DNA from: a bacterium
GTDB lineage: Bacteria > Elusimicrobiota > Elusimicrobia > UBA1565 > UBA9628
Direction: 5' to 3'
Length of the DNA: 64,000 nt
Assembly: GCA_021822495.1 (NCBI GenBank)
Contig: JAKAQO010000006.1
Location: forward strand, 54,302 to 118,301
Position numbers and translations under genes: made by a program. The notes under the pieces are model-generated. The model saw only the letters and a list, made by a program, of their open reading frames with translations. It ran no database searches and was not told the DNA's origin. This document shows positions 1 to 64,000 of this stretch, piece by piece (within the stretch, counting starts at the first letter, position 1; each line of letters opens with the position of its first letter).

Positions 1-339
1 CGCGCACAGGGCAGAAAAACGGCTCTTCTGGGGGGACCAGCGGAGAGGCGTATCATTCAAGATTTATCATTGCCAGAAGGCGTGGTCTTACTTCCTGAAA
101 TGCCTTTGAGAAAATTTGCCGCGGCCTTGTCGAACGCAAGAGCCGTCTTAACGGCGGACACGGGGCCGATGCACTTATGCGTGGCTCTCAATATCCCGAC
201 GGTTCAAATGTTTAGCCGTTCCGAACCCTGGCGGTATGGCTATTCTCATTGGCCGCCTCATCAAATCATTGAGACTCCCGGGCGGCTGGCCACCGTGGAA
301 GAGGTCTGGCCAGTTCTTTTAAGGCTTCTTAACCGCTGA
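1..339 (+). CDS. Glycosyltransferase family 9 (heptosyltransferase-like), C-terminal part
   Basis: The frame is open from the first base of the window, so this is the 3' end of a longer gene. The visible part reads LLGGPAERRII, then a Rossmann-like strand and the motif TADTGPMHLCVALNIPTVQMF, which is the donor-binding region (D-T/S-G-P-x-H-L/I) of GT9 ADP-heptose:LPS heptosyltransferases. Such enzymes add heptose to lipid A-core at the cytoplasmic face of the inner membrane. The gmhA and hldE-type genes near 21 kb fit an organism that makes heptose-containing LPS. It overlaps the convergent DUF4340 gene by about 20 bases. Substrate specificity cannot be told from this piece. Confidence 0.85.
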   Translation, partial: RAQGRKTALLGGPAERRIIQDLSLPEGVVLLPEMPLRKFAAALSNARAVLTADTGPMHLCVALNIPTVQMFSRSEPWRYGYSHWPPHQIIETPGRLATVEEVWPVLLRLLNR

Positions 340-1272
340 AGTCCTGACTTTGGGGATAATTTTCCGAAGCGGGCTTGACATCATTGCACGGGTTCCCAGC
401 TTTGCGCGAAGCGGCCGTTGCGGCTTTTGCGGAAGAAGACTCGTGATTTCATAGGCTGAAACCAGGACAATGATATTGCGGTCTTGTGATTTCGCGTAGT
501 AATAAACCGGCTTTCCAGATTTAACAGGTTGTGGATTTCCAATGATCCACTCAATATTTTGTTTTCCAGCCGTGGCTTTAAAAATAAAAAGCGGTTTTTT
601 AAAAGGATTTTTTTTCGGAAGGTCTTGATTGACAAATTCGGTAATCCTGAGCCCAAAGACCGTAGGCCAGGTGGGGCTTGAGGGAAATAAGGTGTAACTT
701 TTTCCATGTCGCGGCGCGACTTCGATGGATTTCGGCATGCCATAGGTTCTGGGGAAAAAAGCGCGTTCTCTAAAGTTATCGGGGTCCTGGGTCAAGCGCG
801 AAGAATTGAGGCCGGAGGTGATGTAAACTTCCGGGCGATTGGAATAGCGGAAATAGGCGGAGTTCCAGCCGAAGGCTTGGCGGCCAAAATAGCCGTCTAA
901 AATGGGCTTAGGGCTGATGGCGGCATAGGCGATGAGGTGCGCGGCGGAAGTTGAAATTCCGTAATCGGAATAAGAGGCGGGGTCTTTAGTCGCGACATCT
1001 TCTAAAATAATGCTGGGCAGGGCTTGGACGATTTGGGACGTGGAATCTTGGTCCGCGACATCTTGCACCGGTTTTTTAACTTCCCAAATTTTTTGATTCT
1101 TGACGAGCTCAACTGATTTCCCCTGATAGGAAATTTCGAGACGCTCAATTTGATTAGGCTTAACTCCCTCAAGAATCGGCGCGCGGGTGATGCGCGCGTT
1201 GTCAATGGCGATCCAAATCAAGGCGCCGAAAGTCGCAACGAAAAGAGCGGAAAGAATTAAGATTTTCTTCAT
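319..1272 (-). CDS. DUF4340 domain protein
   Basis: A 317-residue protein with one N-terminal membrane anchor (residues 4-22, ILILSALFVATFGALIWIAI) and a long periplasmic part. The repeated beta pattern (IERLEISYQGKSVELVKNQKIWEVKKP) is typical of DUF4340. This family commonly sits next to GldG-like ABC auxiliary proteins, as it does here: it is the last gene of a four-gene minus-strand operon (ATPase, permease, GldG-like, DUF4340), 15 bases after the GldG-like stop. A role as accessory subunit of that exporter is inferred from position. No catalytic motif is visible. Confidence 0.8.
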   Translation of the reverse strand: MKKILILSALFVATFGALIWIAIDNARITRAPILEGVKPNQIERLEISYQGKSVELVKNQKIWEVKKPVQDVADQDSTSQIVQALPSIILEDVATKDPASYSDYGISTSAAHLIAYAAISPKPILDGYFGRQAFGWNSAYFRYSNRPEVYITSGLNSSRLTQDPDNFRERAFFPRTYGMPKSIEVAPRHGKSYTLFPSSPTWPTVFGLRITEFVNQDLPKKNPFKKPLFIFKATAGKQNIEWIIGNPQPVKSGKPVYYYAKSQDRNIIVLVSAYEITSLLPQKPQRPLRAKLGTRAMMSSPLRKIIPKVRTSAVKKP

Positions 1273-1287
1273 ATTCGTTAAGACCTT

Positions 1288-2910
1288 TTAAGATGAGATG
1301 GGCGTTGGTTCTTCTGGGCTCGGCGCATCTTGAGTTTCTTGCGCGGATTCCCCGCCGTAAAGCGCAATCATTTTGCGTCTTCGCCTCATTTGTCTCCAGT
1401 AGCTGAGTCCTCCATACGCCAAAAGCATGAAGGGCAGGAAAAGAATCATGCCGTATTTGACCAAAAGGCGCATTTTATCCGACAAGGGGCGAAGCGGGCG
1501 ATAGGTCATGCCCTTGCCGCGAATGGACAATAAATCGCTGTCCTCGCAAGACCACTCAAGCAGGTTTTCTAAAAAGACTGAACTCGTTTGTCTATTGGCG
1601 AAATGCGAATCTAAAACGTAGGCGGTGGGCACGATAATCGCTCTTGAGCTTTTGTGCGGAGTCAAGGACGGGGTTCCTTCGGGCGCCGGAAATTCTCCAG
1701 AGACAAGACCCGCCAGAGAAAAGGGGCCGCGCTTGTCTTTGGCTAGATTGGCGGAACTTTGGGTGATTCCAATGCTATAGGAATTTTTAAGCCAGCTGTT
1801 GGGTGTGGAATCGGCCAGGGACTCATATTTGAGGCCTGACTCCGTGGAAGTCGAAGCGAAAATAGGATGAACAAAAGGGAGGGTTACGCCCTGAAGATGT
1901 TCGACCGCAGGGTTCGATTGGTTAAAGTGAGTGGCGACGGGAAGATAGGGATATTGCTGAATTCTCATCGCGACAAATTGGCCGATGTTCTGTTGAAACT
2001 CGACGTTTTCTGATTGCGCGTCCACCACAAATCCATTCGGGATATCAAGTCCCCAATCTTTGAAAAGCGGGCTTAAGCCTAGACTCATCGGCGCGCTGTA
2101 AAAGGCCTGGAAATTGACCGAACGCCGGTTAAAAAGGATGCCAAGGGGCTTCCCTGAGAAGAGCCAGCTTCGCAAGGCTTGAATATCCTGGTCCTTAAAT
2201 TTTTGCGTAGGCCCCAAAATCCAAAGAGCCGAGACGTCCGACGGAACGGCGGAACTTAGGTTGACGGTTTTTAAATTGAGGTCTTCTCTCATTGGGGCGA
2301 AGAGGCTCGAGGCCGAAGGATCTCCCGGATTTTTTTCGCCGTGCCCAACGACAAAGCCGACGGTGGGTAAAACGGGATCGGCAAGTTTCTTAATGCGGCT
2401 TGTGATTTGATACTCCAAGTCCGAGGTGTCTTGAAGAAAAGGAATGACTTGGCTACGGCCCTTATAAAGGAGGGCTAGGCCCATATAAGCGGTCTTAACC
2501 TCGAACTTGTCCTTGGCCATGACGTTGACCTGGATTGGGGAAATCCCCAAAGCCTGGGCGTCGTCTTTTCTTTTTTGCGACATGTTGGGGTCGAGAAATT
2601 CGACCGTGATATGTCCGTGCGCGGCGGATTTATACTCGCCCAATAAATCGCGGAGATAATTCTCGTTAAGCCCGTAGGGGGGCGGAAGATTGGGCGTGAA
2701 GTAAACCTTGACGATCAGGTTGTCGGTCAATTTGGAAAGGATGTGCTTGGTTCCCTTGGAAATCGAATAAACATGTCCGGCGGAGAAATCCATTCGGGAA
2801 TAGACATAGTAAGAAATTCCGTTCACGGCGGCCAAGGTTCCAATGAGAAGCAAAGTGCCTAAGCCGGAAAACAAAAGCCGCCGAACTTTAGCCTTTAGTT
2901 CTTCGGCCAT
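1288..2910 (-). CDS. GldG-like ABC transporter auxiliary protein
   Basis: A 540-residue protein with an N-terminal membrane segment (about residues 13-35), a large periplasmic domain and a C-terminal membrane segment (about residues 487-507) followed by a basic tail. The opening YSRMDFSAGHVYSISKGTKHIL and KVYFTPNLPPPY match the GldG / ABC_transp_aux family, which works with an ABC-2 type permease and ATPase. Its start overlaps the permease stop by one base, so translation is probably coupled. In Bacteroidetes GldG belongs to gliding and secretion machinery. Elsewhere relatives are uncharacterised exporters, so gliding should not be assumed. Confidence 0.85.
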   Translation of the reverse strand: MAEELKAKVRRLLFSGLGTLLLIGTLAAVNGISYYVYSRMDFSAGHVYSISKGTKHILSKLTDNLIVKVYFTPNLPPPYGLNENYLRDLLGEYKSAAHGHITVEFLDPNMSQKRKDDAQALGISPIQVNVMAKDKFEVKTAYMGLALLYKGRSQVIPFLQDTSDLEYQITSRIKKLADPVLPTVGFVVGHGEKNPGDPSASSLFAPMREDLNLKTVNLSSAVPSDVSALWILGPTQKFKDQDIQALRSWLFSGKPLGILFNRRSVNFQAFYSAPMSLGLSPLFKDWGLDIPNGFVVDAQSENVEFQQNIGQFVAMRIQQYPYLPVATHFNQSNPAVEHLQGVTLPFVHPIFASTSTESGLKYESLADSTPNSWLKNSYSIGITQSSANLAKDKRGPFSLAGLVSGEFPAPEGTPSLTPHKSSRAIIVPTAYVLDSHFANRQTSSVFLENLLEWSCEDSDLLSIRGKGMTYRPLRPLSDKMRLLVKYGMILFLPFMLLAYGGLSYWRQMRRRRKMIALYGGESAQETQDAPSPEEPTPISS

Positions 2911-3662
2911 TAGCTGATTCTCCTATGGCTGAGTTTCTGGGCCGTTAAATAAAGGAAGATGAAGATAAACGAGGCGAAATAAAGCAGGTCCCGCGTATCC
3001 AAGACGCCTTTGCCGAGCGTCTGCATGTGAGAATCAAGACCGATGAAATCGAGAATTCCCGAAAGCCCTGCGGGAAGAAAGATGGCGAACTTGCCAATGA
3101 CGACAAAGCTAAACCCGATCAAAAACGCCGTGATAAAAGACACAATTTGGTTTTTGCTGAAAGAAGAAGTGTAGAGCCCCGCCGCCCCGATCAAAAGGCC
3201 TTCAAAAATGAGGGCCAGCAATGTTCCCATGGATTCGCCCCAATCTAAATGAGCTGGAGGGGCGACCAAAAATGCCAGACAAATGGCGAAAAACAAAAGC
3301 GCTGCGATGACCAACGCGTAAAGGGCGGCAAAGCCGAGATATTTTCCCAAAACGATGTCCCAGTCTTCCAGGGGAAATGTCGCCAGGGTCTCAAAGGTTC
3401 CGGATTTAAGTTCTTCCGACATGAGGCCCATGGTCAGCGCCGGAACGAAAAAAGAAAGGATGATGGGCTCAAAATCAATGAGAGTTTTAATGGTCGCTTG
3501 TCCAACCAGAAACAGGGGCGCCATGAATAAATATCCGGTTAAAAGATAAAAGACAAAAAGAGCGACGTAGGTGGACGGCGATTCCAGAGCGACGCGAAGG
3601 CCTTTGTGCGCGAGGGCCTTAACGGCATGAGCTTGAAACAGCGGTTCTTCTTTGGTTTTCAT
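2910..3662 (-). CDS. ABC-2 type transporter permease (GldF-like)
   Basis: A 250-residue protein with about six predicted membrane segments and the short loop motif MSEELKSGTFETLATFPLEDWDIVLGKYLG after the second segment. That motif is characteristic of ABC-2 permeases of the GldF/NosY type. It lies between the ATPase (5 bases upstream) and the GldG-like gene. With them it should form an inner-membrane exporter. The exported substrate is unknown. Confidence 0.85.
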   Translation of the reverse strand: MKTKEEPLFQAHAVKALAHKGLRVALESPSTYVALFVFYLLTGYLFMAPLFLVGQATIKTLIDFEPIILSFFVPALTMGLMSEELKSGTFETLATFPLEDWDIVLGKYLGFAALYALVIAALLFFAICLAFLVAPPAHLDWGESMGTLLALIFEGLLIGAAGLYTSSFSKNQIVSFITAFLIGFSFVVIGKFAIFLPAGLSGILDFIGLDSHMQTLGKGVLDTRDLLYFASFIFIFLYLTAQKLSHRRIS

Positions 3663-3667
3663 GGCGA

Positions 3668-4600
3668 TTAGTTTTGGGTCAAGTTCCTGAATACCTCTTC
3701 CAAATCTTGACGGTCTTTTCTTAGTTCCAGAATCGGCCAGCGCTTTTCGACGGCCAAGTTAAAGAGGTCTTCTCTTACGTCGGTTTTGGCCGAGGCGTCA
3801 AAATAAAATCCCGGTTCTTTTGGGTTTCTGCTTGCTTCCTCGGCTGATAAAATTCCCGGCAGTTTTCTTAAGGAAGATAAAATCTCGCCAACAGGTCCTT
3901 TAAGGGAAACAAAAAATCTAATTTGGGAAGCGTGTCCGCCGGAGCTGATTTCTTCGGAACTCCCTTCCGCGACCAGGCGCCCGTTATTAATAATAACGAG
4001 CTTGTCGCAAAGAACTTTCGCTTCGGAAAGAATGTGGGTTGAAAAAAGAACGGTTTTTTCCCGTCCCAATTCGCGGATTAGATCTCGCACTTCATGGACT
4101 TGATTGGGGTCCAGGCCCGAGGTGGGTTCATCGAGAATTAAAACTTCCGGATCGTGGAGAATCGCTTGCGCGAGCCCCACGCGCTGGCGAAAGCCCTTGG
4201 ATAGTTCCCCAATTTTTCTTCCCACGGCGGTCTTGAGCCCGCAGGCCTTGACGGCGTAGGCGATGCGCTCGCGCTTTTTCTCGCCGGAAATACCCCGAAG
4301 ATGAGCGGCAAGCTCTAAAGTTTCCGCGACTTCCAAATCTTCATAAAGAGGATTATTTTCAGGCAGATATCCCAAATGGCGCCGGGCCTCCATCGGGTTT
4401 TCCGCGACATCTAAATCCAAAATCCTTGCGCTTCCGCCGTCAAAGGGGAAAAAGGATGTCAAGAGGCGCATGGTGGTGGTTTTCCCCGCGCCGTTGGGGC
4501 CGAGAAAGCCGACAATACGGCCCTGCTCGACTTTGAAACTTAAATCGTCTACAGCGACTCTTTCGCCGAATTTCTTTTTTAAATGGATCGCTTCAATCAT
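3668..4600 (-). CDS. ABC transporter ATP-binding protein (GldA-like)
   Basis: A 310-residue cytoplasmic ATPase. The Walker A motif GPNGAGKTT is at about residues 34-42, the signature LSKGFRQRVG at about 133-142, Walker B VLILDEP at about 153-159 and the H-loop STHIL at about 188. The C-terminal 90 residues form the regulatory extension usual in ABC-2/GldA ATPases. It is the first gene of the minus-strand operon and is divergent from the membrane protein at 4,717 across a 116-base AT-rich spacer that should hold promoters for both. Confidence 0.9.
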   Translation of the reverse strand: MIEAIHLKKKFGERVAVDDLSFKVEQGRIVGFLGPNGAGKTTTMRLLTSFFPFDGGSARILDLDVAENPMEARRHLGYLPENNPLYEDLEVAETLELAAHLRGISGEKKRERIAYAVKACGLKTAVGRKIGELSKGFRQRVGLAQAILHDPEVLILDEPTSGLDPNQVHEVRDLIRELGREKTVLFSTHILSEAKVLCDKLVIINNGRLVAEGSSEEISSGGHASQIRFFVSLKGPVGEILSSLRKLPGILSAEEASRNPKEPGFYFDASAKTDVREDLFNLAVEKRWPILELRKDRQDLEEVFRNLTQN

Positions 4601-4716
4601 GGTCTCCTTAAATTAAAGAAAAATTAGGGGGGAATGTGTCAATGTGTTTTTAATTTTTTCAGCAATTTTGTTGACAGCGTTAATGTAAGATATTCGGTGT
4701 CGGGCTTCTCCGAGAA

Positions 4717-6360
4717 ATGAAATATATCAACCTGATTTTTTTATTGATTGCGTTTAACCTCGGGGTTTACTTTTTTTTAAGCTCGAATTTTGTCAATCCG
4801 GATGGAATTGGATACGTTTCTTATCTCCCGACGCTCCTGATGGGAAGGACGTTTAACTTTTTTCCGTTCTATCATTTTTTTCATTTACAGGTTCCAGATT
4901 CCATTACCGCTTTAGGATGGCCGGCCAATATTTGGTCTTTTGGCGCCGCGTTTTTATGGTCGCCGATTTATTGGACGGGGAAACTTGGTCAAATCATCGC
5001 CGGGCAAAGAATGATTCCTTTTAATGCGATGGATATGGCCCTGGTTAATTTTTCCAGTATGCTCTTGGGGCTTGGGGCGTTTTGGTTTATGGTGGACAGT
5101 TCACGGAGATTGAATTTGCCTGGAAGGAAAATAGCCTCCTTAGCGGCCTTTTTGGGAACTCCGCTTTTCTTTTACGCTTTCATGGCGGGAACGACTTCTC
5201 ATGCCGCCAGCGCTTTTATGACGGGCGGAGTGGTTTGGTTTTGGATCTCAACCCGCGAAGAGAGAGGCTTTCTTCGCTGGCTTTGTTTGGGAGTTCTTTG
5301 CGGAATTGCGGCGATGGTTCGCCCTCAGGAGGGTTTGGTTTTGATTCTTCCCTTGTGGGATATCGCGCGGAGGAGGGAAGAAGAAATCTCTGGCCTTGCG
5401 TTTAAGGCGGTTGGCGGCGTTTTTCTTGGTTTCACCTTCGGGTTTTTCCCCCAAGCCTTGATTTGGAAAATAATATATGGATCTTTTTTTCACGCGCCCA
5501 GCGCTTTTAATCTGAGATGGAGTTATTTCGCCTTGCCGGAGGTTTTGTTTTCGTCCTTTCACGGATTGCTTACTTGGACGCCGATTTTTCTTCTCTCCGC
5601 GATGGGGCTTGTTTGGGATATAGCGGGTGACGGCGGTCCGCTTTTGGCTTTTCTTTCCGCCCAGATATTTCTCAACAGCTTTAGCTTGGCCTGGTGGGAG
5701 GGATTTTCTTTTGGGCTGAGACAGATGACGGGGACCGCCGTCGTTGTCTCTCTGGGGATAGGTTTTTTTCTAAAAATGGCTGATGAAAGGTTTAAGGGAA
5801 ATCTTCCGCGTCTATTGGCACGCCTGGGAATTGCGTTATGCGTTTTATGGACATTGTTACTCTCTCTCAATGTGGTAGTGGGAAATTTGCAGCTTCTTTT
5901 TTATGTTTCTCCCGCTTCCTTGGCCGCCTTGTCCTGGAAATGGGGAAATCTGTTTGAAGGGCTTCGCGCAAAAGGAGCGGGATTCTCCCAGCCTTTTTCT
6001 TCTCTATTCTTAATTTTGCTGTTCGTTGAGGCGATAGTATTGTCGATTTTATTGGGGTTTAGGAATTTTCTTGAAAAAAATAAGATTCCCTTGATTTTGG
6101 GAGGAATGGTTTTCCTCTTGTTCGCTTCCGATTTTTCCATCGCCCTTGCGAGGCTTTACGCCCAGCCGCCCGCCTATAGCCTCGCCTTAAATGAAAAAGA
6201 ACTGGATTCATTTTTTAAAAGCCAGGTTGATTATGTCTATGGGAAGTATTATCTTGCTCGCGGGATAAATGAAGAAGCCATGGAATATCGCCAAAAGGCA
6301 TTAAGCGCCCTCCCGAAAAGCCCTTTGACCGATCTCTTTCGCCAGAAAATCCGACAATAA
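4717..6360 (+). CDS. Polytopic membrane protein, GT-C glycosyltransferase-like
   Basis: A 547-residue protein with about 12 hydrophobic segments and a short soluble C-terminal helix region. Features reminiscent of GT-C (PMT/ArnT-like) glycosyltransferases are an acidic pair in the first long loop (NPDGIGYVSYLPTLLMGR) and the mid-membrane motif MVRPQEGLVLILPL. The overall likeness is weak, so the assignment is by architecture only. It is a single-gene unit between the divergent ABC operon and the TPR/OmpA operon. It could alternatively be a membrane protein of unknown function. Confidence 0.55.
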   Translation: MKYINLIFLLIAFNLGVYFFLSSNFVNPDGIGYVSYLPTLLMGRTFNFFPFYHFFHLQVPDSITALGWPANIWSFGAAFLWSPIYWTGKLGQIIAGQRMIPFNAMDMALVNFSSMLLGLGAFWFMVDSSRRLNLPGRKIASLAAFLGTPLFFYAFMAGTTSHAASAFMTGGVVWFWISTREERGFLRWLCLGVLCGIAAMVRPQEGLVLILPLWDIARRREEEISGLAFKAVGGVFLGFTFGFFPQALIWKIIYGSFFHAPSAFNLRWSYFALPEVLFSSFHGLLTWTPIFLLSAMGLVWDIAGDGGPLLAFLSAQIFLNSFSLAWWEGFSFGLRQMTGTAVVVSLGIGFFLKMADERFKGNLPRLLARLGIALCVLWTLLLSLNVVVGNLQLLFYVSPASLAALSWKWGNLFEGLRAKGAGFSQPFSSLFLILLFVEAIVLSILLGFRNFLEKNKIPLILGGMVFLLFASDFSIALARLYAQPPAYSLALNEKELDSFFKSQVDYVYGKYYLARGINEEAMEYRQKALSALPKSPLTDLFRQKIRQ

Positions 6361-6414
6361 AACCCGTTGTTGCGCTGGTTTTTCCAGATTTCTTCGACGT
6401 GATAATTATAGCCC

Positions 6415-6443
6415 TTGACAATGTTGGGGGGCGGGGCTAGACT
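6415..6443 (+). promoter_or_regulatory. Sigma-70 type promoter for the TPR/OmpA/ExbB operon
   Basis: A perfect -35 box TTGACA (6,415-6,420), a 17-base spacer and the -10 box TAGACT (6,438-6,443; four of six consensus bases). Transcription would start near 6,450. The Shine-Dalgarno run AAGGGGGGA (about 6,452-6,460) then precedes the TTG start at 6,464. It is the only strong promoter seen before a run of nine tightly packed genes. Confidence 0.6.
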
Positions 6444-6463
6444 ATTTGTAAAAGGGGGGAACG

Positions 6464-9400
6464 TTGAATCTGTTCTTGTCAGTTGTTTTTTGGGGACATT
6501 GCGCTTATGCCGCGGGGGTTCCAGCCGAAATGGCTCCCCATACGCAAGCCCAGGAGCTTTATCTCTCAGCCGGGCATTTTTTTCAAACCCAGGATTACGC
6601 CCATTCGGCCGATCAATACCAGGAATTCTTAAAACGCGATCGCAATCAGCCGGGAGAGCTTGAGGCCCAAATGATGCTTGCGGAAAGCCTTTACCGCGAA
6701 GGCGTCGCGCAGTTGTCCTTATCTCCCAAGCGCGCGGCTAAAATTCTCAAACAAGCCAAACAGGCGTACAAAAAAGTCGCGCGCGACGCCCCCAGCGGAG
6801 ACTATCTGGCGGAAAGCGCTCGCTTTAGACTCGGAGAAATGGCGTTTAATCTCGGAGAATATGACGAGGCTATTTCGGATATGGAGCGTTTGGTTTCCGA
6901 TTATCCCTCAGGAACTCTTCGGGGAGAAGCTCGTTTGCTTGAGGCCGAGGCTTTGATGTCTCAAAAACAATTTTCCAAGGCGGAAACCCTGCTTGAGGAA
7001 GCTTTAAAAGAACAGCCGGCCTATGCCCATGATCCTCGGCTTAAGTTGGCGCGCGGCATTACTCTCTTTGAAATTGGAAATCCCTCCGCCGCTCTCTCGT
7101 CTTTGAGCGGCCTTGATTCTTCCTTGGCTCTTTTATATTCCGCTCGGGCCAATATGGATTTGGGAAAGCCCTTGATCGCGGTTGAGAATCTCAAAACGCT
7201 GATAGAAAAATATCCCGATGACCCTTCCGTCGAAACCAGCCGATATCTTGTGGGAGAAGCTTTTTTTGAAGCGAAGGATTACACCTCGGCCCTGCAAGTT
7301 TTTAATCAGTTCTTGATGGATTTCCCGCATAGTTCCCTTCGCGGGGCGGCGACCTATAAAATGGGGCTGTGCAGCTACGAACTTAAGGATTATATGGCGG
7401 CGCGAGGAGATTTCGAGTCGGTCGAGCAGATGAACCCTCCCGGAGAATTTGCCGAGCCCAGTCTCTACATGATGGGGGAATCTTTCTTAAAGGAAGGAAA
7501 CTATACAAAAGCCGGCTTTGACTATTCCGATTTGTCCTCGGCTTACGCCAATACCTTGGCCGGAACCGCTAAATTCAAACTCGGATGGACCCAATACAAA
7601 CGTCAGGAATATCCGGAAGCGGGGGTGACCTTGAATTCATTTATCGTTCAATATTCTTCCCATCCGCTGGTGCCGGCGGCGGCTTATTTAGATGGAAACG
7701 TCCTTTTAAGCGAGAGCAAATACCGTCAAGCGGCCCACGCCTATCAAGAAACCCTGGATTTGGCGAGTTCTAGCGCTAATCCCTATCGAAATTTAATTTG
7801 GAACCCAGCCTTGGCGATGCTCAGCCGCTCGTATTTAGTAGCCGGTGAATATGGACATTTGATTTCGGGATACCAGTATATCTTGAAAGAAAACGCGCCG
7901 ACCCAGGACCCTTGGCATGCGGCCGCTCTCCTTTATATCGCGGAGGGATATTATCGGCAGGGTCTTTACGATCAGGCCTTGGCGATTGATCATGAAATTA
8001 TTCACTCTTATCCCGCAACTCCGGAATCCATCGTCGCCAAGGACGGGATCGCGTGGTGTCTATTTAAACAAGGGCATTTTGAGGAGTCCTACCAAGAGCG
8101 CGTAAAACTGGAAGCCTTAAAAAACGCTTCCGCGATTGCCCCTTCAAAGACGGTCGTTGTGGATGAAAATCCGGGAGCGGATTTATTTGTCAACAATCAA
8201 TACGCCGAAGCCGTAACGCTTTTTAATCAGAAAAAATACGCCGACGCCTTGGACGCTTTTCAGCGATTTGAAAAAGATTATGCTCAAGACCCCAGAGCGG
8301 CGGACGCCGCTTTGGAAGAAGGTTGGTGCTATTACCGCCTCAACTATTACGGGGATGCCGTCAAGACCTGGGAGAAGGTCGAGTCAAGCTATGCTTCGTC
8401 TGAGGCCGCTAAATCCGCCGCGTGGGCGACAGCCGACACTTATTTTAGAGCCGCTCAATATGACAAAGCCGTTCTGGCCTATCAGCATATTCTTGAGGCT
8501 TATCCGGATGATGCCGCCTCTTCCTATGCGCGGCTTCGCATCGCCCAAAGCTACTACAACGCAAAAAATATCCCGCAGGCGATTGCCGCCTTTACGGATG
8601 TTTTGAATAATTCTCCCGGCGAAAAAGAAGAAAAAGAGGTTTTGGATTACTTGACCCAGATGCTTTATCAGCCGGAGTCTAAAGACGCGGCCTTAAAGGC
8701 TCTTGAATCTTTGGCGGCTTCTCAAGTCTCAAACCCCATAGGAGCGAAGGCGGAACTGGGTCTGGGGCTTTATTTTTTCGAGACTGGCGATTACACGAGC
8801 GCGGTTCAAAATCTGGAGGAAGCCATTCCAAATCTTTCGCAGGATAAAGACATTCGCAACGCCCAGTACGATCTTGCCCAGTCCTATTACTCGCTTAAAC
8901 GCTATGAGGACGCCCAGCGGGCTTATGAACGCTTTACGGAAAATTATCCAGACGACCCGCGCTTTAGGGCGGCTTTATTTCGGATGGGGACTTCGGCTTT
9001 TAATCTCAAGAATTTTGAAAAAGCCGCTTCGGCTTTTCATCAGCTGGCGGCGCAATATCCCAAGTCTCACTACGCCGCTTTGGCCCTTTATAATTCCTCC
9101 TTGGCTTATCGAAAATTGGGGGACTGGGAAGCGGCGGCCTTGGCGCTGAAAAATTACATCAACCTTTATCCTGCCCAGGCTCAAAAGTCGAGCGCGGCCT
9201 CGGAACTGGCCTCCGTCTATGAACAGGAAAGAGACTATGCGAAGGCGATTAAGGATTTGAAATCGGTCAGAAGTTCGATGAAAAGCGATGACCCCGCGTT
9301 TTTAGCGACCAGTCTTGAGATCGCGAAAGATGACAAGGCGATGGGAGATGAGGCGGATTCTTTAAAGGAATATCAGGCGATTGAGGCTAGTCCCTTGAAA

Positions 9401-9646
9401 GATAATTCTTATCGCCTGAACGCCTTGGCGGATTTGGGCCGCTATTATGAAGATCAAAAGAATTGGGCTCTTGCGGCAAAAACCTATGACGAGTTGGCTT
9501 CAAGCGCTTCCGACCCAAGCTGGCGGGATCCCGCTCGGGCCCGGGCGGAAGCGGATCGTGAAAAGATTTCCAAGACCGCTTCGGCCAATTCCACTCAAAA
9601 TGAAGTTCAGAATTCTTCCGCGCCGGCGGGAGGAGGGGCGCAATGA
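6464..9646 (+). CDS. Large secreted TPR protein of a Tol/Ton-like operon
   Basis: A 1,060-residue protein. The TTG start is chosen for the strong Shine-Dalgarno run just upstream and because it gives a signal peptide (MNLFLSVVFWGHCAYAAG). The rest is a superhelix of more than 20 TPR units with phrases such as YDEAISDMERLVSDYPSG and YDKAVLAYQHILEAYPDD. The layout is that of BamD/CpoB/YbgF-like periplasmic scaffolds. It opens the operon that continues with OmpA, ExbB, two ExbD and TonB, and its stop overlaps the next ATG. A scaffold role between the peptidoglycan and the proton-driven motor is inferred. Confidence 0.8.
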   Translation: MNLFLSVVFWGHCAYAAGVPAEMAPHTQAQELYLSAGHFFQTQDYAHSADQYQEFLKRDRNQPGELEAQMMLAESLYREGVAQLSLSPKRAAKILKQAKQAYKKVARDAPSGDYLAESARFRLGEMAFNLGEYDEAISDMERLVSDYPSGTLRGEARLLEAEALMSQKQFSKAETLLEEALKEQPAYAHDPRLKLARGITLFEIGNPSAALSSLSGLDSSLALLYSARANMDLGKPLIAVENLKTLIEKYPDDPSVETSRYLVGEAFFEAKDYTSALQVFNQFLMDFPHSSLRGAATYKMGLCSYELKDYMAARGDFESVEQMNPPGEFAEPSLYMMGESFLKEGNYTKAGFDYSDLSSAYANTLAGTAKFKLGWTQYKRQEYPEAGVTLNSFIVQYSSHPLVPAAAYLDGNVLLSESKYRQAAHAYQETLDLASSSANPYRNLIWNPALAMLSRSYLVAGEYGHLISGYQYILKENAPTQDPWHAAALLYIAEGYYRQGLYDQALAIDHEIIHSYPATPESIVAKDGIAWCLFKQGHFEESYQERVKLEALKNASAIAPSKTVVVDENPGADLFVNNQYAEAVTLFNQKKYADALDAFQRFEKDYAQDPRAADAALEEGWCYYRLNYYGDAVKTWEKVESSYASSEAAKSAAWATADTYFRAAQYDKAVLAYQHILEAYPDDAASSYARLRIAQSYYNAKNIPQAIAAFTDVLNNSPGEKEEKEVLDYLTQMLYQPESKDAALKALESLAASQVSNPIGAKAELGLGLYFFETGDYTSAVQNLEEAIPNLSQDKDIRNAQYDLAQSYYSLKRYEDAQRAYERFTENYPDDPRFRAALFRMGTSAFNLKNFEKAASAFHQLAAQYPKSHYAALALYNSSLAYRKLGDWEAAALALKNYINLYPAQAQKSSAASELASVYEQERDYAKAIKDLKSVRSSMKSDDPAFLATSLEIAKDDKAMGDEADSLKEYQAIEASPLKDNSYRLNALADLGRYYEDQKNWALAAKTYDELASSASDPSWRDPARARAEADREKISKTASANSTQNEVQNSSAPAGGGAQ

Positions 9647-12600
9647 TGAAGGAACGGAATTTTATTTGCGGGAAAAAAGTCTTGTCCGCTTTTCTTTTTT
9701 TGACGGCTTTTTTGAGCGGGAATATTTCCAGGGCGGCTTCTCCATCTGCCCCGCCAAGCCTCATTTTTTCTCCGGCGGGAAACGGAACCCGCAAAACGCT
9801 TTCCTTTGTCGTCAACCTTCCGGAAACGGCTGAGGTGTCGAGTTGGCGTTTTGAGATTCGAGAAAAAGGGCTTAAGGACGCGCCTGGAGCCTTGGTTAAA
9901 GCGTTTTCCGGGGATGGGCGTCCGCCGCGAAAGATTGTCTGGGACGGAAAAGACACCCAAAATCGCGTGGTTGAGGATGGAACGTATTATTATTCTTTGA
10001 GTCTTCAAACTCCTGCTGGTAACCAAGCCGCGATACGACCATCCCCCGTGGTCGTCGACCGAATTCCCCCGACTATTTCAGCTAAAGTCGATCCGAAGAT
10101 TTTTTCTCCTAACGGCCTTAAGCCGGAAACGGTTTTCACACTAAAGGCTTCCGATCAATACGGAATTTATGAATGGCTGCTTGAGATTAAGGGTTCCGAC
10201 GGGGTTCCGGTCAAGTCCTGGATGGGGAAGGGAATGCCGCCCTCGGCTTTGCGTTGGGATGGAAGGGGAGATTTTAACGAAGACGTTCCAAATGGAGCTT
10301 ACACGTTTCAGCTCACCGTCGAAAACCTAGCCTCAAACCGCACGGTGACGCCTCCCCAAACGGTCACGATTAAAAGACAAGGCGTAGTTTCAACCGTGGG
10401 GGTCACGCCGGATGTTTTTTCTCCGCATAAAGAAAAGCCGATTGCGAGTTTTGATATCACGGGCGGAGATCCTTCTTCTATCGAACGCTGGGACCTGAAA
10501 ATTATCAATCAAGGCGGAAGACCCATCTTCTCATTTAAAGGAAACGGGGCGCCGCCCGCGCGGCTTGATTGGGACGGAGATATTTCCAAGGATAAGATCG
10601 CGCCTGATGGGGAATATCAAGTCATTTTGTATGAAACCGATAACGCCGGAAATACCGCAGCCTCCGCGCCAGAGCCCCTCTATGTGGACACCAAGGCGCC
10701 GTTACTTGTAGCGCGTTTAGAGCCGGATTTGCTGAGTCCCGGAAAACATCGCGCGAATTCCCAAGGACTTTTTAAGCTGAGGGCCGAGAGCCGTTATCCG
10801 TTTAAGTGGGCCCTTAGAATTTATACTGACGTCGGCGAACCCGTTCGGACTTGGAGCGGAAAAATGGGGTCGAAGGTTCCGCCGCAAATTTTATGGCATG
10901 GAAACAACGATTCGGGACAAATCATCACGGATGGAACCTATTCCTATTCTCTTTGGGCTTCCGATATCGCCGGAAATGAGGGAGAAACCCCGCGCCAAAA
11001 ATTCGTGGTGAATACGACTCCGCCGGCTTTATCGGTTTCGACCGATCATTCTCTTTTCTCCCCCAATGGCGATCCGGCTTTGAGCCATGTCGTTTTTAGT
11101 TTGAGCGCGCAAGACGCCAGCCCCTTCGCGAATTGGGCTCTTTTAATTTACAATTCCGATCAAAAACTCGTGCGGCAGTTTACCGGCTCTCCCCTCAACA
11201 TTCCAGCCAGCGTAACCTGGAACGGAAAAAATCAAGATCGCCAACCTCTTCCAGACGGAACTTATTCCTATGTCTTGAAGGCGAAAGACGTTGCGGGAAA
11301 TTCTTCCGAGACTTCTCCCCAGGACATCGTCATAGGAGCGACTAAACCCATTCCTAAAGTTGTCTCTGCTTTAAACGCTATTTCGCCCAATGCCGACGGG
11401 TTTAAAGATACGACGGACTTTCACCTCAGCGTCAAGTCTTTCAACCCGGTTAAGAAATGGTCGCTTCAAATTTTTGACGACAACAAGGTCGCTCGCCGGA
11501 CCTTTGAAGGCCAGGGAGACGTTCCGGGAACTATTCAGTGGGGAGGGGAGGGAGACGATCAAAAGATTCTTCCGGACGGAAAATATTTCTATCAACTCAA
11601 GGTTGTCGACGCCGCCGGAAATACCAGTAAAACCCGTCTTAAGCCGATTTTGATTAATACGACGCCGCCGGAAATTAAAATTACGGCGGACCCGGCGCTT
11701 TTTTCGCCCAAACCCACGGCGCCGCATTTTAGCTCCTCGACGATGCTGGTCTTAAGTTATCAAGACGTCAGTCCCATCATGACTTGGAAGGTGATCATCC
11801 AGGACCCAATGAAAAATAGCGTCCGAGTTTTTTCGGGGACGTCTCCCTTGCCCATGTCGATTTCCTGGTACGGGCGATCCAAATCCGGAAAAATTTTGCC
11901 CGATGGGCCCTACACCTACACTCTTTTTGCGGAAGACGATGTGGGCAACAAATCAACGACCTCGGAACAGATCTTGCGCTTGGATGCCTCTTCCCCTCAA
12001 GTGAGTCTAAGCGCGAACCCCAAGCTGTTTTCTCCTGGAACCGGTTCCGAGAAAAACGAGACCACCTTGCTTCTGGGTTACAAAGCCAAGGCCGATATCT
12101 CTAAATGGAAACTGTCCATTGACTTAAAAAAGGGCGAGGCCGCGCGCGTTTTTTCAGGGCTGGGGCGTCCGCCTCAAAACCTTCCCTGGGACGGGAAAAA
12201 CGCTTATGGGCGCATTCTTCCCGATGGAACCTATGACGCATTTTTAAAATTGATCGATGAGGTGGGAAATATAGGACAAAGTCCCGTCGCTCAAATCACC
12301 ATCGACACTTCTAAACCGGTTGCGACCGTCGTCGCCCAAACCGATCAACTGGAAGATTTAAGCGTGCCTCTGACAGTGACCAAGGACGCGGAAAAAGATA
12401 TCGTCATCTCGTTAGCCAGCGAGGTTTTATTTGACAGCGGAAAATCGACCTTAAAAACAGAGGCCAGCAATACGCTTTTGAGGGCGGCCTATTTAATCAA
12501 ACGCTATCCCCATCGCGCTGTTTTAATTAATGGCTACACCGACAACGTGCCGATTCATGACGCCGCGTTCAAAGACAATCGCGATCTTTCAAAAGCGCGG

Positions 12601-12789
12601 GCCAAAGCTGTGATGAAGTTTTTGACTTTTAAGGCGAATATTCCCGCTTCCCGCATGAAGGCCCAGGGGTTTGGGGCCAAGAACCCCATCGCCTCCAATG
12701 ACGATGCGGAAGGCCGGCAAAAAAATCGTCGGGTGGAAATTGTTTTGACCAGTAATCAGTCCAATGCCGCGAAGGGAGACAATCCATGA
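9643..12789 (+). CDS. OmpA-family protein with tandem FlgD-like Ig repeats
   Basis: A 1,048-residue secreted protein. After a signal peptide (to about residue 32) come about nine copies of an 85-115 residue beta domain. The recurring core is W-x-L-x-I, then F-x-G-x-G-x-P-P, then W-D-G, then L-P-D-G-x-Y-x-Y and D-x-A-G-N, the FlgD/CHU_C Ig-like pattern. The last 140 residues are an OmpA peptidoglycan-binding domain (VLFDSGKSTL, INGYTDNVPI, NRDLSKARAKAVMKFL, QKNRRVEI). The Ig stack would form a long periplasmic or surface arm anchored to peptidoglycan. It overlaps the genes on both sides by four bases. Confidence 0.85.
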   Translation: MMKERNFICGKKVLSAFLFLTAFLSGNISRAASPSAPPSLIFSPAGNGTRKTLSFVVNLPETAEVSSWRFEIREKGLKDAPGALVKAFSGDGRPPRKIVWDGKDTQNRVVEDGTYYYSLSLQTPAGNQAAIRPSPVVVDRIPPTISAKVDPKIFSPNGLKPETVFTLKASDQYGIYEWLLEIKGSDGVPVKSWMGKGMPPSALRWDGRGDFNEDVPNGAYTFQLTVENLASNRTVTPPQTVTIKRQGVVSTVGVTPDVFSPHKEKPIASFDITGGDPSSIERWDLKIINQGGRPIFSFKGNGAPPARLDWDGDISKDKIAPDGEYQVILYETDNAGNTAASAPEPLYVDTKAPLLVARLEPDLLSPGKHRANSQGLFKLRAESRYPFKWALRIYTDVGEPVRTWSGKMGSKVPPQILWHGNNDSGQIITDGTYSYSLWASDIAGNEGETPRQKFVVNTTPPALSVSTDHSLFSPNGDPALSHVVFSLSAQDASPFANWALLIYNSDQKLVRQFTGSPLNIPASVTWNGKNQDRQPLPDGTYSYVLKAKDVAGNSSETSPQDIVIGATKPIPKVVSALNAISPNADGFKDTTDFHLSVKSFNPVKKWSLQIFDDNKVARRTFEGQGDVPGTIQWGGEGDDQKILPDGKYFYQLKVVDAAGNTSKTRLKPILINTTPPEIKITADPALFSPKPTAPHFSSSTMLVLSYQDVSPIMTWKVIIQDPMKNSVRVFSGTSPLPMSISWYGRSKSGKILPDGPYTYTLFAEDDVGNKSTTSEQILRLDASSPQVSLSANPKLFSPGTGSEKNETTLLLGYKAKADISKWKLSIDLKKGEAARVFSGLGRPPQNLPWDGKNAYGRILPDGTYDAFLKLIDEVGNIGQSPVAQITIDTSKPVATVVAQTDQLEDLSVPLTVTKDAEKDIVISLASEVLFDSGKSTLKTEASNTLLRAAYLIKRYPHRAVLINGYTDNVPIHDAAFKDNRDLSKARAKAVMKFLTFKANIPASRMKAQGFGAKNPIASNDDAEGRQKNRRVEIVLTSNQSNAAKGDNP

Positions 12790-13400
12790 TTCATATTAAT
12801 TTTTTAGAAATTTTAAAGACAAGTTTTACCTTGGTCATACTCCTTTTCTGCTCTTTAGTGACCATGACCTTTGCCATTGAGAGATGGTGGTATTACCGTT
12901 CGGTCCGGATTGACGTCGAAAAATTCATGACGGCGATCAGAGAATTTTTGGAAGCCCATAAACACGCGGAAGCCTTAAACCTCGCCTCCGGTTCTCCGGG
13001 ACCGATAGCCGCGATTGTCCGCGTCGCTCTTCTTAACCGCAGCCGCCCCAAAAGCGAAGTCGCCGCTCTGCTGTCTGCCGCGCAGATTGACGAGAGGGGG
13101 AAACTTGAACGCTATCTTGGAATTTTAGGAACGATGGGAAATACGGCGCCCTTTATCGGTCTTTTTGGAACGGTGGTCGGCATTATCAAGGCTTTCCATG
13201 ATTTAGCTCTTTCCGGTTCCGGCGGGCCGTCGGTCGTGGCAGCGGGAATCGCGGAAGCCCTGGTGGCCACCGCCAGCGGTCTTGCGGTCGCCATTCCAGC
13301 GGCGATGCTCTACAACTATTTCGTCAAAAAGGTCAAGGATTTGTCGTCGGATATGGAAGCTTCTTCCATCCGGATTTTGGTTTATTTGGGGCTTAGCTAA
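12786..13400 (+). CDS. MotA/TolQ/ExbB proton channel family protein
   Basis: A 204-residue protein with one N-terminal and two later membrane segments. The hallmark TolQ/ExbB block LGILGTMGNTAPFIGLFGTVVGIIKAF (about residues 113-139) is followed by GIAEALVATASGLAVAIPA (about 154-172), the proton-channel helices. With the two ExbD proteins downstream it should form an inner-membrane motor driven by the proton gradient that energises TonB. Both ends overlap the neighbouring genes. Confidence 0.92.
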   Translation: MIHINFLEILKTSFTLVILLFCSLVTMTFAIERWWYYRSVRIDVEKFMTAIREFLEAHKHAEALNLASGSPGPIAAIVRVALLNRSRPKSEVAALLSAAQIDERGKLERYLGILGTMGNTAPFIGLFGTVVGIIKAFHDLALSGSGGPSVVAAGIAEALVATASGLAVAIPAAMLYNYFVKKVKDLSSDMEASSIRILVYLGLS

Positions 13401-13816
13401 TGCAAACGGGGTCCTCGAACAACTCGATTATCACCGATATCAACGTGACGCCTTTGGTGGATGTTTGCCTGGTTTTGGTGATTATTTTCATGGTGGTTTC
13501 CCCGCTGGCGATGCAGGCTTCAATTGAAGTGGCCTCAACCCGGGTCGGAGCTCCCAAGGCGCAAGCGGCTCTGACCAAAAATGTCGATGTTGTTTTAGAC
13601 GCCCAGGGGAAGGTGACAGTGAATGGAAATCCGGTCGCTTGGGCGAATCTGCCCCAGGCCCTTAAAAAAGCGATTTCGCGCAGTCAAGACCGCATGGTGG
13701 GCCTTAAGGCTTCTCCGAATGCTCCCTTAGGACGGGTAGTTGAAATTTTAGATGATTCCAAACAAAACGGAGCTAAAAAAGTGGCTCTCATTAATCCAAA
13801 AGAAGGGAAAAGTTAA
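13400..13816 (+). CDS. ExbD/TolR family biopolymer transport protein (first copy)
   Basis: A 138-residue protein with one N-terminal membrane helix. The motif DINVTPLVDVCLVLVIIFMV (about residues 13-32) carries the conserved aspartate of ExbD/TolR that takes part in proton flow. The periplasmic part ends in a typical ExbD fold (KASPNAPLGRVVEILDDSKQNGAKKVALIN). It starts on the last base of exbB and its stop abuts a second exbD-like gene. Confidence 0.92.
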   Translation: MQTGSSNNSIITDINVTPLVDVCLVLVIIFMVVSPLAMQASIEVASTRVGAPKAQAALTKNVDVVLDAQGKVTVNGNPVAWANLPQALKKAISRSQDRMVGLKASPNAPLGRVVEILDDSKQNGAKKVALINPKEGKS

Positions 13817-14235
13817 TGGCAATAGGGCAGGGAAAATCCGGGGAACCCATCACCTCAATCAATATCACGCCCTTGGTGGATGTGAGTCTTGTTTTAGTCA
13901 TTATCTTTATGGTGGCCGCCCCGCTTTTGACTCAGTCCATTTTACCGGTTAAACTCCCCAAAGCCGTGACGGATGAGGGAAAAGAAAGAGAAAACGTTAC
14001 GATTACGATTTCAAGAGACGGACAGTGGGCTTTAAACGCCGATCCGACGACTCCGGAAACCTTGCCTTCAGTTTTGCCCGCGCTTTTGTCCAAAAGCCGG
14101 GATAAATATGTGATTATCAGGGCGGACGCCGATTCCCCTTATTCTTATACCTTGGAAGCTCTTAAAATCGCGAAAGCGGCGGGAGCCAGAGATTATGCCG
14201 TGGCGACGGTTGAAAAAAAGAGAGGCGCTCCATGA
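13816..14235 (+). CDS. ExbD/TolR family biopolymer transport protein (second copy)
   Basis: A 139-residue paralogue of the preceding gene with the same membrane motif (SINITPLVDVSLVLVIIFMV, about residues 14-33) and a diverged periplasmic domain. Two adjacent exbD genes after one exbB are common in TonB-type and gliding-type motors, where the two proteins may form a heterodimer in the ExbB pore. Its stop overlaps the tonB start by four bases. Confidence 0.92.
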   Translation: MAIGQGKSGEPITSINITPLVDVSLVLVIIFMVAAPLLTQSILPVKLPKAVTDEGKERENVTITISRDGQWALNADPTTPETLPSVLPALLSKSRDKYVIIRADADSPYSYTLEALKIAKAAGARDYAVATVEKKRGAP

Positions 14236-15353
14236 CTCGGGACGCGACTCGGATTGAAACCTCGGCTGGTGTGGCCGCCGCCATTCACGCTTCTCTTTTT
14301 GGCCTTTATCTTTTGCTTAAAGTAACCGAGCCGGCCCAGGAAACGGTGAAACTGACCCGCGTTGATTTTATCGATGAAATTCCCAAAGCCGCGGCTTCCG
14401 CTATTTCCAGCCCCGGACGGCTTGAGCGCGCGCCGAAAAGTTTCAAGGATTTCCTTCACATGGCGCTTCCTTCTTTTCATAGGCCGAGTCCTTCCCAGCC
14501 GAAACTCGCGGAAATGCAAAACGAGCCGACTCCCAATGCGCCGCAAATGAGGTCGGCGTCTCCCCAGATTCAGCTGAAAACCAGCGCTCATCCCTTGAAT
14601 AAAAATTTCCGCTTTAGGCCGACTCATCTCAACGCGGCGGATTCGACAAGACTCTCCGATGTGTCCAATCCTCAAATCGCGCCGCAGTCTCCCCAGGATA
14701 TGCCAAACGTCAAGCCCATTACGCTCGAGGCTGTTGGGCGCGTCAAGGCTTCGGCCCGGATTCATTTTAATTCGGCGGCCCATTTTAAGGCTTCCGGTCA
14801 AATGCGGGATTTGCCCCAAGAAAATTTAGCGGCTACGGGACCGACGTCTTTAGAGGACGCGCAATCTCCCCCCATTCGCTTAAACGCGAGTTATCACGGA
14901 TCCAAAAACGCGGCTTTGCCGACAGGAGGGGAACTTCCCATCGGATATGAAAAAGGAATCTCGCTCAAAGAGGGCGCTGTCCATCCGGCGGGGGCGAATT
15001 TGCCCCAGGTTTCCGCAGCCTCTGTTCAAGTCAAAACCGGAAAACTTAAAAGCGTGAAGCATAAGGGCATGGAAATTAGCGGTCCCTTGGCGGATCGAAA
15101 AATTTTAAAGGCGGCGGCGCCCAAATATCCCGTGTGGGCTAAAAATCAGGGGGTTGAGGCGGATGTGGTCGTTCGTTTCTACGTTTCCGCCGACGGCCAG
15201 GTTCTCGACCGCATGATTATCGAGAGAACTTCCGGTTACCGGAGACTTGATGAACTGTGCAAAAAGACGCTTAAGAAAATGCTTTTTGCCCCGCTTGAAT
15301 CGGGCGATCAAGTGGAATGGGGTTTTATTACGTTTCATTTTAAGCTCAAATGA
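14232..15353 (+). CDS. TonB-family energy transducer
   Basis: A 373-residue protein. A hydrophobic N-terminal helix (about residues 11-31) is followed by about 240 low-complexity residues rich in Ala, Pro, Ser and Lys that could span the periplasm. The C-terminal domain (from about residue 287, KAAAPKYPVWAKNQGVEADVVVRFYVSADG) is a TonB_C fold, ending LEWGF-like. It is longer and less Pro-Lys repetitive than the E. coli protein. It is likely to link the ExbB/ExbD motor to an outer-membrane partner. No TonB-dependent receptor is in the window. Confidence 0.88.
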   Translation: MTRDATRIETSAGVAAAIHASLFGLYLLLKVTEPAQETVKLTRVDFIDEIPKAAASAISSPGRLERAPKSFKDFLHMALPSFHRPSPSQPKLAEMQNEPTPNAPQMRSASPQIQLKTSAHPLNKNFRFRPTHLNAADSTRLSDVSNPQIAPQSPQDMPNVKPITLEAVGRVKASARIHFNSAAHFKASGQMRDLPQENLAATGPTSLEDAQSPPIRLNASYHGSKNAALPTGGELPIGYEKGISLKEGAVHPAGANLPQVSAASVQVKTGKLKSVKHKGMEISGPLADRKILKAAAPKYPVWAKNQGVEADVVVRFYVSADGQVLDRMIIERTSGYRRLDELCKKTLKKMLFAPLESGDQVEWGFITFHFKLK

Positions 15354-15961
15354 GTGAAATCATGGATGAGGAAAAACAGGCTTTGCCCTCAAACCGGCGG
15401 CGCCATTATTTTATAGACACGGAAATTCAACTCCCCTTAACCTTGGGGCTGATTTTAATCGCGACGGTGGAGGGCGTTTTTGTCGGATGGGGCCTCAGCC
15501 GAATAATCCACTTTGCGTTTGATTGGCAAAGCGGCAGGCAAATCGCGGAGTTCTTCGCTTTTCTTATCGCGACATTCTTGCCGATGGTCGTCATCAATTT
15601 TTGGCTGAGCGCCTGGTTTACTCATCGGATGATTGGGCCGCTTTCCCGCGCTAGGAAAGCGCTTTCTTCCATCGTGGATGGAAACCTTGAGTGCGAGATT
15701 ATTCCTCGGGAAGGCGATTTTCTCCGCCATTATTTGGAGGACGTCAACGCGGTGCTTAAGACTTTAAAGCGCCTTATTTACCGGGACTATCAATATGTTC
15801 AGGAAACCGTCGAGATTTTAAATCAGTGCCGGGATAAAATAGCTGAGAGCGGCTTGCCCGAAGAAGCCAAAAAAGAGTTTCAAAAACTTCTGTCTCAGGC
15901 TAAAAGCCGCCTAAGTATTGTCAATCTCCATTTCGCGCGTCATCGAGGGGATAAACCATGA
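15350..15961 (+). CDS. HAMP-domain membrane protein
   Basis: A 203-residue protein. Two membrane helices (about residues 25-48 and 64-88) are followed by a HAMP-like linker (THRMIGPLSRARKALSSIVDGNLECEI) and a C-terminal coiled coil. There is no kinase or methyl-accepting domain. It starts on the tonB stop (ATGA) and is followed by a response regulator. It could pass a membrane signal to the motor or to that regulator; this is inference from position. Confidence 0.7.
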   Translation: MSEIMDEEKQALPSNRRRHYFIDTEIQLPLTLGLILIATVEGVFVGWGLSRIIHFAFDWQSGRQIAEFFAFLIATFLPMVVINFWLSAWFTHRMIGPLSRARKALSSIVDGNLECEIIPREGDFLRHYLEDVNAVLKTLKRLIYRDYQYVQETVEILNQCRDKIAESGLPEEAKKEFQKLLSQAKSRLSIVNLHFARHRGDKP

Positions 15962-16338
15962 AAACCAGAGATGAGTCCGTTTTGATTGTCGACGATGATG
16001 ATGGAATGCGGGAACTGGCCGAAATGATGTGCAAACAAATGGGGTTTAAGACCGTTTCTTCTGCGGATACCATCTCCGCCCGGAAATATCTTGAAGAGAA
16101 AATTCCCCGTTTAATTCTTCTCGATATCATGATGCCAGACGGAAACGGAATTGAATTTTGTCAATGGATGCGCTCGCAAGAGGAACTCAAAAATGTTTCA
16201 ATTATCGTAACCAGCGCTTTAAAAGAAGAAGAGACGATTCAAGACGCTTTTAAAGTTGGCGCTAACGATTTCTTGTCAAAACCTTTTGAGGTTGCGATTT
16301 TTAAAGAGAAGCTGGAGCGCTGGGTGAACACGAAATAA
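15958..16338 (+). CDS. Single-domain response regulator (CheY-like receiver)
   Basis: A 126-residue receiver domain with no output domain. The acidic pocket DDDDG (about residues 11-15), the phospho-acceptor aspartate in LILLDIMMPDG (about residue 57), a Ser/Thr in VTSA and the lysine in FLSKPFE (about residue 109) are all present. It is overlapped by four bases with the HAMP gene and sits inside the TonB operon. A histidine kinase for it is not encoded nearby. Confidence 0.9.
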   Translation: MKTRDESVLIVDDDDGMRELAEMMCKQMGFKTVSSADTISARKYLEEKIPRLILLDIMMPDGNGIEFCQWMRSQEELKNVSIIVTSALKEEETIQDAFKVGANDFLSKPFEVAIFKEKLERWVNTK

Positions 16339-17318
16339 TGAAAAAGAAAACCCTTTTATTGGCCTTTTTTCTTTTGACGGGAGTTCTTTTTTCTTTTGCC
16401 GATTCTCAAAATGGGGCGCAAGGAGAAAATGGACAAGGGGTTTTGCCCGAGGTTCTCATCCAGGCCGAACACAATAAGCCCTTGCCCTTGACCAAACCGC
16501 CTTTGAATTTTGAGGTAAAGGAAGATCCACCCATTGAGACAATTCTTAAAAAGACGGACCGTTCTTTAATGAACCGTCTGCCTTCCCAGATATTGAAATC
16601 CAATGTCTTTAAGCCTGAAATCTCGATTAGCTCCAAAGCGGTGACGCCGTTGTATCCGTGGATTATCCGTCCTTGGACGGGAGAGCCTATTCACGTCTTC
16701 CATCCGCAGGAGATTCTCACCGGCATCCACGCCTTTAAAGATGATCGCAATGAACGCAAGAAGGCGGTTTGGGAGCTGGATGTGGTTGACGGCGCGGGAA
16801 AATCCATCCAGCATTTTTCAGGCTCCGGGCTTGTGCCCAAAAGACTTCCCTTCGATGGAAAAGGAAAAGATGGGAAATGGGTGGAGGTGGGAGAGACCTA
16901 TATGGGAGTCCTTAAAAATACCGATTCTAAAGGCCGCATCCACACGGCTTACGGGCGTCCTTTTAAAATTGCGGGTTTAAGCCTTAAAAATCCCTCCAGT
17001 TTTGTCATTGATTTGGATGCCGGGGTTCTTTTTTCCACATCTTCGGCGACTTTGCGGCTCTCTTCTTTCGGCGCAGAGCTTATCAAGGACGCTTCCCAAC
17101 TCTTGCAAAGGTATTACCCCGGTTTTAGCGTCAAGGTTTCCTTGTTGACGGAGAGGCTCAATCCCTTGGAACTAAAAGAAGCCGTTTCCCTGTGCGCGGA
17201 TAAAATCGCAAAAAGACTCATTATTGCGCCGACGTTCATTCAAAAGACCTGGAGGCGTCAAGACGCGGGGGCCGATGGAACGCTTACGATTTCCGTTCAA
17301 TCTCAAACGCGCCCTTAA
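16338..17318 (+). CDS. Second OmpA-like envelope protein with one FlgD-like Ig domain
   Basis: A 326-residue secreted protein. It has a signal peptide (MKKKTLLLAFFLLTGVLFSFADS), a linker, one FlgD-like Ig unit (WELDVVDGAGKSIQHFSGSGLVPKRLPFDGK, from about residue 143) and a C-terminal region whose start (VIDLDAGVLFSTSSATLRLSSFGAELIKDA) aligns with the OmpA domain of the 9,643 gene. The peptidoglycan-binding NR-x-x-D / R-A motifs are missing, so peptidoglycan binding is doubtful. It is the last gene of the operon and converges on the DedA gene with only 7 bases between. Confidence 0.65.
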   Translation: MKKKTLLLAFFLLTGVLFSFADSQNGAQGENGQGVLPEVLIQAEHNKPLPLTKPPLNFEVKEDPPIETILKKTDRSLMNRLPSQILKSNVFKPEISISSKAVTPLYPWIIRPWTGEPIHVFHPQEILTGIHAFKDDRNERKKAVWELDVVDGAGKSIQHFSGSGLVPKRLPFDGKGKDGKWVEVGETYMGVLKNTDSKGRIHTAYGRPFKIAGLSLKNPSSFVIDLDAGVLFSTSSATLRLSSFGAELIKDASQLLQRYYPGFSVKVSLLTERLNPLELKEAVSLCADKIAKRLIIAPTFIQKTWRRQDAGADGTLTISVQSQTRP

Positions 17319-17325
17319 AAACCGT

Positions 17326-17955
17326 TCAACTTCGCGCTGGTTGCTTGGAGCGCCAGAATTCAAAGAGTCCGGGAAGAAGCGAAATAAAAATGACGGCCAA
17401 AATGACGAGATGAATGCGCTTTCCGATATCGGGGATGAGTCCGGCCAGGGCGTAGCCGCCGCCGGCCATGGCTAATATCCAGAGAAATCCGCCGAGCATA
17501 TTGTAGGCGATAAACCGAAAATAAGACATTTCCGCGATTCCCGCGACCGCCGGGGCGAAGGTTCGGACTATGGGAACAAAACGGGCCAGGACAATCGTTT
17601 TAGCCCCGTATTTTTCATAAAAGTCATGGGCTTTTTTGAGATGTTTTTTCTTAAAGAAAAGAGAGTCTTCTCTTTGAAAAAGGGCGTGTCCGGCCTTAAA
17701 GCCGAGAGCGTAGCCGACTTGGTCTCCTAGAATCGCGGCGATGGATGAGGCCAGTAAAAGCCAGGAAATAGACAATTCTCCAGTTTTTGCGAAAATTCCG
17801 GCGGTGACCAGAAGGGAATCTCCGGGAAGAAAAAAACCGAAAAAAAGCCCGGTCTCGGCGAAGATAATAAAGGAAATCAAAGAGAGCCCACCCCAACTAA
17901 TCAAGGCTTTGACGTCGTAGATTTGGCGAATGAACGCGATAATTTGATGGAACAT
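17326..17955 (-). CDS. DedA family (VTT domain) membrane protein
   Basis: A 209-residue inner-membrane protein with the DedA signatures ETGLFFGFFLPGDSLL (about residues 30-45), LGDQVGYALG (about 75-84) and the re-entrant motif RFVPIVRTFAPAVAGIAEM (about 125-143), including the conserved arginine. DedA proteins are linked to flipping undecaprenyl phosphate and phospholipids and to membrane-potential upkeep. It follows the nucleoside transporter gene by 3 bases on the minus strand. Confidence 0.9.
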   Translation of the reverse strand: MFHQIIAFIRQIYDVKALISWGGLSLISFIIFAETGLFFGFFLPGDSLLVTAGIFAKTGELSISWLLLASSIAAILGDQVGYALGFKAGHALFQREDSLFFKKKHLKKAHDFYEKYGAKTIVLARFVPIVRTFAPAVAGIAEMSYFRFIAYNMLGGFLWILAMAGGGYALAGLIPDIGKRIHLVILAVIFISLLPGLFEFWRSKQPARS

Positions 17956-17958
17956 ATT

Positions 17959-19212
17959 TTAGATGAGAAGTCCCGCGATGGCGGCGCTTAAAAAGCAGGT
18001 GATGGATCCCGCAATCAAGGCGTAAACGCCCAGGCGTGCGAGATCTTTTCTCCGTCCCGGCGCCAGGACTCCGATTCCTCCGATTTGAATTCCGATGGAC
18101 AAAAGATTGGAAAAGCCGCAGAGGGCATAGGCGGCAATGATGCGGGATCTCATGCTTAAAGCCTGGGCGTTTGCGGCTAAAATTTTCGACATATCGGTGT
18201 AGGCGACAAATTCATTAAGAATGGTTTTTTCGCCCATCAGATATCCGACGGTTTTACAGTCCTTCCATGAAACGCCGAGTATCCACGCAACCGGAGACAA
18301 GAGGCGTCCCAAAATAAATTCAAGCCCGATGTCCGGACGTCCAAAATATCCGAAGATTATGTGAAGACTGGCGTTAATCATCGCAAGCATCGCCATGAAG
18401 GCAATCAGCATCGCGGCCACATTCAGAGCGAGTTTTAGCCCCGTTTCGGCTCCCGATGCCGCCGCCTCCAAAACGTTTGAGTCGCTTCCCGCGCTGGTTT
18501 TAGGAACAAATCCGCTGGTTTCCGGAGTTTGAGTTTCCGGAAAAACGAGTTTTGAAATCACGAGCGACCCAATAGCCGACAAGACGCTCGCCGCTAAAAG
18601 ATGCCCCGCGATGTCGGGGATATAGGCTTTGAGAAGACCCACGTAGGCAATCATGACCCCGCCGGAAATAGTCGCCATTCCCGCGACCATCACGCAGAAA
18701 AGTTCTGATTCCGTCATTTTTTCCAAATAGGGTTTGACCAGAAGCGGGGCCTCGGTTTGACCCATGAAGATGTTGGCAGCCGCGTTTAAGGTTTCGGCCC
18801 CGGAAGTTTTCATGGCGCGCTGCATGAGTCGCGCAAGGAGGGAAATGACCCATTGCATGATCCCCAAATAATAAAAGACCGACATCAGAGATGAAAGAAA
18901 AATGACGCTGGGGAGAACTTGAAAAGCGAAGAAAAATCCCAGGGAGTTTGTTTGTCCCGGCGGAATGGACAAAGCGCCAAAGACAAATTTCCCGCCTTCT
19001 TCCTGGAAGTTTAAAAGATCTGTCACGAGGGTATTAATCTTGGCAAAGACCCAATGTCCGCTTGAAGTTTTGAGAATAAAAAGGGCGAAAACAAACTGAA
19101 GCAGAAGCCCCCATCCAACCACGGGCCAGTTTATCTTTTTGCCGCGGCGGCCAATGAGGCGCGCAAGGACAAGCATCGCGATAATTCCCAAAAAACTCAT
19201 GACCCTAGGCAT
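17959..19212 (-). CDS. Concentrative nucleoside transporter (NupC/CNT family)
   Basis: A 417-residue protein with about 10 membrane segments. The CNT motifs GQTEAPLLVKPYL and the following AGMATISGGVMIAYVG are present, as is the C-terminal NEFVAYTDM. It would import nucleosides with Na+ or H+. The ATG at 19,212 is chosen because it overlaps the upstream permease stop (ATGCCTAG) and starts right before the first membrane helix; the open frame extends 24 codons further upstream without a good start. It forms a transport operon with the NCS2-like permease. Confidence 0.88.
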   Translation of the reverse strand: MPRVMSFLGIIAMLVLARLIGRRGKKINWPVVGWGLLLQFVFALFILKTSSGHWVFAKINTLVTDLLNFQEEGGKFVFGALSIPPGQTNSLGFFFAFQVLPSVIFLSSLMSVFYYLGIMQWVISLLARLMQRAMKTSGAETLNAAANIFMGQTEAPLLVKPYLEKMTESELFCVMVAGMATISGGVMIAYVGLLKAYIPDIAGHLLAASVLSAIGSLVISKLVFPETQTPETSGFVPKTSAGSDSNVLEAAASGAETGLKLALNVAAMLIAFMAMLAMINASLHIIFGYFGRPDIGLEFILGRLLSPVAWILGVSWKDCKTVGYLMGEKTILNEFVAYTDMSKILAANAQALSMRSRIIAAYALCGFSNLLSIGIQIGGIGVLAPGRRKDLARLGVYALIAGSITCFLSAAIAGLLI

Positions 19213-20803
19213 GGCGAAAATCCTCTGAAGTTTTGGAATGTTTGGAAAAGGAAAGCGCGAAGAAAATGACGGCCAAAAGGGCATAGGCCTCGGAAAACTG
19301 ATAGGGAATTTGATTGGCGGGATAAGGCAGTGTCCAGGGCCAAACCATCGCCCCGTCTAAAGAGGCGGAATGAATGACTCCGAAAAATGATAAGAAAGAC
19401 AAAAGAGCCAAGTAGAAAGACGAGCGCTTAAGTTTCCCGTCGATCATCTCGGCCACAAAAGCGCCCCAGAGCATGGCGGTCAAAATAAATCCGTTTCCCA
19501 GAGCCGTGATGACAAGAACCTCCGGCAATCCCTTGCCGACGGAAGACATGAGAGTCTGGAGCTTCTCAGGGCTAATCCAGTCGGGATTGGAAATTTTAAT
19601 TTGGATAAGTCTCGCGACGGTGGGAAAATAAGAGAAAGCGACGGCGGGGGCGTGTTTGGCCGGACAAGCGAGAAAGGCCTGGCAGATAATGTCTAGCGCC
19701 ACGAAAATCAAAATCGGCGCGATGACCGCGCGAGGGATGAGTTGAACAATCGCGCCTAAGTATCCCAAAATTCCCCCAAGGCCGATAAAAAGCCCGGTGA
19801 GAAGGGTGTAGCCGGTTTTACTTCCCATGTGTTTATAGGCGGGTTGGCCGATATAGGGCGTTGATTGCGCGACGCCGCCAAAAATTCCGGCAATTAAGGT
19901 CGCGACGGCCTCGGTTAAAAGAATATCCCGCGTGCTAAAATCATCTCCCGCGACCCTGGCGCTTTCAGTGACGTTGATTCCGCCGACGACGGTTAAAATT
20001 CCAAAGGGAAGAGCGATGGGGAGATATTTGAGAGAAGGAATGAAGCCGTGGACAAATCCCAAAGTGGGGAGCGGAAAACCGAAATGAAAGCTGATGTTGG
20101 GAGAAGCGTAATGCCCGCCGATAAATCCGTGGGGAGCTAAGAGATAATAGAGAAAAGTTCCAAGTCCGATTGCGGTCAAAACTCCGGGAAAATTCCATGG
20201 CAGTTTTTTATGGGCGACCAGGGAGTAGAGAATGAGGCCCAGGGACAAAACGCCGACCAGGGGCATTCCAAAAACCTCGGCCAAGGGAACAAATCCAATG
20301 AGGGCCAGTCCAATTCCGGCCAAGGATCCCAAAAGCCCCGCCTGCGGCACCGCTTTTCTAATCCAATCGCCGAAAAAAGAAAGAATCAGTTTTAAAACTC
20401 CAATTGAAATCATGGTCGCCATGCCGATTTGCCAGGCTTGGGTCGCCGCGTCTTGGGGAGACAAGCCTTGATTTTTAAGCGCGATAAAAGACGGCCCCAA
20501 GACCGTCAAGGCAATTCCAATGGTTGAGGGCGTATCCAGCCCCAGCGGCATGGCCGTGACGGAGTCTCTTCCGGTTTTTTTCGCCAGCCGATAAGCCATC
20601 CAGGTATAGACCAAATCGCCAAAAAGAACGCCCAGGGCCGTTCCCGGAAACATTTTTCCATAGACGATGTTCTCGGGGAAATGAAATCCAAAAATCAAGA
20701 TTCCGGCCAGAAAAGAAAGGACCGTCAGATTGTCGAAAGCGAGACCAAAAAACCCGTTTAAATCTCCGATTCCGATTAAATCGCGCGCGGACTTATTTCC
20801 CAT
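19205..20803 (-). CDS. NCS2/AzgA-type nucleobase permease
   Basis: A 532-residue protein with about 12-14 membrane segments. The phrase DSVTAMPLGLDTPSTIGIALTVLGP and the later GGVAQSTPYIGQPAYKHMGSKTGYTLLTG are close to the substrate-binding helices of the AzgA/NCS2 families (a Q-T/S-x-x-G motif). Hypoxanthine, guanine, xanthine or uracil are possible substrates. Its place before the nucleoside carrier suggests a purine or nucleoside salvage unit. Compared with AzgA it is about 80 residues longer at the C end. Confidence 0.8.
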   Translation of the reverse strand: MGNKSARDLIGIGDLNGFFGLAFDNLTVLSFLAGILIFGFHFPENIVYGKMFPGTALGVLFGDLVYTWMAYRLAKKTGRDSVTAMPLGLDTPSTIGIALTVLGPSFIALKNQGLSPQDAATQAWQIGMATMISIGVLKLILSFFGDWIRKAVPQAGLLGSLAGIGLALIGFVPLAEVFGMPLVGVLSLGLILYSLVAHKKLPWNFPGVLTAIGLGTFLYYLLAPHGFIGGHYASPNISFHFGFPLPTLGFVHGFIPSLKYLPIALPFGILTVVGGINVTESARVAGDDFSTRDILLTEAVATLIAGIFGGVAQSTPYIGQPAYKHMGSKTGYTLLTGLFIGLGGILGYLGAIVQLIPRAVIAPILIFVALDIICQAFLACPAKHAPAVAFSYFPTVARLIQIKISNPDWISPEKLQTLMSSVGKGLPEVLVITALGNGFILTAMLWGAFVAEMIDGKLKRSSFYLALLSFLSFFGVIHSASLDGAMVWPWTLPYPANQIPYQFSEAYALLAVIFFALSFSKHSKTSEDFRHA

Positions 20804-20863
20804 TCGTAAATTCTACCTGATTTTGGGTGAAAGAGTGTGGGACTCTATAATTTAAAATCCATT

Positions 20864-20898
20864 CTCCCGACCGTAAGATTATGAAGAAGGGGACTGTG
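20864..20898 (+). repeat. Dispersed repeat R2, copy 1 (upstream of gmhA)
   Basis: The stretch CTCCCGACC, then AAGATTATGA, then GGGGACTGTG matches two other places in the window: 31,104-31,156 (plus strand) and 36,148-36,206 (minus strand). The shared core is CTCCC(G/A)ACC, (T/G)AGATTAT, GAGGAAAGGG(G)AC. It is therefore a degenerate member of a short dispersed repeat that elsewhere carries the GGGGACTGTCCCC palindrome. Here it lies directly upstream of the gmhA -10 box. Confidence 0.5.
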
Positions 20899-20905
20899 AT
20901 ATAAT
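20897..20905 (+). promoter_or_regulatory. Extended -10 promoter of gmhA, apparently leaderless
   Basis: TGATATAAT gives a TGn-extended -10 with a perfect TATAAT (20,900-20,905). Only seven bases (AAAAGCC) separate it from the ATG at 20,913, so transcription would begin at or next to the start codon. There is no Shine-Dalgarno. The same arrangement, TATAATAAGAGCC-ATGAA, is seen before tsaB at 40,258. No clear -35 box is present. Confidence 0.5.
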
Positions 20906-20912
20906 AAAAGCC

Positions 20913-21506
20913 ATGAATAAAACCGATAGCCGTATTGCCGAAGAACTAAAAGAAAGCGGGCGCGTCATTTCCGAGTCCGCTCAAATGGCTTCCTTGCTTG
21001 AAAAAATAGCGGAAGAGTTGGTGTCGTGCTACCGCCGAGGAAATAAGATTCTGACTTTCGGAAACGGCGGTTCTGCTTGTGACGCCCAAAATTTCGCCGA
21101 TGAACTGGTCGGCCGCTTTGAAAGAAATCGTCCGCCGCTTCCGGCCTTAGCTTTGACGACCAATACCTCAGATTTGACTTCAATCTCGAATGATTTCGGC
21201 TATGATGTTGTTTTTGCCCGGCAGCTTGAAGCCCACGCAAAACCCGGCGATATCGCGGTCGCGATATCAACATCAGGAAATTCCAAAAATGTTCTCTTGG
21301 CGGCGGAAGCGGCCAAAAAATTGGGGCTTTTGGTGATTGGCCTTTCCGGAGAAAGCGGGGGGAAACTTAAAAACCTTGCGGATTTTTGCGTTTGCGTTCC
21401 CTCCAAAACGGTCGCGCGCATCCAAGAGGCGCATATCGCCATTATCCAAATTTGGTGCGGGATTATCGAAGATTCTCTTTTCCCAAACGCCCCGAAAGCT
21501 CACTGA
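20913..21506 (+). CDS. gmhA: Phosphoheptose isomerase (SIS domain)
   Basis: A 197-residue cytoplasmic protein that converts sedoheptulose 7-phosphate to D-glycero-D-manno-heptose 7-phosphate, the first step to ADP-heptose. SIS-domain motifs are clear: LTFGNGGSACDAQNFADELVGRFE (about residues 46-69), AISTSGNSKNVL (about 113-124) and the C-terminal QEAHIAIIQIWCGIIED (about 172-188). The zinc and substrate residues H/E of GmhA in this last helix are present. Two bases separate its stop from the hldE-type gene, so the two steps are co-transcribed. Confidence 0.93.
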   Translation: MNKTDSRIAEELKESGRVISESAQMASLLEKIAEELVSCYRRGNKILTFGNGGSACDAQNFADELVGRFERNRPPLPALALTTNTSDLTSISNDFGYDVVFARQLEAHAKPGDIAVAISTSGNSKNVLLAAEAAKKLGLLVIGLSGESGGKLKNLADFCVCVPSKTVARIQEAHIAIIQIWCGIIEDSLFPNAPKAH

Positions 21507-21507
21507 A

Positions 21508-21972
21508 ATGGGGGAAATTGTCTCTTTAAAGAGAGCGGTTAAAATCCGTGAAGCTCTCAAGAAAAAACGCAAGGTGGTCGTTTTTACCAACGGGGTTTTT
21601 GATATCTTGCACTCCGGGCATATTCAGGTTCTATCCCGTGCCAAAAAAATGGGAGATATCTTGATTTTAGGCCTTAATCAAGATGAGTCAGTTCGCTTGC
21701 TTGGAAAAGGTCCGGGGCGGCCTCTCAACCCCTTTCGAGATCGCGCAATAGTTTTAGCGGCTTTGTCTTCTGTTGATTATGTCGTCGGCTTTAAAGAACA
21801 AACCCCCGAAAAACTGATTCAAGCCCTTAGACCCGATATCCTGGTTAAAGGCGCCGATTATAAAAAAAGCCAGATCGCCGGGGCTCTCTTTAGCGGAAAA
21901 GTCGCTCGAATCTCGCTTAAAAAGGGTTACTCGACCACGGCCCTCGTCAAGAAAATTCAGGGATTGGCCTGA
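21508..21972 (+). CDS. hldE: D-glycero-beta-D-manno-heptose 1-phosphate adenylyltransferase (HldE C-domain / RfaE2)
   Basis: A 154-residue nucleotidyltransferase that makes ADP-heptose. The CTP-transferase-like motif VFTNGVFDILHSGHIQVL (about residues 25-42) carries the HxGH active site, and RIS-like KKGYSTTALVKKI closes the protein. It corresponds only to the C-terminal half of bifunctional HldE; the kinase half is not in the window and may be a separate gene. The ATG at 21,508, next to the gmhA stop, gives the family length. The frame is open upstream inside gmhA but has no reason to be used. It overlaps the convergent gene by 16 bases. Confidence 0.92.
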   Translation: MGEIVSLKRAVKIREALKKKRKVVVFTNGVFDILHSGHIQVLSRAKKMGDILILGLNQDESVRLLGKGPGRPLNPFRDRAIVLAALSSVDYVVGFKEQTPEKLIQALRPDILVKGADYKKSQIAGALFSGKVARISLKKGYSTTALVKKIQGLA

Positions 21973-22502
21973 GTTTGACTCGCTTCCGTTTCTTTGTTTT
22001 TTGATTTCTTAATCTTTTTGGTTTTCTTCGCGGTTTTTTCGGCCTTGGACTTCTCCTTGAGATTTAATTTTTGGAGCTCCGCGATTTTTCCTTCCGCCTT
22101 CTTAACGTCCTTTAGGAGCGGGCTTGAGGGATGAGATTTTTCAAACGAACTTAAGTCGGCTTGGGCTTCCTTGAGTTTTCCGGAAACGACTTCCTTGACG
22201 GCGGCAGCGAATTCTTTTTTTTCGTTAAGAATCTCTTCTTTTTGGGAGATATTTGATTTTGCCCAGGTTGGCTGGTTGATATCGGCGAGATTTTGTTTGC
22301 TTCCCCTGACCGCGGCGACCGCAACCAGGTTGTCTCTGTTCTCGTAATTTTGGCTGACCGAGGATTCGGAGAGGCTTTGTTCCAATTGAGAGAACCAATT
22401 CATCAACATGGTTGTGGTTGATTCCGGCTTCTTTGGTTCATCCGCTTTAAGCGAACCGGCGGCAAGAATGCCGCATGCCATTGCGATAATTATTTTTTTC
22501 AT
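21957..22502 (-). CDS. Small secreted Lys/Glu-rich protein of unknown function
   Basis: A 181-residue protein with a signal peptide (MKKIIIAMACGILAAGSLKA). The rest is helical, and the last 60 residues are charged coiled coil ending in a Lys-rich tail (EKTAKKTKKIKKSKNKE). It overlaps the NHL/transglutaminase gene by ATGA, so it is co-translated with it, and it may be a partner of that secreted protein. I do not recognise the family. Confidence 0.6.
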   Translation of the reverse strand: MKKIIIAMACGILAAGSLKADEPKKPESTTTMLMNWFSQLEQSLSESSVSQNYENRDNLVAVAAVRGSKQNLADINQPTWAKSNISQKEEILNEKKEFAAAVKEVVSGKLKEAQADLSSFEKSHPSSPLLKDVKKAEGKIAELQKLNLKEKSKAEKTAKKTKKIKKSKNKETEASQTQANP

Positions 22503-25500
22503 GGGTTTCCCTCCTGAAAGTTCTTCACTAGAATTTCTACTTCCGGTCCGTAAGAAGGATCAATTTCCTTGATTTGCCTGGCGGCTTCGGAGACTTTACG
22601 CGCATTTTTAAGATGGATTTCCGTCTTTAAGAAATTCATCCAGATATCAGGATTTCCGGGATCGTTTTTTGCGGCCTTTTTGTACCAGCGCTCGGCTTTG
22701 CTGTAGTGGCGTTTTAGAAAATCGATATTTCCCAGATCATTGTAGGCGGCCGCGCTGGTTGAGCTTATTGCCAGAACGGATTTAAAACTCTTCTTGGCTG
22801 CGCTGATGTTTCCAGCTTCGTAATCCCAGATGCCCAAGGCCAGACGAGGATCAATGAGAGAAGGGTTTTTTGAAATCTTTTCTTTCAGCCTTTTCCGGAT
22901 TGAATGATAGGCGGCATGGAAAAGAGCCTTCGAGCTTTCTTTGACAAACTTATCAACCGTTTCCATATTTGGGATTTCCGCTTTCCATTGGGTGGGTGGC
23001 ATGGTGACAGGCTCATAGGTTTCCCAGGCTTTACGAACATTTATGATATGGACGTCGCCTTTTTTCACTTCGGCGCTATAGGCGTAGGCGGCGTTTCTCA
23101 CTGCGTCGAGAAAAGGCTTTCCGATGAGGGTAGATTCAACCGGAACCCAATAAGTGCCTTGATAATTGACTAAGCTGTCCTTGGGAAATCCGGCGTCGGT
23201 CCAGGAAGAGGCGTGTGTGTCGAACATAAAAGCCATGTGCCCCGGGTAATCAATAATAGCCGTGCGGACGTTTGCCGCGTCCAGCATTGAGATAAATAGC
23301 GTCGTCAGATCATCGCATTGCCCGCTTTTGTGCTTGAGGGTTTCCCGGGGAAACTGCGCGTAGTCCACGGGAAAATTGGGATTGGTTGAAGTTTTTTCAA
23401 AGGAGTTTGTCGGGTTTTCTAGGTACTGCATTCCGTAAACTCCCAGGGTTTCCCACAAACGCATGGCCTTTAACACATTCGAATTAAGGGAGGACTCAAT
23501 GGGGAAATCTTCCTGATGGTGGAGAACTGCTCTTTCAAAATCAAAGACAGGCGTATCGTTGGGGGTGATAAAGTTGGCGATTCGGCGCGGGTCTTGCCAG
23601 GTGATGGCGTTTCGGGAATAAACTGTCAAGGGCTCTGAAAGCGAAATGGTCTTCTTTTTATTTTTTTCAAAATAAGTGAGGGTCAGTTTCGCTTGGACGG
23701 GCGTTTCCTGTGTGACATTTAGGATGGTGTTGTTGAGGGTGGCAATGAGAGGAATCGCGACAGAGCTTGCCGGGTCCAGCTTTTTAATCCGCATATCATA
23801 GCCGAAATCCATATAATTTTTAATTTGGAAGCTCAGCTTGAGGTCTCGAAATGGAACCTCGGAATTATTGGTGATGGTGGCCGAACCAACGGGATGTTTT
23901 AAATACCACTTATAGTTGGCTGGAAAGATGGGAGACAATGTGACTGAGGAAATGGAAATTTCTGGGCGGTTGGCGGTTCCGCCTGCGATTGCTTTAATCG
24001 CCCAACTTTGAGAGCCGATATCTCCGGTTTTGGCCTCGGTCGCCAGTCGATAGTAATAGATTTGGCCGGTTTGAACGCTTGAATCGGTAAAGCGGGTTTT
24101 ATCGGTCGCTCCAATTTTGAGAAAGTCTCCGTAGCGTTTGTCGGAGCGGTAAATCAGGTAGTCCTTAGTCCAGGAATTTTTGACTGGATTCCAGGAGATT
24201 TCAACTGTTCCTTCCTTAGGGGCGCTGGAGATTGAAAGCGGGGCCGATAAGTAGGGATGAATATGGAAAGAGAGAATATGATTCTTTGAGCGATCGGATA
24301 TCATGAGAAGCTGTTTGTCAACGGATAGAGAAACCGGGTCTCCAATAAGGCTTCCGGAAAAGAAATCCATGATCCAGCGTCCATTGGTTGAAAAAACGGA
24401 GACGCGTTTAAGTTCATGGTCCAAAACGTAGAGGTAATTTTCCCCGTCAAACGCCAAGGCCGTGGGGTTTTCAAATTTCCCCGGTTTTTCTCCAATTTCT
24501 CCCCAAGAGCTAATGAGTTCTCCGGAAGGGCCGCATTTGAAGACTTTTTTAAGTTCTTTGTCCAGAAAATACACAAATCCCGCGCTGTCCCAGGCGACGG
24601 AGACCGGCTTTTGAAGTTGAAAATTGCCTAGTTTAGGGCCGATAGAAAAGAGATAAACCCCATCCGGCGTATAGGCGTCAACCCTGTGATTTCCTGGATC
24701 TGCGATATAAAGAGTTCCGGCTCCGTTGATGGCAAGTCCCTCTGGGTATCGAACGCGACCTTCTTTGGAAAGGCCGTCAAACCAGCCGCTTGGTTCCGCG
24801 ATGTTTTTGTCCCATTTCCATGAATTTGTGGAGGCTTGAACGAAATGCTCAATGCGGTGCCTTGGGGCATCCGCAACATAAAGCCCAAGAGAGGGATCGA
24901 CGGCCAAGCCAGTTGCTTTCCAAGTTTGGTCTTCTTTTTTGCCCTTGTTCCCAAATTGGGACAAAACGTTTCCGGAAGAATCCAAGACATTGAACGCGCC
25001 TTTCTTTGGCAAGTAGAGATAGGTTTGGGGTTGGCTGAGCAGGAGGGGATTAGCGGAATAGTTCCAAACCGAATCAGGTCCGGAAGGGAATAGTTTCGTG
25101 GTCGCGCTGGGGTGAATGGGACGAACTTTAAACTTGTTGATGACAGAAACTAAATCAACGGTCTTTTTCCCGCTGTCAAGAAGAACCAGATTACCTTTCT
25201 GATCGATGGCAATAGAATTTAGTCTTTGAAATTGCCCGGCGCTGTTCCCGCGACTTCCAAAATGCCCCAGCTCGGCCCCATCCGGGCCCCATTCTGTGAT
25301 CCTTCCAGTGGCTGGGGATATCCCATAGATGAATCCGTAGCGATCAACCGCGAAGTCTGTTCCTTTAAAAGGGATAGCGCGTAAAAAATGAGCGGAAGGA
25401 TCAAATTCTTCGATGCGCTCGTTGGAATGGTCCAAAACATAGATAGTATCGGAGGCGTCCACGGCGATCTTGTCGGGTCTCGACCATTCCCCGGGGAGAT

Positions 25501-25993
25501 CGCCTTTTTTCCCAAACCAAAAGAGAAAGAGGCCATCGGGAGTAAAGACTTCAATTTTTCTAGTTCCTCTGTCGGCGACATAAATTCGGCCATCGGCTCC
25601 GATGGCGATTGAAGAGGGATCGTCAAATTGTCCCGCGCGAGAACCGGGAACACCCAAGGAAAATAGAAATTTTCCATCGCGGTCATAAGCCCTGAGGAGA
25701 GAATTTCCGGTATCTGCGATGTAAATCTTATTTGAGGCAATGGCCAATCCTTCCGGATCGCTGAGTCGTGGAGTCTTAGGGGTCGAGAGAGCGGTTAGAG
25801 TTCCATTTTTTTTGTAAACGAGGAGGCGGCCTTTTTCATCCAAGATGTAATATCGACCGAGTCCGGCGCGGACGGCGATCGGCTTTTTTGCTTCTGCAAT
25901 GGAAAAAGACGGCAAAAAATGCACCGTATCGTAACTCCAGGAGGTCATGGGTAAAAATGCCAGCGCGCAAGTAAGAATGGTTTTTATTTTCAT
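22499..25993 (-). CDS. Secreted NHL-repeat / FN3 / transglutaminase-like / TPR protein
   Basis: A 1,164-residue secreted protein with an unusual chain of domains. A signal peptide is followed by about ten NHL-type blades to about residue 570 (repeated A-x-D-x-x-G-x-x-Y-V-x-D and F-D-x-P motifs). A fibronectin type III-like domain comes next (about 580-670, VEISWNPVKN...YYYRLAT), then a conserved-sheet linker. The transglutaminase-like domain has Cys in KSGQCDDLTTLF (about 890), His in DYPGHMAFMF and WVPVEST as the third site. The protein ends in TPR helices (AAYNDLGNIDFLKRHYSKAERWYKKA). The triad looks complete, so cysteine-protease or cross-linking activity outside the inner membrane is possible. 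Confidence 0.75.
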   Translation of the reverse strand: MKIKTILTCALAFLPMTSWSYDTVHFLPSFSIAEAKKPIAVRAGLGRYYILDEKGRLLVYKKNGTLTALSTPKTPRLSDPEGLAIASNKIYIADTGNSLLRAYDRDGKFLFSLGVPGSRAGQFDDPSSIAIGADGRIYVADRGTRKIEVFTPDGLFLFWFGKKGDLPGEWSRPDKIAVDASDTIYVLDHSNERIEEFDPSAHFLRAIPFKGTDFAVDRYGFIYGISPATGRITEWGPDGAELGHFGSRGNSAGQFQRLNSIAIDQKGNLVLLDSGKKTVDLVSVINKFKVRPIHPSATTKLFPSGPDSVWNYSANPLLLSQPQTYLYLPKKGAFNVLDSSGNVLSQFGNKGKKEDQTWKATGLAVDPSLGLYVADAPRHRIEHFVQASTNSWKWDKNIAEPSGWFDGLSKEGRVRYPEGLAINGAGTLYIADPGNHRVDAYTPDGVYLFSIGPKLGNFQLQKPVSVAWDSAGFVYFLDKELKKVFKCGPSGELISSWGEIGEKPGKFENPTALAFDGENYLYVLDHELKRVSVFSTNGRWIMDFFSGSLIGDPVSLSVDKQLLMISDRSKNHILSFHIHPYLSAPLSISSAPKEGTVEISWNPVKNSWTKDYLIYRSDKRYGDFLKIGATDKTRFTDSSVQTGQIYYYRLATEAKTGDIGSQSWAIKAIAGGTANRPEISISSVTLSPIFPANYKWYLKHPVGSATITNNSEVPFRDLKLSFQIKNYMDFGYDMRIKKLDPASSVAIPLIATLNNTILNVTQETPVQAKLTLTYFEKNKKKTISLSEPLTVYSRNAITWQDPRRIANFITPNDTPVFDFERAVLHHQEDFPIESSLNSNVLKAMRLWETLGVYGMQYLENPTNSFEKTSTNPNFPVDYAQFPRETLKHKSGQCDDLTTLFISMLDAANVRTAIIDYPGHMAFMFDTHASSWTDAGFPKDSLVNYQGTYWVPVESTLIGKPFLDAVRNAAYAYSAEVKKGDVHIINVRKAWETYEPVTMPPTQWKAEIPNMETVDKFVKESSKALFHAAYHSIRKRLKEKISKNPSLIDPRLALGIWDYEAGNISAAKKSFKSVLAISSTSAAAYNDLGNIDFLKRHYSKAERWYKKAAKNDPGNPDIWMNFLKTEIHLKNARKVSEAARQIKEIDPSYGPEVEILVKNFQEGNP

Positions 25994-26184
25994 GATAAAA
26001 TGAGCATATCAATTTTTTAAGCGCTCTAAACCATTGTTTAAGTCAAAAAGAGTATAACAGAGGAAATGGGTTTTTTCAATAGAAATTTAAAAAATGTCAA
26101 GGACTTCAATAAATTAGTTTTCCTCTTGTCAAAAAAGCTAGAATATTGCGAATTCTGAATAAACAGGGAATAGAGGGAACGAAT

Positions 26185-29100
26185 ATGCACTTAAAAACGG
26201 TGGACATTTTCGGGTATAAATCTTTCGCGCAAAAAACTCATTTGGATCTTCAGCAGGGAATTAATGGAATCATTGGTCCTAATGGCTGCGGAAAATCCAA
26301 TATCATGGAATCCATTCGCTGGTGTTTGGGAGAAAGCTCCTGGAAGTCCTTGCGGGCCGACGCCATGACCGATGTCATTTTTGCCGGCACCGCCCGAAAG
26401 CCCGCCTTGTCTTTTTGCGAAGTGACTTTAACTTTTGACAATTCCTCCCAAGGACTTCCGATTCCGTTCTCGGAAGTGACGGTGACCCGCCGCCTTTTTA
26501 GATCGGGAGAATCTCTTTATTTCTTAAATAAAAGCCAATGCCGCCTTAAAGACGTGCGCGATCTCTTTTTGGATACCGGTCTTGGCAGCGGCGGCTATGC
26601 CGTCATTGATCAAGGCCGCGTGGAAATGATGATTTCGGCCAAACCCGATGAGCGTCGCGCGTTCTTTGAAGAAGCGGCGGGAGTCGCCAAATATAATGCG
26701 CGAAGAGAAGAAGCCCTTAAGAAACTTGAGCGCGTCGAAGCGGATATGGCTCGCGTAATGGACGCCCGCGCCCTGGTGGATGAACAGGTCAAAAAACTTG
26801 ATTCGGACGCCAAGAAGGCCAATCTCTTCCAGAAATATAAGGAAGAATTATCAGCGGCGGAGGCCGCGCAAATTTTAAAAGAGATTTCCCGACTTGAATC
26901 TCTGCTGGAAGAAGGCCGCCTCAAGCGCCAACCATTGGAAGAATCCCTGGGTCAGAAAAAAGTTGAAATCGATGTCGCTGGCGCGGAAACTTCCGCCTTG
27001 AATTTAGAGCAGGCTCAAGGGCAGGCTCAAGCGATGGAAGCGGGTAAAAAATCCTCGGATATAAAGTCTCAGGTGGCGCGTTTGGAAGAGAGAATTGGGT
27101 CTTGGGAGCGGGAAGCCGCCTCTGCCGCGGAAAGGGTTAAATCTCTTCAGACCGAAGAAATGACTCTGAAAGAAAAAATAGCCTCAACAGATGAAGATTT
27201 AGATCGGGCGCGCGTGGACTTGGAGAAATTGGAAGCGCAACTTGAGGCTGTTCGTCAGGAAGTGGAAGGCGAGACGGAAAGGATGGAGGGTTTGTCTTTC
27301 CAAGTCTCTCAGGCTCAGTCAGACTGGGAGGAAAAGGGGCGAAAGACGCTTGAGGCTTCTGAGCGGCTTTTAGTTGAAACCCGCAAAGTCTCCGAAGGTG
27401 AGTCGGATTTGACCCGGATAGAGGCTAGAATACGTTCTTCCCTGAGGGAATACGGGAAGGATGTGGAAGCAGCGGCTTCTTTACTAGCGGCGCTAGACGT
27501 TGCGCGCGCGGAGCTTAAACAGTGCGAAAACGTTTTAGAAGCCTCGAAAGGGGATTTGGAAACGACGCGGGCGGAGTTAGAGAAAGCGCGTCTTAAGGAA
27601 AAAGAATTGGACGCGGAAAATTTGCGTCTCCATTCTCAAATAGCGGAAACGCAGGCCCAGCTCAAAGCTTTGGAAGCTCGCGGCGAACAGGACGCGTATT
27701 GGGTGGGCGCTCAGACGGTGGCGCGCGCCGGGCTTCCGGGAATCGTGGGAACCTTGCAATCTCTTTTTGAGGCGGAAGATTCTCTTCGAGTTAAAATTCA
27801 GGATATCTTGGGAGAAAGACTTCATGCGGTGGTGTGCGAGGATTCCGCTTCCGCGCGGAACGCGATTGATTTCTTGAAGGCCTCCAACCGCGGACGTTGC
27901 CGGTTTTTAGTTCTTAGTTCCATTCCTTCCGGCGCTTCCGAGAGAAATTATCCGGGAGAAGCGACGCCGCTTTTATCTAAAATCAAGTTTGACTCGCGCT
28001 ATGAGCCTTTGATGCGCTTTCTTTTCGCCGAAAGTTACGCTTTGGGACCCGTGGTCTTTGGCGATCATTGGGTGTTTGGCGGCGCAATTCTTTCTCCTCA
28101 AGAAGGATTGTCCTTGGCGGACATCGAACGTCTTCGGAGAGATTTGGAATCCCTAAAAACGAGCTTGGCGGATGTCGCCGCTCAAAAGCAAACCGTTTCC
28201 GCCTCGATTGGCGATTGGGAAAATAAATCTCGCGTCGCGTCCCAAAAAATGACGGAAGATTTAGGGCGCAGGGAATCTTTGGCCGCCCAGGTGGTGGAAA
28301 AAGAAGCGGTTCTAGCCGCGCGGCAAAAAAATAGTTTGATTGTGGAGACGGAGGCGGTGGAAGGCTTAAAAGAGTGGTCTATCTCCGCTGATAAAATCAA
28401 AGAGTTAAAAAACGATCTTCAAGCTTTGCGGAGCGCGGAAGAAGCGGCTCGTTTGTCCCAGGAAGAATCTCTGAAAGCCCTTTCCGTTCTAAAGGAAAAA
28501 CTGGTTGAGGAAAAGGCTAAACAAGGCGTTGTGAAAGCCCGGCTTGAGGCTTTGGAGGGACAAGCCTTCCAGCTTAAGCGTTCTTGCGATCGTCTTGAAA
28601 AGGAAAAAGAATCCCATCGTGAATCCATCGCGCGCGCGGTGGAAGCGATTTCTTCCCTGTCCTCCAAACAGGAAGAATGCGCTTTAAGTATTGCCCAAGG
28701 CCGCCAAGAATTGGACGTTTTCTACCGAGACTTGGCCGTTTCCGAATCGGAGTTGAAAACGGTGATGGAGAGACTTCAGCAATTGGAATTGGACATCCAT
28801 CAAAAAGGAGAGTCCTTGAAAATTCTCAAGGCGAACGCCGAAGCCGTTCAAGAAGAGCTTCACGCTTTGGATGTCGAAGCCAGCGCTTCTAAAAGCGCCC
28901 AGGAAAGCCACAAATCTCGCTTGTGGGATCAATGGCAGTTGACCTATGACGAGGCGAAATCTAAATACGAGTCGCAGGAGGAAGTGAACCCCGAGCGTCT
29001 GGAATTTTTGAGAAAGCGCATTAACAGTCTCGGCCACGTCAATATGGCGGCGCCCGAGGAATATCAGGAACTGACCCAGAAGCAAACCTTCCTCAATTCC

Positions 29101-29700
29101 CAGATTGAGGACATTTCCCGCGCCCGGGAAGACTTAAAGCGCGCGATTCAAACCATCAACGATTCGACGAGAGAAAATTTCCGCAACACCTTTAATGAAA
29201 TTAGGGACCATTTCAAGAAACTTTACGGGACTCTTTTTGAAGGGGGCGAGGCGGATCTCGTTTTGAGCGATCCGGAGAATATTTTAGAGACCGGCATTGA
29301 AATCATGGCCCAGCCTCCGGGCAAAAAACTCCAGAGTATGTCTCTTTTGTCCGGCGGAGAAAAAGCTTTGACTGCGGTCGCTCTCTTGTTTGCCTTTTTC
29401 ATGGTCCGTCCGTCTCCTTTCTGCATGTTGGATGAGGCCGACGCGGCTTTGGATGACGCCAATGTCGAGCGTTTCGTGGGACTCCTCAAAGAATTTGAGT
29501 CCCGGACGCAGTTCTTAATTGCCAGTCACAACAAGCGAACGATGGAGGCGGCCGACGCGATTTACGGCGTCACGATGGAAGAATTGGGTGTCAGCCAGCT
29601 CATCAGCGTGGATTTCAAGAGTCGGGAGCGCGCCGATATCCAGACATCTCCGCTTTCATCTCAAGAGCCGGCGTCGAGCGAAACCCCTGTCGCGGCATAA
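26185..29700 (+). CDS. smc: Chromosome segregation protein SMC
   Basis: A 1,171-residue ATPase of the condensin complex. Walker A is GPNGCGKSN (about residues 31-39). Long coiled coils flank a hinge (about 505-615, YWVGAQTVARAGLPGIVGTL). The ABC signature LLSGGEKALTAVALLFAFF is at about 1,053 and Walker B PFCMLDEADAALDD follows. The start ATG at 26,185 follows AGAGGGAA and gives the usual MHLKTVDIFGYKSFA opening; an upstream in-frame start would add 13 residues. It is a single-gene unit, divergent from the NHL gene. Confidence 0.95.
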   Translation: MHLKTVDIFGYKSFAQKTHLDLQQGINGIIGPNGCGKSNIMESIRWCLGESSWKSLRADAMTDVIFAGTARKPALSFCEVTLTFDNSSQGLPIPFSEVTVTRRLFRSGESLYFLNKSQCRLKDVRDLFLDTGLGSGGYAVIDQGRVEMMISAKPDERRAFFEEAAGVAKYNARREEALKKLERVEADMARVMDARALVDEQVKKLDSDAKKANLFQKYKEELSAAEAAQILKEISRLESLLEEGRLKRQPLEESLGQKKVEIDVAGAETSALNLEQAQGQAQAMEAGKKSSDIKSQVARLEERIGSWEREAASAAERVKSLQTEEMTLKEKIASTDEDLDRARVDLEKLEAQLEAVRQEVEGETERMEGLSFQVSQAQSDWEEKGRKTLEASERLLVETRKVSEGESDLTRIEARIRSSLREYGKDVEAAASLLAALDVARAELKQCENVLEASKGDLETTRAELEKARLKEKELDAENLRLHSQIAETQAQLKALEARGEQDAYWVGAQTVARAGLPGIVGTLQSLFEAEDSLRVKIQDILGERLHAVVCEDSASARNAIDFLKASNRGRCRFLVLSSIPSGASERNYPGEATPLLSKIKFDSRYEPLMRFLFAESYALGPVVFGDHWVFGGAILSPQEGLSLADIERLRRDLESLKTSLADVAAQKQTVSASIGDWENKSRVASQKMTEDLGRRESLAAQVVEKEAVLAARQKNSLIVETEAVEGLKEWSISADKIKELKNDLQALRSAEEAARLSQEESLKALSVLKEKLVEEKAKQGVVKARLEALEGQAFQLKRSCDRLEKEKESHRESIARAVEAISSLSSKQEECALSIAQGRQELDVFYRDLAVSESELKTVMERLQQLELDIHQKGESLKILKANAEAVQEELHALDVEASASKSAQESHKSRLWDQWQLTYDEAKSKYESQEEVNPERLEFLRKRINSLGHVNMAAPEEYQELTQKQTFLNSQIEDISRAREDLKRAIQTINDSTRENFRNTFNEIRDHFKKLYGTLFEGGEADLVLSDPENILETGIEIMAQPPGKKLQSMSLLSGGEKALTAVALLFAFFMVRPSPFCMLDEADAALDDANVERFVGLLKEFESRTQFLIASHNKRTMEAADAIYGVTMEELGVSQLISVDFKSRERADIQTSPLSSQEPASSETPVAA

Positions 29701-29721
29701 AACCGAGAATTTCTCGTTTGG
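29699..29721 (+). terminator. Possible terminator after smc
   Basis: Right after the smc stop codon the sequence AACCGAGAA-T-TTCTCGTTTGGTT can fold into a hairpin with paired GAGAA/TTCTC and outer AACC/GGTT. A T-rich tract follows only weakly, so the strength as a terminator is uncertain. Confidence 0.3.
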
Positions 29722-29735
29722 TTGCCAGCAAGAAT

Positions 29736-29801
29736 TAGGTCTTTTGCCGAGCCTTGACTAGGCCCTTTGGCCCATCTTTTCTTCCTCATTGAATGTTATA
29801 T
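29736..29801 (+). promoter_or_regulatory. Conserved leader motif, copy A (upstream of the GH13/GH15 operon)
   Basis: Two half-sites, TAGGTCTTTTGCCG (from 29,736) and TAGGCCCTTTGGCCCATC (from 29,759), sit 23 bases apart and are followed by GAATGTTATAT (29,791-29,801). The same three blocks occur with identical spacing upstream of the second GH15 gene (36,233-36,297). The blocks could be a two-site operator, or an RNA fold pairing GGTC with GGCC and GCC with GGC. The Shine-Dalgarno GGAGGG and the ATG at 29,825 follow. No known riboswitch class is recognised. Confidence 0.45.
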
Positions 29802-29824
29802 GTAGATTGAGGAGGGAACAGACT

Positions 29825-30007
29825 ATGAATCCCTTGAACCAAAATCGAAGAGGGCGAAAACATCCATCCGAGTCTCGTCTTGATTTATCAAACAGGCGAA
29901 AGTCCGTGGCGCTCATTAGTCATCAAATGACTCTCGGTTCTTTCGACACTTTGAAGGAGAGCTATCACTGGGTCGTCAAACGCGGAACTTGCTTAATCGA
30001 GAAATAG
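29825..30007 (+). CDS. Small basic protein of unknown function
   Basis: A 60-residue protein (MNPLNQNRRGRKHPSESRLD...) with no membrane segment and a net positive charge. The ATG at 29,825 lies eight bases after GGAGGG. Its 3' end overlaps the TTG start of the outer-membrane-like gene by 19 bases, which suggests translational coupling. It is the first gene after the conserved leader motif. No family is recognised. Confidence 0.5.
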   Translation: MNPLNQNRRGRKHPSESRLDLSNRRKSVALISHQMTLGSFDTLKESYHWVVKRGTCLIEK

Positions 30008-31062
30008 AATTTTTCCGCCTCAAGGCGGCGGCTTTTTTATTTGGGTTATTGTTTATGACTTTGGAATTTGTCCAAGCGGGCACGGTTGCCAATCCAAATC
30101 TGGATAGCGATTTTACCAACATGATGGGCTGGATGAGCGGACAATTGGCCAACGGGCTTGGTTTTAACGCCGGAGAAACCTTTGATCCTCCCCGAGAAGT
30201 GACGGATCGCCGCATCGAGACCGATTTATCCCTGGGTATCGGAAATATGCCGTTCAACAAGGCGCAGTTTCCTCAACTGGATCCTTCTCTCCAAGCGGTT
30301 GGGGTTGAAAATTTCTTTCCTGATTCGGTTTTGTTTCCAAATCTCACGATGCATTTAAGGGCCGGGCTTCCCTGGAGATCGGATTTTGCCTTTCGCTTTG
30401 CCGATATGACGACTCCGCCGTCTTATCGCCTCTCTAATTCCTTGACAGGAAACGGCCAGTCTAATTCCATCGGAGCCACCTTGCGCAAGCATTGCTTTGG
30501 AGAAGACGGAGAGCCCTTGCTGACTTTCGCGGCCAATTATAACCATGTCTTTGGGCGTTTCGGATACGCGACTTCGTTTTCCGGAAATCTTCCCACCGTG
30601 GGCGGCTCAAACACTCCGGTCAACGAAAGCGTGTCGGGCAATTTGGGTTGGAACGTCAACAGTTTTGGCCTCAATGCTATAGTCAGTCAGAAATTCGGGG
30701 ATTGGATTCCTTTCATGGGGTTGGGATACAACTACGTGACGGGGCTTGTGAATGCGGGGATGACGGCCATTGATTCCAGCGGTAATTTGGGCCCCATTCA
30801 AGGAGCGGCGACCAGTGGGCCGGCGGCGGATAATGCGAGCGCTATTTTTGGCGCGCAGCTCAACCGCTCTTGGGCGAATTGGTTTTTTAACGGAGAAATA
30901 GAAGTCGTCGGTCCGGATAAGGGACAAGCTTGGATTGCGCAAACGGGCTTTTCTCTTCCGTTCTATATTGGAAGAAGCGGAAAAAACGCGGGCCAAGATC
31001 AAACGGGCCGGAAAAATCCGCCCTTGTCTCTCGAACCGGGAGGAGTGATTTTGTTGCAGTAG
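29989..31062 (+). CDS. Predicted outer-membrane beta-barrel protein
   Basis: A 357-residue protein. The TTG start is chosen because it gives a signal peptide (LKAAAFLFGLLFMTLEFVQA, cut near residue 30); the first ATG (30,055) would lose it. The mature part shows alternating aromatic/polar beta strands (LTFAANYNHVFGRFGYATSFSG, NSFGLNAIVSQKFGDWIPFMGLGYNYVTGL, FFNGEIEVVG...AWIAQTGFSLPFYIG), as in porin-like barrels. Its position before the amylase and glucoamylases suggests a maltodextrin-uptake or anchoring role; this is inference. Confidence 0.6.
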   Translation: MLNREIEFFRLKAAAFLFGLLFMTLEFVQAGTVANPNLDSDFTNMMGWMSGQLANGLGFNAGETFDPPREVTDRRIETDLSLGIGNMPFNKAQFPQLDPSLQAVGVENFFPDSVLFPNLTMHLRAGLPWRSDFAFRFADMTTPPSYRLSNSLTGNGQSNSIGATLRKHCFGEDGEPLLTFAANYNHVFGRFGYATSFSGNLPTVGGSNTPVNESVSGNLGWNVNSFGLNAIVSQKFGDWIPFMGLGYNYVTGLVNAGMTAIDSSGNLGPIQGAATSGPAADNASAIFGAQLNRSWANWFFNGEIEVVGPDKGQAWIAQTGFSLPFYIGRSGKNAGQDQTGRKNPPLSLEPGGVILLQ

Positions 31063-31070
31063 GACTCATT

Positions 31071-34000
31071 ATGTTTAAAAAGACGACCGCGCCTTTTCTT
31101 CATCATTCTTGCGGACGGCGCTCTCCCAACCTTGAGATTATGAGGAAAGGGACCGCTTTTTTGTGCGCGTGCCTTGTTCTCTTTGGAAACGGCTTTTATT
31201 CTTCCGCTTGGGCCGCTGAGATTAAAAATAGTTTTGATCCCCTTTCTCCTGTTCAAGTAGATATTCCGCTTCTCGCGCCGGCAAGTTCGCTTCTTCCCTC
31301 GGGAACGGAAATCCCGAATAATTTCATAAACCTGGATTCCGGGTTAAAGTCCTTAGAGACGACGAAAAAGAAGCTAAAAAACGTTCGAGAAAAGGAAAAA
31401 GCGCTCAACCCGGAAAAAAGGGGACAGTCCCCTTTTTCCACATCCTCGTCTTCCGGTTCGAGGTTACTCTCCCACGGAACTGGGAATATTGTCTCATTTG
31501 CGCCAATTAGAGAATTAAGAGCGGCTGATCATTTTTCTCCGGTAGATTTTGATGGAGACGGCGCGAAAAAATACGCCGCCTTGGATGGGGTCGAAAGCGG
31601 CCCGAGCGTTTCCGAGCTTAAAGGCGTTTTGTCCGATGGCCCCAAATTATCCGGGCAAAGCCTGACCCCATTTTCATTTCATCTGCCTTCCGGACAATGG
31701 GCCTCGGCTCGGGATGAGGGACTGGAGGGTTTTCTCTACTCAAAACTGGAACTGGAAAAACAGGGCCAGGGAAATTTGGAACAGCTGGAGGATTATTTTC
31801 ATTATCTCGATTCTCTTTTGTCTCCCATGGGCTGGGCGGCTTCGGATTTAGAATCTCTTGAGAAAATTCATTCTGCTTCTATTTCGTCTCAACAGAAAAA
31901 TGCGCAGTTAAACGACTGGCTGGTGTCTGTCGTTTCCAAGTATCAAGCCCAATTAGAGCTTTTAGACCCTTCCTTGTGGGCGAAACAAGCCTCCATTTAT
32001 CTGATTTTTGCTCGCGCCTATAATCGCTTGAACCCCGGACAGAATTTCATGGATTCTCTCGATGAGACGGAACTTGCCCGTATCCGAGACGAAATCAAGG
32101 CCAATTCCTTATGGCTGATGGATATTTTCGAGATTGGAGAAATTCATCGCTGGGGAACCGGCGGAGGTTCGGCTTATTCAATCAAGGGCTATCATGTTAA
32201 ACCGGAATTAGGCGGAGATGAGGGGCTCAAAAAGCTAATTGAGCGAGCGCAGAAAATGGGAATTAAGGTCGGGGTTGATTTTATCCCCAATCATGTCTCG
32301 CTCGATAGCGATTTCATCAAGGAATTTCCAGAAGGAGTGATGCACGTTGTTCCTCCGCAGAATCTAAGCGATGAAGAAATTATGGCCCAGGTTCCTCTTC
32401 ATAACGGTAAGCCGGCTTTTTATCTTTTGCATACCGATCATTACCCGGAGAACGGAAAATTCGCGTCCAAAAAAATCCTCGTTCAATATCCGATCACCGA
32501 TTACGGCGGGGATATGTGGACAGACCTTGCCCAGATGGATTACAGCCGTCCGGAAACGCGCCAGTGGGAGTTGGATCAAACATCCAAGATGTTCGGCCCT
32601 TGGAGCTTGAACTTTGTCCGTCGGGACATGGCCTATGAGATTTTAAACGCGCGCTATTTCCCCCGCTGGCTTTTTATTTTAGAGCATGAAAGAGACTCTT
32701 CCCAAGGCTGGATGAAGGACGCCCTGAATCAATTCATCGAGGATTTTAAAACGCGCTGGAAAAATCTAAACGGGGAAGAGTTCATGGCTCAAATGGCCCA
32801 AACAGCCAGAAAAGAAAATCCCGCGGCCGCTTTATTTGACGAAGCCTATAGCAACTTTAGCGATCTGTCGCGGGCGGGGTCGAGCGCAGTTTATAACAAA
32901 AATACTCATGACGGAAGCCGAGGACAATACGGACTTTATGACGCGCTGGTTTCCGCCGCCTCCGGCGGTTCCGTTGATTTTTTAAGAGAAGCTTTAAAGA
33001 ATGTTTCTTTCCGTATGTGGCAGGCAGGCGGCGCCGGCGAACTCAATTTTATCGGCACCCATGACGGCGGCGAGGGAAACCCGGTGGATAAATTCGGGCG
33101 CTATTTTAAAGCCGCGGCTTTGACCGCGCTTTTATTTCGCCCGCTTCTCACCTATAACGGACTTGAGCAGGGCGTGGGTCAGGCGGAAAACCTGATTGGA
33201 GAACTCTCAAAATCAGTTGACACTCAAAAAGCCATTCCCTTTGATATTCCCGTCCTCATTAATTGGAAAAATTCAAACCCCGACAATCAAAAATATCTGG
33301 AAAATCTTTGGAGCATGGGGGAAAAATATAAAGGGGTGATGGGGAAAGCCTTGGAGGTTTTGTCTCCAAAGACGCAGACTTCCATCGTTGCCTGGTCTTC
33401 CGGTTATTCTGAAAACGGAGTTCAAAAGGCGTTGATAGGGGCTTCAAACTTTGGAGACAGGTCCGGCGCATTTTTTAATATGGATTCTCCGACCTTGGAG
33501 GCCTTTGGGGCGTTTAAGCCGAAAGCGGACCGCGTTTATCTGTTGCGGGATGTTTTGCATCTTAAAAAAGACGGAACTCCGACGGTATATACCAGAAGCG
33601 GATCGGACCTGCTTAGAAACGGCCTTTATATCGGTCTTGACGGAGGGGGAACGCAGCTCTTTGAGGTTGAAGAATTTCAGAAGGGTTCTTCCGGAGCAAA
33701 GACAAAAGCGCCTTTGTCGTGGGACGAAAAAACCCAGCGCTTTGTGGAAGGTTCTTGGGGCGTTTTTGCTCTTCTTCAGTTTCCTCAACTTTGGACCAAT
33801 GCCGTCAATCTTGCCCAGGTTCACCCGTGGCTTCAAAGCGCGCTTTCTTTCTTGGGCGTTTCCGCCGGTCATGTGGCGGCCATTTCAGGCATTCCCTTTA
33901 TTGGAGTTTTATCTGGCATTCTAGCTGACTCCATTTTAATGTCTTATTTTATTGGAAGCAAGGAATATACTCCGGCTGTGGTTCAGACTATCGGGGTGGT

Positions 34001-34733
34001 GATGGCGAGTTTGATGCTCAGCCAGGTCGCTTGGGCCGGTTTTGTTCCTTTAGCGGTCTATTTCGCGGCCTTGCCTTTAATCCTGACGCATTTAGCTCTT
34101 AATTTCCTCAAGTGGAAAGGTCGTCTTCCGGAAAAAATGGCGGGGCTTTCCGTTTGGAGCGCGTGGCAAAAGGGGTTGTCTTTACTCGGGCTTTTTCTTT
34201 TGCCGATGGGCATCAGCGTGATGTTTGTGGGTTCCTCCGGAGTTATTCCTTTAATTTTAGGCGGCGTAGCGGCTTTAACAGGACTAGGATTTATGATCGC
34301 CCAAAAGCGCGGAAAACTTTCCCCAAAATGGCAGGGCCATTGGGCTTCCTTGGGCGCGTGGCTGGCGACTTTCTTATTTATGTTCATGCCTCTCGCTCAA
34401 ATTCACAGCGTGTTCAGTAACGCGGTTGGGATGAAGGGGCTCGCCCTTCCCAGTTTTTTGATGGGGGCGGTGGGAAATTTGTTGATGCTCCCGCGAGCGA
34501 TTCTGACCCAAAATAGAATTTGGTTTGTGGGAAGCGCCTGGGCGGTTGTGGTCGGTGGACTTGGGGTTTTTTTGAGTCTGGCCGCTCATGGAGTTTTTGC
34601 GGCCTGGCCGTATTTGGGGGTTCTGACGGCCGCCACTTTTTCTTTTCTCTATTACGCGCTTAAGCGTAATCAAAAATATTTCAAGGAGTCTTCTCTATGG
34701 CGCTCGCTACGTTTTCTCATCTCAAAAAAATAA
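31071..34733 (+). CDS. GH13 alpha-amylase-like protein fused to a C-terminal membrane domain
   Basis: A 1,220-residue protein. The ATG at 31,071 follows AGGA by six bases; an alternative ATG at 31,140 starts directly at a clean signal peptide (RKGTAFLCACLVLFGNGFYSSAWA). The middle carries the four GH13 regions: VDFIPNH (about 402), NFVRRDMAYE with the nucleophile aspartate (about 513-518), ALFDEAYSN with the acid glutamate (about 591) and FIGTHDGG (about 661). From about residue 900 there are 8-9 membrane helices, unusual for this family. A dispersed repeat covers the N-terminus and a palindrome adds KRGQSPFS near residue 117. Confidence 0.75.
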   Translation: MFKKTTAPFLHHSCGRRSPNLEIMRKGTAFLCACLVLFGNGFYSSAWAAEIKNSFDPLSPVQVDIPLLAPASSLLPSGTEIPNNFINLDSGLKSLETTKKKLKNVREKEKALNPEKRGQSPFSTSSSSGSRLLSHGTGNIVSFAPIRELRAADHFSPVDFDGDGAKKYAALDGVESGPSVSELKGVLSDGPKLSGQSLTPFSFHLPSGQWASARDEGLEGFLYSKLELEKQGQGNLEQLEDYFHYLDSLLSPMGWAASDLESLEKIHSASISSQQKNAQLNDWLVSVVSKYQAQLELLDPSLWAKQASIYLIFARAYNRLNPGQNFMDSLDETELARIRDEIKANSLWLMDIFEIGEIHRWGTGGGSAYSIKGYHVKPELGGDEGLKKLIERAQKMGIKVGVDFIPNHVSLDSDFIKEFPEGVMHVVPPQNLSDEEIMAQVPLHNGKPAFYLLHTDHYPENGKFASKKILVQYPITDYGGDMWTDLAQMDYSRPETRQWELDQTSKMFGPWSLNFVRRDMAYEILNARYFPRWLFILEHERDSSQGWMKDALNQFIEDFKTRWKNLNGEEFMAQMAQTARKENPAAALFDEAYSNFSDLSRAGSSAVYNKNTHDGSRGQYGLYDALVSAASGGSVDFLREALKNVSFRMWQAGGAGELNFIGTHDGGEGNPVDKFGRYFKAAALTALLFRPLLTYNGLEQGVGQAENLIGELSKSVDTQKAIPFDIPVLINWKNSNPDNQKYLENLWSMGEKYKGVMGKALEVLSPKTQTSIVAWSSGYSENGVQKALIGASNFGDRSGAFFNMDSPTLEAFGAFKPKADRVYLLRDVLHLKKDGTPTVYTRSGSDLLRNGLYIGLDGGGTQLFEVEEFQKGSSGAKTKAPLSWDEKTQRFVEGSWGVFALLQFPQLWTNAVNLAQVHPWLQSALSFLGVSAGHVAAISGIPFIGVLSGILADSILMSYFIGSKEYTPAVVQTIGVVMASLMLSQVAWAGFVPLAVYFAALPLILTHLALNFLKWKGRLPEKMAGLSVWSAWQKGLSLLGLFLLPMGISVMFVGSSGVIPLILGGVAALTGLGFMIAQKRGKLSPKWQGHWASLGAWLATFLFMFMPLAQIHSVFSNAVGMKGLALPSFLMGAVGNLLMLPRAILTQNRIWFVGSAWAVVVGGLGVFLSLAAHGVFAAWPYLGVLTAATFSFLYYALKRNQKYFKESSLWRSLRFLISKK
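31104..31156 (+). repeat. Dispersed repeat R2, copy 2 (over the GH13 N-terminus)
   Basis: CATTCTTGCGGAC, GCGCTCTCCCAACCTTGAG and ATTATGAGGAAAGGGAC match, in inverted orientation, the repeat at 36,148-36,206. The possible alternative start codon at 31,140 (ATTATGAGG) is part of the repeat. The repeat therefore either contributed coding sequence to the gene or lies in its leader. Confidence 0.55.
31412..31439. repeat. REP-like palindrome in frame inside the GH13 gene
   Basis: A near-perfect inverted repeat with the core GGGGACAGTCCCC and A/T-rich arms ending GGAAA...TTTCC. It is read in frame as EKRGQSPFSTS without breaking the gene. It lies in the low-complexity linker after the signal peptide, where an insertion would be tolerated. 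Confidence 0.7.
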
Positions 34734-36145
34734 ATCGAAAAAGAACGCTTCTCTTCGCGTTTTCTCTTTTTATTTCCGTTCCCGCTTTCGCCAAAAAGCG
34801 CGAGCCCTTGTCTTTTTGGCTTAAGGATGAGAAAACAGTTGCCGTCAAAAGAATGTTTGCCAATATTTCGCCCAAGGGCGGGGCGGTGGGCGCGGTCGCG
34901 GCTTCTCCGTCTAAAAAAAATCCGGATTACTGGTATCATTGGGTTCGGGACGCCGCAATTACCATGAATGAGATCGTTTACCGCCTGGAGGGTTTTGAGA
35001 CGCCGGAAGAAAGGCAAATCGAAACTCAAATGCTCAAAAACTACGTCTCTTTTTCTCGCCTCAATCAAACTTCGAAAGCAAAAACCGGTCTTGGGGAGCC
35101 CAAGTTCAATATGGATGGAACTCCCTTTAACGGGCCCTGGGCCCGGCCTCAAAACGATGGTCCCGCTTTGCGGGCGATTACTTTCCTTCATTGGGCGCGT
35201 TTGCTTAAATCCTCGGGAAGAAAAAAAGAGGTGGTGAAACTCTATGATCCTAAATTTCCGCAAAATTCCGTGATTGGCGCTGATCTGGATTATGTTTCCA
35301 CTCATTGGAAACAACCCTGCTATGATTTGTGGGAGGAATCATTCGGCTTTCACTTTTTTACCCAGATGGCTGAGCGAAAGGCCTTGCTTGAGGGGTCTGA
35401 TTTGGCTGAAGAATTAGGCGATTCTCCGCGTGCTCTTTTTTATAGAAGCGAAGCGAAATCCCTTGAGGCCGAAATTGAAAAACATTGGAACTCTGGGCGC
35501 GGTTACATCATGCCGACGGTGGACCAAACCAATATGCGCTATAAAAATAGCGGGCTAGATTCTTCCGTCATTTTGGGAGTTCTTATGGGAAACACCCATG
35601 ATGGTTTTTTCGCGCCCACAGATGACCGCGTTTTAGCGACCGCCCTGGCGCTTGAGAAAGCGTTTTGGAAAATCTATCCCATTGATCACGCAAATAAAGC
35701 TCCCGGCATCGCCATTGGGAGATACCCTGAAGATCGCTATAATGGAACGAACGTCTTTAAGCCTGATAATGGAAATCCCTGGGTTTTAAATACGGAGGCC
35801 TTTAGCCAGTTTTACTGGACTCTGGCCGCCGACTACTCCAAAAAAAACGCGATTGCTTTAACGCCTCTTAATCTTTCTTTCTTTAAGGCCTTGCCGCTCA
35901 AGAAAAAGTATCTCGCGTCCTTAAAAGCCGGGGAGACGATTCAAAGTTCAAATCCGCTGTTTCAATCCTTGATTTCGGCTCTTCGGAAAAAGGGGGACAG
36001 CTTCATGGCGGTAGTGCGCCGCTTTATTAATCCCAATGGGACGATGTCCGAACAGATTGACCGCAAAACCGGCCGCATGGTTTCCGCTCCCAATCTCACC
36101 TGGAATTACGCCGGGTTTTTGTCCCAGGACCGTACCCGGCAATAA
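34697..36145 (+). CDS. Glucoamylase, GH15, fungal-type (first copy)
   Basis: A 482-residue secreted enzyme (signal peptide to about residue 30, PAFAKK) that should release glucose from the non-reducing ends of starch or maltodextrin. The substrate-site block DYWYHWVRDAAITMNEIV (about 77-94), GLGEPKFNMDGTPFNGPW, the general-acid motif YDLWEE (about 210-215) and the base-bearing MSEQIDRKTG...LTWNYAGFL near the C-terminus all match the fungal glucoamylase layout rather than the usual bacterial GH15. It starts at an ATG after AAGGAG, inside the last 37 bases of the GH13 gene. A palindrome follows its stop directly. Confidence 0.9.
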   Translation: MALATFSHLKKINRKRTLLFAFSLFISVPAFAKKREPLSFWLKDEKTVAVKRMFANISPKGGAVGAVAASPSKKNPDYWYHWVRDAAITMNEIVYRLEGFETPEERQIETQMLKNYVSFSRLNQTSKAKTGLGEPKFNMDGTPFNGPWARPQNDGPALRAITFLHWARLLKSSGRKKEVVKLYDPKFPQNSVIGADLDYVSTHWKQPCYDLWEESFGFHFFTQMAERKALLEGSDLAEELGDSPRALFYRSEAKSLEAEIEKHWNSGRGYIMPTVDQTNMRYKNSGLDSSVILGVLMGNTHDGFFAPTDDRVLATALALEKAFWKIYPIDHANKAPGIAIGRYPEDRYNGTNVFKPDNGNPWVLNTEAFSQFYWTLAADYSKKNAIALTPLNLSFFKALPLKKKYLASLKAGETIQSSNPLFQSLISALRKKGDSFMAVVRRFINPNGTMSEQIDRKTGRMVSAPNLTWNYAGFLSQDRTRQ

Positions 36146-36147
36146 AA

Positions 36148-36206
36148 GGGGACAGTCCCCTTTCCTCAATAATCTCAAGGTCGGGACAGCGCTGTCCGCA
36201 AGAATT
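36148..36206 (-). repeat. Dispersed repeat R2, copy 3, with GGGGACAGTCCCC palindrome
   Basis: The 162-base gap between the two GH15 genes starts, three bases after the stop, with the palindrome AAAAGGGGACAGTCCCCTTT. It goes on with GGGACAGCGCTGTCC, a second perfect palindrome, and CGCAAGAAT. Read on the minus strand it matches the repeats at 31,104 and 20,864. It is the most complete copy: two palindromes in tail-to-tail order, as in BIME-type REP pairs. The first palindrome could also end transcription of the upstream gene. Confidence 0.6.
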
Positions 36207-36232
36207 ATCAAGAAGAGTCACAGTCCCCTTTT

Positions 36233-36297
36233 GGGTCTTTTGCCGGAAACCTTCTAGGCCTTTGGACCCATCCTCTTTGTTCGCCGGAATGTTATAT
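36233..36297 (+). promoter_or_regulatory. Conserved leader motif, copy B (upstream of second GH15)
   Basis: GGGTCTTTTGCCGG (36,233), TAGGCCTTTGGACCCATC (36,255) and GAATGTTATAT (36,287-36,297) repeat the blocks of copy A with the same 23- and 53-base spacings. GGGTC can pair with GACCC and GCC with GGC; the pairing partners differ between A and B but stay pairable. TAGGAGGA and the ATG at 36,308 follow at once. Shared control of the two glucan operons is the simplest reading. Confidence 0.45.
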
Positions 36298-36307
36298 CTA
36301 GGAGGAT

Positions 36308-38068
36308 ATGAGACGAGAATGTCTTCTTGCGGCTTTAGCGCTCGCTTTAGGCCCTCTCTCCGCTTTCTCAGGAGAAGAAAGGCTGGCTCCTGAAAGTCTC
36401 AATCCGGCTTCCGTTGAATTTACGCCGCTCTCTCCGGCTCTTCAAGACGTTTCTTTTCAAGAGACCTTGCCGTCCTTACCGGAAGAAAAGGGGACAGTCC
36501 CCTTTTCCCCTTTTTCTAAGTTGACGATTACTCCTGTTTCTCGCGTTTCCGCGCTTCCTGTTGCACAAGAGATTGTCGCCCTCAAGACAAGTCCGGAATT
36601 GGGAAACGCCGCACGCTCTCTAATTCCCAAACGTCTTCTAAGCGAGAAAAAGGGGACAGTCCCCTTTTCGGTCAATTTTGACGGCGCTCACGCGGATAAT
36701 TCTCAAGACTCAGATTTGGACGCCTGGATTTCTCAAGAAGAGCGCGTGGCTTTATCAAGAATGAGTAAAAACATCTCGCCCCCAGGGGAAGCCAAGGGGG
36801 CGGTCGCGGCTTCGCCTTCAAGAGAAAACCCCGATTATTGGTATCACTGGGTTCGAGACGCGGGACTGACTATGAATGCGGTTGCGACCCTTTATCAGAA
36901 CGAAACCAATCATGCAAAAAAGCGCGTCTATTTAAAGATGATGAAAGATTATGCGCGCTTTTCTCGGAATAATCAGACTACTCCCACTTTATCAGGGTTG
37001 GGCGAGCCTAAGTTCAATATGGACGGGACGGCTTTTAACGGGGCTTGGGGGCGCCCGCAAGACGACGGTCCGGCGATTCGCGCTATCGCCTTGATTCGCT
37101 TTGCCAAAGCGCTTATTTCCGAGGGAAATTGGAAATTGGCGCGTCAGCTTTATGACGCCAAACTCCCCACTTCATCCGTGATTAAGACGGATTTGGAATA
37201 CGTGTCTCATTTTTGGAAGCAAACCAGCTATGATCTTTGGGAAGAGGTGCGCGGACATCATTTCTATACCCAGATGCTCCAGAGAAAGGCCCTCTTGTCG
37301 GGCGCGGAACTGGCCCGTATGATGAATGATCCGGGCGCGGCTGATTTTTATGAACAAGAGGCGGCTCTTTTAAAGCCGGAAATCGAACGCCATTGGGATG
37401 AGGAGAAAGGGCTCATTGTCCAAACCCTGGATCAGGACGCGGGCTTAAATTATAAAAAAAGCGGGATGGACGCGGGCGTTATTCTGGCGATTTTACAGGG
37501 AGCTTTTAAAGACGGTTTTTTCCAGGCGACCGATGATCGGGTTCTTTCCACCGTGGTTCAAATGGCGGAAACTTTTAAAAACCTTTACCCCTTGAATCAA
37601 AAAGCGGACGCGCCGGGAATTGCGATTGGGAGATATCCCGAGGACCGCTATTTCGGGGGAAACCCGTGGGTGATTTCAACCAATACCTTTGGCCAGTTCT
37701 ATCTTCGAGCGGCCCAGGATTACGCCGCCCAAGGATTTATAGAAATCACCGCGCGTAATCTCGCCTTTTTTAAAGGCTTAAACTTTCCCGGAAAAGATAA
37801 TCTCCGCCCAGGCTTAAAAATTGACAACTTAAATCCTCTCTTTGACCCCATATTAAACGCTCTACGGGAAGAAGGTCGCCGTTATTTAGAAACCGTGCGC
37901 CGCTACGCCAATCCTGACGGTTCCTTGTCCGAACAAATGGACCGGGAAACGGGAATGATGATTTCGGCCCGAGATTTGACTTGGAACTATGTCAGTTTTT
38001 TAAGAGAAGCGTGCGAGGGCCGAAGCTGTCTTCTCAATCCCTTTCCCAAAAAGCCTAAAAATCCGTAA
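36308..38068 (+). CDS. Glucoamylase, GH15, fungal-type (second copy)
   Basis: A 586-residue paralogue of the 34,697 gene with a longer N-terminal linker. The catalytic blocks are DYWYHWVRDAGLTMNAV, GLGEPKFNMDGTAFNGAWGRPQDDGPAIRA, SYDLWEEVRGHHFYTQM (acid) and GSLSEQMDRETG...SARDLTWNYVSFL (base). It has a signal peptide (LLAALALALGPLSAFSG). The start follows TAGGAGGA. Two palindromes are read in frame in the linker (residues about 60-66 and 115-121, both KGTVPFS). It carries its own copy of the conserved leader motif, so it is probably a separate transcript under the same control. Confidence 0.9.
   Translation: MRRECLLAALALALGPLSAFSGEERLAPESLNPASVEFTPLSPALQDVSFQETLPSLPEEKGTVPFSPFSKLTITPVSRVSALPVAQEIVALKTSPELGNAARSLIPKRLLSEKKGTVPFSVNFDGAHADNSQDSDLDAWISQEERVALSRMSKNISPPGEAKGAVAASPSRENPDYWYHWVRDAGLTMNAVATLYQNETNHAKKRVYLKMMKDYARFSRNNQTTPTLSGLGEPKFNMDGTAFNGAWGRPQDDGPAIRAIALIRFAKALISEGNWKLARQLYDAKLPTSSVIKTDLEYVSHFWKQTSYDLWEEVRGHHFYTQMLQRKALLSGAELARMMNDPGAADFYEQEAALLKPEIERHWDEEKGLIVQTLDQDAGLNYKKSGMDAGVILAILQGAFKDGFFQATDDRVLSTVVQMAETFKNLYPLNQKADAPGIAIGRYPEDRYFGGNPWVISTNTFGQFYLRAAQDYAAQGFIEITARNLAFFKGLNFPGKDNLRPGLKIDNLNPLFDPILNALREEGRRYLETVRRYANPDGSLSEQMDRETGMMISARDLTWNYVSFLREACEGRSCLLNPFPKKPKNP
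36485..36507. repeat. REP-like palindrome in frame in GH15 copy 2 (first)
   Basis: A perfect 23-base palindrome with core GGGGACAGTCCCC and arms GAAAA/TTTTC. It encodes EKGTVPFSP in the linker between signal peptide and catalytic domain. Confidence 0.7.
36648..36668. repeat. REP-like palindrome in frame in GH15 copy 2 (second)
   Basis: A second palindrome with the same core (AAAA-GGGGACAGTCCCC-TTTT) 160 bases after the first, encoding KKGTVPFSV in the same linker and frame. Confidence 0.7.
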
Positions 38069-38081
38069 GATAGAGTAAACC

Positions 38082-38327
38082 ATGGAACAAAAAAAAGATC
38101 CTCTCGCGCTTGTCGCCTCAACCATCGCCCACGAACTAAGAAATCCCCTCGCGGTTTTAAATAATTCTCTTTATTTTATCCGCGCTAAAATAGACAACGA
38201 CGCCTTGGATCCCAAGGTGCGCAAGCATTTGGGATTTTTGGGAGAAGCGATTAAAAATTTAGAGGCGGAAATCGAGCGTTTGCCGGAATACCTCAAACCT
38301 CTTAAGAATCAAAAGTCTAAACGATAG
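38082..38327 (+). CDS. Stand-alone HisKA (histidine phospho-acceptor) domain
   Basis: An 81-residue protein that is only the dimerisation/phospho-acceptor hairpin of a sensor kinase: the H-box STIAHELRNPLAVLNNSLYFI (about residues 12-32) is followed by the second helix. There is no ATPase domain and no sensor domain, and the gene ends normally, with no kinase remnant seen downstream. It could act as a phosphotransfer partner, for example for the single-domain regulator at 15,958, or be a decayed kinase. Confidence 0.65.
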   Translation: MEQKKDPLALVASTIAHELRNPLAVLNNSLYFIRAKIDNDALDPKVRKHLGFLGEAIKNLEAEIERLPEYLKPLKNQKSKR

Positions 38328-38342
38328 GTTTTGATTAGACGG

Positions 38343-40130
38343 CTATTTTGAGATAAGGTATCCAACCCCGACACCGATAACCCCAAAGACGAACATTCCT
38401 ATCGGCCCTAAAAGAAGCGCGCCGAGAAGCCCGCCGTAAGCGCCGATGAGGCCCATTCCTTTCCACGGCAGTTTCGGCCAGGAAGATTTCTTTTGATCTT
38501 GGCCGCCGCAATCAACGGAAGCCGTTTTCTTTCCGGAGTCGGTCTTGGCTTCGGAGGTTTGATCTTTCTGGCCGCTAGAGCTTACCGGCGGCGCGGAAGC
38601 GGTTTGAGTGCAAGCGCTACTAGGGGAAGTGTCAATGCTGTTTTTTGAATTATTATTTGGAGCGTTGCTGGGAACACAGGTCCCGCCGCCGCTGGCAGCG
38701 CTAAACACCTGCCCCGCAGGACAATTTTTTGGCTTATTGTCCGATGAAGGAGGCGTGCATTGAGGATTCGCGGCAATTTTCTGGCGCAAAGAAGTTGCGT
38801 TCGTTTGCCATTTCCCTAGTTCCTGGGTGCATGAAATTTTGGGCGTGAGATTCGGTTTTCCCTCCGCTTGATTTTTCGTAACGAGAACCGGGGCGGAGGT
38901 CATGGGGAGGTTCGCCGCGCATTCCGCCTCGCCTTTTTGCTCCGCTTTTTCGCAAGCCTGAATTAAGGTTTTCATGGCGGGACTTTGTTGCAAGGTTTGA
39001 AGACAGGCGTGAATCTGAGCTTCCGCCCTCGTTAGTTGCGCTTTCAAGTCTTGGCAGGAATTGCCTTGAGAAGGCTTGGGGGGGATATCCGTGCCGGGAT
39101 TCTGAGATGGTTTTTGAGCGACGGTGCCCGAACCTGGAGCCTTTGACTTTTTTTTCGGCGCAATCCACGAAGGGGTTTGCGTAACCACGACGTCAAAGGC
39201 ATTTTTCCCGGTGGGTATGCCCAGATATTGATTGCCGATTTTGACGGTTGAAGGAGAACCGTTGGAATATCCAATGCTTCCGGCTTGCGAATAAATGGTG
39301 AGATGAAGCTTCTTTTGCCCGTGAACGTTATCGCTGTCGACCCCGGCGCTCAAGGTGACCTGTTTTCCCAAGGGAAGGCAGGATTTTTTTAAATTTTCTG
39401 TCAGGGTTTTTTTCTGACAAAGATAATCCTTGGTTGCCTTGCTGGGGTGATATCCCGCGTGTCCGTAAAAAATAAATTTAACATTTCGGTTGAGGCTTGG
39501 CGGCAAGCGGAGGGATTTTGCGACTTTAAAGGCATCTCCTGGTTTACAGGCAAAATTAGGCTGATCATGCTGCTGGGAGAAAAAAACGGCGCAAGGAATA
39601 TAGACGTAAAGAGGAACGTTGGGATTTTTTCCAATTTTTTTAGAAAGGGAGACGCAGGATTTCTCTGCTTCGCTTCCCCATTGTTTTATGCAGGCTTTTT
39701 GGCTTTCAGCCGCCTCTTTTTCTTTCGCGGTTTTCGCCGCCAACTTGTCGGCCTTAGAGGCATGTCTTGATTTTAATACGCTCTTGATGCTGACGCAGGC
39801 GTTGCCTTTCCAAAATTGTCCGCTGGGGCATTCGATTTTTTTGCCAGGGGATACATTGACGCACTTATTGACTTGTGAATCCCATGCTTGATTTGCTCCG
39901 CACCCAACGCCCCCCATTAAGGGCTTCGAAGCGGTTTTGGGATAAAAATCATGCGTGCCCCACCAATGTTTAACTTCCGATAACCACGAAGAATTGGCTT
40001 GAGCGTTGGACTTATGGTGGACCGAGGCCAAAACCATGGTGGAGGTTGAAATTCCTTGCGCGGAAATAAGTCCGGTGAAAGAAGAAAAAACAATCGCGGC
40101 TAAAATTCCCATGCGCGTGAATCTTTTCAT
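38343..40130 (-). CDS. Secreted low-complexity protein with C-terminal membrane segment, unknown
   Basis: A 595-residue protein. The ATG at 40,130 gives a signal peptide (MKRFTRMGILAAIVFSSFTGLISAQG); the frame is open seven codons further up. It has Cys-containing short motifs (CPSGQFWKGNACV, CPAGQVFSAASGGGTC), a coiled-coil Lys/Ala/Glu stretch, a central domain (VYIPCAVFFSQQHD...FYGHAGYHPSKATKDYLCQKKTL), then Pro/Ser/Gln-rich linkers and a Gly-rich membrane helix at the end (GLLGALLLGPIGMFVFGVIGVGVGYLI). I do not recognise the family. Confidence 0.6.
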   Translation of the reverse strand: MKRFTRMGILAAIVFSSFTGLISAQGISTSTMVLASVHHKSNAQANSSWLSEVKHWWGTHDFYPKTASKPLMGGVGCGANQAWDSQVNKCVNVSPGKKIECPSGQFWKGNACVSIKSVLKSRHASKADKLAAKTAKEKEAAESQKACIKQWGSEAEKSCVSLSKKIGKNPNVPLYVYIPCAVFFSQQHDQPNFACKPGDAFKVAKSLRLPPSLNRNVKFIFYGHAGYHPSKATKDYLCQKKTLTENLKKSCLPLGKQVTLSAGVDSDNVHGQKKLHLTIYSQAGSIGYSNGSPSTVKIGNQYLGIPTGKNAFDVVVTQTPSWIAPKKKSKAPGSGTVAQKPSQNPGTDIPPKPSQGNSCQDLKAQLTRAEAQIHACLQTLQQSPAMKTLIQACEKAEQKGEAECAANLPMTSAPVLVTKNQAEGKPNLTPKISCTQELGKWQTNATSLRQKIAANPQCTPPSSDNKPKNCPAGQVFSAASGGGTCVPSNAPNNNSKNSIDTSPSSACTQTASAPPVSSSGQKDQTSEAKTDSGKKTASVDCGGQDQKKSSWPKLPWKGMGLIGAYGGLLGALLLGPIGMFVFGVIGVGVGYLISK

Positions 40131-40257
40131 CGTAAAATTAGCATAACACACAAACGTTTTTCGCGCAAGGGGAAAAAAGGCCCATTTTAGAAATAGGTCT
40201 TTTGGCCCTGGCGGGGCTTATAGCCCTGCCGTGTCAGCCTTTCGGGGCGGCATTTCC

Positions 40258-40263
40258 TATAAT
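40258..40263 (+). promoter_or_regulatory. -10 box of the tsaB operon, apparently leaderless
   Basis: A perfect TATAAT lies seven bases (AAGAGCC) before the tsaB ATG at 40,271, the same layout as for gmhA. There is no Shine-Dalgarno. Upstream, TAGGTCTTTTGGCC (about 40,190) resembles one half-site of the leader motif found before the glycosidases, and a strong hairpin GGCGGGGC-TTATA-GCCCTGCC follows it. Confidence 0.45.
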
Positions 40264-40270
40264 AAGAGCC

Positions 40271-40882
40271 ATGAAATATCCTATTCTTATTTTAGATACG
40301 GTCGGAGAAGTTTTGAGCGCGGGTCTATTCCATCAGGATAAACTCAAAACGCTGAGGCTCAAAGGTGTGGAGACCTCGGGAGAATATCTTTTGTTTAAAG
40401 CGGTTGACCGACTTCTGTCTGGGGCAAGGCTTCATTTAACGGATATTAAGACCGTGGTTGTTTCCAGCGGGCCTGGAAGATTTACCGGTATTCGCATTGG
40501 CATGACTTTTGCTTCCATCTTGAGTTCTCAATTGCGAGTTTCCACATTGGCTATCTCTGGCTTGGAGGCGCTTGCGTTTGGAACAGCGGGGGAAAAAAAA
40601 TGCCCTGTCTTGGCCGGTTACCGCGGGGAAAAATATTACCAGAGTTTTGAGCGCAAGAGTCTTCATAAGGCGCCGAGGGCCGTTTCCAAACCCGCTTGGA
40701 GTTCCAAGGAAGATTGGGAACAAAAAAAACTGGAGATTGAATCCCGTTCGTTTCAGATCATTGAGCGGGAGCCCACGCCCGACGATTTTCTCAAAGCCGC
40801 TCTTTTTTGTTTAGAGAAAAACCAAATTCCGAAGTTTGAGCCGCTCTATCTCAAAGCTGCCGGTTATGAGCGAAAAAAATAA
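40271..40882 (+). CDS. tsaB: tRNA threonylcarbamoyladenosine biosynthesis protein TsaB
   Basis: A 203-residue ASKHA-fold protein that supports TsaD in making t6A37 in ANN-decoding tRNAs. The N-terminal ILDTVGEVLSAGLF and the motif VVVSSGPGRFTGIRIGMTFASILS (about residues 65-88) are diagnostic. The ATG at 40,271 gives the family start. It is the first gene of an operon with rimI, a frequent neighbour of tsaB, overlapping it by 17 bases. Confidence 0.92.
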   Translation: MKYPILILDTVGEVLSAGLFHQDKLKTLRLKGVETSGEYLLFKAVDRLLSGARLHLTDIKTVVVSSGPGRFTGIRIGMTFASILSSQLRVSTLAISGLEALAFGTAGEKKCPVLAGYRGEKYYQSFERKSLHKAPRAVSKPAWSSKEDWEQKKLEIESRSFQIIEREPTPDDFLKAALFCLEKNQIPKFEPLYLKAAGYERKK

Positions 40883-41318
40883 TTTAGAGATTCGCCTGGC
40901 GCGATCTTCGGATATGGAAGCGGTTTTCTCCCTCGAGTCTTATTGGCCTTTTGCTCCGCATTGGTCAAAGCCTCAACTTGAAGCGGAATTGTCGCGGCCG
41001 GGTTCCATTTTTCTCACGGCGCAGTTTCTTTCCGATATTGGAGGTTATTTGATTGGACGCGTTTTTGAAAAAGAGATTCAAATTTTAAGCGTTTCCGTCA
41101 GCCCGCGGTATCCGAGGCAAGGCATCGCCGCGAGCCTTTTAGAAGAGGCGTTGGCCAGCGCGCGCCTTAAGGGTTGCGCGCGCGCAACCCTTGAAGTTTC
41201 AGAGCGGAATCTGCCTGCTTTGAGCCTCTACCGGAAGCTGGGCTTTCAAATCGTGGGAAAAAGAGCTAAATTCTATAATGACGGTTCAAGCGCGCTTCTT
41301 ATGGATAAACTTTTGTGA
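40866..41318 (+). CDS. rimI: Ribosomal protein S18-alanine N-acetyltransferase (GNAT family)
   Basis: A 150-residue GNAT acetyltransferase. The acetyl-CoA site is VSVSPRYPRQGIAASLLEEAL (Q/R-x-x-G-x-A/G), followed by ATLEVSERNLPALSLYRKLGFQIVGKRAKFY, which holds the catalytic-type Glu, Asn and Tyr of RimI. The start at 40,866 lies inside the tsaB end, which fits the MSEKNNLEIRLARSSDM opening. RimI is the usual name for GNATs next to tsaB; other substrates are possible. Confidence 0.85.
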   Translation: MSEKNNLEIRLARSSDMEAVFSLESYWPFAPHWSKPQLEAELSRPGSIFLTAQFLSDIGGYLIGRVFEKEIQILSVSVSPRYPRQGIAASLLEEALASARLKGCARATLEVSERNLPALSLYRKLGFQIVGKRAKFYNDGSSALLMDKLL

Positions 41319-43498
41319 GGAACCGGTTTTGGCGATCTAAATTCGGATTTTTTCTGTTTTTGGTTCCGCTTTGTTTGCTTACTTTCTTGCCTTTGGGGGC
41401 GACACCCAACCGTTCCAGCGAAAGCCATTACGTCGCCGCGCTTTTGGAACAATACCGGCATAATCCGCATTGGGCGCTTAAAGAGTATGGTCTAGCTCTG
41501 AAACAAGATTCCTCTTCCGCCTTTTTGGCTAATGCCGGCACTTCCGCGGCCCTGGAAGCGGGAAACTTGGCGCAGGCGCGGGCCTGGGCCGAAAAAGCGA
41601 TTTCGATCAGTTCCAGCAGCGCGGAAAGCTACCGGCTTTTGGGGCGCGTGTTGTGGGCTCAAAATGATTTACCTCAAGCCGAGGCGGCTTTTCGAAAGTC
41701 TCTTTTCCTTGATCCGATGTCTTCCGATGCGGTCTATGCCTTGGCCGCTTTGACCGCCCTTCATTCCTTCGATGAGGCGGAAAAAATTTTAAAACAGTTT
41801 GCGCTTTTAAATTCGGATGACGCTTCAGATACCTATTTCCAGATTGCGGAGATTGAGTTCAAGCAAAACCATCTACGCCGAGCGATTAAATATCTGAAGC
41901 GCTCCATTCGGGCTGATCCGGATTCGGATTCCATCCCTTCCCGCTACGCTTTAGCCCAGGCCTACGAACAAGAATATTCGACGGCTTCGGCGATTAACGA
42001 GTATAAGACTATCATTCCCTTTGAGCCGAGAAACGCCAAGCTACTTGATCATATCGCGGAAATTTATTCTCTGGAAAATAATTGGCCGGCGGCTCGCGAT
42101 TTCTTCAACCGGTCTTTGGCCGTTGATATTCATGATCCCGAGGCCAATTACTGGATGTCCGTTCATTCCGAGAAAAAGAAAGATTTTTTTTCCGCGATTC
42201 ACTATTTGGAATCCAGTTCCGCCTTGCCCAACGATCTCTATCTCAACTTGGAATTAAGCTACGATTATACGCGCGTCAACGACACCAAGGGCGCGGTCGC
42301 AGTTTTGGAAAAAGCCAGGAAAACCTGGCCTAAGGACGGCACGCTTTTTTTCTCATTGGCGTTGGGTCTTGAAGACCTTAAGAAGTATAAGTCTGCCATC
42401 GAGGTGCTTAAGGCTGGGCTTAAGGCTAATCCAACTGATAAGGATATGCTTTACGAATTGGGTTCCGTCTTGGACAAAATGAACGACGTTTCCGGTTCTG
42501 AAAAGGCTTTTCAAACTCTTTTGAAAGAATCGCCCAATGACGCGGATGCCCTCAATTATCTCGGCTATGAATTGGCGCAAAGAGGCATTAAACTGAAAGA
42601 AGCAGAGTCTTTGGTTAAAAAAGCGATCAGCCTTAACCCTGACAATGGCGCCTATCAAGATTCGTTGGGCTGGGTTTATTACCGGGAGGGATTTTTTCAT
42701 CGGGCGCGCAATCAAGCTTTCGCCGCCTTGGAAAAATTCCCCGAGGATAAAGAAATATGGGCGCATTTGTCTGACATCGAAACGGCTCTTAAAAAACCCA
42801 AAGAGGCCTGGGTGGCGATGAAGATGTCGGCGGCTTTTACCAGTCACGGCGACGCGGCGAAGAAAAAACTGGATCAAATGGACAAAAAGTTGTCCCATCA
42901 GGAAATCGGGGAGTATTTTTTAAGCTACTTTTCACTGCTTAACGACGACATTTCGGGTTTTGCCTCGGCTTGCCGTTTCGGCCTGAATGTTTTTGGCCAT
43001 CCGGTTTCGTTTCAGGCTTCCTGTTCGTTTCACGCGGCGTCGGATTTCTCCATTGAGGTGATGGGACCGATGTTTTCTTCTTTGTTTGATATGGAAGTTT
43101 CCAGCGGTTCTTTTTCGATGGGAAAGATTACGATTAAAGGAATTCCCTATTCCAACGCGAGACGGGCGTCTAGGCAGGCTTTGGGGATGATTGCTGATTA
43201 TTTTTCCGGAGCTCCCTTTTTAGACCGATCGGCCAAATACGTGAGAAGTTTCGGCCATGCCAGCGTGCGGACCCAGAATTGGGTTTTAAAGCTCAACAAA
43301 GAAGGAATTATGGCTTATCAGTTTACGTCTTCTTTGTACCCGCATCTTACTCTTCAGCTTTCTAATTTCCAGAATTTGAGAGGCCATCTGTTTCCCAGTC
43401 TTATCGAGGTGCGGGGGAAAGGTTTTGTTTTTGATCTCGATTTGACCCATTGCAAGGTCCAATTTAACCGTCCGTTTCCGGATGATTTTAACCCATGA
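41315..43498 (+). CDS. Large TPR protein
   Basis: A 727-residue protein starting at a GTG that overlaps the rimI stop (GTGA). It begins with a membrane or signal segment (FGFFLFLVPLCLLTFLPLGA), followed by about 12 TPR units (AESYRLLGRVLWAQNDLPQAEAAFRKSLFLDP and similar) to about residue 520. The last 200 residues are beta-rich and may form a DUF4292/LolB-like sheet (FKLNKEGIMAYQFTSSLYPHLTLQLSNFQN). It is likely to act in the periplasm. The gene stop overlaps ispE by ATGA. Confidence 0.75.
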   Translation: MRNRFWRSKFGFFLFLVPLCLLTFLPLGATPNRSSESHYVAALLEQYRHNPHWALKEYGLALKQDSSSAFLANAGTSAALEAGNLAQARAWAEKAISISSSSAESYRLLGRVLWAQNDLPQAEAAFRKSLFLDPMSSDAVYALAALTALHSFDEAEKILKQFALLNSDDASDTYFQIAEIEFKQNHLRRAIKYLKRSIRADPDSDSIPSRYALAQAYEQEYSTASAINEYKTIIPFEPRNAKLLDHIAEIYSLENNWPAARDFFNRSLAVDIHDPEANYWMSVHSEKKKDFFSAIHYLESSSALPNDLYLNLELSYDYTRVNDTKGAVAVLEKARKTWPKDGTLFFSLALGLEDLKKYKSAIEVLKAGLKANPTDKDMLYELGSVLDKMNDVSGSEKAFQTLLKESPNDADALNYLGYELAQRGIKLKEAESLVKKAISLNPDNGAYQDSLGWVYYREGFFHRARNQAFAALEKFPEDKEIWAHLSDIETALKKPKEAWVAMKMSAAFTSHGDAAKKKLDQMDKKLSHQEIGEYFLSYFSLLNDDISGFASACRFGLNVFGHPVSFQASCSFHAASDFSIEVMGPMFSSLFDMEVSSGSFSMGKITIKGIPYSNARRASRQALGMIADYFSGAPFLDRSAKYVRSFGHASVRTQNWVLKLNKEGIMAYQFTSSLYPHLTLQLSNFQNLRGHLFPSLIEVRGKGFVFDLDLTHCKVQFNRPFPDDFNP

Positions 43499-44400
43499 TC
43501 AAGAAAACGAGCGTTCAATGCCCCGCTAAAATCAATTTATTTCTGGAAATCACGGGCAAGCGCCCCGATGGGTATCACCGGCTTAAAACTCTGTTCGCGA
43601 AAATTAATATTTATGATGTCTTAGATTTGAGCCTCGCTTCGGGCCTTGAGCGTCCGGAACTCTTGGTTGAGGATTCAGAATCCACCTCTTCCTTATCCGC
43701 TGGCCCAGATAATTTAGTCTTGCGCGCGGCGAATCTTTTTTTTAAGGCCTTTGGGGTTAAGGTGGGAGTGCGTCTTTCCCTTAAAAAGAGAATCCCCATT
43801 GGCGCAGGTTTGGGCGGCGGTTCTTCCGATGCGGCGGGAACGCTTTTGGGCCTAGGCAAGCTTTTAGGCTTGGACTCGGGAGGCGCGGCCTATCGGAAAA
43901 AAATTCTTGAACTGGCTCGCGGGCTTGGGGCCGATGTTCCTTTTTTTATTCAGCCTCATTCTTTCGCCTTGGGAGAAGGGATCGGGGATCGCTTGAACGC
44001 GGTTAAAATACCGCAGGCTCTGCCCTATCTGATTTTGGTTTTTCCCGGAGTTTCAATTTCGACGGCAGAATCTTACAAAGCCTTGCCTTTGCCTGAGCGC
44101 AAGGATGTGTTGACAAGATTGTCCCAGCTTGATAGACTGACGGAGGCGCTCAGGCGTGGAAATTCCGTCGAAAAATGGGGACAATTACTCTTTAACCGCC
44201 TGGAGGATTCAAAAGTGGCGGCCGAGCCGATTGTTCGCGAGACGCGGGATATTTTAAGCAAATTGGGCCTTAAAGGGGTTCGGATGTCGGGATCGGGATC
44301 ATCAGTTTTCGGCTTTTGCGAGTCTTATGCCGAAAGCGAGAAAATTTTAAACAAGCTCAAAATTTATCCATGGAAGTCGTTTTTGACTAGTTGTCAGTGA
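43495..44400 (+). CDS. ispE: 4-diphosphocytidyl-2-C-methyl-D-erythritol kinase
   Basis: A 301-residue GHMP kinase of the MEP isoprenoid pathway. The N-terminal CPAKINLFLEITGKRPDGYH (about residues 9-28), the ATP loop IPIGAGLGGGSSDAAGTLLGL (about 100-120) and the C-terminal MSGSGSSVFGF are all typical. It is encoded in the same operon as tsaB, rimI and spoVG, with four-base overlaps upstream. Confidence 0.95.
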   Translation: MIKKTSVQCPAKINLFLEITGKRPDGYHRLKTLFAKINIYDVLDLSLASGLERPELLVEDSESTSSLSAGPDNLVLRAANLFFKAFGVKVGVRLSLKKRIPIGAGLGGGSSDAAGTLLGLGKLLGLDSGGAAYRKKILELARGLGADVPFFIQPHSFALGEGIGDRLNAVKIPQALPYLILVFPGVSISTAESYKALPLPERKDVLTRLSQLDRLTEALRRGNSVEKWGQLLFNRLEDSKVAAEPIVRETRDILSKLGLKGVRMSGSGSSVFGFCESYAESEKILNKLKIYPWKSFLTSCQ

Positions 44401-44402
44401 CT

Positions 44403-44669
44403 ATGAATATCACCGAAATTCGCGTTCATCTTTGTCATGAGGACAAGCTTAAGGCTTTCGCGACGGTGACCTTTGACGGCTGTTTTGTCGTTCGCAATAT
44501 GAAAATCATCTCCGGCAATAAGGGCCTTATTCTTTGCATGCCTTCCCGACGGCTTGAAGACGGAACTTATAAAGACATCGCTCACCCCATCACTGTGGAA
44601 TTTAGAAAAATGCTTGAGGAGCAGGTTTTGGCCTGCTACGAGGCGGAAGTTAAAAAATCCGCGGCGTAA
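44403..44669 (+). CDS. spoVG: SpoVG family regulatory protein
   Basis: An 88-residue protein. MNITEIRVHLCHEDKLKAFATVTFDGCFVVRNMKIISGNKGLILCMPSRR is the SpoVG fold, which in other bacteria binds nucleic acid site-specifically. The ATG at 44,403 is two bases after the ispE stop; an in-frame TTG at 44,391 would add four residues. The order ispE-spoVG-tRNA-Gln is known from deltaproteobacteria, with prs/rplY/pth after it. Those genes would be expected beyond the element. Confidence 0.92.
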   Translation: MNITEIRVHLCHEDKLKAFATVTFDGCFVVRNMKIISGNKGLILCMPSRRLEDGTYKDIAHPITVEFRKMLEEQVLACYEAEVKKSAA

Positions 44670-44704
44670 TATTCTTTAGCGACAGAAATGTCAGTCAAAA
44701 AAGT

Positions 44705-44710
44705 TATAAT
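44705..44710 (+). promoter_or_regulatory. -10 box of the native tRNA-Gln promoter
   Basis: TATAAT (44,705-44,710) in GTTATAATGG lies 36 bases before the tRNA 5' end at 44,747. GCGACA, 20 bases upstream, is only a weak -35 candidate. After integration this promoter reads into a truncated tRNA and the left end of the element. Confidence 0.4.
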
Positions 44711-44740
44711 GGAAACTCTTAGAGATAAGCGGAATGCTTA

Positions 44741-44785
44741 ATTTATTCCCAGGTGGTGAAATGGTATCACAGCGGACTTTGAATC
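44741..44785 (+). repeat. attL (45-bp direct repeat, left copy)
   Basis: Identical to 63,938-63,982. The repeat starts six bases before the tRNA and ends in the anticodon stem, just after the anticodon loop CTTTGAA. Upstream and downstream bases differ at once between the two copies, which defines the repeat limits. Confidence 0.9.
44747..44785 (+). pseudogene. tRNA-Gln 5' half, cut off by integration
   Basis: The acceptor strand TCCCAGG, a D-arm with GTGA/TCAC, the anticodon stem strand GCGGA and loop CTTTGAA (anticodon TTG) are present. The sequence then diverges into TTTCAGCGCCCG and no T-arm follows, so this copy cannot make a functional tRNA. Confidence 0.8.
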
Positions 44786-45164
44786 TTTCAGCGCCCGTTT
44801 CCGATCCGTCCGACGACAAGCCGTAAATTCCCATTTCTACCGACGAGAAACAGCCTTTGTTCTTTTGTGCGCCGCGTATCGCCGCTTACCGCCGTTTTAC
44901 ATGCGGTTTGGACACCCAGATGGACACCGGTTTAGAGTCGGTTTATTTGTTGAGGCGCCGGGGTCTTGCGTCTGAGGCGCTTCCGTTTATTCGGGCAAGC
45001 GTTCCGCTGTGTAATCCACGAACTCCTTAAAGTCGTTCTTGCCTGCCGCGCGCAAAGACGCGCCGCCTAGGACCCACAGAAACGACCGGCAAGCCGTTTA
45101 ACGGGTATCCATTAACGCCAAGCAACCAAATAATACGCGGGAGAGATTGATAGAATATCCGAAG
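44786..45164. other. Left-end region without an intact gene
   Basis: No convincing gene. In the circular form of the element this region would follow attP, and the integrase frame would continue here for 13 codons to a TAA at 44,824-44,826. TGGACACCCAGATGGACA (about 44,909) differs by one base from a sequence in the integrase 3' end (TGGACACCCAGGTGGACA, 63,845). In its frame it reads LDTQMDTG, so it may be the C-terminal remnant of a second, related integrase. Confidence 0.5.
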
Positions 45165-45337
45165 ATGAAAAAAATTTTTAATTCGCGGAAAATGATGGAA
45201 TTGGCCGTCAATGTCATGCGCCAATCCGTCATGACGAACGAAAAGCTCAGCGGGTCCTCAACAAGCTAATGGAGAAGAATCTGCTGCGGCGTGTTGGAAA
45301 AGGTCCGGCAACCCGATATGAGGTTGTTCGATCGTGA
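45165..45337 (+). pseudogene. Frameshifted remnant of a winged-helix-type protein
   Basis: An ATG at 45,165 opens MKKIFNSRKMMELAVNVMRQSV, which soon stops. From about 45,236, in another frame, the sequence reads ERKAQRVLNKLMEKNLLRRV, then GKGPATRYEVVRS and a stop (45,335-45,337). The second part looks like the C-terminal winged helix common in AlbA_2- or Fic-type regulators. A frameshift or small deletion near 45,236 separates the two parts. Confidence 0.45.
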
Positions 45338-45362
45338 TTGGGAAGGGATGCCAAATTCTGGA

Positions 45363-45448
45363 GCCCGGAATCCCGACAAAAATCCCGACAAAGTGTCGGG
45401 ATTCGTTCACGGGCCATCGCGCCAAATATCCCGCCATTTTGGCGCGAT
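45363..45448. repeat. Two adjacent inverted repeats near attL
   Basis: IR1 has arms GAATCCCGACA (45,368-45,378) and TGTCGGGATTC (45,394-45,404), with a further direct copy AATCCCGACA in the loop. IR2 has arms ATCGCGCCAAA (45,416-45,426) and TTTGGCGCGAT (45,438-45,448) with an 11-base loop. The rest of 45,338-45,641 has no gene. Such a cluster is compatible with an origin, an oriT, a recombinase accessory site or a terminator pair. Confidence 0.55.
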
Positions 45449-45641
45449 AAAATCCGAGCCGGAGGCATGATCTGGGACCGGTTGCGGGACATGAGGCAAG
45501 GGCCATGAAATGGATCGCGCCGCTTTTCGCTCCCAGTTTAAGGTCATTTTGCCACCTTAGCCCCTGGTCCGAATTTTTGGGAGCAACTCATTTGGTTCTA
45601 CGCCCAAATACGGAACCCGTGTATTGAGGTAAAACAGGAGA

Positions 45642-46112
45642 ATGGAAATGAACGCGCAACTAAAAAACAATTTAAGCATTGCATTGCTGTATGGGCTATC
45701 ATTCTTTCTTTTATGGTTTAGAAGAAAATATGCAATCGCTCAATTAATAAAACAATCGGCGAACTCTAACTTTGATGTCCTTATTGGCAAAAGTCTAGTG
45801 TATTTCGTTTCAATTGCTCTATTTCTTGTCGCCTTAATCTCTTCAATCCGATGTCTATCTCCCAAATTTAATATGGAAATTAACAAGCTACTTAGCAGCC
45901 AACAAGGAGACAATTTAACTAGCGTATCAATATTTGGGCTTGGGTTTATTATGTTATGGTTTAGAAGAAAATATCTAATCGAGCAATTGACGAGAAATAT
46001 AAACTCCCGCTTCAGTGTTTTTATGGCTACAAGTGGAATGTATATCATCATGTTTGGCATGTTTTTTGTCGCCTTGATCTCTTTGTTCCGTTGCCTATTC
46101 GCAAATTCTTAA
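45642..46112 (+). CDS. Four-helix membrane protein made of two tandem homologous halves
   Basis: A 156-residue protein. Residues about 12-70 and 90-156 are repeats of the same unit: a helix, then LWFRRKY(A/L)I(A/E)QL, a polar loop, then a helix with (F/M)(L/F)(F/V)VALIS(S/L)(I/F)RCL. Each half has the shape of the two-helix family C proteins at 49,550 and 58,883. The start follows CAGGAG. It is the first intact gene of the cargo array. Function unknown; an immunity role is inferred from context. Confidence 0.6.
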   Translation: MEMNAQLKNNLSIALLYGLSFFLLWFRRKYAIAQLIKQSANSNFDVLIGKSLVYFVSIALFLVALISSIRCLSPKFNMEINKLLSSQQGDNLTSVSIFGLGFIMLWFRRKYLIEQLTRNINSRFSVFMATSGMYIIMFGMFFVALISLFRCLFANS

Positions 46113-46125
46113 GAAGCATAATCAA

Positions 46126-46566
46126 ATGAACAAGAAACGAATCGGGCTGTGGACTGGGAGCATCATCGGCGTTGCCTACGCAATCGCAACCCAAATTGAC
46201 ACAATACCGCCTCTATGGCTATCGACTTCAATCGTCCATTTTATCGATAACATTTTGGTTATACTGACATTTACAAATGCAGTTATTACGTTCCTGACGT
46301 TACGGTTGGTTCCCATAAGCTCAGATATATCCGATCTGATTTATGAAGCCGCAAGCGTACTGTATTTCGTCATTCTTGGTGTTCTGGTCGACAGATTGCG
46401 AACGCGCTTTTCTAGGAGCCAGGTATTTTTTATTCTTCTCGGTTTTGTGGTTGTAAACATGGCGCTTATTTTTATTCCACTTTTTTTCTGGCGGAGACTT
46501 TTTGCTTCCGTTTTTATGGGTGGCGTTCCCCCGCTTCTTAGGAAGAACTTCACGGGGCCGCGATGA
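46126..46566 (+). CDS. Small polytopic membrane protein, unknown
   Basis: A 146-residue protein with four predicted helices (about residues 9-26, 42-62, 83-102 and 107-128) and a basic C-terminus. It follows the duplicated membrane protein by 13 bases. A cassette block begins right at its 3' end. No family is recognised. Confidence 0.55.
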   Translation: MNKKRIGLWTGSIIGVAYAIATQIDTIPPLWLSTSIVHFIDNILVILTFTNAVITFLTLRLVPISSDISDLIYEAASVLYFVILGVLVDRLRTRFSRSQVFFILLGFVVVNMALIFIPLFFWRRLFASVFMGGVPPLLRKNFTGPR

Positions 46567-46609
46567 AAAATGTACACAGAGGCAACAACAGCGGCAAGCG
46601 GAAGAAATT

Positions 46610-46710
46610 ATTCTTGCGGGCTTGGAGCGAAAAACAGCGGAAAAAATGAATTCAGAAATTCCGTGGGAGCATGAAGGCATGGGGGAAATAGGGACAGTCC
46701 CCATTTCCCT
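46610..46710 (+). repeat. Cassette repeat block, copy 1
   Basis: The block carries GGGCTTGGAGCGAAAAACAG, then ATGAATTCAGAAATTCCGTG, then GGGAAATAGGGACAG and its inverted half (palindrome at 46,683-46,709). Its first part (the ATGACCAAGCGCGAG segment) is missing or diverged. It is one base shorter than the copy at 53,420, which changes the frame upstream of ATGAATTC. Confidence 0.7.
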
Positions 46711-46840
46711 TGTTCAAGGCGGTCCAGTCATTGAACCGCCGCCTCATTGGATCGTCCCTTTTGAAGACGCCGCAGATCCAAAAACGGGCGAGTGTAAAAT
46801 GCATTGCTATAGAAACTTTTCTACTGGCAAATGTGAGTAA
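46646..46840 (+). CDS. Cassette small ORF: conserved MNSEIPW head, proline-rich tail
   Basis: A 64-residue ORF (an in-frame extension upstream is possible). The head MNSEIPWEHEGMGEIGTVPIS is shared with five other small ORFs in the array. GTVPIS is encoded by the palindrome. The tail LVQGGPVIEPPPHW... is shared in part with the ORFs at 47,780 and 50,141 and then ends in a unique Cys-containing stretch. Whether it is translated is not certain; the conserved head and position are the evidence. Confidence 0.4.
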   Translation: MNSEIPWEHEGMGEIGTVPISLVQGGPVIEPPPHWIVPFEDAADPKTGECKMHCYRNFSTGKCE

Positions 46841-46855
46841 AAATTGGAGAGAAAT

Positions 46856-47698
46856 ATGGGATACATAATAGACTCAGATGCCAAAAATGCTCAAGAGGGC
46901 ATTAATCCAGAAAAACTACTGTCGTTTGATAACAATGCGTTGTCCAGCTTGCAAGAGTTAAACAAGATAATATCCGAACTCTTAGGCCTAATTTTTATAA
47001 GGGATGCCAGAAACATAAACCTGCCTACGATTATGTATTCGACGCTTGCATCTAAATATTTAAAAGCTCGACCACGCCTATGGGAAATCACTCTGGCCAT
47101 GAATATGCTGGGAATTAAAACCCCGCTTTGGCGCATCTCCGCAGCAAAGAATATTCATGGATTACGCTTAGAAGGGCCTCAAATAAATCCTCAGTCTGAA
47201 TGTAAAGCCTGTTCTGGGTGTGGCCGAATCCTTTCAGTGGAGAGCGGACCCTCATCCTATCGCTATCATCGAAAATTAATCCAGAAAATGGATATTGCGA
47301 ATTGCTTGCCTCCATTCTTAGTTGCCCAACACAAGCTGATGGCAAAGGCCATAGACAGAATGCGGGGAGAGGGAGTTTTTGATGATATTCTTCGGTGTGC
47401 GGAACAGTCTTTATTATCCCTCCAACTTCCGATTGACCACTACTCGCTCACTGTCGAGTCCACTATCCACATGAAAACGAAAATTGTCCAATCATGCATT
47501 GGATTGATTCGTCTTACTCCTCGGATATTTATAAATGTGAAGGGAAAAGAAATCCCAGTTAGTTCTAAATGGGAAGCGCAGAAAATATCTGGAAAGAAAT
47601 ACCCTGAGCGTGTACTTTTTTTTCAAGCATGCCCTGTTTGCCTTGGCCGAGGGACGCAATATACCCGGAGGCAAAAAACGGGAAGGAAAAATAAATGA
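46856..47698 (+). CDS. Unrecognised soluble protein with two CxxC-type motifs
   Basis: A 280-residue protein with no signal peptide or membrane helix. The ATG at 46,856 follows GGAGAG; a TTG four codons upstream is less likely. CKACSGCGR (about residues 122-130) and CPVCLGRG (about 262-269) look like two halves of a DnaJ-type zinc site. The last residues (TRRQKTGRKNK) are encoded by sequence that recurs at the ends of other cargo genes. Function unknown. Confidence 0.5.
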   Translation: MGYIIDSDAKNAQEGINPEKLLSFDNNALSSLQELNKIISELLGLIFIRDARNINLPTIMYSTLASKYLKARPRLWEITLAMNMLGIKTPLWRISAAKNIHGLRLEGPQINPQSECKACSGCGRILSVESGPSSYRYHRKLIQKMDIANCLPPFLVAQHKLMAKAIDRMRGEGVFDDILRCAEQSLLSLQLPIDHYSLTVESTIHMKTKIVQSCIGLIRLTPRIFINVKGKEIPVSSKWEAQKISGKKYPERVLFFQACPVCLGRGTQYTRRQKTGRKNK

Positions 47699-47845
47699 CC
47701 AAGCGCGAGCAAAAAAGGTTGGTCCGGTCGAATCTGAAAAATATGTTTCTCAGGGCTTGGAGCGAAAAATAGCGGAGAAATGAATTCAAAAATTCCGTGG
47801 GAGCGCGAAGGCATGAGGGAAATAGGGACAGTCCCTATTTCCCTC
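47695..47845 (+). repeat. Cassette repeat block, copy 2
   Basis: A nearly full block: ATGACCAAGCGCGAGCAAAA, CTGAAAAATATGTTTCTCAG, GGCTTGGAGCG, ATGAATTCA and the perfect palindrome (47,817-47,843, core GGGACAGTCCC). Its upstream frame MTKREQKRLVRSNLKNMFLR is closed by a TAG after AWSEK, where the copy at 53,420 has CAG. Confidence 0.8.
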
Positions 47846-47935
47846 GTTCAAGGCGGTCCAGTCATTGAACCGCCGCCTCAGCAGGTAATCGAAGCTCCGC
47901 CCGAACCAGTGATGGAGCCAAGAGGAACCCAATGA
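47780..47935 (+). CDS. Cassette small ORF with EPPP tail, coupled to the next membrane gene
   Basis: A 51-residue ORF: head MNSKIPWEREGMREIGTVPIS, tail LVQGGPVIEPPPQQVIEAPP and EPVMEPRGTQ. Its TGA overlaps the ATG of the family A membrane gene (ATGA at 47,932). The same PRGTQ end and ATGA overlap recur before the family A gene at 52,936, and a stranded copy occurs at 50,248. The repeated pairing suggests a linked pair of products or a coupling leader. Confidence 0.45.
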   Translation: MNSKIPWEREGMREIGTVPISLVQGGPVIEPPPQQVIEAPPEPVMEPRGTQ

Positions 47936-48603
47936 AACAACCCTTTAATTGGTTTTTTAAAAATAATAACCGCAGAGTACTACTTGTATTCACCATCGCT
48001 TTTCTGCTGGTGGAAGTGTTCTCAGCTTTTGAACCAGAAATGCATCCAATTAGCCATTGGTTGCAAATTCACATACCAGTATGGCTTGCAATTTCTGATA
48101 TCGGTATTGTTGGCATCTGTCTGATGATTACGGCGCATAATCGCCCCTTGGAGCAGGATAAATACGTTTTGTCCATATTGATTCCAGCTTTACTGATTCT
48201 AAGGCCATCTATTAATGTTTTGTTAAACAGTCATGTTGTTTGGGTCAGTGGGGTTGGAGTCATTTTCTTATTAGGATCTACGTTCTATTGGGCAATTGTG
48301 ACAATCCTCCGGCCATTTTTAAACTCAAGAAAAAAAGAACCGTTTCCTGAAATCAAAGGGACATACTACGCTCGCGAAGGAGAAACCTGGACGGACGAAT
48401 TCGAGCATTTAAAAGTCAAAGAAGAATTAGAATATGAGCTCTCCCAGGAATTTCCGGATTTTTGGAGCGCTTCTTCGCATTTTACGAAGCGGAAGAAATT
48501 GGAACTCTTGGAGCGGACCGCAGCGAAGTTCCATGAGAAATATGGCCGCGGGAAAATGGCGTTGAGCGTCAAGGAATTAAAAGAACGAATAGAATCGGCG
48601 TAA
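47932..48603 (+). CDS. Family A membrane protein with conserved C-terminal module
   Basis: A 223-residue protein with four predicted membrane helices. The block SHWLQIHIPVWLAISDIGIVGICLMITAH (about residues 36-64) is shared with the genes at 50,386 and 52,936. The last 75 residues (ETWTDEFEHLKVKEELEYEL... to ELKERIESA) are almost identical to those of the 50,386 protein, at DNA level too, while the membrane part has diverged. It is probably an inner-membrane protein with a cytoplasmic tail. An immunity role is inferred. Confidence 0.6.
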   Translation: MKQPFNWFFKNNNRRVLLVFTIAFLLVEVFSAFEPEMHPISHWLQIHIPVWLAISDIGIVGICLMITAHNRPLEQDKYVLSILIPALLILRPSINVLLNSHVVWVSGVGVIFLLGSTFYWAIVTILRPFLNSRKKEPFPEIKGTYYAREGETWTDEFEHLKVKEELEYELSQEFPDFWSASSHFTKRKKLELLERTAAKFHEKYGRGKMALSVKELKERIESA

Positions 48604-48647
48604 TCATCGTTTGCGCCGCTCAAATTCGCGCCTTGGAGGAGTCAAGA

Positions 48648-48830
48648 ATGTCGGAAGATGGCCAAGAAGCCGTGAGGCGGGAAATAGGGACAGTCCCTAT
48701 TTCCACTACCACTCCTGCTGGAGTGCCCGTTGCCGGAGCGCTCAGCGTAGGAATTGTTGGAGTAGGATCCTGGGCCAGCGCGGCAGAACTTAACGCACTC
48801 CTAACTTGCCGACATCAAGGAGGAAAATAA
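48648..48830 (+). CDS. Cassette small ORF with hydrophobic tail, coupled to a family B gene
   Basis: A 60-residue ORF with a good Shine-Dalgarno (GGAGGAG, six bases before the ATG). Head MSEDGQEAVRREIGTVPIS (palindrome-encoded end), then a Gly/Ala/Val-rich hydrophobic segment (AGVPVAGALSVGIVGVGSWA) and the end LLTCRHQGGK. Its stop overlaps the next start as TAATG. The hydrophobic, glycine-rich tail is reminiscent of small pore-forming peptides, but no bacteriocin family is recognised. Confidence 0.5.
   Translation: MSEDGQEAVRREIGTVPISTTTPAGVPVAGALSVGIVGVGSWASAAELNALLTCRHQGGK
48680..48704. repeat. REP-like palindrome at the cassette junction
   Basis: A perfect palindrome with core GGGACAGTCCC. 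Sequence is shared with 51,041-51,143 up to and including the palindrome and is unrelated after it. Confidence 0.7.
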
Positions 48831-49312
48831 TGAACTGGATCGAATTTACAATTAAATCCTGGTATCACGCCCACTCTAGCCTTTTCCTAACTTTCGTGGC
48901 AATAGCGGGAATTATTGGCGGACATTTTGAATCTGAGAAAAATCTGGGTGGAGCAATTTTTACTTGGCTGATTTCTCTATCAGCTTTGATGGGAGCCATT
49001 ATGCCTTTTTTCCCGTGCGAACCGTCCTATCCTTGGCATATCGCGATGCTCATCGTTTATTTATGTCTCCCTTTACTTATTATTTTTAGACGCAAGAAGC
49101 AGAGTGGCGAAGAGACCTCTAAAAAACCATCTCTTAAAAGACCTCGTATGTTATTGATTGTGGGAAAGGGCGCAGGCGGAGGGTTAATCGCATTTATTAC
49201 TTGCTGGGGTGTTCATTTGGGTTTAGCAGTAGCTACAATCGTCGGCGGAATCTTTGGGTTAATAGTCATCATTAGTTGGATAATTGAAGGCAAAAACAAT
49301 AAAAATCAATGA
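48830..49312 (+). CDS. Family B membrane protein (larger form)
   Basis: A 160-residue protein with four to five helices. The first 45 residues (WYHAHSSLFLTFVAIAGIIGGHFESEKNLGGAIFTWLISL) align with the genes at 55,993 and 56,655 through the pattern FL-x-x-A-x-x-x-x-G/S-x-x-x-S-E/K-K-x-L, then AIFTW. The later half has a second glycine-rich helix pair. The ATG follows AGGAGG. Immunity-like by context only. Confidence 0.55.
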   Translation: MNWIEFTIKSWYHAHSSLFLTFVAIAGIIGGHFESEKNLGGAIFTWLISLSALMGAIMPFFPCEPSYPWHIAMLIVYLCLPLLIIFRRKKQSGEETSKKPSLKRPRMLLIVGKGAGGGLIAFITCWGVHLGLAVATIVGGIFGLIVIISWIIEGKNNKNQ

Positions 49313-49361
49313 AATATGCTACTCCCTAAAAAGAAATTACGCGAACATATAGGGGAAATAA

Positions 49362-49553
49362 ATGAGCAATCGCGAGCAAAAAAGGTTGGTCCGGTCTGGT
49401 GGAATTGGAGAAATTGGGGGGTATATTAATTTTGGCGGACCGCCAAATGCTGGAATTCAGATACCGACACTGGGAATCGGATGGGGGATAGGCGGTGGTT
49501 ATTTTACTGGAGTGATTGATACATCTCCTCTTAGACCTTGGACAATTAAATGA
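49362..49553 (+). CDS. Cassette small ORF with glycine-rich tail, coupled to a family C gene
   Basis: A 63-residue ORF that starts in the frame of the conserved head (MSNREQKRLVRS) and passes directly into a glycine-rich tail: GGIGEIGGYINFGGPP, then LGIGWGIGGGYFTGV. There is no palindrome in this copy. It shows that the MTKREQKR frame is, or was, coding. Its stop overlaps the start of the 49,550 gene (ATGA). Confidence 0.5.
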   Translation: MSNREQKRLVRSGGIGEIGGYINFGGPPNAGIQIPTLGIGWGIGGGYFTGVIDTSPLRPWTIK

Positions 49554-49783
49554 ATCTAATATGGCAAGCGTTGCTCGATTGGAGCTTTTTCTTGATTATG
49601 TTATTTAAGGGGCAAGAAAACTGCGAAAGAGCGATTAGTATTTCTAAATCCATGCACAAGGAGGGCTGGGAACCGCCTAAGATCACTTTATTAATGGTTG
49701 ATGTTGTGAGATACACGCTAACCATAGGCGCTCTTCTGGCGGCCTGTATTGATACTGTACGATTGTTATCCTCATACTTTTGA
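49550..49783 (+). CDS. Family C small membrane protein
   Basis: A 77-residue protein with two helices (about residues 5-20 and 50-72) and a polar loop (ENCERAISISKSMHKEGWEPPK). The size and two-helix plan resemble one half of the duplicated 45,642 protein and the 58,883 protein. It is coupled to the preceding small ORF by ATGA and followed by another family C member after 11 bases. Confidence 0.5.
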   Translation: MNLIWQALLDWSFFLIMLFKGQENCERAISISKSMHKEGWEPPKITLLMVDVVRYTLTIGALLAACIDTVRLLSSYF

Positions 49784-49794
49784 TAAAGGAGAAA

Positions 49795-50136
49795 ATGGCA
49801 GATACAGCTACTCATCTTTTAAAGGCAGGAATAGGTCTCGCGGGACTTATATTCTTTATGGGGATGAGAAAGAGACTTCTTTACGCCGATGGGAAATCCC
49901 ATAAAGCGCTGATAAAGAAAAGTCCCCGGTGGGCGCAAAATATTGCCTCTCTGCTTTTATTCTTTCCACTTTGTCTCGGGATATGCGTTGAGTTGTTCCG
50001 CGCATTCGATCCTGGTTTTATACTTTCTCGACGGGTGTCTTTTGTTTTTTCAGCGGGTTGCCTCGCGGGACTCATGCTTTTGGCATTGGGCATAAAAATT
50101 TATGCAATGTTCTCGAAAAAGCGGGTTAAGGAATGA
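49795..50136 (+). CDS. Family C membrane protein, paralogue of the 59,178 gene
   Basis: A 113-residue protein with three helices. The ATG follows AAAGGAG. The loop RKRLLYADGKSHKALIKKSPRWAQN and the C-terminal CVELFRAFDPGFILSRRVSF are shared with the gene at 59,178. From about 49,986 to 50,136 the two genes appear identical at DNA level, whereas their first halves differ at many positions. Confidence 0.6.
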   Translation: MADTATHLLKAGIGLAGLIFFMGMRKRLLYADGKSHKALIKKSPRWAQNIASLLLFFPLCLGICVELFRAFDPGFILSRRVSFVFSAGCLAGLMLLALGIKIYAMFSKKRVKE

Positions 50137-50140
50137 CCTC

Positions 50141-50248
50141 ATGAGTGAAACAGGGACAGTCCCCATTTCCCTTGTTCAAGGCGGTCCGCCTCAAACAGTA
50201 ATCGAAGCTCCGCCCGAACCAGTGATTGCGCCGAGAGGAACCCAATGA
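50141..50248 (+). CDS. Cassette small ORF, shortened EPPP-type tail without a coupled gene
   Basis: A 35-residue ORF (MSETGTVPISLVQGGPPQTV and then IEAPPEPVIAPRGTQ) that starts four bases after the family C stop, as the ORF at 59,521 does. The end PRGTQ-ATGA matches the junction before family A genes, but here the would-be family A start reads ATGAAATAA, so the downstream gene start is lost. The next family A gene begins 138 bases later with its own ribosome site. Confidence 0.4.
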   Translation: MSETGTVPISLVQGGPPQTVIEAPPEPVIAPRGTQ

Positions 50249-50385
50249 AATAATTTCTGAATATTAAAAACTAAGTAGGCAGGTCTTTTCGACTTTCCCA
50301 TAAATCAGAGGAACAGTAGTAGCAATAAAAGGAGGACTCAGAGAAATAAATTTAGAAATTTAAAAGTGAAGAGAGGAAATCATTT

Positions 50386-51042
50386 ATGAAACGACTATTG
50401 AATTACTCCCGAAAGGATAGACCTCGAGGATATATACTTATTGTGCTCTTTGCATCTTTAATAGGGATGGGCGTGTCAGCCCTTAAGCCAGAAATGCGCT
50501 CAGCTAGTTATTGGATTCAGATACACGCTCCAATATGGATTGCAGTGACAGACACTGCCATAGTAGGCTTTTGTTTAATCCTCATCGCACATGCATTGCG
50601 CACCAAGTCGCCTAAATCTATTTCAGCCATACTGGCTCTCGCTTATACGACTTTTACTCCTACTTTCGTAGTGATGTATGGCGACACGCCAAAACTCGGG
50701 ATGATATTGGAGATTTTTTTAGTTGCATGCGTATTGTATGCAGCTATGATGGTATCGCTTGTAGTGAGTGGAGAGGAAGGTTTTTTGAGAGAAGTCAAGG
50801 ATATTCCCATGCAGGGAGAAGAAACCTGGACGGACGAATTCGAGCATTTAAAAGTCAAAGAAGAATTAGAATATGAGCTCTCCCAGGAATTTCCGGATTT
50901 TTGGAGCGCTTCTTCGCATTTTACGAAGCGGAAGAAATTGGAACTCTTGGAGCGGGCCGCTGCAAAGTTCCATGAGAAATATGGCCGCAGGGAAATGGCG
51001 TTGATCGTTAAGGAATTAAAAGAACGAATAGAATCGGCGTAA
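50386..51042 (+). CDS. Family A membrane protein with conserved C-terminal module
   Basis: A 218-residue paralogue of the 47,932 protein. The helix block SYWIQIHAPIWIAVTDTAIVGFCLILIAH (about residues 44-72) is shared, and the C-terminal 75 residues are nearly identical (ETWTDEFEHLKVKEELEYEL). The membrane part otherwise differs. The start follows GAGAGGAAA. Downstream DNA remains matched to that after 47,932 up to the palindrome, so a 3' cassette of about 320 bases is shared. Confidence 0.6.
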   Translation: MKRLLNYSRKDRPRGYILIVLFASLIGMGVSALKPEMRSASYWIQIHAPIWIAVTDTAIVGFCLILIAHALRTKSPKSISAILALAYTTFTPTFVVMYGDTPKLGMILEIFLVACVLYAAMMVSLVVSGEEGFLREVKDIPMQGEETWTDEFEHLKVKEELEYELSQEFPDFWSASSHFTKRKKLELLERAAAKFHEKYGRREMALIVKELKERIESA

Positions 51043-51086
51043 TTATCGTTTGCGCCGCTCAAATTCGCGCCTTGGAGGAGTCAAGG

Positions 51087-51164
51087 ATGTCGAAAGATGG
51101 CCAAGAAGCCGTGAGGCGGGAAATAGGGACAGTCCCTATTTCCACTGGGAGGATAAGGGCCTAG
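51087..51164 (+). CDS. Cassette small ORF, short version of the 48,648 type
   Basis: A 25-residue ORF: MSKDGQEAVRREIGTVPIS is shared with 48,648, followed by only TGRIRA. The tail was replaced at the palindrome (51,119-51,143). Probably not a functional product; its value is as evidence for the junction. Confidence 0.3.
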   Translation: MSKDGQEAVRREIGTVPISTGRIRA

Positions 51165-51173
51165 AGGACAGTA

Positions 51174-52067
51174 ATGAATACAAACAAAAAAATTCCGTCT
51201 CCGGTGGTTGGAATTTATCAGAGCATATCCATAGTTTTCAGTTGTAGCCTGACTCTATGGCTTATACATGCCATCGGATTTAAAATAAGAATTCTTCGCG
51301 CCATAGGAACATTCACCCTTACCTCTATTTATGGAGTTGTACTCTTTCAAAATAAGCCCGATTTAAGAGGCCTCAAATTCGGCACTTTTAATATTTTTCA
51401 AAAATTGATTTTTATTTATTGTTTATGTGTTTTGAGCGATATTTCTCTACTCTATTTAAGAGACGGTCAGTTTGTTTGGGTCTTGTTGACCTTGACTATA
51501 GTCCTCGTCCTTTCTTCAGTTATGTTGTGGATGTTCTATCTGCCAGAAACGAAGTTTTCGGGCAATCTATTTTTCACCTCTCCGTCTAACATGCGGCCCA
51601 TAACAGAACTTTCTATGGCGTTTTCAATTTTGTTTACATCCTCGTTGCTTATTTTTGCATCCACATGGTTTATTCACGGAAAATCATATCTCAATGGATT
51701 TTTAGCGATAACCCTCTTTTCGATAGTCGGATTCTTCGGAATTTTGCCATTACGCTTAGAATTTTGGGTAAAAAAATATCCTTTTCTTTTGAATCCGGAC
51801 GCGTTTTTTGATCTTCCGGAGATACTCCCAGGATTGACGCCCACACTGTCGATATTATTCATATCATCCCTCATTGGATTCCTATTCTGGCTTAACATAG
51901 TTTTCCTAACCCATTTTGGTCCACCGCGAAATGCAGTTCTCAGTTTCGGGATTGAAGCATTATCCATTGGGTTTATTTTTAAATCCTTTCTTGTAAAAGC
52001 CCGTAGGAAAAGCAACAAAAGATTTGATGATGTACCCAGAGACAAAAGAAGCGGGAAGCAGAAATAA
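51174..52067 (+). CDS. Polytopic membrane protein, unknown
   Basis: A 297-residue protein with eight predicted helices and a basic tail ending RDKRSGKQK. That tail is similar to the ends of the 53,418 (NDTGKQEK) and 55,752 (QRQKKQEK) proteins, because the cassette repeat begins inside the gene ends. AT-rich compared with the chromosome. No family is recognised. Confidence 0.55.
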   Translation: MNTNKKIPSPVVGIYQSISIVFSCSLTLWLIHAIGFKIRILRAIGTFTLTSIYGVVLFQNKPDLRGLKFGTFNIFQKLIFIYCLCVLSDISLLYLRDGQFVWVLLTLTIVLVLSSVMLWMFYLPETKFSGNLFFTSPSNMRPITELSMAFSILFTSSLLIFASTWFIHGKSYLNGFLAITLFSIVGFFGILPLRLEFWVKKYPFLLNPDAFFDLPEILPGLTPTLSILFISSLIGFLFWLNIVFLTHFGPPRNAVLSFGIEALSIGFIFKSFLVKARRKSNKRFDDVPRDKRSGKQK

Positions 52068-52081
52068 AAGGAGTGCAAACT

Positions 52082-52552
52082 ATGATCAAAGTGAAAAATT
52101 GGGTTATTTTGATGATGTTGGCAACCATGGCTATTTCTTTGTTTTATGGTTGCGATCTTAGATACGGATTTCTCCTCGGAAATTTTCGCTTATCGAAGAA
52201 TTCGAGACTTCCACAATGGATATCAATTCCCCCTGGATATGCAAGATCAGATTTGAACGTCGATATTGTGCAATATTCGTATCGTACAGTGTTTCTTGTT
52301 TATGGTCCGCCGCCAGAGAAGAAACTTCTACTTGAGAAAGCAGGCGTGGAGCGATTGCATCCCGTTTCTCAACGAGAATTCGATGCCCACCAGACAGGGG
52401 CAGTTTACCCAAATTATTCAATAATCACAGTTGATGGTATCAGCGAAATTTTCGAGCAACAGAAACCAGGAAATGTTTTGTTTATCACAGATGATCCATA
52501 CCTAAAAAAAATACTCCCAAGACAGAAAGCCACTACGATCCAGAAACAATGA
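52082..52552 (+). CDS. Small lipoprotein, immunity-like
   Basis: A 156-residue protein. The ATG at 52,082 lies eight bases after AAAAGGAG; a GTG three codons upstream is in frame. The signal segment ends LFYGC, a lipobox-like site with the modified Cys at about residue 23. The following FRLSKNSRLPQWISIPPGYARSDLNVDIVQYS is a pattern I associate with small lipoproteins found near polymorphic toxins in proteobacteria. The function is inferred from that and from the array. Confidence 0.5.
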   Translation: MIKVKNWVILMMLATMAISLFYGCDLRYGFLLGNFRLSKNSRLPQWISIPPGYARSDLNVDIVQYSYRTVFLVYGPPPEKKLLLEKAGVERLHPVSQREFDAHQTGAVYPNYSIITVDGISEIFEQQKPGNVLFITDDPYLKKILPRQKATTIQKQ

Positions 52553-52563
52553 AAGGAAAATAA

Positions 52564-52700
52564 ATGACCAAGCGCGAGCAAAAAAACTTGGCCCGGTTGA
52601 ATTTAAAAAATATGTTTTTCATTGGGAGGGTAGCGGGGAAAAATGAATTCAGAAATTCCGTGGGAGCGTGAGGGCATGAGGGAAATAGGAACAGCCCCTG
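52564..52700 (+). repeat. Cassette repeat block, copy 3
   Basis: ATGACCAAGCGCGAGCAAAA, AATATGTTTTTCATTGGGAGG and ATGAATTCAGAAATTCCGTG are present. The middle has diverged (ATTGGGAGGGTAGCGG). The first palindrome is degenerate (GGAACAGCCCC) and a second, GGGGACAGTCCCC, follows at about 52,727. Confidence 0.7.
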
Positions 52701-52939
52701 ACATGAATTGCCAAGCCTTGGGAGTGGGGGACAGTCCCCATTTCCCCTTGCAAGGGGGGCGAACCGGGGCTACACTTCTTGGAACGCTTTTTCGCGAAGG
52801 AGGCGGCATGAAAAAAATATTTGGGCGAGCCGGATTTTTCCCTCCCCTTGCGGGAGAAGGTGTCAGGACGAGGGAAATATTATTTTCGGCGGTTTTGATC
52901 GTGGCCTGGACTGTTGTCGCGGCAAGAGGAACCCAATGA
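52643..52939 (+). CDS. Cassette small ORF with long tail, coupled to a family A gene
   Basis: A 98-residue ORF: head MNSEIPWEREGMREIGTAPD, the palindrome-derived MNCQALGVGDSPHFPLQGG, a second part MKKIFGRAGFFPPLAGEGVR, then a hydrophobic end (ILFSAVLIVAWTVVAARGTQ). RGTQ-ATGA overlaps the family A start at 52,936 exactly as at 47,932. The mosaic look suggests several joined pieces. Confidence 0.4.
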   Translation: MNSEIPWEREGMREIGTAPDMNCQALGVGDSPHFPLQGGRTGATLLGTLFREGGGMKKIFGRAGFFPPLAGEGVRTREILFSAVLIVAWTVVAARGTQ

Positions 52940-53418
52940 GAAAAAAATATGACTCTTTTAAAGAAATTTTCAAGAAAGGTCCCCTAAAGTTATCTCCAAA
53001 TCTAAAAGTTACTGATTATATAATTGCATCGTCTGTCATCGTTGTACTTGTGGCAGCCCTTATATTGAGGCATTATACATCCTCTTCGCAGCCCATCGGC
53101 TATTGGCTGGAAAATCATATTCCTGTCTGGTTTGCATTCGCGGACATTGTAATAGTTAGTATATGCGCTATATTAGTTATACATCTGCCCTTTAGAATAG
53201 CCGGATTTTTTTGGGTATTATTCTTGCTGGCTCTCTCGATTCTAATGCCATGTCTTCACATTGCTCTGAACAATCGTTATGGATTGTGGACACTAGCTTT
53301 CCTCTGCATAAGTTCAATATATAGCGTATTTGGAACTGTATGGCAATCACGCCTCGGCCAGAGGCAAAAGGACGGTGTATCCGGAAGCAGAAATGACACA
53401 GGGAAGCAGGAAAAATAA
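52936..53418 (+). CDS. Family A membrane protein, without the C-terminal module
   Basis: A 160-residue protein with four helices. The family block GYWLENHIPVWFAFADIVIVSICAILVIH (about residues 55-83) aligns with the 47,932 and 50,386 proteins. It lacks their ETWTDEFEHL module and instead ends in the repeat-encoded SGSRNDTGKQEK. The start is taken from the ATGA overlap with the small ORF. Confidence 0.55.
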   Translation: MRKKYDSFKEIFKKGPLKLSPNLKVTDYIIASSVIVVLVAALILRHYTSSSQPIGYWLENHIPVWFAFADIVIVSICAILVIHLPFRIAGFFWVLFLLALSILMPCLHIALNNRYGLWTLAFLCISSIYSVFGTVWQSRLGQRQKDGVSGSRNDTGKQEK

Positions 53419-53419
53419 A

Positions 53420-53567
53420 ATGGCCAAGCGCAAAAAAGGTTGGCCCGGTCGAATCTGAAAAATATGTTTCTCAAGGCTTGGAGCGAAAAACAGCGGAGAA
53501 AAATGAATTCAGAAATTCCGTGGGAGCGTGAAGGCATGGGGAAAATAGGGACAGTCCCCATTTCCAC
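53420..53567 (+). repeat. Cassette repeat block, copy 4
   Basis: A full block with a four-base deletion in the first part (AAGCGCAAAAAAGG, where other copies have AAGCGCGAGCAAAAAAGG) that shifts the upstream frame. It has CAG where copies 2 and 5 have TAG, so the second part can be read through as AWSEKQRRKMNSEIPWEREG. The palindrome is at about 53,541-53,566. Confidence 0.75.
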
Positions 53568-53601
53568 TCCGGCCTTCTGCCCATTTGAGGTTTCAAAATG
53601 A
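53503..53601 (+). CDS. Cassette small ORF, short tail, coupled to the next membrane gene
   Basis: A 32-residue ORF: MNSEIPWEREGMGKIGTVPIS then TPAFCPFEVSK. The TGA overlaps the ATG at 53,598. The tail differs from every other copy from the base after the palindrome onward. Confidence 0.4.
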   Translation: MNSEIPWEREGMGKIGTVPISTPAFCPFEVSK

Positions 53602-54455
53602 ACCGAACTTTCACGCCCGAAAAGGAACGGAACCATCTAATTGCCCTACTGATATTATTTATTGTATACCCCATATCTTTTTATGGTGGCCGGACGGGCC
53701 CAATAATGGAGATTTCCAAATGGATTCCCCGTCCTCTTGCCATTCTAGATCTTTTCATCATGCCGCTATCATTCGTAGCAATCCCATTATCTATGCCCTA
53801 CTCACGGAAGATCATCATTATTTTGGTGATTTCCAATTTTGCGAACCTATTAACGTCGCCTAGTATTTCCAGGATCGGCGAAAATTCATTCGCGGCAGTC
53901 ATTCTAATGCTATGGGGCGGTATATGCTTTATAGTTTCACAGTATGTAATGTTTTCGGGATATGGAATAAAGGAAGATGAGCAAGTGGCCAATTTGGCGC
54001 AAGCAAAAAAAAATGATTTAGAAAAACCAAAAAAAATAGATTGGCGCGGCAAGAATTTGACATTTCCCAATCAAGAAAAACAGCGCCGCTTGATTTTCGA
54101 TTGTCTTATGGTCACAATGCTTCAAGTTCTAGGTCTTGGGACGGCGCTGTCAAACACAAGTTCTTATCCGACGCCGATAAGGGATGCCCTTATCGTTTGC
54201 GGCTTCATCGCCTTTTTCCTTTTTCCGATTTATATTATTTTTCCGCGCTTTGGCGGCAAAATCTATATCGCGGAGGCGATTTATCTGCTGGTATCACTTT
54301 TTTTCGGCTCAAGCTTTTCGCCCGGGCCATTTTTTCTCGTGGATTGTGCCATAACTTTGGGATTCGTTTTGCTGTTTATTATCCCACCCGCCTTCATAGG
54401 GTTCGCCGCACTCAAGGCGTATGCAGCCGGAGATAAAAATGACGAGAGGCAATAG
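53598..54455 (+). CDS. Polytopic membrane protein, unknown
   Basis: A 285-residue protein with seven or eight predicted helices and a central charged loop (KEDEQVANLAQAKKNDLEKPKKIDW, about residues 123-150). It starts from an ATGA overlap with the small cassette ORF and ends with an ATG-proximal small ORF one base later. No family is recognised; its position matches the other immunity-like genes. Confidence 0.55.
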   Translation: MNRTFTPEKERNHLIALLILFIVYPISFYGGRTGPIMEISKWIPRPLAILDLFIMPLSFVAIPLSMPYSRKIIIILVISNFANLLTSPSISRIGENSFAAVILMLWGGICFIVSQYVMFSGYGIKEDEQVANLAQAKKNDLEKPKKIDWRGKNLTFPNQEKQRRLIFDCLMVTMLQVLGLGTALSNTSSYPTPIRDALIVCGFIAFFLFPIYIIFPRFGGKIYIAEAIYLLVSLFFGSSFSPGPFFLVDCAITLGFVLLFIIPPAFIGFAALKAYAAGDKNDERQ

Positions 54456-54650
54456 ATGAATTATTGGAAACCCGGTAAAACAAAGTCATCTATTACGACT
54501 CGCCGATTTCGGCGCGGAAAACCTCTGCCCTGGAGCCTTTGTATTCGCAAAAGCCGCAAGGCCGCTCGCGCAAAAAGGCGGGAAATAGGGACAGTCCCTG
54601 ACAAACAGCGGAGGAGATTTCTGGGCGAGATCAAGCTTCCATGCAAATAA
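54456..54650 (+). CDS. Possible small basic ORF containing a half palindrome
   Basis: A 64-residue, very basic ORF (RRFRRGKPLPW..., KAARAKRREIGTVPDKQRRRF). Only the left half of the palindrome remains (GGGAAATAGGGACAGTCCC at about 54,583). The end overlaps the next gene by ten bases. It has the usual cassette position but weak coding evidence. Confidence 0.3.
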   Translation: MNYWKPGKTKSSITTRRFRRGKPLPWSLCIRKSRKAARAKRREIGTVPDKQRRRFLGEIKLPCK

Positions 54651-55192
54651 AAAACATAGTTGCATCCATCATGATTATTTTCTTTGAAAATACACTTGCA
54701 GGGGCTCCCCTAAATAAATATTCTCACAAATTCGTAGATAAACGTTTCGGCGAAATTGTAATTGGTAAAGGTCCACATAAATTAAAAAAAATAAAAAATA
54801 TATATGGAAAAGGCTTTTTTTCTAAATATAACGACCAGCTTTGCTATTTTAACGAAGAACTCAATCAATATCTTGACTTTTTCATTGGTCCAGATGATTC
54901 AATCGAAGGGATTCTTGTTTCATATAAAAGTCCAGGCGCTGAATGCAAAAGAGCGGTTACTCATAAAAAAGGAGGGTTTTGTTCTGAAAAGGGCATTTGC
55001 CTTGGAACATCTTACTCCAAATTGATGAAGATTTACGGTAAACCACATAAAGTTAAGAGAACGAAAGAGGAAGTCCAGGTTGAATACCATACGGATTACA
55101 AGCAAGACCCTCAAGTTTCTCTTGCATATGATTCTAGCTATAAATTTAAGCATGGAAAACTTTTTGAATTGATGGTTTGGGATGGTGAATAA
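54641..55192 (+). CDS. Secreted protein of unknown function
   Basis: A 183-residue protein with a signal peptide (IVASIMIIFFENTLAGAP), a Lys-rich mature part and three or four cysteines (LCYF, GAECKRAV, GFCSEKGICLG) that could form disulfides in the periplasm. Very AT-rich. The fold SYSKLMKIYGKPHKVKRTKEEVQVEYHTDY resembles small beta domains of the BamE/SmpA kind, but this is weak. A periplasmic immunity protein is one option. Confidence 0.5.
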   Translation: MQIKNIVASIMIIFFENTLAGAPLNKYSHKFVDKRFGEIVIGKGPHKLKKIKNIYGKGFFSKYNDQLCYFNEELNQYLDFFIGPDDSIEGILVSYKSPGAECKRAVTHKKGGFCSEKGICLGTSYSKLMKIYGKPHKVKRTKEEVQVEYHTDYKQDPQVSLAYDSSYKFKHGKLFELMVWDGE

Positions 55193-55221
55193 TGGGAGGC
55201 AAAAAGCGGTAAAGGGGATAA

Positions 55222-55752
55222 ATGATCACTAAAAATATTCAAAAAATAAAAATCATTAATCGACAATTCAAGCTCCTTAAGGAGAAAAAATGTTGGTATG
55301 TTTCTTGTGGGCGAAACGTTGGCAGTTCTTTCCAGCTTTGCTTGGGAGAAAAGATCAGAAGAAAAAAAGCTCTTGGCAATAAATTCCACCCTAAGTCTTT
55401 TAGAGAAAATACTGCCGAATACGCCTTTCTTGTATGGTGTAGTTGGCGATTATCAAAGGACGAAAAACTGATCGTGACAAGCGACGATTGTGATAACCAT
55501 TATAAGTGGTGCAAATACTTACGAAAACTGATCGGATTGAGGATCATCAAAATTCAGCTAATGAACTGTTTTTTTGATTTTAAAATAATTTTTAATGAAG
55601 GTTGGCAAATACATATTTTTTGCGATAACGGCAATAAAGATCCAAGCATAGACACTAATTGGGAAATATTTATTCCTGGAGATTATCTCATTAGCGTGGG
55701 AACTCATCAAAATATTGATTGCCCCCAGAGACAAAAGAAGCAGGAAAAATAA
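55222..55752 (+). CDS. Cytoplasmic immunity-like protein (DUF6188-type pattern)
   Basis: A 176-residue protein without signal peptide. CWYVSCGRNVGSSFQLCLGEKI near the start and LIGLRIIKIQLMNCFFDFKI, WQIHIFCDNG..., NWEIFIPGDYLISVG near the end follow the beta pattern of small immunity families in polymorphic toxin loci. The last residues (PQRQKKQEK) come from the cassette repeat. This is the clearest soluble immunity candidate; similarity is by eye. Confidence 0.45.
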   Translation: MITKNIQKIKIINRQFKLLKEKKCWYVSCGRNVGSSFQLCLGEKIRRKKALGNKFHPKSFRENTAEYAFLVWCSWRLSKDEKLIVTSDDCDNHYKWCKYLRKLIGLRIIKIQLMNCFFDFKIIFNEGWQIHIFCDNGNKDPSIDTNWEIFIPGDYLISVGTHQNIDCPQRQKKQEK

Positions 55753-55753
55753 A

Positions 55754-55898
55754 ATGACCAAGCGCGAGCAAAAAAGGTTGCTCCGGTTGAATCTGAAAAA
55801 TATGTTTCTCAGGGCTTGGAGCGAAAAATAGCGGAGAAAAATGAATTCAGAAATTCCGTGGGAGCGTGAAGGCATGGGGGAAATAGGGACCCATTTCC
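55754..55898 (+). repeat. Cassette repeat block, copy 5
   Basis: A nearly full block (ATGACCAAGCGCGAGCAAAA, AATATGTTTCTCAGGGCTTG, ATGAATTCAGAAATTCCGTG). The first frame stops at TAG after AWSEK as in copy 2. The palindrome has lost five bases (GGGACCCATTTCCCC), which changes the frame of the following tail. Confidence 0.75.
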
Positions 55899-55993
55899 CC
55901 CTACAAGTGATTAAAGCAGGATCAATTGCTTTCAGTGAGGTCATCGAACTTGCCGCCGTTCTTGCTTTATCTCATTGTTGGGGTGGGAGATAA
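55841..55993 (+). CDS. Cassette small ORF with hydrophobic tail, coupled to a family B gene
   Basis: A 50-residue ORF: MNSEIPWEREGMGEIGTHFP then a hydrophobic helix (VIKAGSIAFSEVIELAAVLA) and the end LSHCWGGR. TAATG couples it to the 55,993 gene. The end resembles ITHCWAGK of the ORF before 56,655 and LLTCRHQGGK before 48,830, all three upstream of family B proteins. It is too short for many gene finders. Confidence 0.5.
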   Translation: MNSEIPWEREGMGEIGTHFPLQVIKAGSIAFSEVIELAAVLALSHCWGGR

Positions 55994-56472
55994 TGATGTT
56001 ACATAAAATTTTTACTGCCTACCCAATCGCAAGCTATCTATTGCTATTTGTGGCTCTAATTTTTTCCGCTTACCGCGATTCCAAGAAAGGCTTAGGCATG
56101 GTAGCATTGGAGTGGTGGTACGGGCTCCCCATTCTAATTATGCTCGACATCCCTATTTGTCGGAAATTTCATTTTGGAATTATCATAACTTGGGCTACGA
56201 TAATTACATCCCTTATTATTTATATCAGCATGCTTCCATTTTTAACGGCGAAATGGAATAAATCTGGGCGGCCAAATGAAAATTCCAATAGTATGCAAAT
56301 TGGGGGTGTCATAGGCTTAGCTATCGGGTTTGTTATTGGGCTAATTAGTATCACTTTAGTAGAGGTTTTTGGGCATTATTATTGGCCGGTAGGTGTGTTG
56401 TCCTGGGGGGCAATGGGTAGCGCTCTAGCAGGATTTATTGTGGGTGCCATTATTGGAAAAAATCGCTCTTGA
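55993..56472 (+). CDS. Family B membrane protein (larger form)
   Basis: A 159-residue protein with four to five helices. YLLLFVALIFSAYRDSKKGLGMVALEWWYGL (about residues 14-44) aligns with the family B pattern, and a glycine-rich helix pair ends the protein (IGGVIGLAIGFVIGLI, GAMGSALAGFIVGAIIG). The start is taken from the TAATG overlap. Its stop overlaps a TTG that opens the next small ORF. Confidence 0.55.
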   Translation: MMLHKIFTAYPIASYLLLFVALIFSAYRDSKKGLGMVALEWWYGLPILIMLDIPICRKFHFGIIITWATIITSLIIYISMLPFLTAKWNKSGRPNENSNSMQIGGVIGLAIGFVIGLISITLVEVFGHYYWPVGVLSWGAMGSALAGFIVGAIIGKNRS

Positions 56473-56651
56473 TCATTCGGTTTAACGCAGTCGGACTTCG
56501 CAATCTGGAGGCGCAAAGCGCCGAGGATGTCGAAGATCAATACAGGGAGGTCTTTGGGACTTCAATGAACTCGCGGACTTTTGAGCTGCGCTTGACGAGG
56601 GAAATAGGGACAGCCCCCATTTCCATCACTCATTGTTGGGCAGGGAAATAG
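56469..56651 (+). CDS. Cassette small ORF ending HCWAGK, upstream of a family B gene
   Basis: A 60-residue ORF from a TTG that overlaps the previous stop (TTGA). IIRFNAVGLRNLEAQSAEDVED resembles, in frame, the region VIIVCAAQIRALEESRMSEDGQE upstream of and within the 48,648 ORF, so this may be the more complete form of that head. A degenerate palindrome (GGGACAGCCCCC) gives REIGTAPIS. The tail ITHCWAGK matches the family B type. The next gene starts three bases after its stop. Confidence 0.45.
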   Translation: MIIRFNAVGLRNLEAQSAEDVEDQYREVFGTSMNSRTFELRLTREIGTAPISITHCWAGK

Positions 56652-56654
56652 ATT

Positions 56655-56954
56655 ATGCATTATCTAATGCTTTTAGAAACTTGGGGCGATGCTCATCGTT
56701 CAATCAGCTTTTTAATCCTAGCAATCTTTCTTTCCATCGGTGGTTACCAAGAATCAAAAAGATCTCTTACTTCGGCAATTTTTACATGGTTCTATGCGTT
56801 ATCATTTTTCGTTATAGCGGCTGTCGGATTTGCCATGTTTATAGGAGTCGGATCCTCACTCAGTGTACGACTTCTAGTCGCAGTATTTACACTGATTACA
56901 GCAATTGCTGTATTGGGGATATATTTAGTTATTCGGTGGAGAAAAAATAAATGA
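56655..56954 (+). CDS. Family B membrane protein (short form)
   Basis: A 99-residue protein with three helices. SISFLILAIFLSIGGYQESKRSLTSAIFTWFYALSFF (about residues 15-51) is the family B core, close to that of the 48,830 protein. It lacks the second half of the larger members. Its stop overlaps the ATGAATTC of the next cassette block. Confidence 0.55.
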   Translation: MHYLMLLETWGDAHRSISFLILAIFLSIGGYQESKRSLTSAIFTWFYALSFFVIAAVGFAMFIGVGSSLSVRLLVAVFTLITAIAVLGIYLVIRWRKNK

Positions 56955-57073
56955 ATTCAGAAATCTCGTGGGAGCGTGAAGGCATGAGGGAAATAGGGAC
57001 AGTCCCTGACATGAATTGCCAAGCCTTGAGAGCGGGGGACAGCCCCCATTTCCATTGGGATCCCACATGTTGA
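56951..57073 (+). CDS. Cassette small ORF, terminal copy
   Basis: A 40-residue ORF: MNSEISWEREGMREIGTVPD then MNCQALRAGDSPHFHWDPTC. The tail MNCQAL(R/G)(A/V)GDSPHF is shared with the 52,643 ORF. It overlaps the previous stop (ATGA). Two degenerate palindromes lie in it. No partner gene follows; the AlbA_2 gene comes next under its own promoter. Confidence 0.35.
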   Translation: MNSEISWEREGMREIGTVPDMNCQALRAGDSPHFHWDPTC

Positions 57074-57110
57074 ATGCGGAGTTCATTTCAACGGCAAATT
57101 CTCGTGGGTC

Positions 57111-57213
57111 TTACATATAGTTCTAGCCGCCAAGAGGGCTTTCTCCGTCGTATTATTACATATAGTTTAAATATAGTTTACATATTGACATGTCAGCGTC
57201 ATTAAAGTATCCT
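57111..57213 (+). promoter_or_regulatory. Promoter with operator-like repeats for the AlbA_2 gene; leaderless start
   Basis: TTGACA (57,185-57,190), a 17-base spacer and TATCCT (57,208-57,213) form a good sigma-70 promoter. Transcription would start at or beside the ATG at 57,220. Just upstream are copies of TTACATATAGTT (about 57,111 and 57,155) and AAATATAGTTTACATAT that reach the -35 box. They look like an operator for repression, possibly by the gene's own product. Confidence 0.5.
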
Positions 57214-57219
57214 ATCGTT

Positions 57220-58683
57220 ATGGAATCCAATTCTTGGATCGCTCGCGCTCAAGACTTACTGCGCCGAAGCCTCGATCTATCGGTTCCCCATGAGCTCAAT
57301 GAGCTGGATTGGAAGCGCGAGTTGAGTTCCAACAAGGAGCGCTTTACCGAGCACCTGTCGGCTTTTGCGAACCTTGACCAGGGCGGCTTTTTGGTTTTCG
57401 GGGTGACGCATGACGGCAAAAAAGCCGGGATTGACTCATCGGCCGTTAAAAACATCATTGAGAAGATAGGCAATGCCGCCAGGGACGGACTAGAACCGTC
57501 CTGCGCGATAGACCATTTCATAGAGAAAACCGAAACGCCGGGCAAGGTCCTGCTTTATATTCACATCCCCGGCTCAACGCAAAAGCCCGTGCGCCTGCGC
57601 GGGAAAAGCCTGGAGTTTTCATTTATCCGCAGCGCCGGACAAACCAGAAAAATGAACGAAAGCGAAATCCGCGCGGCGTTATTGCGCTCACGGACATTGC
57701 GGTTCGAGGAGCTGACCATCAATTCGGCGGAATCTGCGGCAATTTTAGAGGACTTTGAGATCTCCGCGGTCTGCCAAAGGCTTAAAATCCCATTTTCAGG
57801 CGAGCCCGAGCGGCGCGGTGAAATCATGGTCAATCGCAAATTCGCGGCAAAAACCGCGACAGGCCTCGCGCCAACTTATCTTGGCGTTCTCGTTACCGGC
57901 AAGGATTTCAGAAAATTGCCCGGAGCGGAACATTACGGAATTCGGCTGACAAGATACCGGGGGAATTCCAAATTGGAGGCCGAGCGCGATGAATTTTATT
58001 TTAAGGGTTTCGTCCATTCCTTGGACCAGCTGATTGATGACATTATGGGCCTTCTTCCCAAGAGCGAAGTCATCGAAAAAGCCACGCGAAGACAAGTCCC
58101 CGTCTATCCGGAGATCGCCCTGCGCGAATTGATCGCCAACGCCGTCATCCACCGAGACTACTCTCGCACCGACAGCTACGTCCAGGTGGAAATATTCGAT
58201 GACAGAATCGAAATAACCAATCCCGGCTCTTTGTTGCCCGACATGGCCGTTGACCGACTCATCGATCAGCAGCCGCGAGCGCGCAACGAGATCCTGGCCG
58301 CCCTCATGCGCGAACTCGGTTTTTGCGAGGAGCGTGGCAGCGGAATAGATAAAGCGGCATCTTCCCTTGAGCTCTACGGCCTTCCGGCCGTTCATTTCAT
58401 CAACAATCCCGATTATTTTCGCGCTATTCTTTACGCGCCCAAGCCCTATAAAGCCATGGACAACGAGGAGAGACTGAGGACCGCTTACCAGCATGTTTGC
58501 CTGCACTATGTCGCGGGGCAAAAGGTGACCAATGCTTCATTAAGAGCTCGCCTAAAACTCTCCGGAAACCAGTCGCAACTGGTTTCCGCGCTGATTCGCA
58601 AGGCGATCGACGCTAATTTAATCAAGATCGCCAATCCGGGAGCGTCTCCGCGCTATATTCATTATGTTCCCTATTGGGCATAA
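57220..58683 (+). CDS. Schlafen AlbA_2 / HATPase_c_4 regulator (COG2865-like)
   Basis: A 487-residue protein. The AlbA_2 domain is at about residues 15-150 (ELDWKRELSSNKERFTEHLSAFANLDQGGFLVFGVTHDG). A GHKL-type ATPase-like domain follows with RELIANAVIHRDYSRTDSYV and IEITNPGSLLPD (about 302-345), and a winged helix ends the protein. The start at 57,220 fits the promoter geometry; an ATG ten codons upstream overlaps the -35 box. Its base composition is closer to the chromosome than to the small cargo genes. Such proteins occur widely on mobile elements as regulators of uncertain role. Confidence 0.8.
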   Translation: MESNSWIARAQDLLRRSLDLSVPHELNELDWKRELSSNKERFTEHLSAFANLDQGGFLVFGVTHDGKKAGIDSSAVKNIIEKIGNAARDGLEPSCAIDHFIEKTETPGKVLLYIHIPGSTQKPVRLRGKSLEFSFIRSAGQTRKMNESEIRAALLRSRTLRFEELTINSAESAAILEDFEISAVCQRLKIPFSGEPERRGEIMVNRKFAAKTATGLAPTYLGVLVTGKDFRKLPGAEHYGIRLTRYRGNSKLEAERDEFYFKGFVHSLDQLIDDIMGLLPKSEVIEKATRRQVPVYPEIALRELIANAVIHRDYSRTDSYVQVEIFDDRIEITNPGSLLPDMAVDRLIDQQPRARNEILAALMRELGFCEERGSGIDKAASSLELYGLPAVHFINNPDYFRAILYAPKPYKAMDNEERLRTAYQHVCLHYVAGQKVTNASLRARLKLSGNQSQLVSALIRKAIDANLIKIANPGASPRYIHYVPYWA

Positions 58684-58807
58684 ATGAGAAAGCATAAGTT
58701 AATATCCGTGGTCGAGAAACCGCGATGAAAAGCCTCAAGGCGTTTATTCGCATCAAACTGGGCGCGCCGTTTTGAAAGTATCCAGTTTTGGCCGATTTTA
58801 ATGGGAG

Positions 58808-58851
58808 CGTGAAGGCATGAGGGAAATAGGGACCGTCCCCATTTCCCATTA
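58808..58851 (+). repeat. Truncated cassette block with palindrome
   Basis: TGGGAGCGTGAAGGCATGAG and GGGAAATAGGGAC-C-GTCCCC remain of the cassette block in the 200-base gap after the AlbA_2 gene. The start codon ATGAATTC is gone. Otherwise I see nothing in 58,684-58,882 except a ribosome site (AAAGGAGAG) before 58,883. Confidence 0.6.
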
Positions 58852-58882
58852 AACAAATTCGGATTTTAAAGGAGAGAAAAAA

Positions 58883-59152
58883 ATGCCAGATACAGCTACT
58901 AATCTCAATAATCTAGTTCAGGGCTTGGTCATGTTGACTATGGGTATCATCTTATTTCTCAAGCGCGAAGAATTCATTAATAAGGCGCTTAGGTCAGAAG
59001 AGGTGTTCTGGAATATCAAGTACACTGGCAATGAGCCAGGCATGTGGTTTAAAAAATTCATCGGGAAATTTGTTATCTACTCTATAAGTTTTGTTTTTGT
59101 CGTAGGTGGTTTCAGCTTTGTCTGGACCGCTTGCCGCAACTTAATACGCTGA
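58883..59152 (+). CDS. Family C small membrane protein
   Basis: An 89-residue protein with two helices (about residues 11-26 and 58-82). LFLKREEFINKALRSEE after helix one and VWTACRNLIR at the end correspond to the LWFRRKYLIEQL and RCL positions of the 45,642 protein. MPDTATNLNNLVQG resembles the start of the 49,795 protein (MADTATHLLKAG). The start follows AAAGGAGAG. It precedes a second family C gene by 25 bases, the same pairing as at 49,550/49,795. Confidence 0.55.
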   Translation: MPDTATNLNNLVQGLVMLTMGIILFLKREEFINKALRSEEVFWNIKYTGNEPGMWFKKFIGKFVIYSISFVFVVGGFSFVWTACRNLIR

Positions 59153-59177
59153 CGAAGGAAAGGAGAGAGAGTTAATT

Positions 59178-59516
59178 ATGGAACGTTTAGAACACTTCTT
59201 AAAGGCAGGAATAGCTTTTGCGGTACTTATATTCTTTATGAGGGCCAGAAAAAGATTCATTGACGCGGCCGAGAAATCCCATAAAACGCTGATAGAAAAA
59301 AGTCCCCGATCAGCGCAAAATATCGCTTACCTGCTTTTATTCCTTCCAATCTTTCTCGCGGCCTGCGTTGAGTTGTTCCGCGCATTCGATCCTGGTTTTA
59401 TACTTTCTCGACGGGTGTCTTTTGTTTTTTCAGCGGGTTGCCTCGCGGGACTCATGCTTTTGGCATTGGGCATAAAAATTTATGCAATGTTCTCGAAAAA
59501 GCGGGTTAAGGAATGA
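59178..59516 (+). CDS. Family C membrane protein, paralogue of the 49,795 gene
   Basis: A 112-residue protein with three helices. RARKRFIDAAEKSHKTLIEKSPRSAQN (about residues 22-48) matches the 49,795 protein with changes. From about 59,366 to the stop the DNA appears identical in the two genes (CVELFRAFDPGFILSRRVSF and on). This is a sign of recent duplication or gene conversion of the 3' half. Confidence 0.6.
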   Translation: MERLEHFLKAGIAFAVLIFFMRARKRFIDAAEKSHKTLIEKSPRSAQNIAYLLLFLPIFLAACVELFRAFDPGFILSRRVSFVFSAGCLAGLMLLALGIKIYAMFSKKRVKE

Positions 59517-59520
59517 TTTC

Positions 59521-59655
59521 ATGAGTGAAATAGGGACAGTCCCCATTTCCACTGGTCCTGTAGCGTACATTTTGAATCGGCTAGAGGTCGCGCCCGATCT
59601 TGCGAAAGCTCTCAGGCAAGGGGCCGCGCCGCGTCGAATATTTGTACTCCGGTGA
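59521..59655 (+). CDS. Cassette small ORF after the family C gene
   Basis: A 44-residue ORF: MSEIGTVPIS (shared with the ORF at 50,141) then TGPVAYILNRLEVAPDLAKA. It begins four bases after the family C stop. The homology with the 50,136-50,173 region ends at the palindrome. Confidence 0.35.
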   Translation: MSEIGTVPISTGPVAYILNRLEVAPDLAKALRQGAAPRRIFVLR

Positions 59656-59716
59656 CGCTTTGTGACGTTACAGGTAATCCCATGAAAATTGGCGAGTAAT
59701 TTGTAAGGAGATATCA

Positions 59717-60760
59717 ATGAAAACCGTATTCTTTTTATTTATCGGCGCGGCAATAACCGCAACTGCCGCCAATCAGAACGAATGGTGGAAAGACCCTAAA
59801 ACACTGAATTTAAGGATCACCCAACAAGGCGCGGCCTCTGTCTTGAATAAACTTTGCCCAAATACTCAACAAGAGACTCAGGCAGAGTATGCTGCGTGGA
59901 TTAATATCTTGGCCAGCATCGGAAGCGGAACCCAGGCATGGCTGGAGATTGCACAAAGGCTGCGACCTGCTGCAGTTGGACCGCAACTCAATGATATAGA
60001 TACCGCGATAGGTCAAGCTGTAGTCTATAACCCGAAACAAGTTCTAGATTTTATAGCGCTTATGTCTGGGTATGGGTATTATACGCCAGCCACCGGGAAA
60101 TATGATTCCAGTTATGTGGATCGTACGTGTGGATTTATAAACGTAGAACAAACAGCGGGCGCTACTTATGACACTCCGGCTCAGTATACCAATGAAATCA
60201 ACAAAAGAGAAAAAGCGCTCAAGACTGTAGTAGCCCCATCACTTCAGCCATGGGTACAAATATGCACTAAAGATCTAGAAAAATCTCGAAAAAACGCGCC
60301 TTCTCAATTCGAAGGCCCAAGCAAGACAGATATAAATCAGTTTGCTGATGATTACAAAAAAACGTACGACAGCATAATTGCAAATCCGAAGCGAGGATGT
60401 GGAGTCTTCAAACGCTTCATTCAGAAATACCCAGACCCAATGGAATTTAGTACCAGCTACGCGCCCATCGCGGTCATGCTTTTGGCCAACAGGATTTCCT
60501 TTGTGCGTTTTATTTCTTTGGCACGAACCGACAAACGATTTTTTCAGATCGTTTTACGCTACATTAAGGAAGCATCTCCCTCGCTGGATCAAGCAATGTT
60601 CAAGCCAGATAAATTGGAATCCATCATCGCTAACACAAAGCATAAATGCCCACATGGCGCAAAAGATATCTGCCTGCCAATAGAGCAAATAGCGAAGGAA
60701 ATTTCTGGGCGGGTTAAAACTTCTAAGCCCAACACTGTCGCCGCGCCCAGGTTGCCTTAG
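59717..60760 (+). CDS. Secreted alpha-helical protein of unknown function
   Basis: A 347-residue protein with a signal peptide (MKTVFFLFIGAAITATAANQ). The segment ASIGSGTQAWLEIAQRLRPAAVGPQLNDI...NPKQVLDFI (about residues 72-117) is a pattern I have seen in small periplasmic proteins of proteobacteria without assigned function. Seven or so cysteines are spread through the mature part. The start follows AAGGAGAT. It could be a periplasmic immunity or inhibitor protein, which is inference. Confidence 0.55.
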   Translation: MKTVFFLFIGAAITATAANQNEWWKDPKTLNLRITQQGAASVLNKLCPNTQQETQAEYAAWINILASIGSGTQAWLEIAQRLRPAAVGPQLNDIDTAIGQAVVYNPKQVLDFIALMSGYGYYTPATGKYDSSYVDRTCGFINVEQTAGATYDTPAQYTNEINKREKALKTVVAPSLQPWVQICTKDLEKSRKNAPSQFEGPSKTDINQFADDYKKTYDSIIANPKRGCGVFKRFIQKYPDPMEFSTSYAPIAVMLLANRISFVRFISLARTDKRFFQIVLRYIKEASPSLDQAMFKPDKLESIIANTKHKCPHGAKDICLPIEQIAKEISGRVKTSKPNTVAAPRLP

Positions 60761-60812
60761 AAGCAGAAATGACAGAGAGAGAAGAAAAGCATGAGTCACA
60801 AATGAGCAAAAA

Positions 60813-61103
60813 ATGAGGGTAATACTTATGTATATGAAGGAACTCCTAATCCCTGGCTGGTTCGTAGTATCAGCCATGATCCAGCTTGTCACCACTTTGG
60901 TATTTCGGTGGTGGCTCCGCCAGAGGGGTGTAAAACTTATATCTGCTTTTGTGGGTATCCCTGGCTACCTAGAGTATGTCTATTTTGAATGGTGCAGGAA
61001 ACGGGGATATTCAATTACAAGAGTCCTTGCTTTTCGTATCGTGTTTCTTGTCAATCTTCTCATTGCGATAAGAGCGAATGTGCCCATTTTAATGGGCAAA
61101 TAG
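60813..61103 (+). CDS. Small membrane protein, last gene of the cargo array
   Basis: A 96-residue protein with two helices (about residues 13-34 and 70-90) separated by a basic/aromatic loop (RWWLRQRGVKLI...EYVYFEWCRKRGYSI). Start codons at 60,813 and 60,831 are possible. No cassette block follows it. Function unknown. Confidence 0.5.
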   Translation: MRVILMYMKELLIPGWFVVSAMIQLVTTLVFRWWLRQRGVKLISAFVGIPGYLEYVYFEWCRKRGYSITRVLAFRIVFLVNLLIAIRANVPILMGK

Positions 61104-61269
61104 AAATTGTTACTCCAAGCTAGTAACTCCCCGCCAGATCGCCCCATTTCTCAACAGAAATCGCCTAGTTGAAGCCGCTAAAAAAGACCCCCGCTGGCTC
61201 TATATCAAACGCCGGGCATGGGCTAAGCCGCTTCTGGAATGTGCGGAAATGACCGGCTCAAACGATTAA
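61093..61269 (+). pseudogene. Gene fragment without a start
   Basis: An open stretch with no suitable start codon, reading KLVTPRQIAPFLNRNRLVEA, then AKKDPRWLYIKRRAWAKPLL and ECAEMTGSND before TAA (61,267-61,269). Composition is GC-rich and protein-like, so it looks like the 3' end of a lost gene. I do not recognise it. Confidence 0.3.
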
Positions 61270-61387
61270 TAAGTGTAGGGATATCAAACGAGCAGGCTGG
61301 CAGCCAGTCAGCATAAATCGGGGGAGAATGCTCCCCACCTGTCGTAATTCCGGCCATAAAAAGGGGGGAAAGCGAATGTCAAATGAG

Positions 61388-61479
61388 GCCGCGACATCAG
61401 CCGCAGCCGCCTGGTTTCGGAGGCGATTCGCCTCTTCGCCAAGGAAGTCGCCGATGGCAAATTCGAGTTCAGGGGGTGA
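61388..61479 (+). pseudogene. Remnant of a ribbon-helix-helix antitoxin-like protein
   Basis: The frame reads GRDISRSRLVSEAIRLFAKE and VADGKFEFRG before TGA. SRS-x-LV-x-EAIR-x-F is the second helix signature of CopG/RHH repressors. The upstream beta strand is cut by an in-frame stop, so the gene seems decayed or misses its 5' part. Confidence 0.35.
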
Positions 61480-61491
61480 CCAACCCCCGCT

Positions 61492-61525
61492 TCTGTCGTC
61501 GTTTCTGTTGTTACAGAAGCGAAGG
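61492..61525. repeat. Hairpin-forming inverted repeat
   Basis: CGCTTCTGT (about 61,489-61,497) and ACAGAAGCG (about 61,514-61,522) form a 9-bp stem with a T-rich loop. Nearby GAGGCG-ATT-CGCCTC (about 61,420-61,434) and GGGGAG-AATG-CTCCCC (about 61,321-61,336) are smaller hairpins. The 61,270-61,704 region has no intact gene. Confidence 0.45.
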
Positions 61526-61603
61526 AGAAATGGTCCATCCATGAATTCGACTGATTTTCGCTGCCATTCTTGGTCCGCCTCTTTGTCCCGAACGGGGACA
61601 AAT

Positions 61604-61669
61604 CCTCCTGACCACACCCCCACAACCACATTAAAAATTGTGGTTAAGCATGGTGGTGTGGTCAGGAGG
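61604..61669. repeat. Large nested inverted repeat upstream of the replication-relaxation gene
   Basis: A perfect 15-bp outer stem, CCTCCTGACCACACC (61,604-61,618) with GGTGTGGTCAGGAGG (61,655-61,669), encloses a second stem AACCACA/TGTGGTT (61,624-61,630 and 61,639-61,645) around an AT-rich loop. It lies 36 bases before the 61,705 gene. Its size and place fit a replication or transfer origin acted on by that protein, or a strong operator. Confidence 0.6.
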
Positions 61670-61704
61670 TCGGCGGGTTTGGGGCAGCAAAGAGAGAGAA
61701 GAGG

Positions 61705-62583
61705 ATGGGAAGTAAAGTGATCAAGGTCAGGATTATGAGAGAGGACTATGAGGTTGGTATTGAGATCAGAAGAGCGGGGTTGAGCGTGATGATGGCATTA
61801 GAAAGATGGGGGATTTTGAGTTTATCTCAGCTGGATGGATTGATTTTCCATAAAAGATTAGAGGCAAGAAAGAGGCTGGATTTATTTTTTAGCTGTAAGT
61901 TTGAAGGTGAGTATTGCGGCGCGGGCTATAAGGTTTTGAGAAGGCTGGAGAAGCGTGGATTAGCGGCGGTTCGACGCTATGTCAATGCGCCGCGAGTCTA
62001 CACCTTAACGCGGAAAGGCCATGAGGTCTTGATGAAGGCGGGGCTGGCGCGGCTCAACGATTACAGGGATTCCGTGGCGGATTCATTGGTCAAGCATGAG
62101 ATATTGACCAACGGAATCGGCCTAGCGATCAGCGAACTATTGGGGCTTCCTGTTTCTACCGATTTTGAGCGACAGGTCATGAGCCGAGGCGCGGCGGGAA
62201 ACCACGCTCGAGACTCTTTTCCGCTGCCAGATCTTTGGATTACCGATCATGAACAGCCAAAGGCGATTGAGGTAGAGCGAACCCAGAAATCGGCGGCGCG
62301 CTACCGCAAGCTCTGGGAGTTTTATCGCAATAACCTTCCCCGCACGGCGGTCGTTCTTTACATCAGCTCCTTTCCGAACGGCCCCCGGCTGCTGCTGTCG
62401 CGGGCGCGGAAATTAATGGCTGACTTCATCTATGTTTCCTCCATTGAGGACTTCCAAAAATCGCTGGGAACATGCCCCTTCGTGGGCTACCGCGGCGGAG
62501 AGATTTATTTGGAGAAACGGCCGGAGCCGATCGTCATTAACGCCGCGGCGGAATTGCGGGGAGGGTATGCGCATGCGCTTTGA
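61705..62583 (+). CDS. Replication-relaxation (Replic_Relax) family-like protein
   Basis: A 292-residue protein. The N-terminal winged helix has the pattern MMALERWGILSLSQL...KARKRLDLFF and YKVLRRLEKRGLAAVRRYVN with VYTLTRKGHEVL (about residues 28-115). The C-terminal half has PLPDLWITDHEQPKAIEVERTQKSAARYRKLWEFYR, a nuclease-like strand seen in Replic_Relax proteins of integrative elements. It precedes the excisionase-like gene, overlapping it by 11 bases. Confidence 0.6.
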   Translation: MGSKVIKVRIMREDYEVGIEIRRAGLSVMMALERWGILSLSQLDGLIFHKRLEARKRLDLFFSCKFEGEYCGAGYKVLRRLEKRGLAAVRRYVNAPRVYTLTRKGHEVLMKAGLARLNDYRDSVADSLVKHEILTNGIGLAISELLGLPVSTDFERQVMSRGAAGNHARDSFPLPDLWITDHEQPKAIEVERTQKSAARYRKLWEFYRNNLPRTAVVLYISSFPNGPRLLLSRARKLMADFIYVSSIEDFQKSLGTCPFVGYRGGEIYLEKRPEPIVINAAAELRGGYAHAL

Positions 62584-62824
62584 TGGTATTGAGAAAACAG
62601 GCGAAGACTCCGGCTTTATAACGGTGGACATCGTGGCGCGCCGCCTACATGTTTCGAGGCGGACTATCTATGAGTGGGTTAGCCAGCGGAGAATTCCATT
62701 TTACAAGATTGGGGGGACGCTGGTTCGATTCCGGCCGGACGAGATTGAGATTTGGACAAAGGAAAAATCTCGCCCGATCAAAGAATTTGGAGCTAAAAAA
62801 TTGCTAGAATCGGAGGTCCTATGA
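62573..62824 (+). CDS. HTH_17 (MerR-like) excisionase-type DNA-binding protein
   Basis: An 83-residue protein: FITVDIVARRLHVSRRTIYEWVSQRRIPFYKIGGTLVRFRPDEIEIW (about residues 14-60) is the HTH_17/excisionase fold. The ATG at 62,573 is best placed after GGGGAGGG; another ATG at 62,567 is too close. Its stop overlaps the integrase start (ATGA), so the recombination directionality factor and integrase are co-translated. Confidence 0.85.
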   Translation: MRFDGIEKTGEDSGFITVDIVARRLHVSRRTIYEWVSQRRIPFYKIGGTLVRFRPDEIEIWTKEKSRPIKEFGAKKLLESEVL

Positions 62825-64000
62825 GCGTGTATCGGAAACAAAAATCGGACGGCAGTTGGGATTGGTATATTGATTACCGCTTCCAGGGCCGGAGGATTCG
62901 CGAGCGGATTGGGCCGAACAGGGCCCAGGCCGGATTGGTTTTGCAAAAACGCCGTGTTGAAATCGCCGAGGGCAGATTTTTAGAAAAGCGCCAGGAGTCG
63001 AATACGACTCTTGGCGAAATGGCCGAGCTTTACGTTGAGAACCATGCCCGACCGTCCAAAAAATCATGGAGAGATGACAAGCGGATTCTCGGGGGCTTCG
63101 TCAAATACTTTGGAAGCGTCCGCCTCTCGGAGATCACGCCGCTGAAACTCGAAGCCTACCGCGCCGAACATCGCTCGAAACTCAAGCCCGCGACTTTAAA
63201 CCGGCATATCGCCGCAATCAAGACCATGTTTTCCAAAGCCATGGAATGGGGCAAGGCGACCGGAAACCCCGCCCTCAAGGTTAAATTGTACTCTGAAAAC
63301 AACGCTCGCGTTCGCTTCCTCGAAAAGGGCGAGATAGCCGCTTTGCTTGCGGCCAGTCCGGAGTGGCTTCGTCCCATAATCATTGTGGCCGTATGCTCGG
63401 GAATGCGAAAGGCCGAGGTTTTGGGTTTGACCTGGGATGATGTGGATCTTCAAAACATGGTTCTCCGAGTTCGCGATTCCAAGAATGGAAGCTCCCGTTT
63501 TGTGCCGATGAGCTTGCCGGTTTTGCGAACTCTTCGCTCCATTCAAAAAGTCACGGGTTCGCCCTACGTGTTTCCGAGTCCCGGAAGTCGGACTCGCTTG
63601 TATGGGCGGGTTAGGTATGCTTTTGATCGGGCGGTTAAAGAGGTGGGACTTTCGGATGTCGTGTTTCATACCCTTCGGCATTCAGCGGCGAGCCATTTAG
63701 TTATGGGGGGCGTGGATATTTCGACCGTTGGCGCCATCCTAGGCCATAAATGCTCGCGTATGACTGAACGCTATTCCCATCTCGCTCCCGCGCACAAGTC
63801 GCGGGCCATTAAGGCGTTGGACTCCATCGTTCCCGCTTTTCAAATGGACACCCAGGTGGACAAAACCGCTGAGCGAAAGAGCGTTGCCGAAGCCGATGCA
63901 TTTGCTAAAATAGATGGAAATTATTATGAAAATTGCGATTTATTCCCAGGTGGTGAAATGGTATCACAGCGGACTTTGAATCCGTTATTCCTGGTTCGAG
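62821..64000 (+). CDS. Tyrosine recombinase / phage-type integrase (runs past the window end)
   Basis: At least 393 codons, open to the last base. An N-terminal Arm-binding-like part (YRKQKSDGSWDWYIDYRFQG) and a SAM-like core-binding domain (LGEMAELYVENHARPSKKSW...TLNRHIAAIKTMFSKAM) precede the catalytic domain. Catalytic residues are present: Arg in CSGMRKAEVLGLTW (about 196), Lys in DSKNGSSRFVP, HTLRHSAASHL (about 282-292), GHK and the nucleophile Tyr in TERYSHL (about 317). The start follows GGAGG. After the catalytic Tyr the frame passes through attR and the tRNA-Gln. In the circular form it would instead end 13 codons into the left end. Confidence 0.92.
   Translation, partial: MSVYRKQKSDGSWDWYIDYRFQGRRIRERIGPNRAQAGLVLQKRRVEIAEGRFLEKRQESNTTLGEMAELYVENHARPSKKSWRDDKRILGGFVKYFGSVRLSEITPLKLEAYRAEHRSKLKPATLNRHIAAIKTMFSKAMEWGKATGNPALKVKLYSENNARVRFLEKGEIAALLAASPEWLRPIIIVAVCSGMRKAEVLGLTWDDVDLQNMVLRVRDSKNGSSRFVPMSLPVLRTLRSIQKVTGSPYVFPSPGSRTRLYGRVRYAFDRAVKEVGLSDVVFHTLRHSAASHLVMGGVDISTVGAILGHKCSRMTERYSHLAPAHKSRAIKALDSIVPAFQMDTQVDKTAERKSVAEADAFAKIDGNYYENCDLFPGGEMVSQRTLNPLFLVR
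63884..63911 (+). promoter_or_regulatory. Element-borne promoter for the rebuilt tRNA-Gln
   Basis: TTGCCG (63,884-63,889), a 16-base spacer and TAAAAT (63,906-63,911) lie 32 bases before the tRNA, inside the integrase reading frame. Since the native tRNA promoter stays at the left end, an inward-out promoter like this would be needed for tRNA-Gln expression in the integrated state. Confidence 0.45.
63938..63982 (+). repeat. attR (45-bp direct repeat, right copy)
   Basis: Identical to attL at 44,741-44,785. It covers the 5' half of tRNA-Gln to the anticodon stem and also encodes in-frame residues of the integrase (FPGGEMVSQRTLN). Confidence 0.9.
63944..64000 (+). tRNA. tRNA-Gln (TTG anticodon), 5' part; 3' end beyond the window
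   Basis: TCCCAGG acceptor strand, TG, D-arm GTGA-AATGGTA-TCAC, anticodon arm GCGGA-CTTTGAA-TCCGT (anticodon TTG), variable TATT and the T-arm start CCTGG-TTCGAG. All visible stems pair. The T-arm and acceptor 3' strand lie outside the window, so completeness is assumed. This copy is the likely functional one. Confidence 0.85.

Follow-up and report, generated by a model that had tools for sequence, protein, structure and literature searches.

Arrays of orphan immunity genes are best studied in gut Bacteroidales. The recombinase-associated acquired interbacterial defence (rAID) clusters of Bacteroidales combine a tyrosine recombinase with co-oriented orphan genes of about 100-300 codons, a conserved intergenic motif and low GC content (PMC12247911). 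Heterogeneous polyimmunity loci (Zhang et al. 2012, PMC3482391) are tandem arrays in one orientation that lack an intact toxin, encode both unrelated and paralogous proteins, have a recombinase nearby and vary in content between close relatives. In the T6SS clusters of Vibrio cholerae, orphan immunity arrays arise by effector displacement: the effector is lost, the immunity gene is kept, and such orphans build up (PMC5361080). In integron cassette arrays, small genes are lined up head to tail, a palindrome serves as the spacer and the recombinase is likewise of the tyrosine type. The locus described here appears to resemble each of these systems in the respects listed, and we judge it to be a variant of a known arrangement, an array like those of polyimmunity loci and rAID clusters but in an unrelated host.

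The window (the whole stretch of 64,000 nucleotides that was analysed) ends together with its contig, number 14 in a draft genome of 2.2 Mb. A mobile element of ~19 kb spans positions 44741-63982 and carries an exact 45-bp direct repeat at both ends. The right copy forms the 5' part of a tRNA gene detected with Rfam, which appears from its anticodon region to be tRNA-Gln. With an integrase and direct repeats that contain tRNA sequence, this is an integrative element in a tRNA gene. The tyrosine recombinase named in the initial annotation is confirmed by a PF00589 match at the right end; the gene stays open through the whole repeat and reads on into the tRNA. Promoter and terminator scans gave no signal above chance.

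Between positions 45642 and 61103 the element carries 20 predicted cargo genes, all in the same direction and with products of 77-347 aa, together with one AlbA_2/HATPase_c_4 gene (Table 1). The mean GC content of the cargo is 0.406 (range 0.335-0.450, with 10 of 20 genes below the 41% that marks rAID genes), compared with 0.491 for positions 1-44000 of the window. Hydropathy indicates that most cargo proteins are multi-helix or two-helix membrane proteins. Signal-like N-termini are present in c12, c15 and c21 (the last judged from its sequence), and c04 and c16 appear soluble. The predicted fold of c21 is all-helical at moderate confidence and had no significant structural match. At least eight genes fall into three paralogous groups, c05/c10/c13, c06/c17/c18 and c09/c20. 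No recognised toxin or named immunity family was found among the cargo by Pfam, NCBIfam, PHROG or PADLOC criteria, where scanned. Thus the one-strand, AT-rich array with repeat blocks and no toxin of normal size that had been described at the outset holds up, while the earlier count of about 16 genes was too low and the description of the genes as mostly unrelated too strong.

Table 1. Features of the integrative element, in window coordinates (ORF, open reading frame).
Feature	Position	Strand	Remarks
Left attachment repeat (att)	44741-44785		45 bp, 5' part of tRNA-Gln (as read); exact copy at 63938-63982
c01, membrane protein	45642-46112	+	two repeats of a ~75-aa unit
c02, membrane protein	46126-46566	+	
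Repeat block with REP palindrome (example)	46660-46725	+	
Further palindrome cores	47825, 48687, 50153, 51126, 52685, 52728, 53548, 54588, 55886 (degenerate), 56607, 56996, 57036, 58829, 59533		
c04, soluble	46856-47698	+	CxxC motifs
c05, family B membrane protein	47932-48603	+	ATG overlapped by upstream ORF ending ...PPEPVMEPRGTQ, stop
c06, family C membrane protein	48830-49312	+	ATG overlapped by upstream ORF tail ...SWASAAELNALLTCRHQGGK, stop
Gly-rich peptide ORF	49362-49553	+	63 aa; overlaps c08
c08, small membrane protein	49550-49783	+	
c09, family A membrane protein	49795-50136	+	81% aa identical to c20
c10, family B membrane protein	50386-51042	+	
c11, 8-TM membrane protein	51174-52067	+	
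c12, putative secreted protein or lipoprotein	52082-52552	+	single N-terminal hydrophobic segment
c13, family B membrane protein	52936-53418	+	without cytosolic tail
c14, 8-TM membrane protein	53598-54455	+	
c15, secreted protein	54641-55192	+	N-terminal signal-like segment
c16, soluble	55222-55752	+	relatives overlap stop of toxin-like genes; best-supported immunity candidate
c17, family C membrane protein	55993-56472	+	3' part 100% aa identical in related species' element
c18, family C membrane protein	56655-56954	+	unit 56626-57062 missing from related element
AlbA_2/HATPase_c_4 protein	57190-58683	+	497 aa; GC 0.53; between c18 and c19; 99.4% aa identical in related element
c19, small membrane protein	58883-59152	+	
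c20, family A	59178-59516	+	c19-c20 pair retained in another species (L030)
c21, all-helical	59717-60760	+	N-terminal signal-like segment
c22, small membrane protein	60813-61103	+	
Possible replication/relaxation-type protein	61705-62583	+	weak matches only
HTH_17 (excisionase-like) protein	62570-62824	+	near right end of element
Tyrosine recombinase	62821-63982	+	PF00589, E=7e-32, match at 62821-63900
Right attachment repeat	63938-63982		tRNA gene 63944-64000+, cut by contig end

The genes are separated by six gaps of <60 bp and fourteen of 131-383 bp. The repeat block is centred on the palindrome GGGAAATAGGGACAGTCCCYATTTCCC. Its core, GGGACAGTCCC or a close variant, is present in 13 of the 14 long gaps (at least 100 bp), whereas the six short ones (below 60 bp) and all cargo genes lack it. 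The cassettes therefore comprise one or two genes each. The palindrome is also found elsewhere in the host genome, and three of four further members of the genus that were searched have it as well. Of the host's two Y1_Tnp transposase genes, one has the same core on both sides. A core flanking a transposase gene is the arrangement of REP-associated transposases (RAYT/REP systems). The bases around the core differ from those of the transposase copies, and the array palindrome is thus related to that REP but not identical with it. A match to a REP-encoded peptide in G003 (L027) was rejected as a cassette, as there the palindrome lies within another reading frame.

Paralogous cassettes have been homogenised at their 3' ends. 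The 5' parts of c05 and c10 share 55% DNA identity and their last 226 bp plus 74 bp downstream 96%, and c09 and c20 display the same mosaic pattern (77% versus 98%). This likeness suggests that units have undergone gene conversion or have recombined with one another. In G002, a related element contains c17 with its REP (97% DNA identity), the AlbA gene (99%) and the stretch that precedes the replication-like gene (98%). Its recombinase is a different one (34% identity), and the tRNA gene at its end is also another, which reads as a probable tRNA-Ala. The G002 element also lacks positions 56626-57062, a cassette-sized indel bounded by REPs: the junction lies at a REP, with 11 further bases differing. 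In G001, REP-like sequence follows a second instance of the c19-c20 pair, and a c05 relative lies between two copies of another dispersed repeat. Close relatives differ in content, the other species of the genus having few of the cassettes and at other loci. We infer that the REPs are the cause of this shuffling.

Repeat-driven recombination could by itself have gathered AT-rich foreign genes that have no common function. The dispersal of REPs in the genus, at ordinary loci and once inside another reading frame, is consistent with such neutral accretion, as is the decay of some sequence into, for example, frame-broken copies of the block. However, twenty intact genes lie on one strand with their coding parts free of stops, and three families have been recruited repeatedly, which makes an accretion of this kind improbable.

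The immunity reading was put to a direct test with one gene, c16. Relatives of this gene were found in just three other genomes among 340 of the phylum, belonging to three families of the same order. All three directly follow a gene of polymorphic-toxin architecture, a 358-389-aa reading frame whose stop they overlap (by ATGA in two and by 8 bp in the third); whether relatives adjoin toxins had been proposed as a check, and for c16 its outcome favours immunity. The upstream proteins have in common a C-terminal domain of ~56 residues with 53-60% identity and the invariant residues RK.DI.F.D.LV.KY.LD.CQR..LH..I..Q....EI..IA..I, while their N-terminal parts are variable and weakly similar. Two of them (L070 and L071) begin with signal-like sequences, and the start of the third (L069) is uncertain. 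The arrangement resembles the pairing of a polymorphic toxin and an immunity gene. The upstream protein is toxin-like by architecture; it had no match in Pfam, NCBIfam or solved structures.

A profile search of 235 genomes with the C-terminal domain returned strong matches (E about 1e-36 or lower) in exactly the same three genomes and two weak matches elsewhere, one of them inside an unrelated gene in G006. If the four genomes with c16 and the three with the domain were independent draws from the 235, their overlap would have a probability of ~2e-6, a figure that is optimistic given shared ancestry. The domain had no match in the window's own genome, which has c16, and c16 is therefore an orphan. 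The label DUF6188-like given to c16 in the initial annotation is weak, as c16 had no match and two relatives only E=0.014 and 0.16. Folded alone, c16 reached a pLDDT of 30. Plasmid searches gave no matches for c16, a c16 relative or the toxin-like protein, and one chance match for the toxin-like domain alone.

The cargo might instead form an anti-phage defence cluster, its membrane proteins acting in abortive infection or exclusion on a defence island. The related element in G002 has a long HsdR-like (type I restriction) reading frame near c17 and the AlbA gene, and the latter shares domains with pAgo-associated PADLOC models. On the other hand, none of nine cargo proteins tested matched PADLOC or had a PHROG match of weight, c16 and family B have no relatives in viral contigs (IMG/VR), and the c16 relatives adjoin toxin-like rather than defence genes. 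We therefore consider a defence island unlikely. A phage origin of the cargo was rejected on the same PHROG and IMG/VR results, together with the lack of a phage match for c21.

The earlier immunity reading is thus supported by context for c16, with three toxin-like neighbourhoods out of three, whereas the other 19 genes yielded no toxin neighbour, their families being nearly confined to the genus. Genes of family B in other species stand alone without a toxin beside them. Short reading frames lie just upstream of several cargo genes. In 8 of 12 REP-headed units the palindrome frame (GTVPIS) runs on to a stop that falls within -20/+8 of the following ATG, compared with 3.4 expected (P about 6e-4), a modest excess that is partly a product of short distances. 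The tails upstream of family C genes, in decreasing length, end in ...TCRHQGGK, ...SHCWGGR and ...THCWAGK before their stops, a likeness judged by eye. Upstream of c19, the window retains only the last codons (LNKFGF and stop) of a longer Gly-rich frame present in G001. These features suggest that the tails are 3' remnants of lost toxins, with leader peptides or small toxins as alternatives. No full-length toxin bearing these tails was found in 235 genomes, three weak matches being judged low-complexity or chance.

Should the short frames themselves encode toxins, the units would be still-active pairs of a small bacteriocin-like peptide and a membrane protein that protects the producer. The Gly-rich frame overlapping c08, the ...GVGGIGIGIGGGASSTVTQTILLTTWSDLLNKFGF and stop that precede the c19-c20 pair of another species, the 41-residue hydrophobic tail ahead of c06 and the several stops that overlap the next ATG would all fit such pairs. 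Yet most of the frames are short and unequal, some extending only 6-14 codons past the palindrome, with the REP inside the frame; by eye they carry no export signal, and genes dedicated to export or maturation are missing from the array. Active peptide-immunity pairs are hence a rather doubtful explanation.

Since the relatives of one gene always lie beside a toxin-like gene, the row resembles a collection of antidotes against the toxins of neighbours. We consider it probable that the element is a polyimmunity array of orphan immunity genes, integrated in tRNA-Gln. We infer that most members have an immunity function and that they confer protection. In this proposal, each cassette would consist of one or two genes whose products neutralise a toxin from other bacteria; the membrane proteins would counter toxins acting at or in the membrane, and the few secreted or soluble ones would counter others. 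The matching toxin genes would have disappeared, and the short reading frame directly ahead of several cargo genes would be what is left of them. The cassettes would be kept apart by REP palindromes of the type that flanks the host REP transposase gene; recombination at or near the REPs would allow cassette gain, loss and 3'-end homogenisation, and the recombinase would move the whole array.

It is conceivable, though we hold it only tentatively and think it less than likely, that the host REP/RAYT system is the assembly machinery, the REPs marking borders at which recombination gathers, trims and exchanges immunity cassettes. Under such an assembly, trimming would remove the toxin and leave a coupled reading-frame stub, and the process would amount to integron-like capture without integron parts.

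The locus also departs from each of the described systems. In contrast to rAID clusters, its recombinase is at the far 3' end, downstream rather than upstream of the array, its spacer palindrome is of the host REP type, its products are mostly membrane proteins, and Pfam, NCBIfam and other scans of the cargo found no homology to T6SS immunity genes. The initial comparison with Bacteroidales AID/rAID clusters was apt as regards layout; the spacer here is akin to the REPs of the host. The findings do not support placing the locus within rAID proper, although the array would work like rAID if the immunity assignment is right. Unlike polyimmunity loci, it has no member of a recognised immunity family, and many of its spacers are REP blocks of 131-383 bp instead of short gaps. 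The Vibrio cholerae arrays differ in that here the genes lie on an integrative element with no adjoining secretion cluster, and the cognate effector of c16 was not found in the genome. An integron was rejected: the spacer is a REP-type palindrome, and no TIGR02249 integrase exceeded the cut-off in any of five genus genomes.

The toxin-like C-terminal domain and the c16 candidate immunity family, neither of which matches a curated family here, form a directly testable pair. If the locus is an independent version of such arrays in an uncultured lineage, bordered by REP-type palindromes, it would suggest that antidotes are collected as a general strategy and that ordinary dispersed repeats can act as cassette joints.

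The AlbA_2/HATPase_c_4 product of the element has a counterpart that is 99.4% identical at the amino acid level in the element of another species. Its gene is surrounded by the AT-rich array and has a GC content that exceeds that of the genome's flank. The AlbA gene is common to our element and to the related element (L028) of this other species of the genus, which adjoins a tRNA gene (tRNA-Ala by reading). The cargo of the latter includes an HsdR-like ORF, and its c17, a family C membrane protein, is truncated by an IS3-type transposase.

Although it sits at the start of the protein, the N-terminal stretch of the small membrane protein c19 is similar to an LPxTATN sorting signal; its match to NCBIfam NF058670 (E=5e-5) does not reach the cut-off.

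In another genus member (L025), REPs separate the copies of an almost exact 858-bp tandem duplication, which contains a HicA/HicB-like pair and has a RelE-like ORF beside it. Four REP cores of the AAAAGGGGACAGTCCCCTTTT type located outside our element resemble those on the flanks of the host REP-type transposase gene (Y1_Tnp) in a further locus, L090.

Positions of the features described (window coordinates unless a locus is named)
Feature	Position	Remark
REP cores, AAAAGGGGACAGTCCCCTTTT type	31421, 36149, 36491, 36653	outside element
Putative gene remnant	45180-45340	between left att and c01; ending ...LNKLMEKNLLRRVGKGPATRYEVVRS*
AlbA_2/HATPase_c_4 gene	57190-58683	
LPxTATN-like stretch of c19	58883-58960	MPDTATNLNNLVQGLVMLTMGIILFL
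Related element	L028:7416-16767	
Tandem duplication	L025:13748-16330
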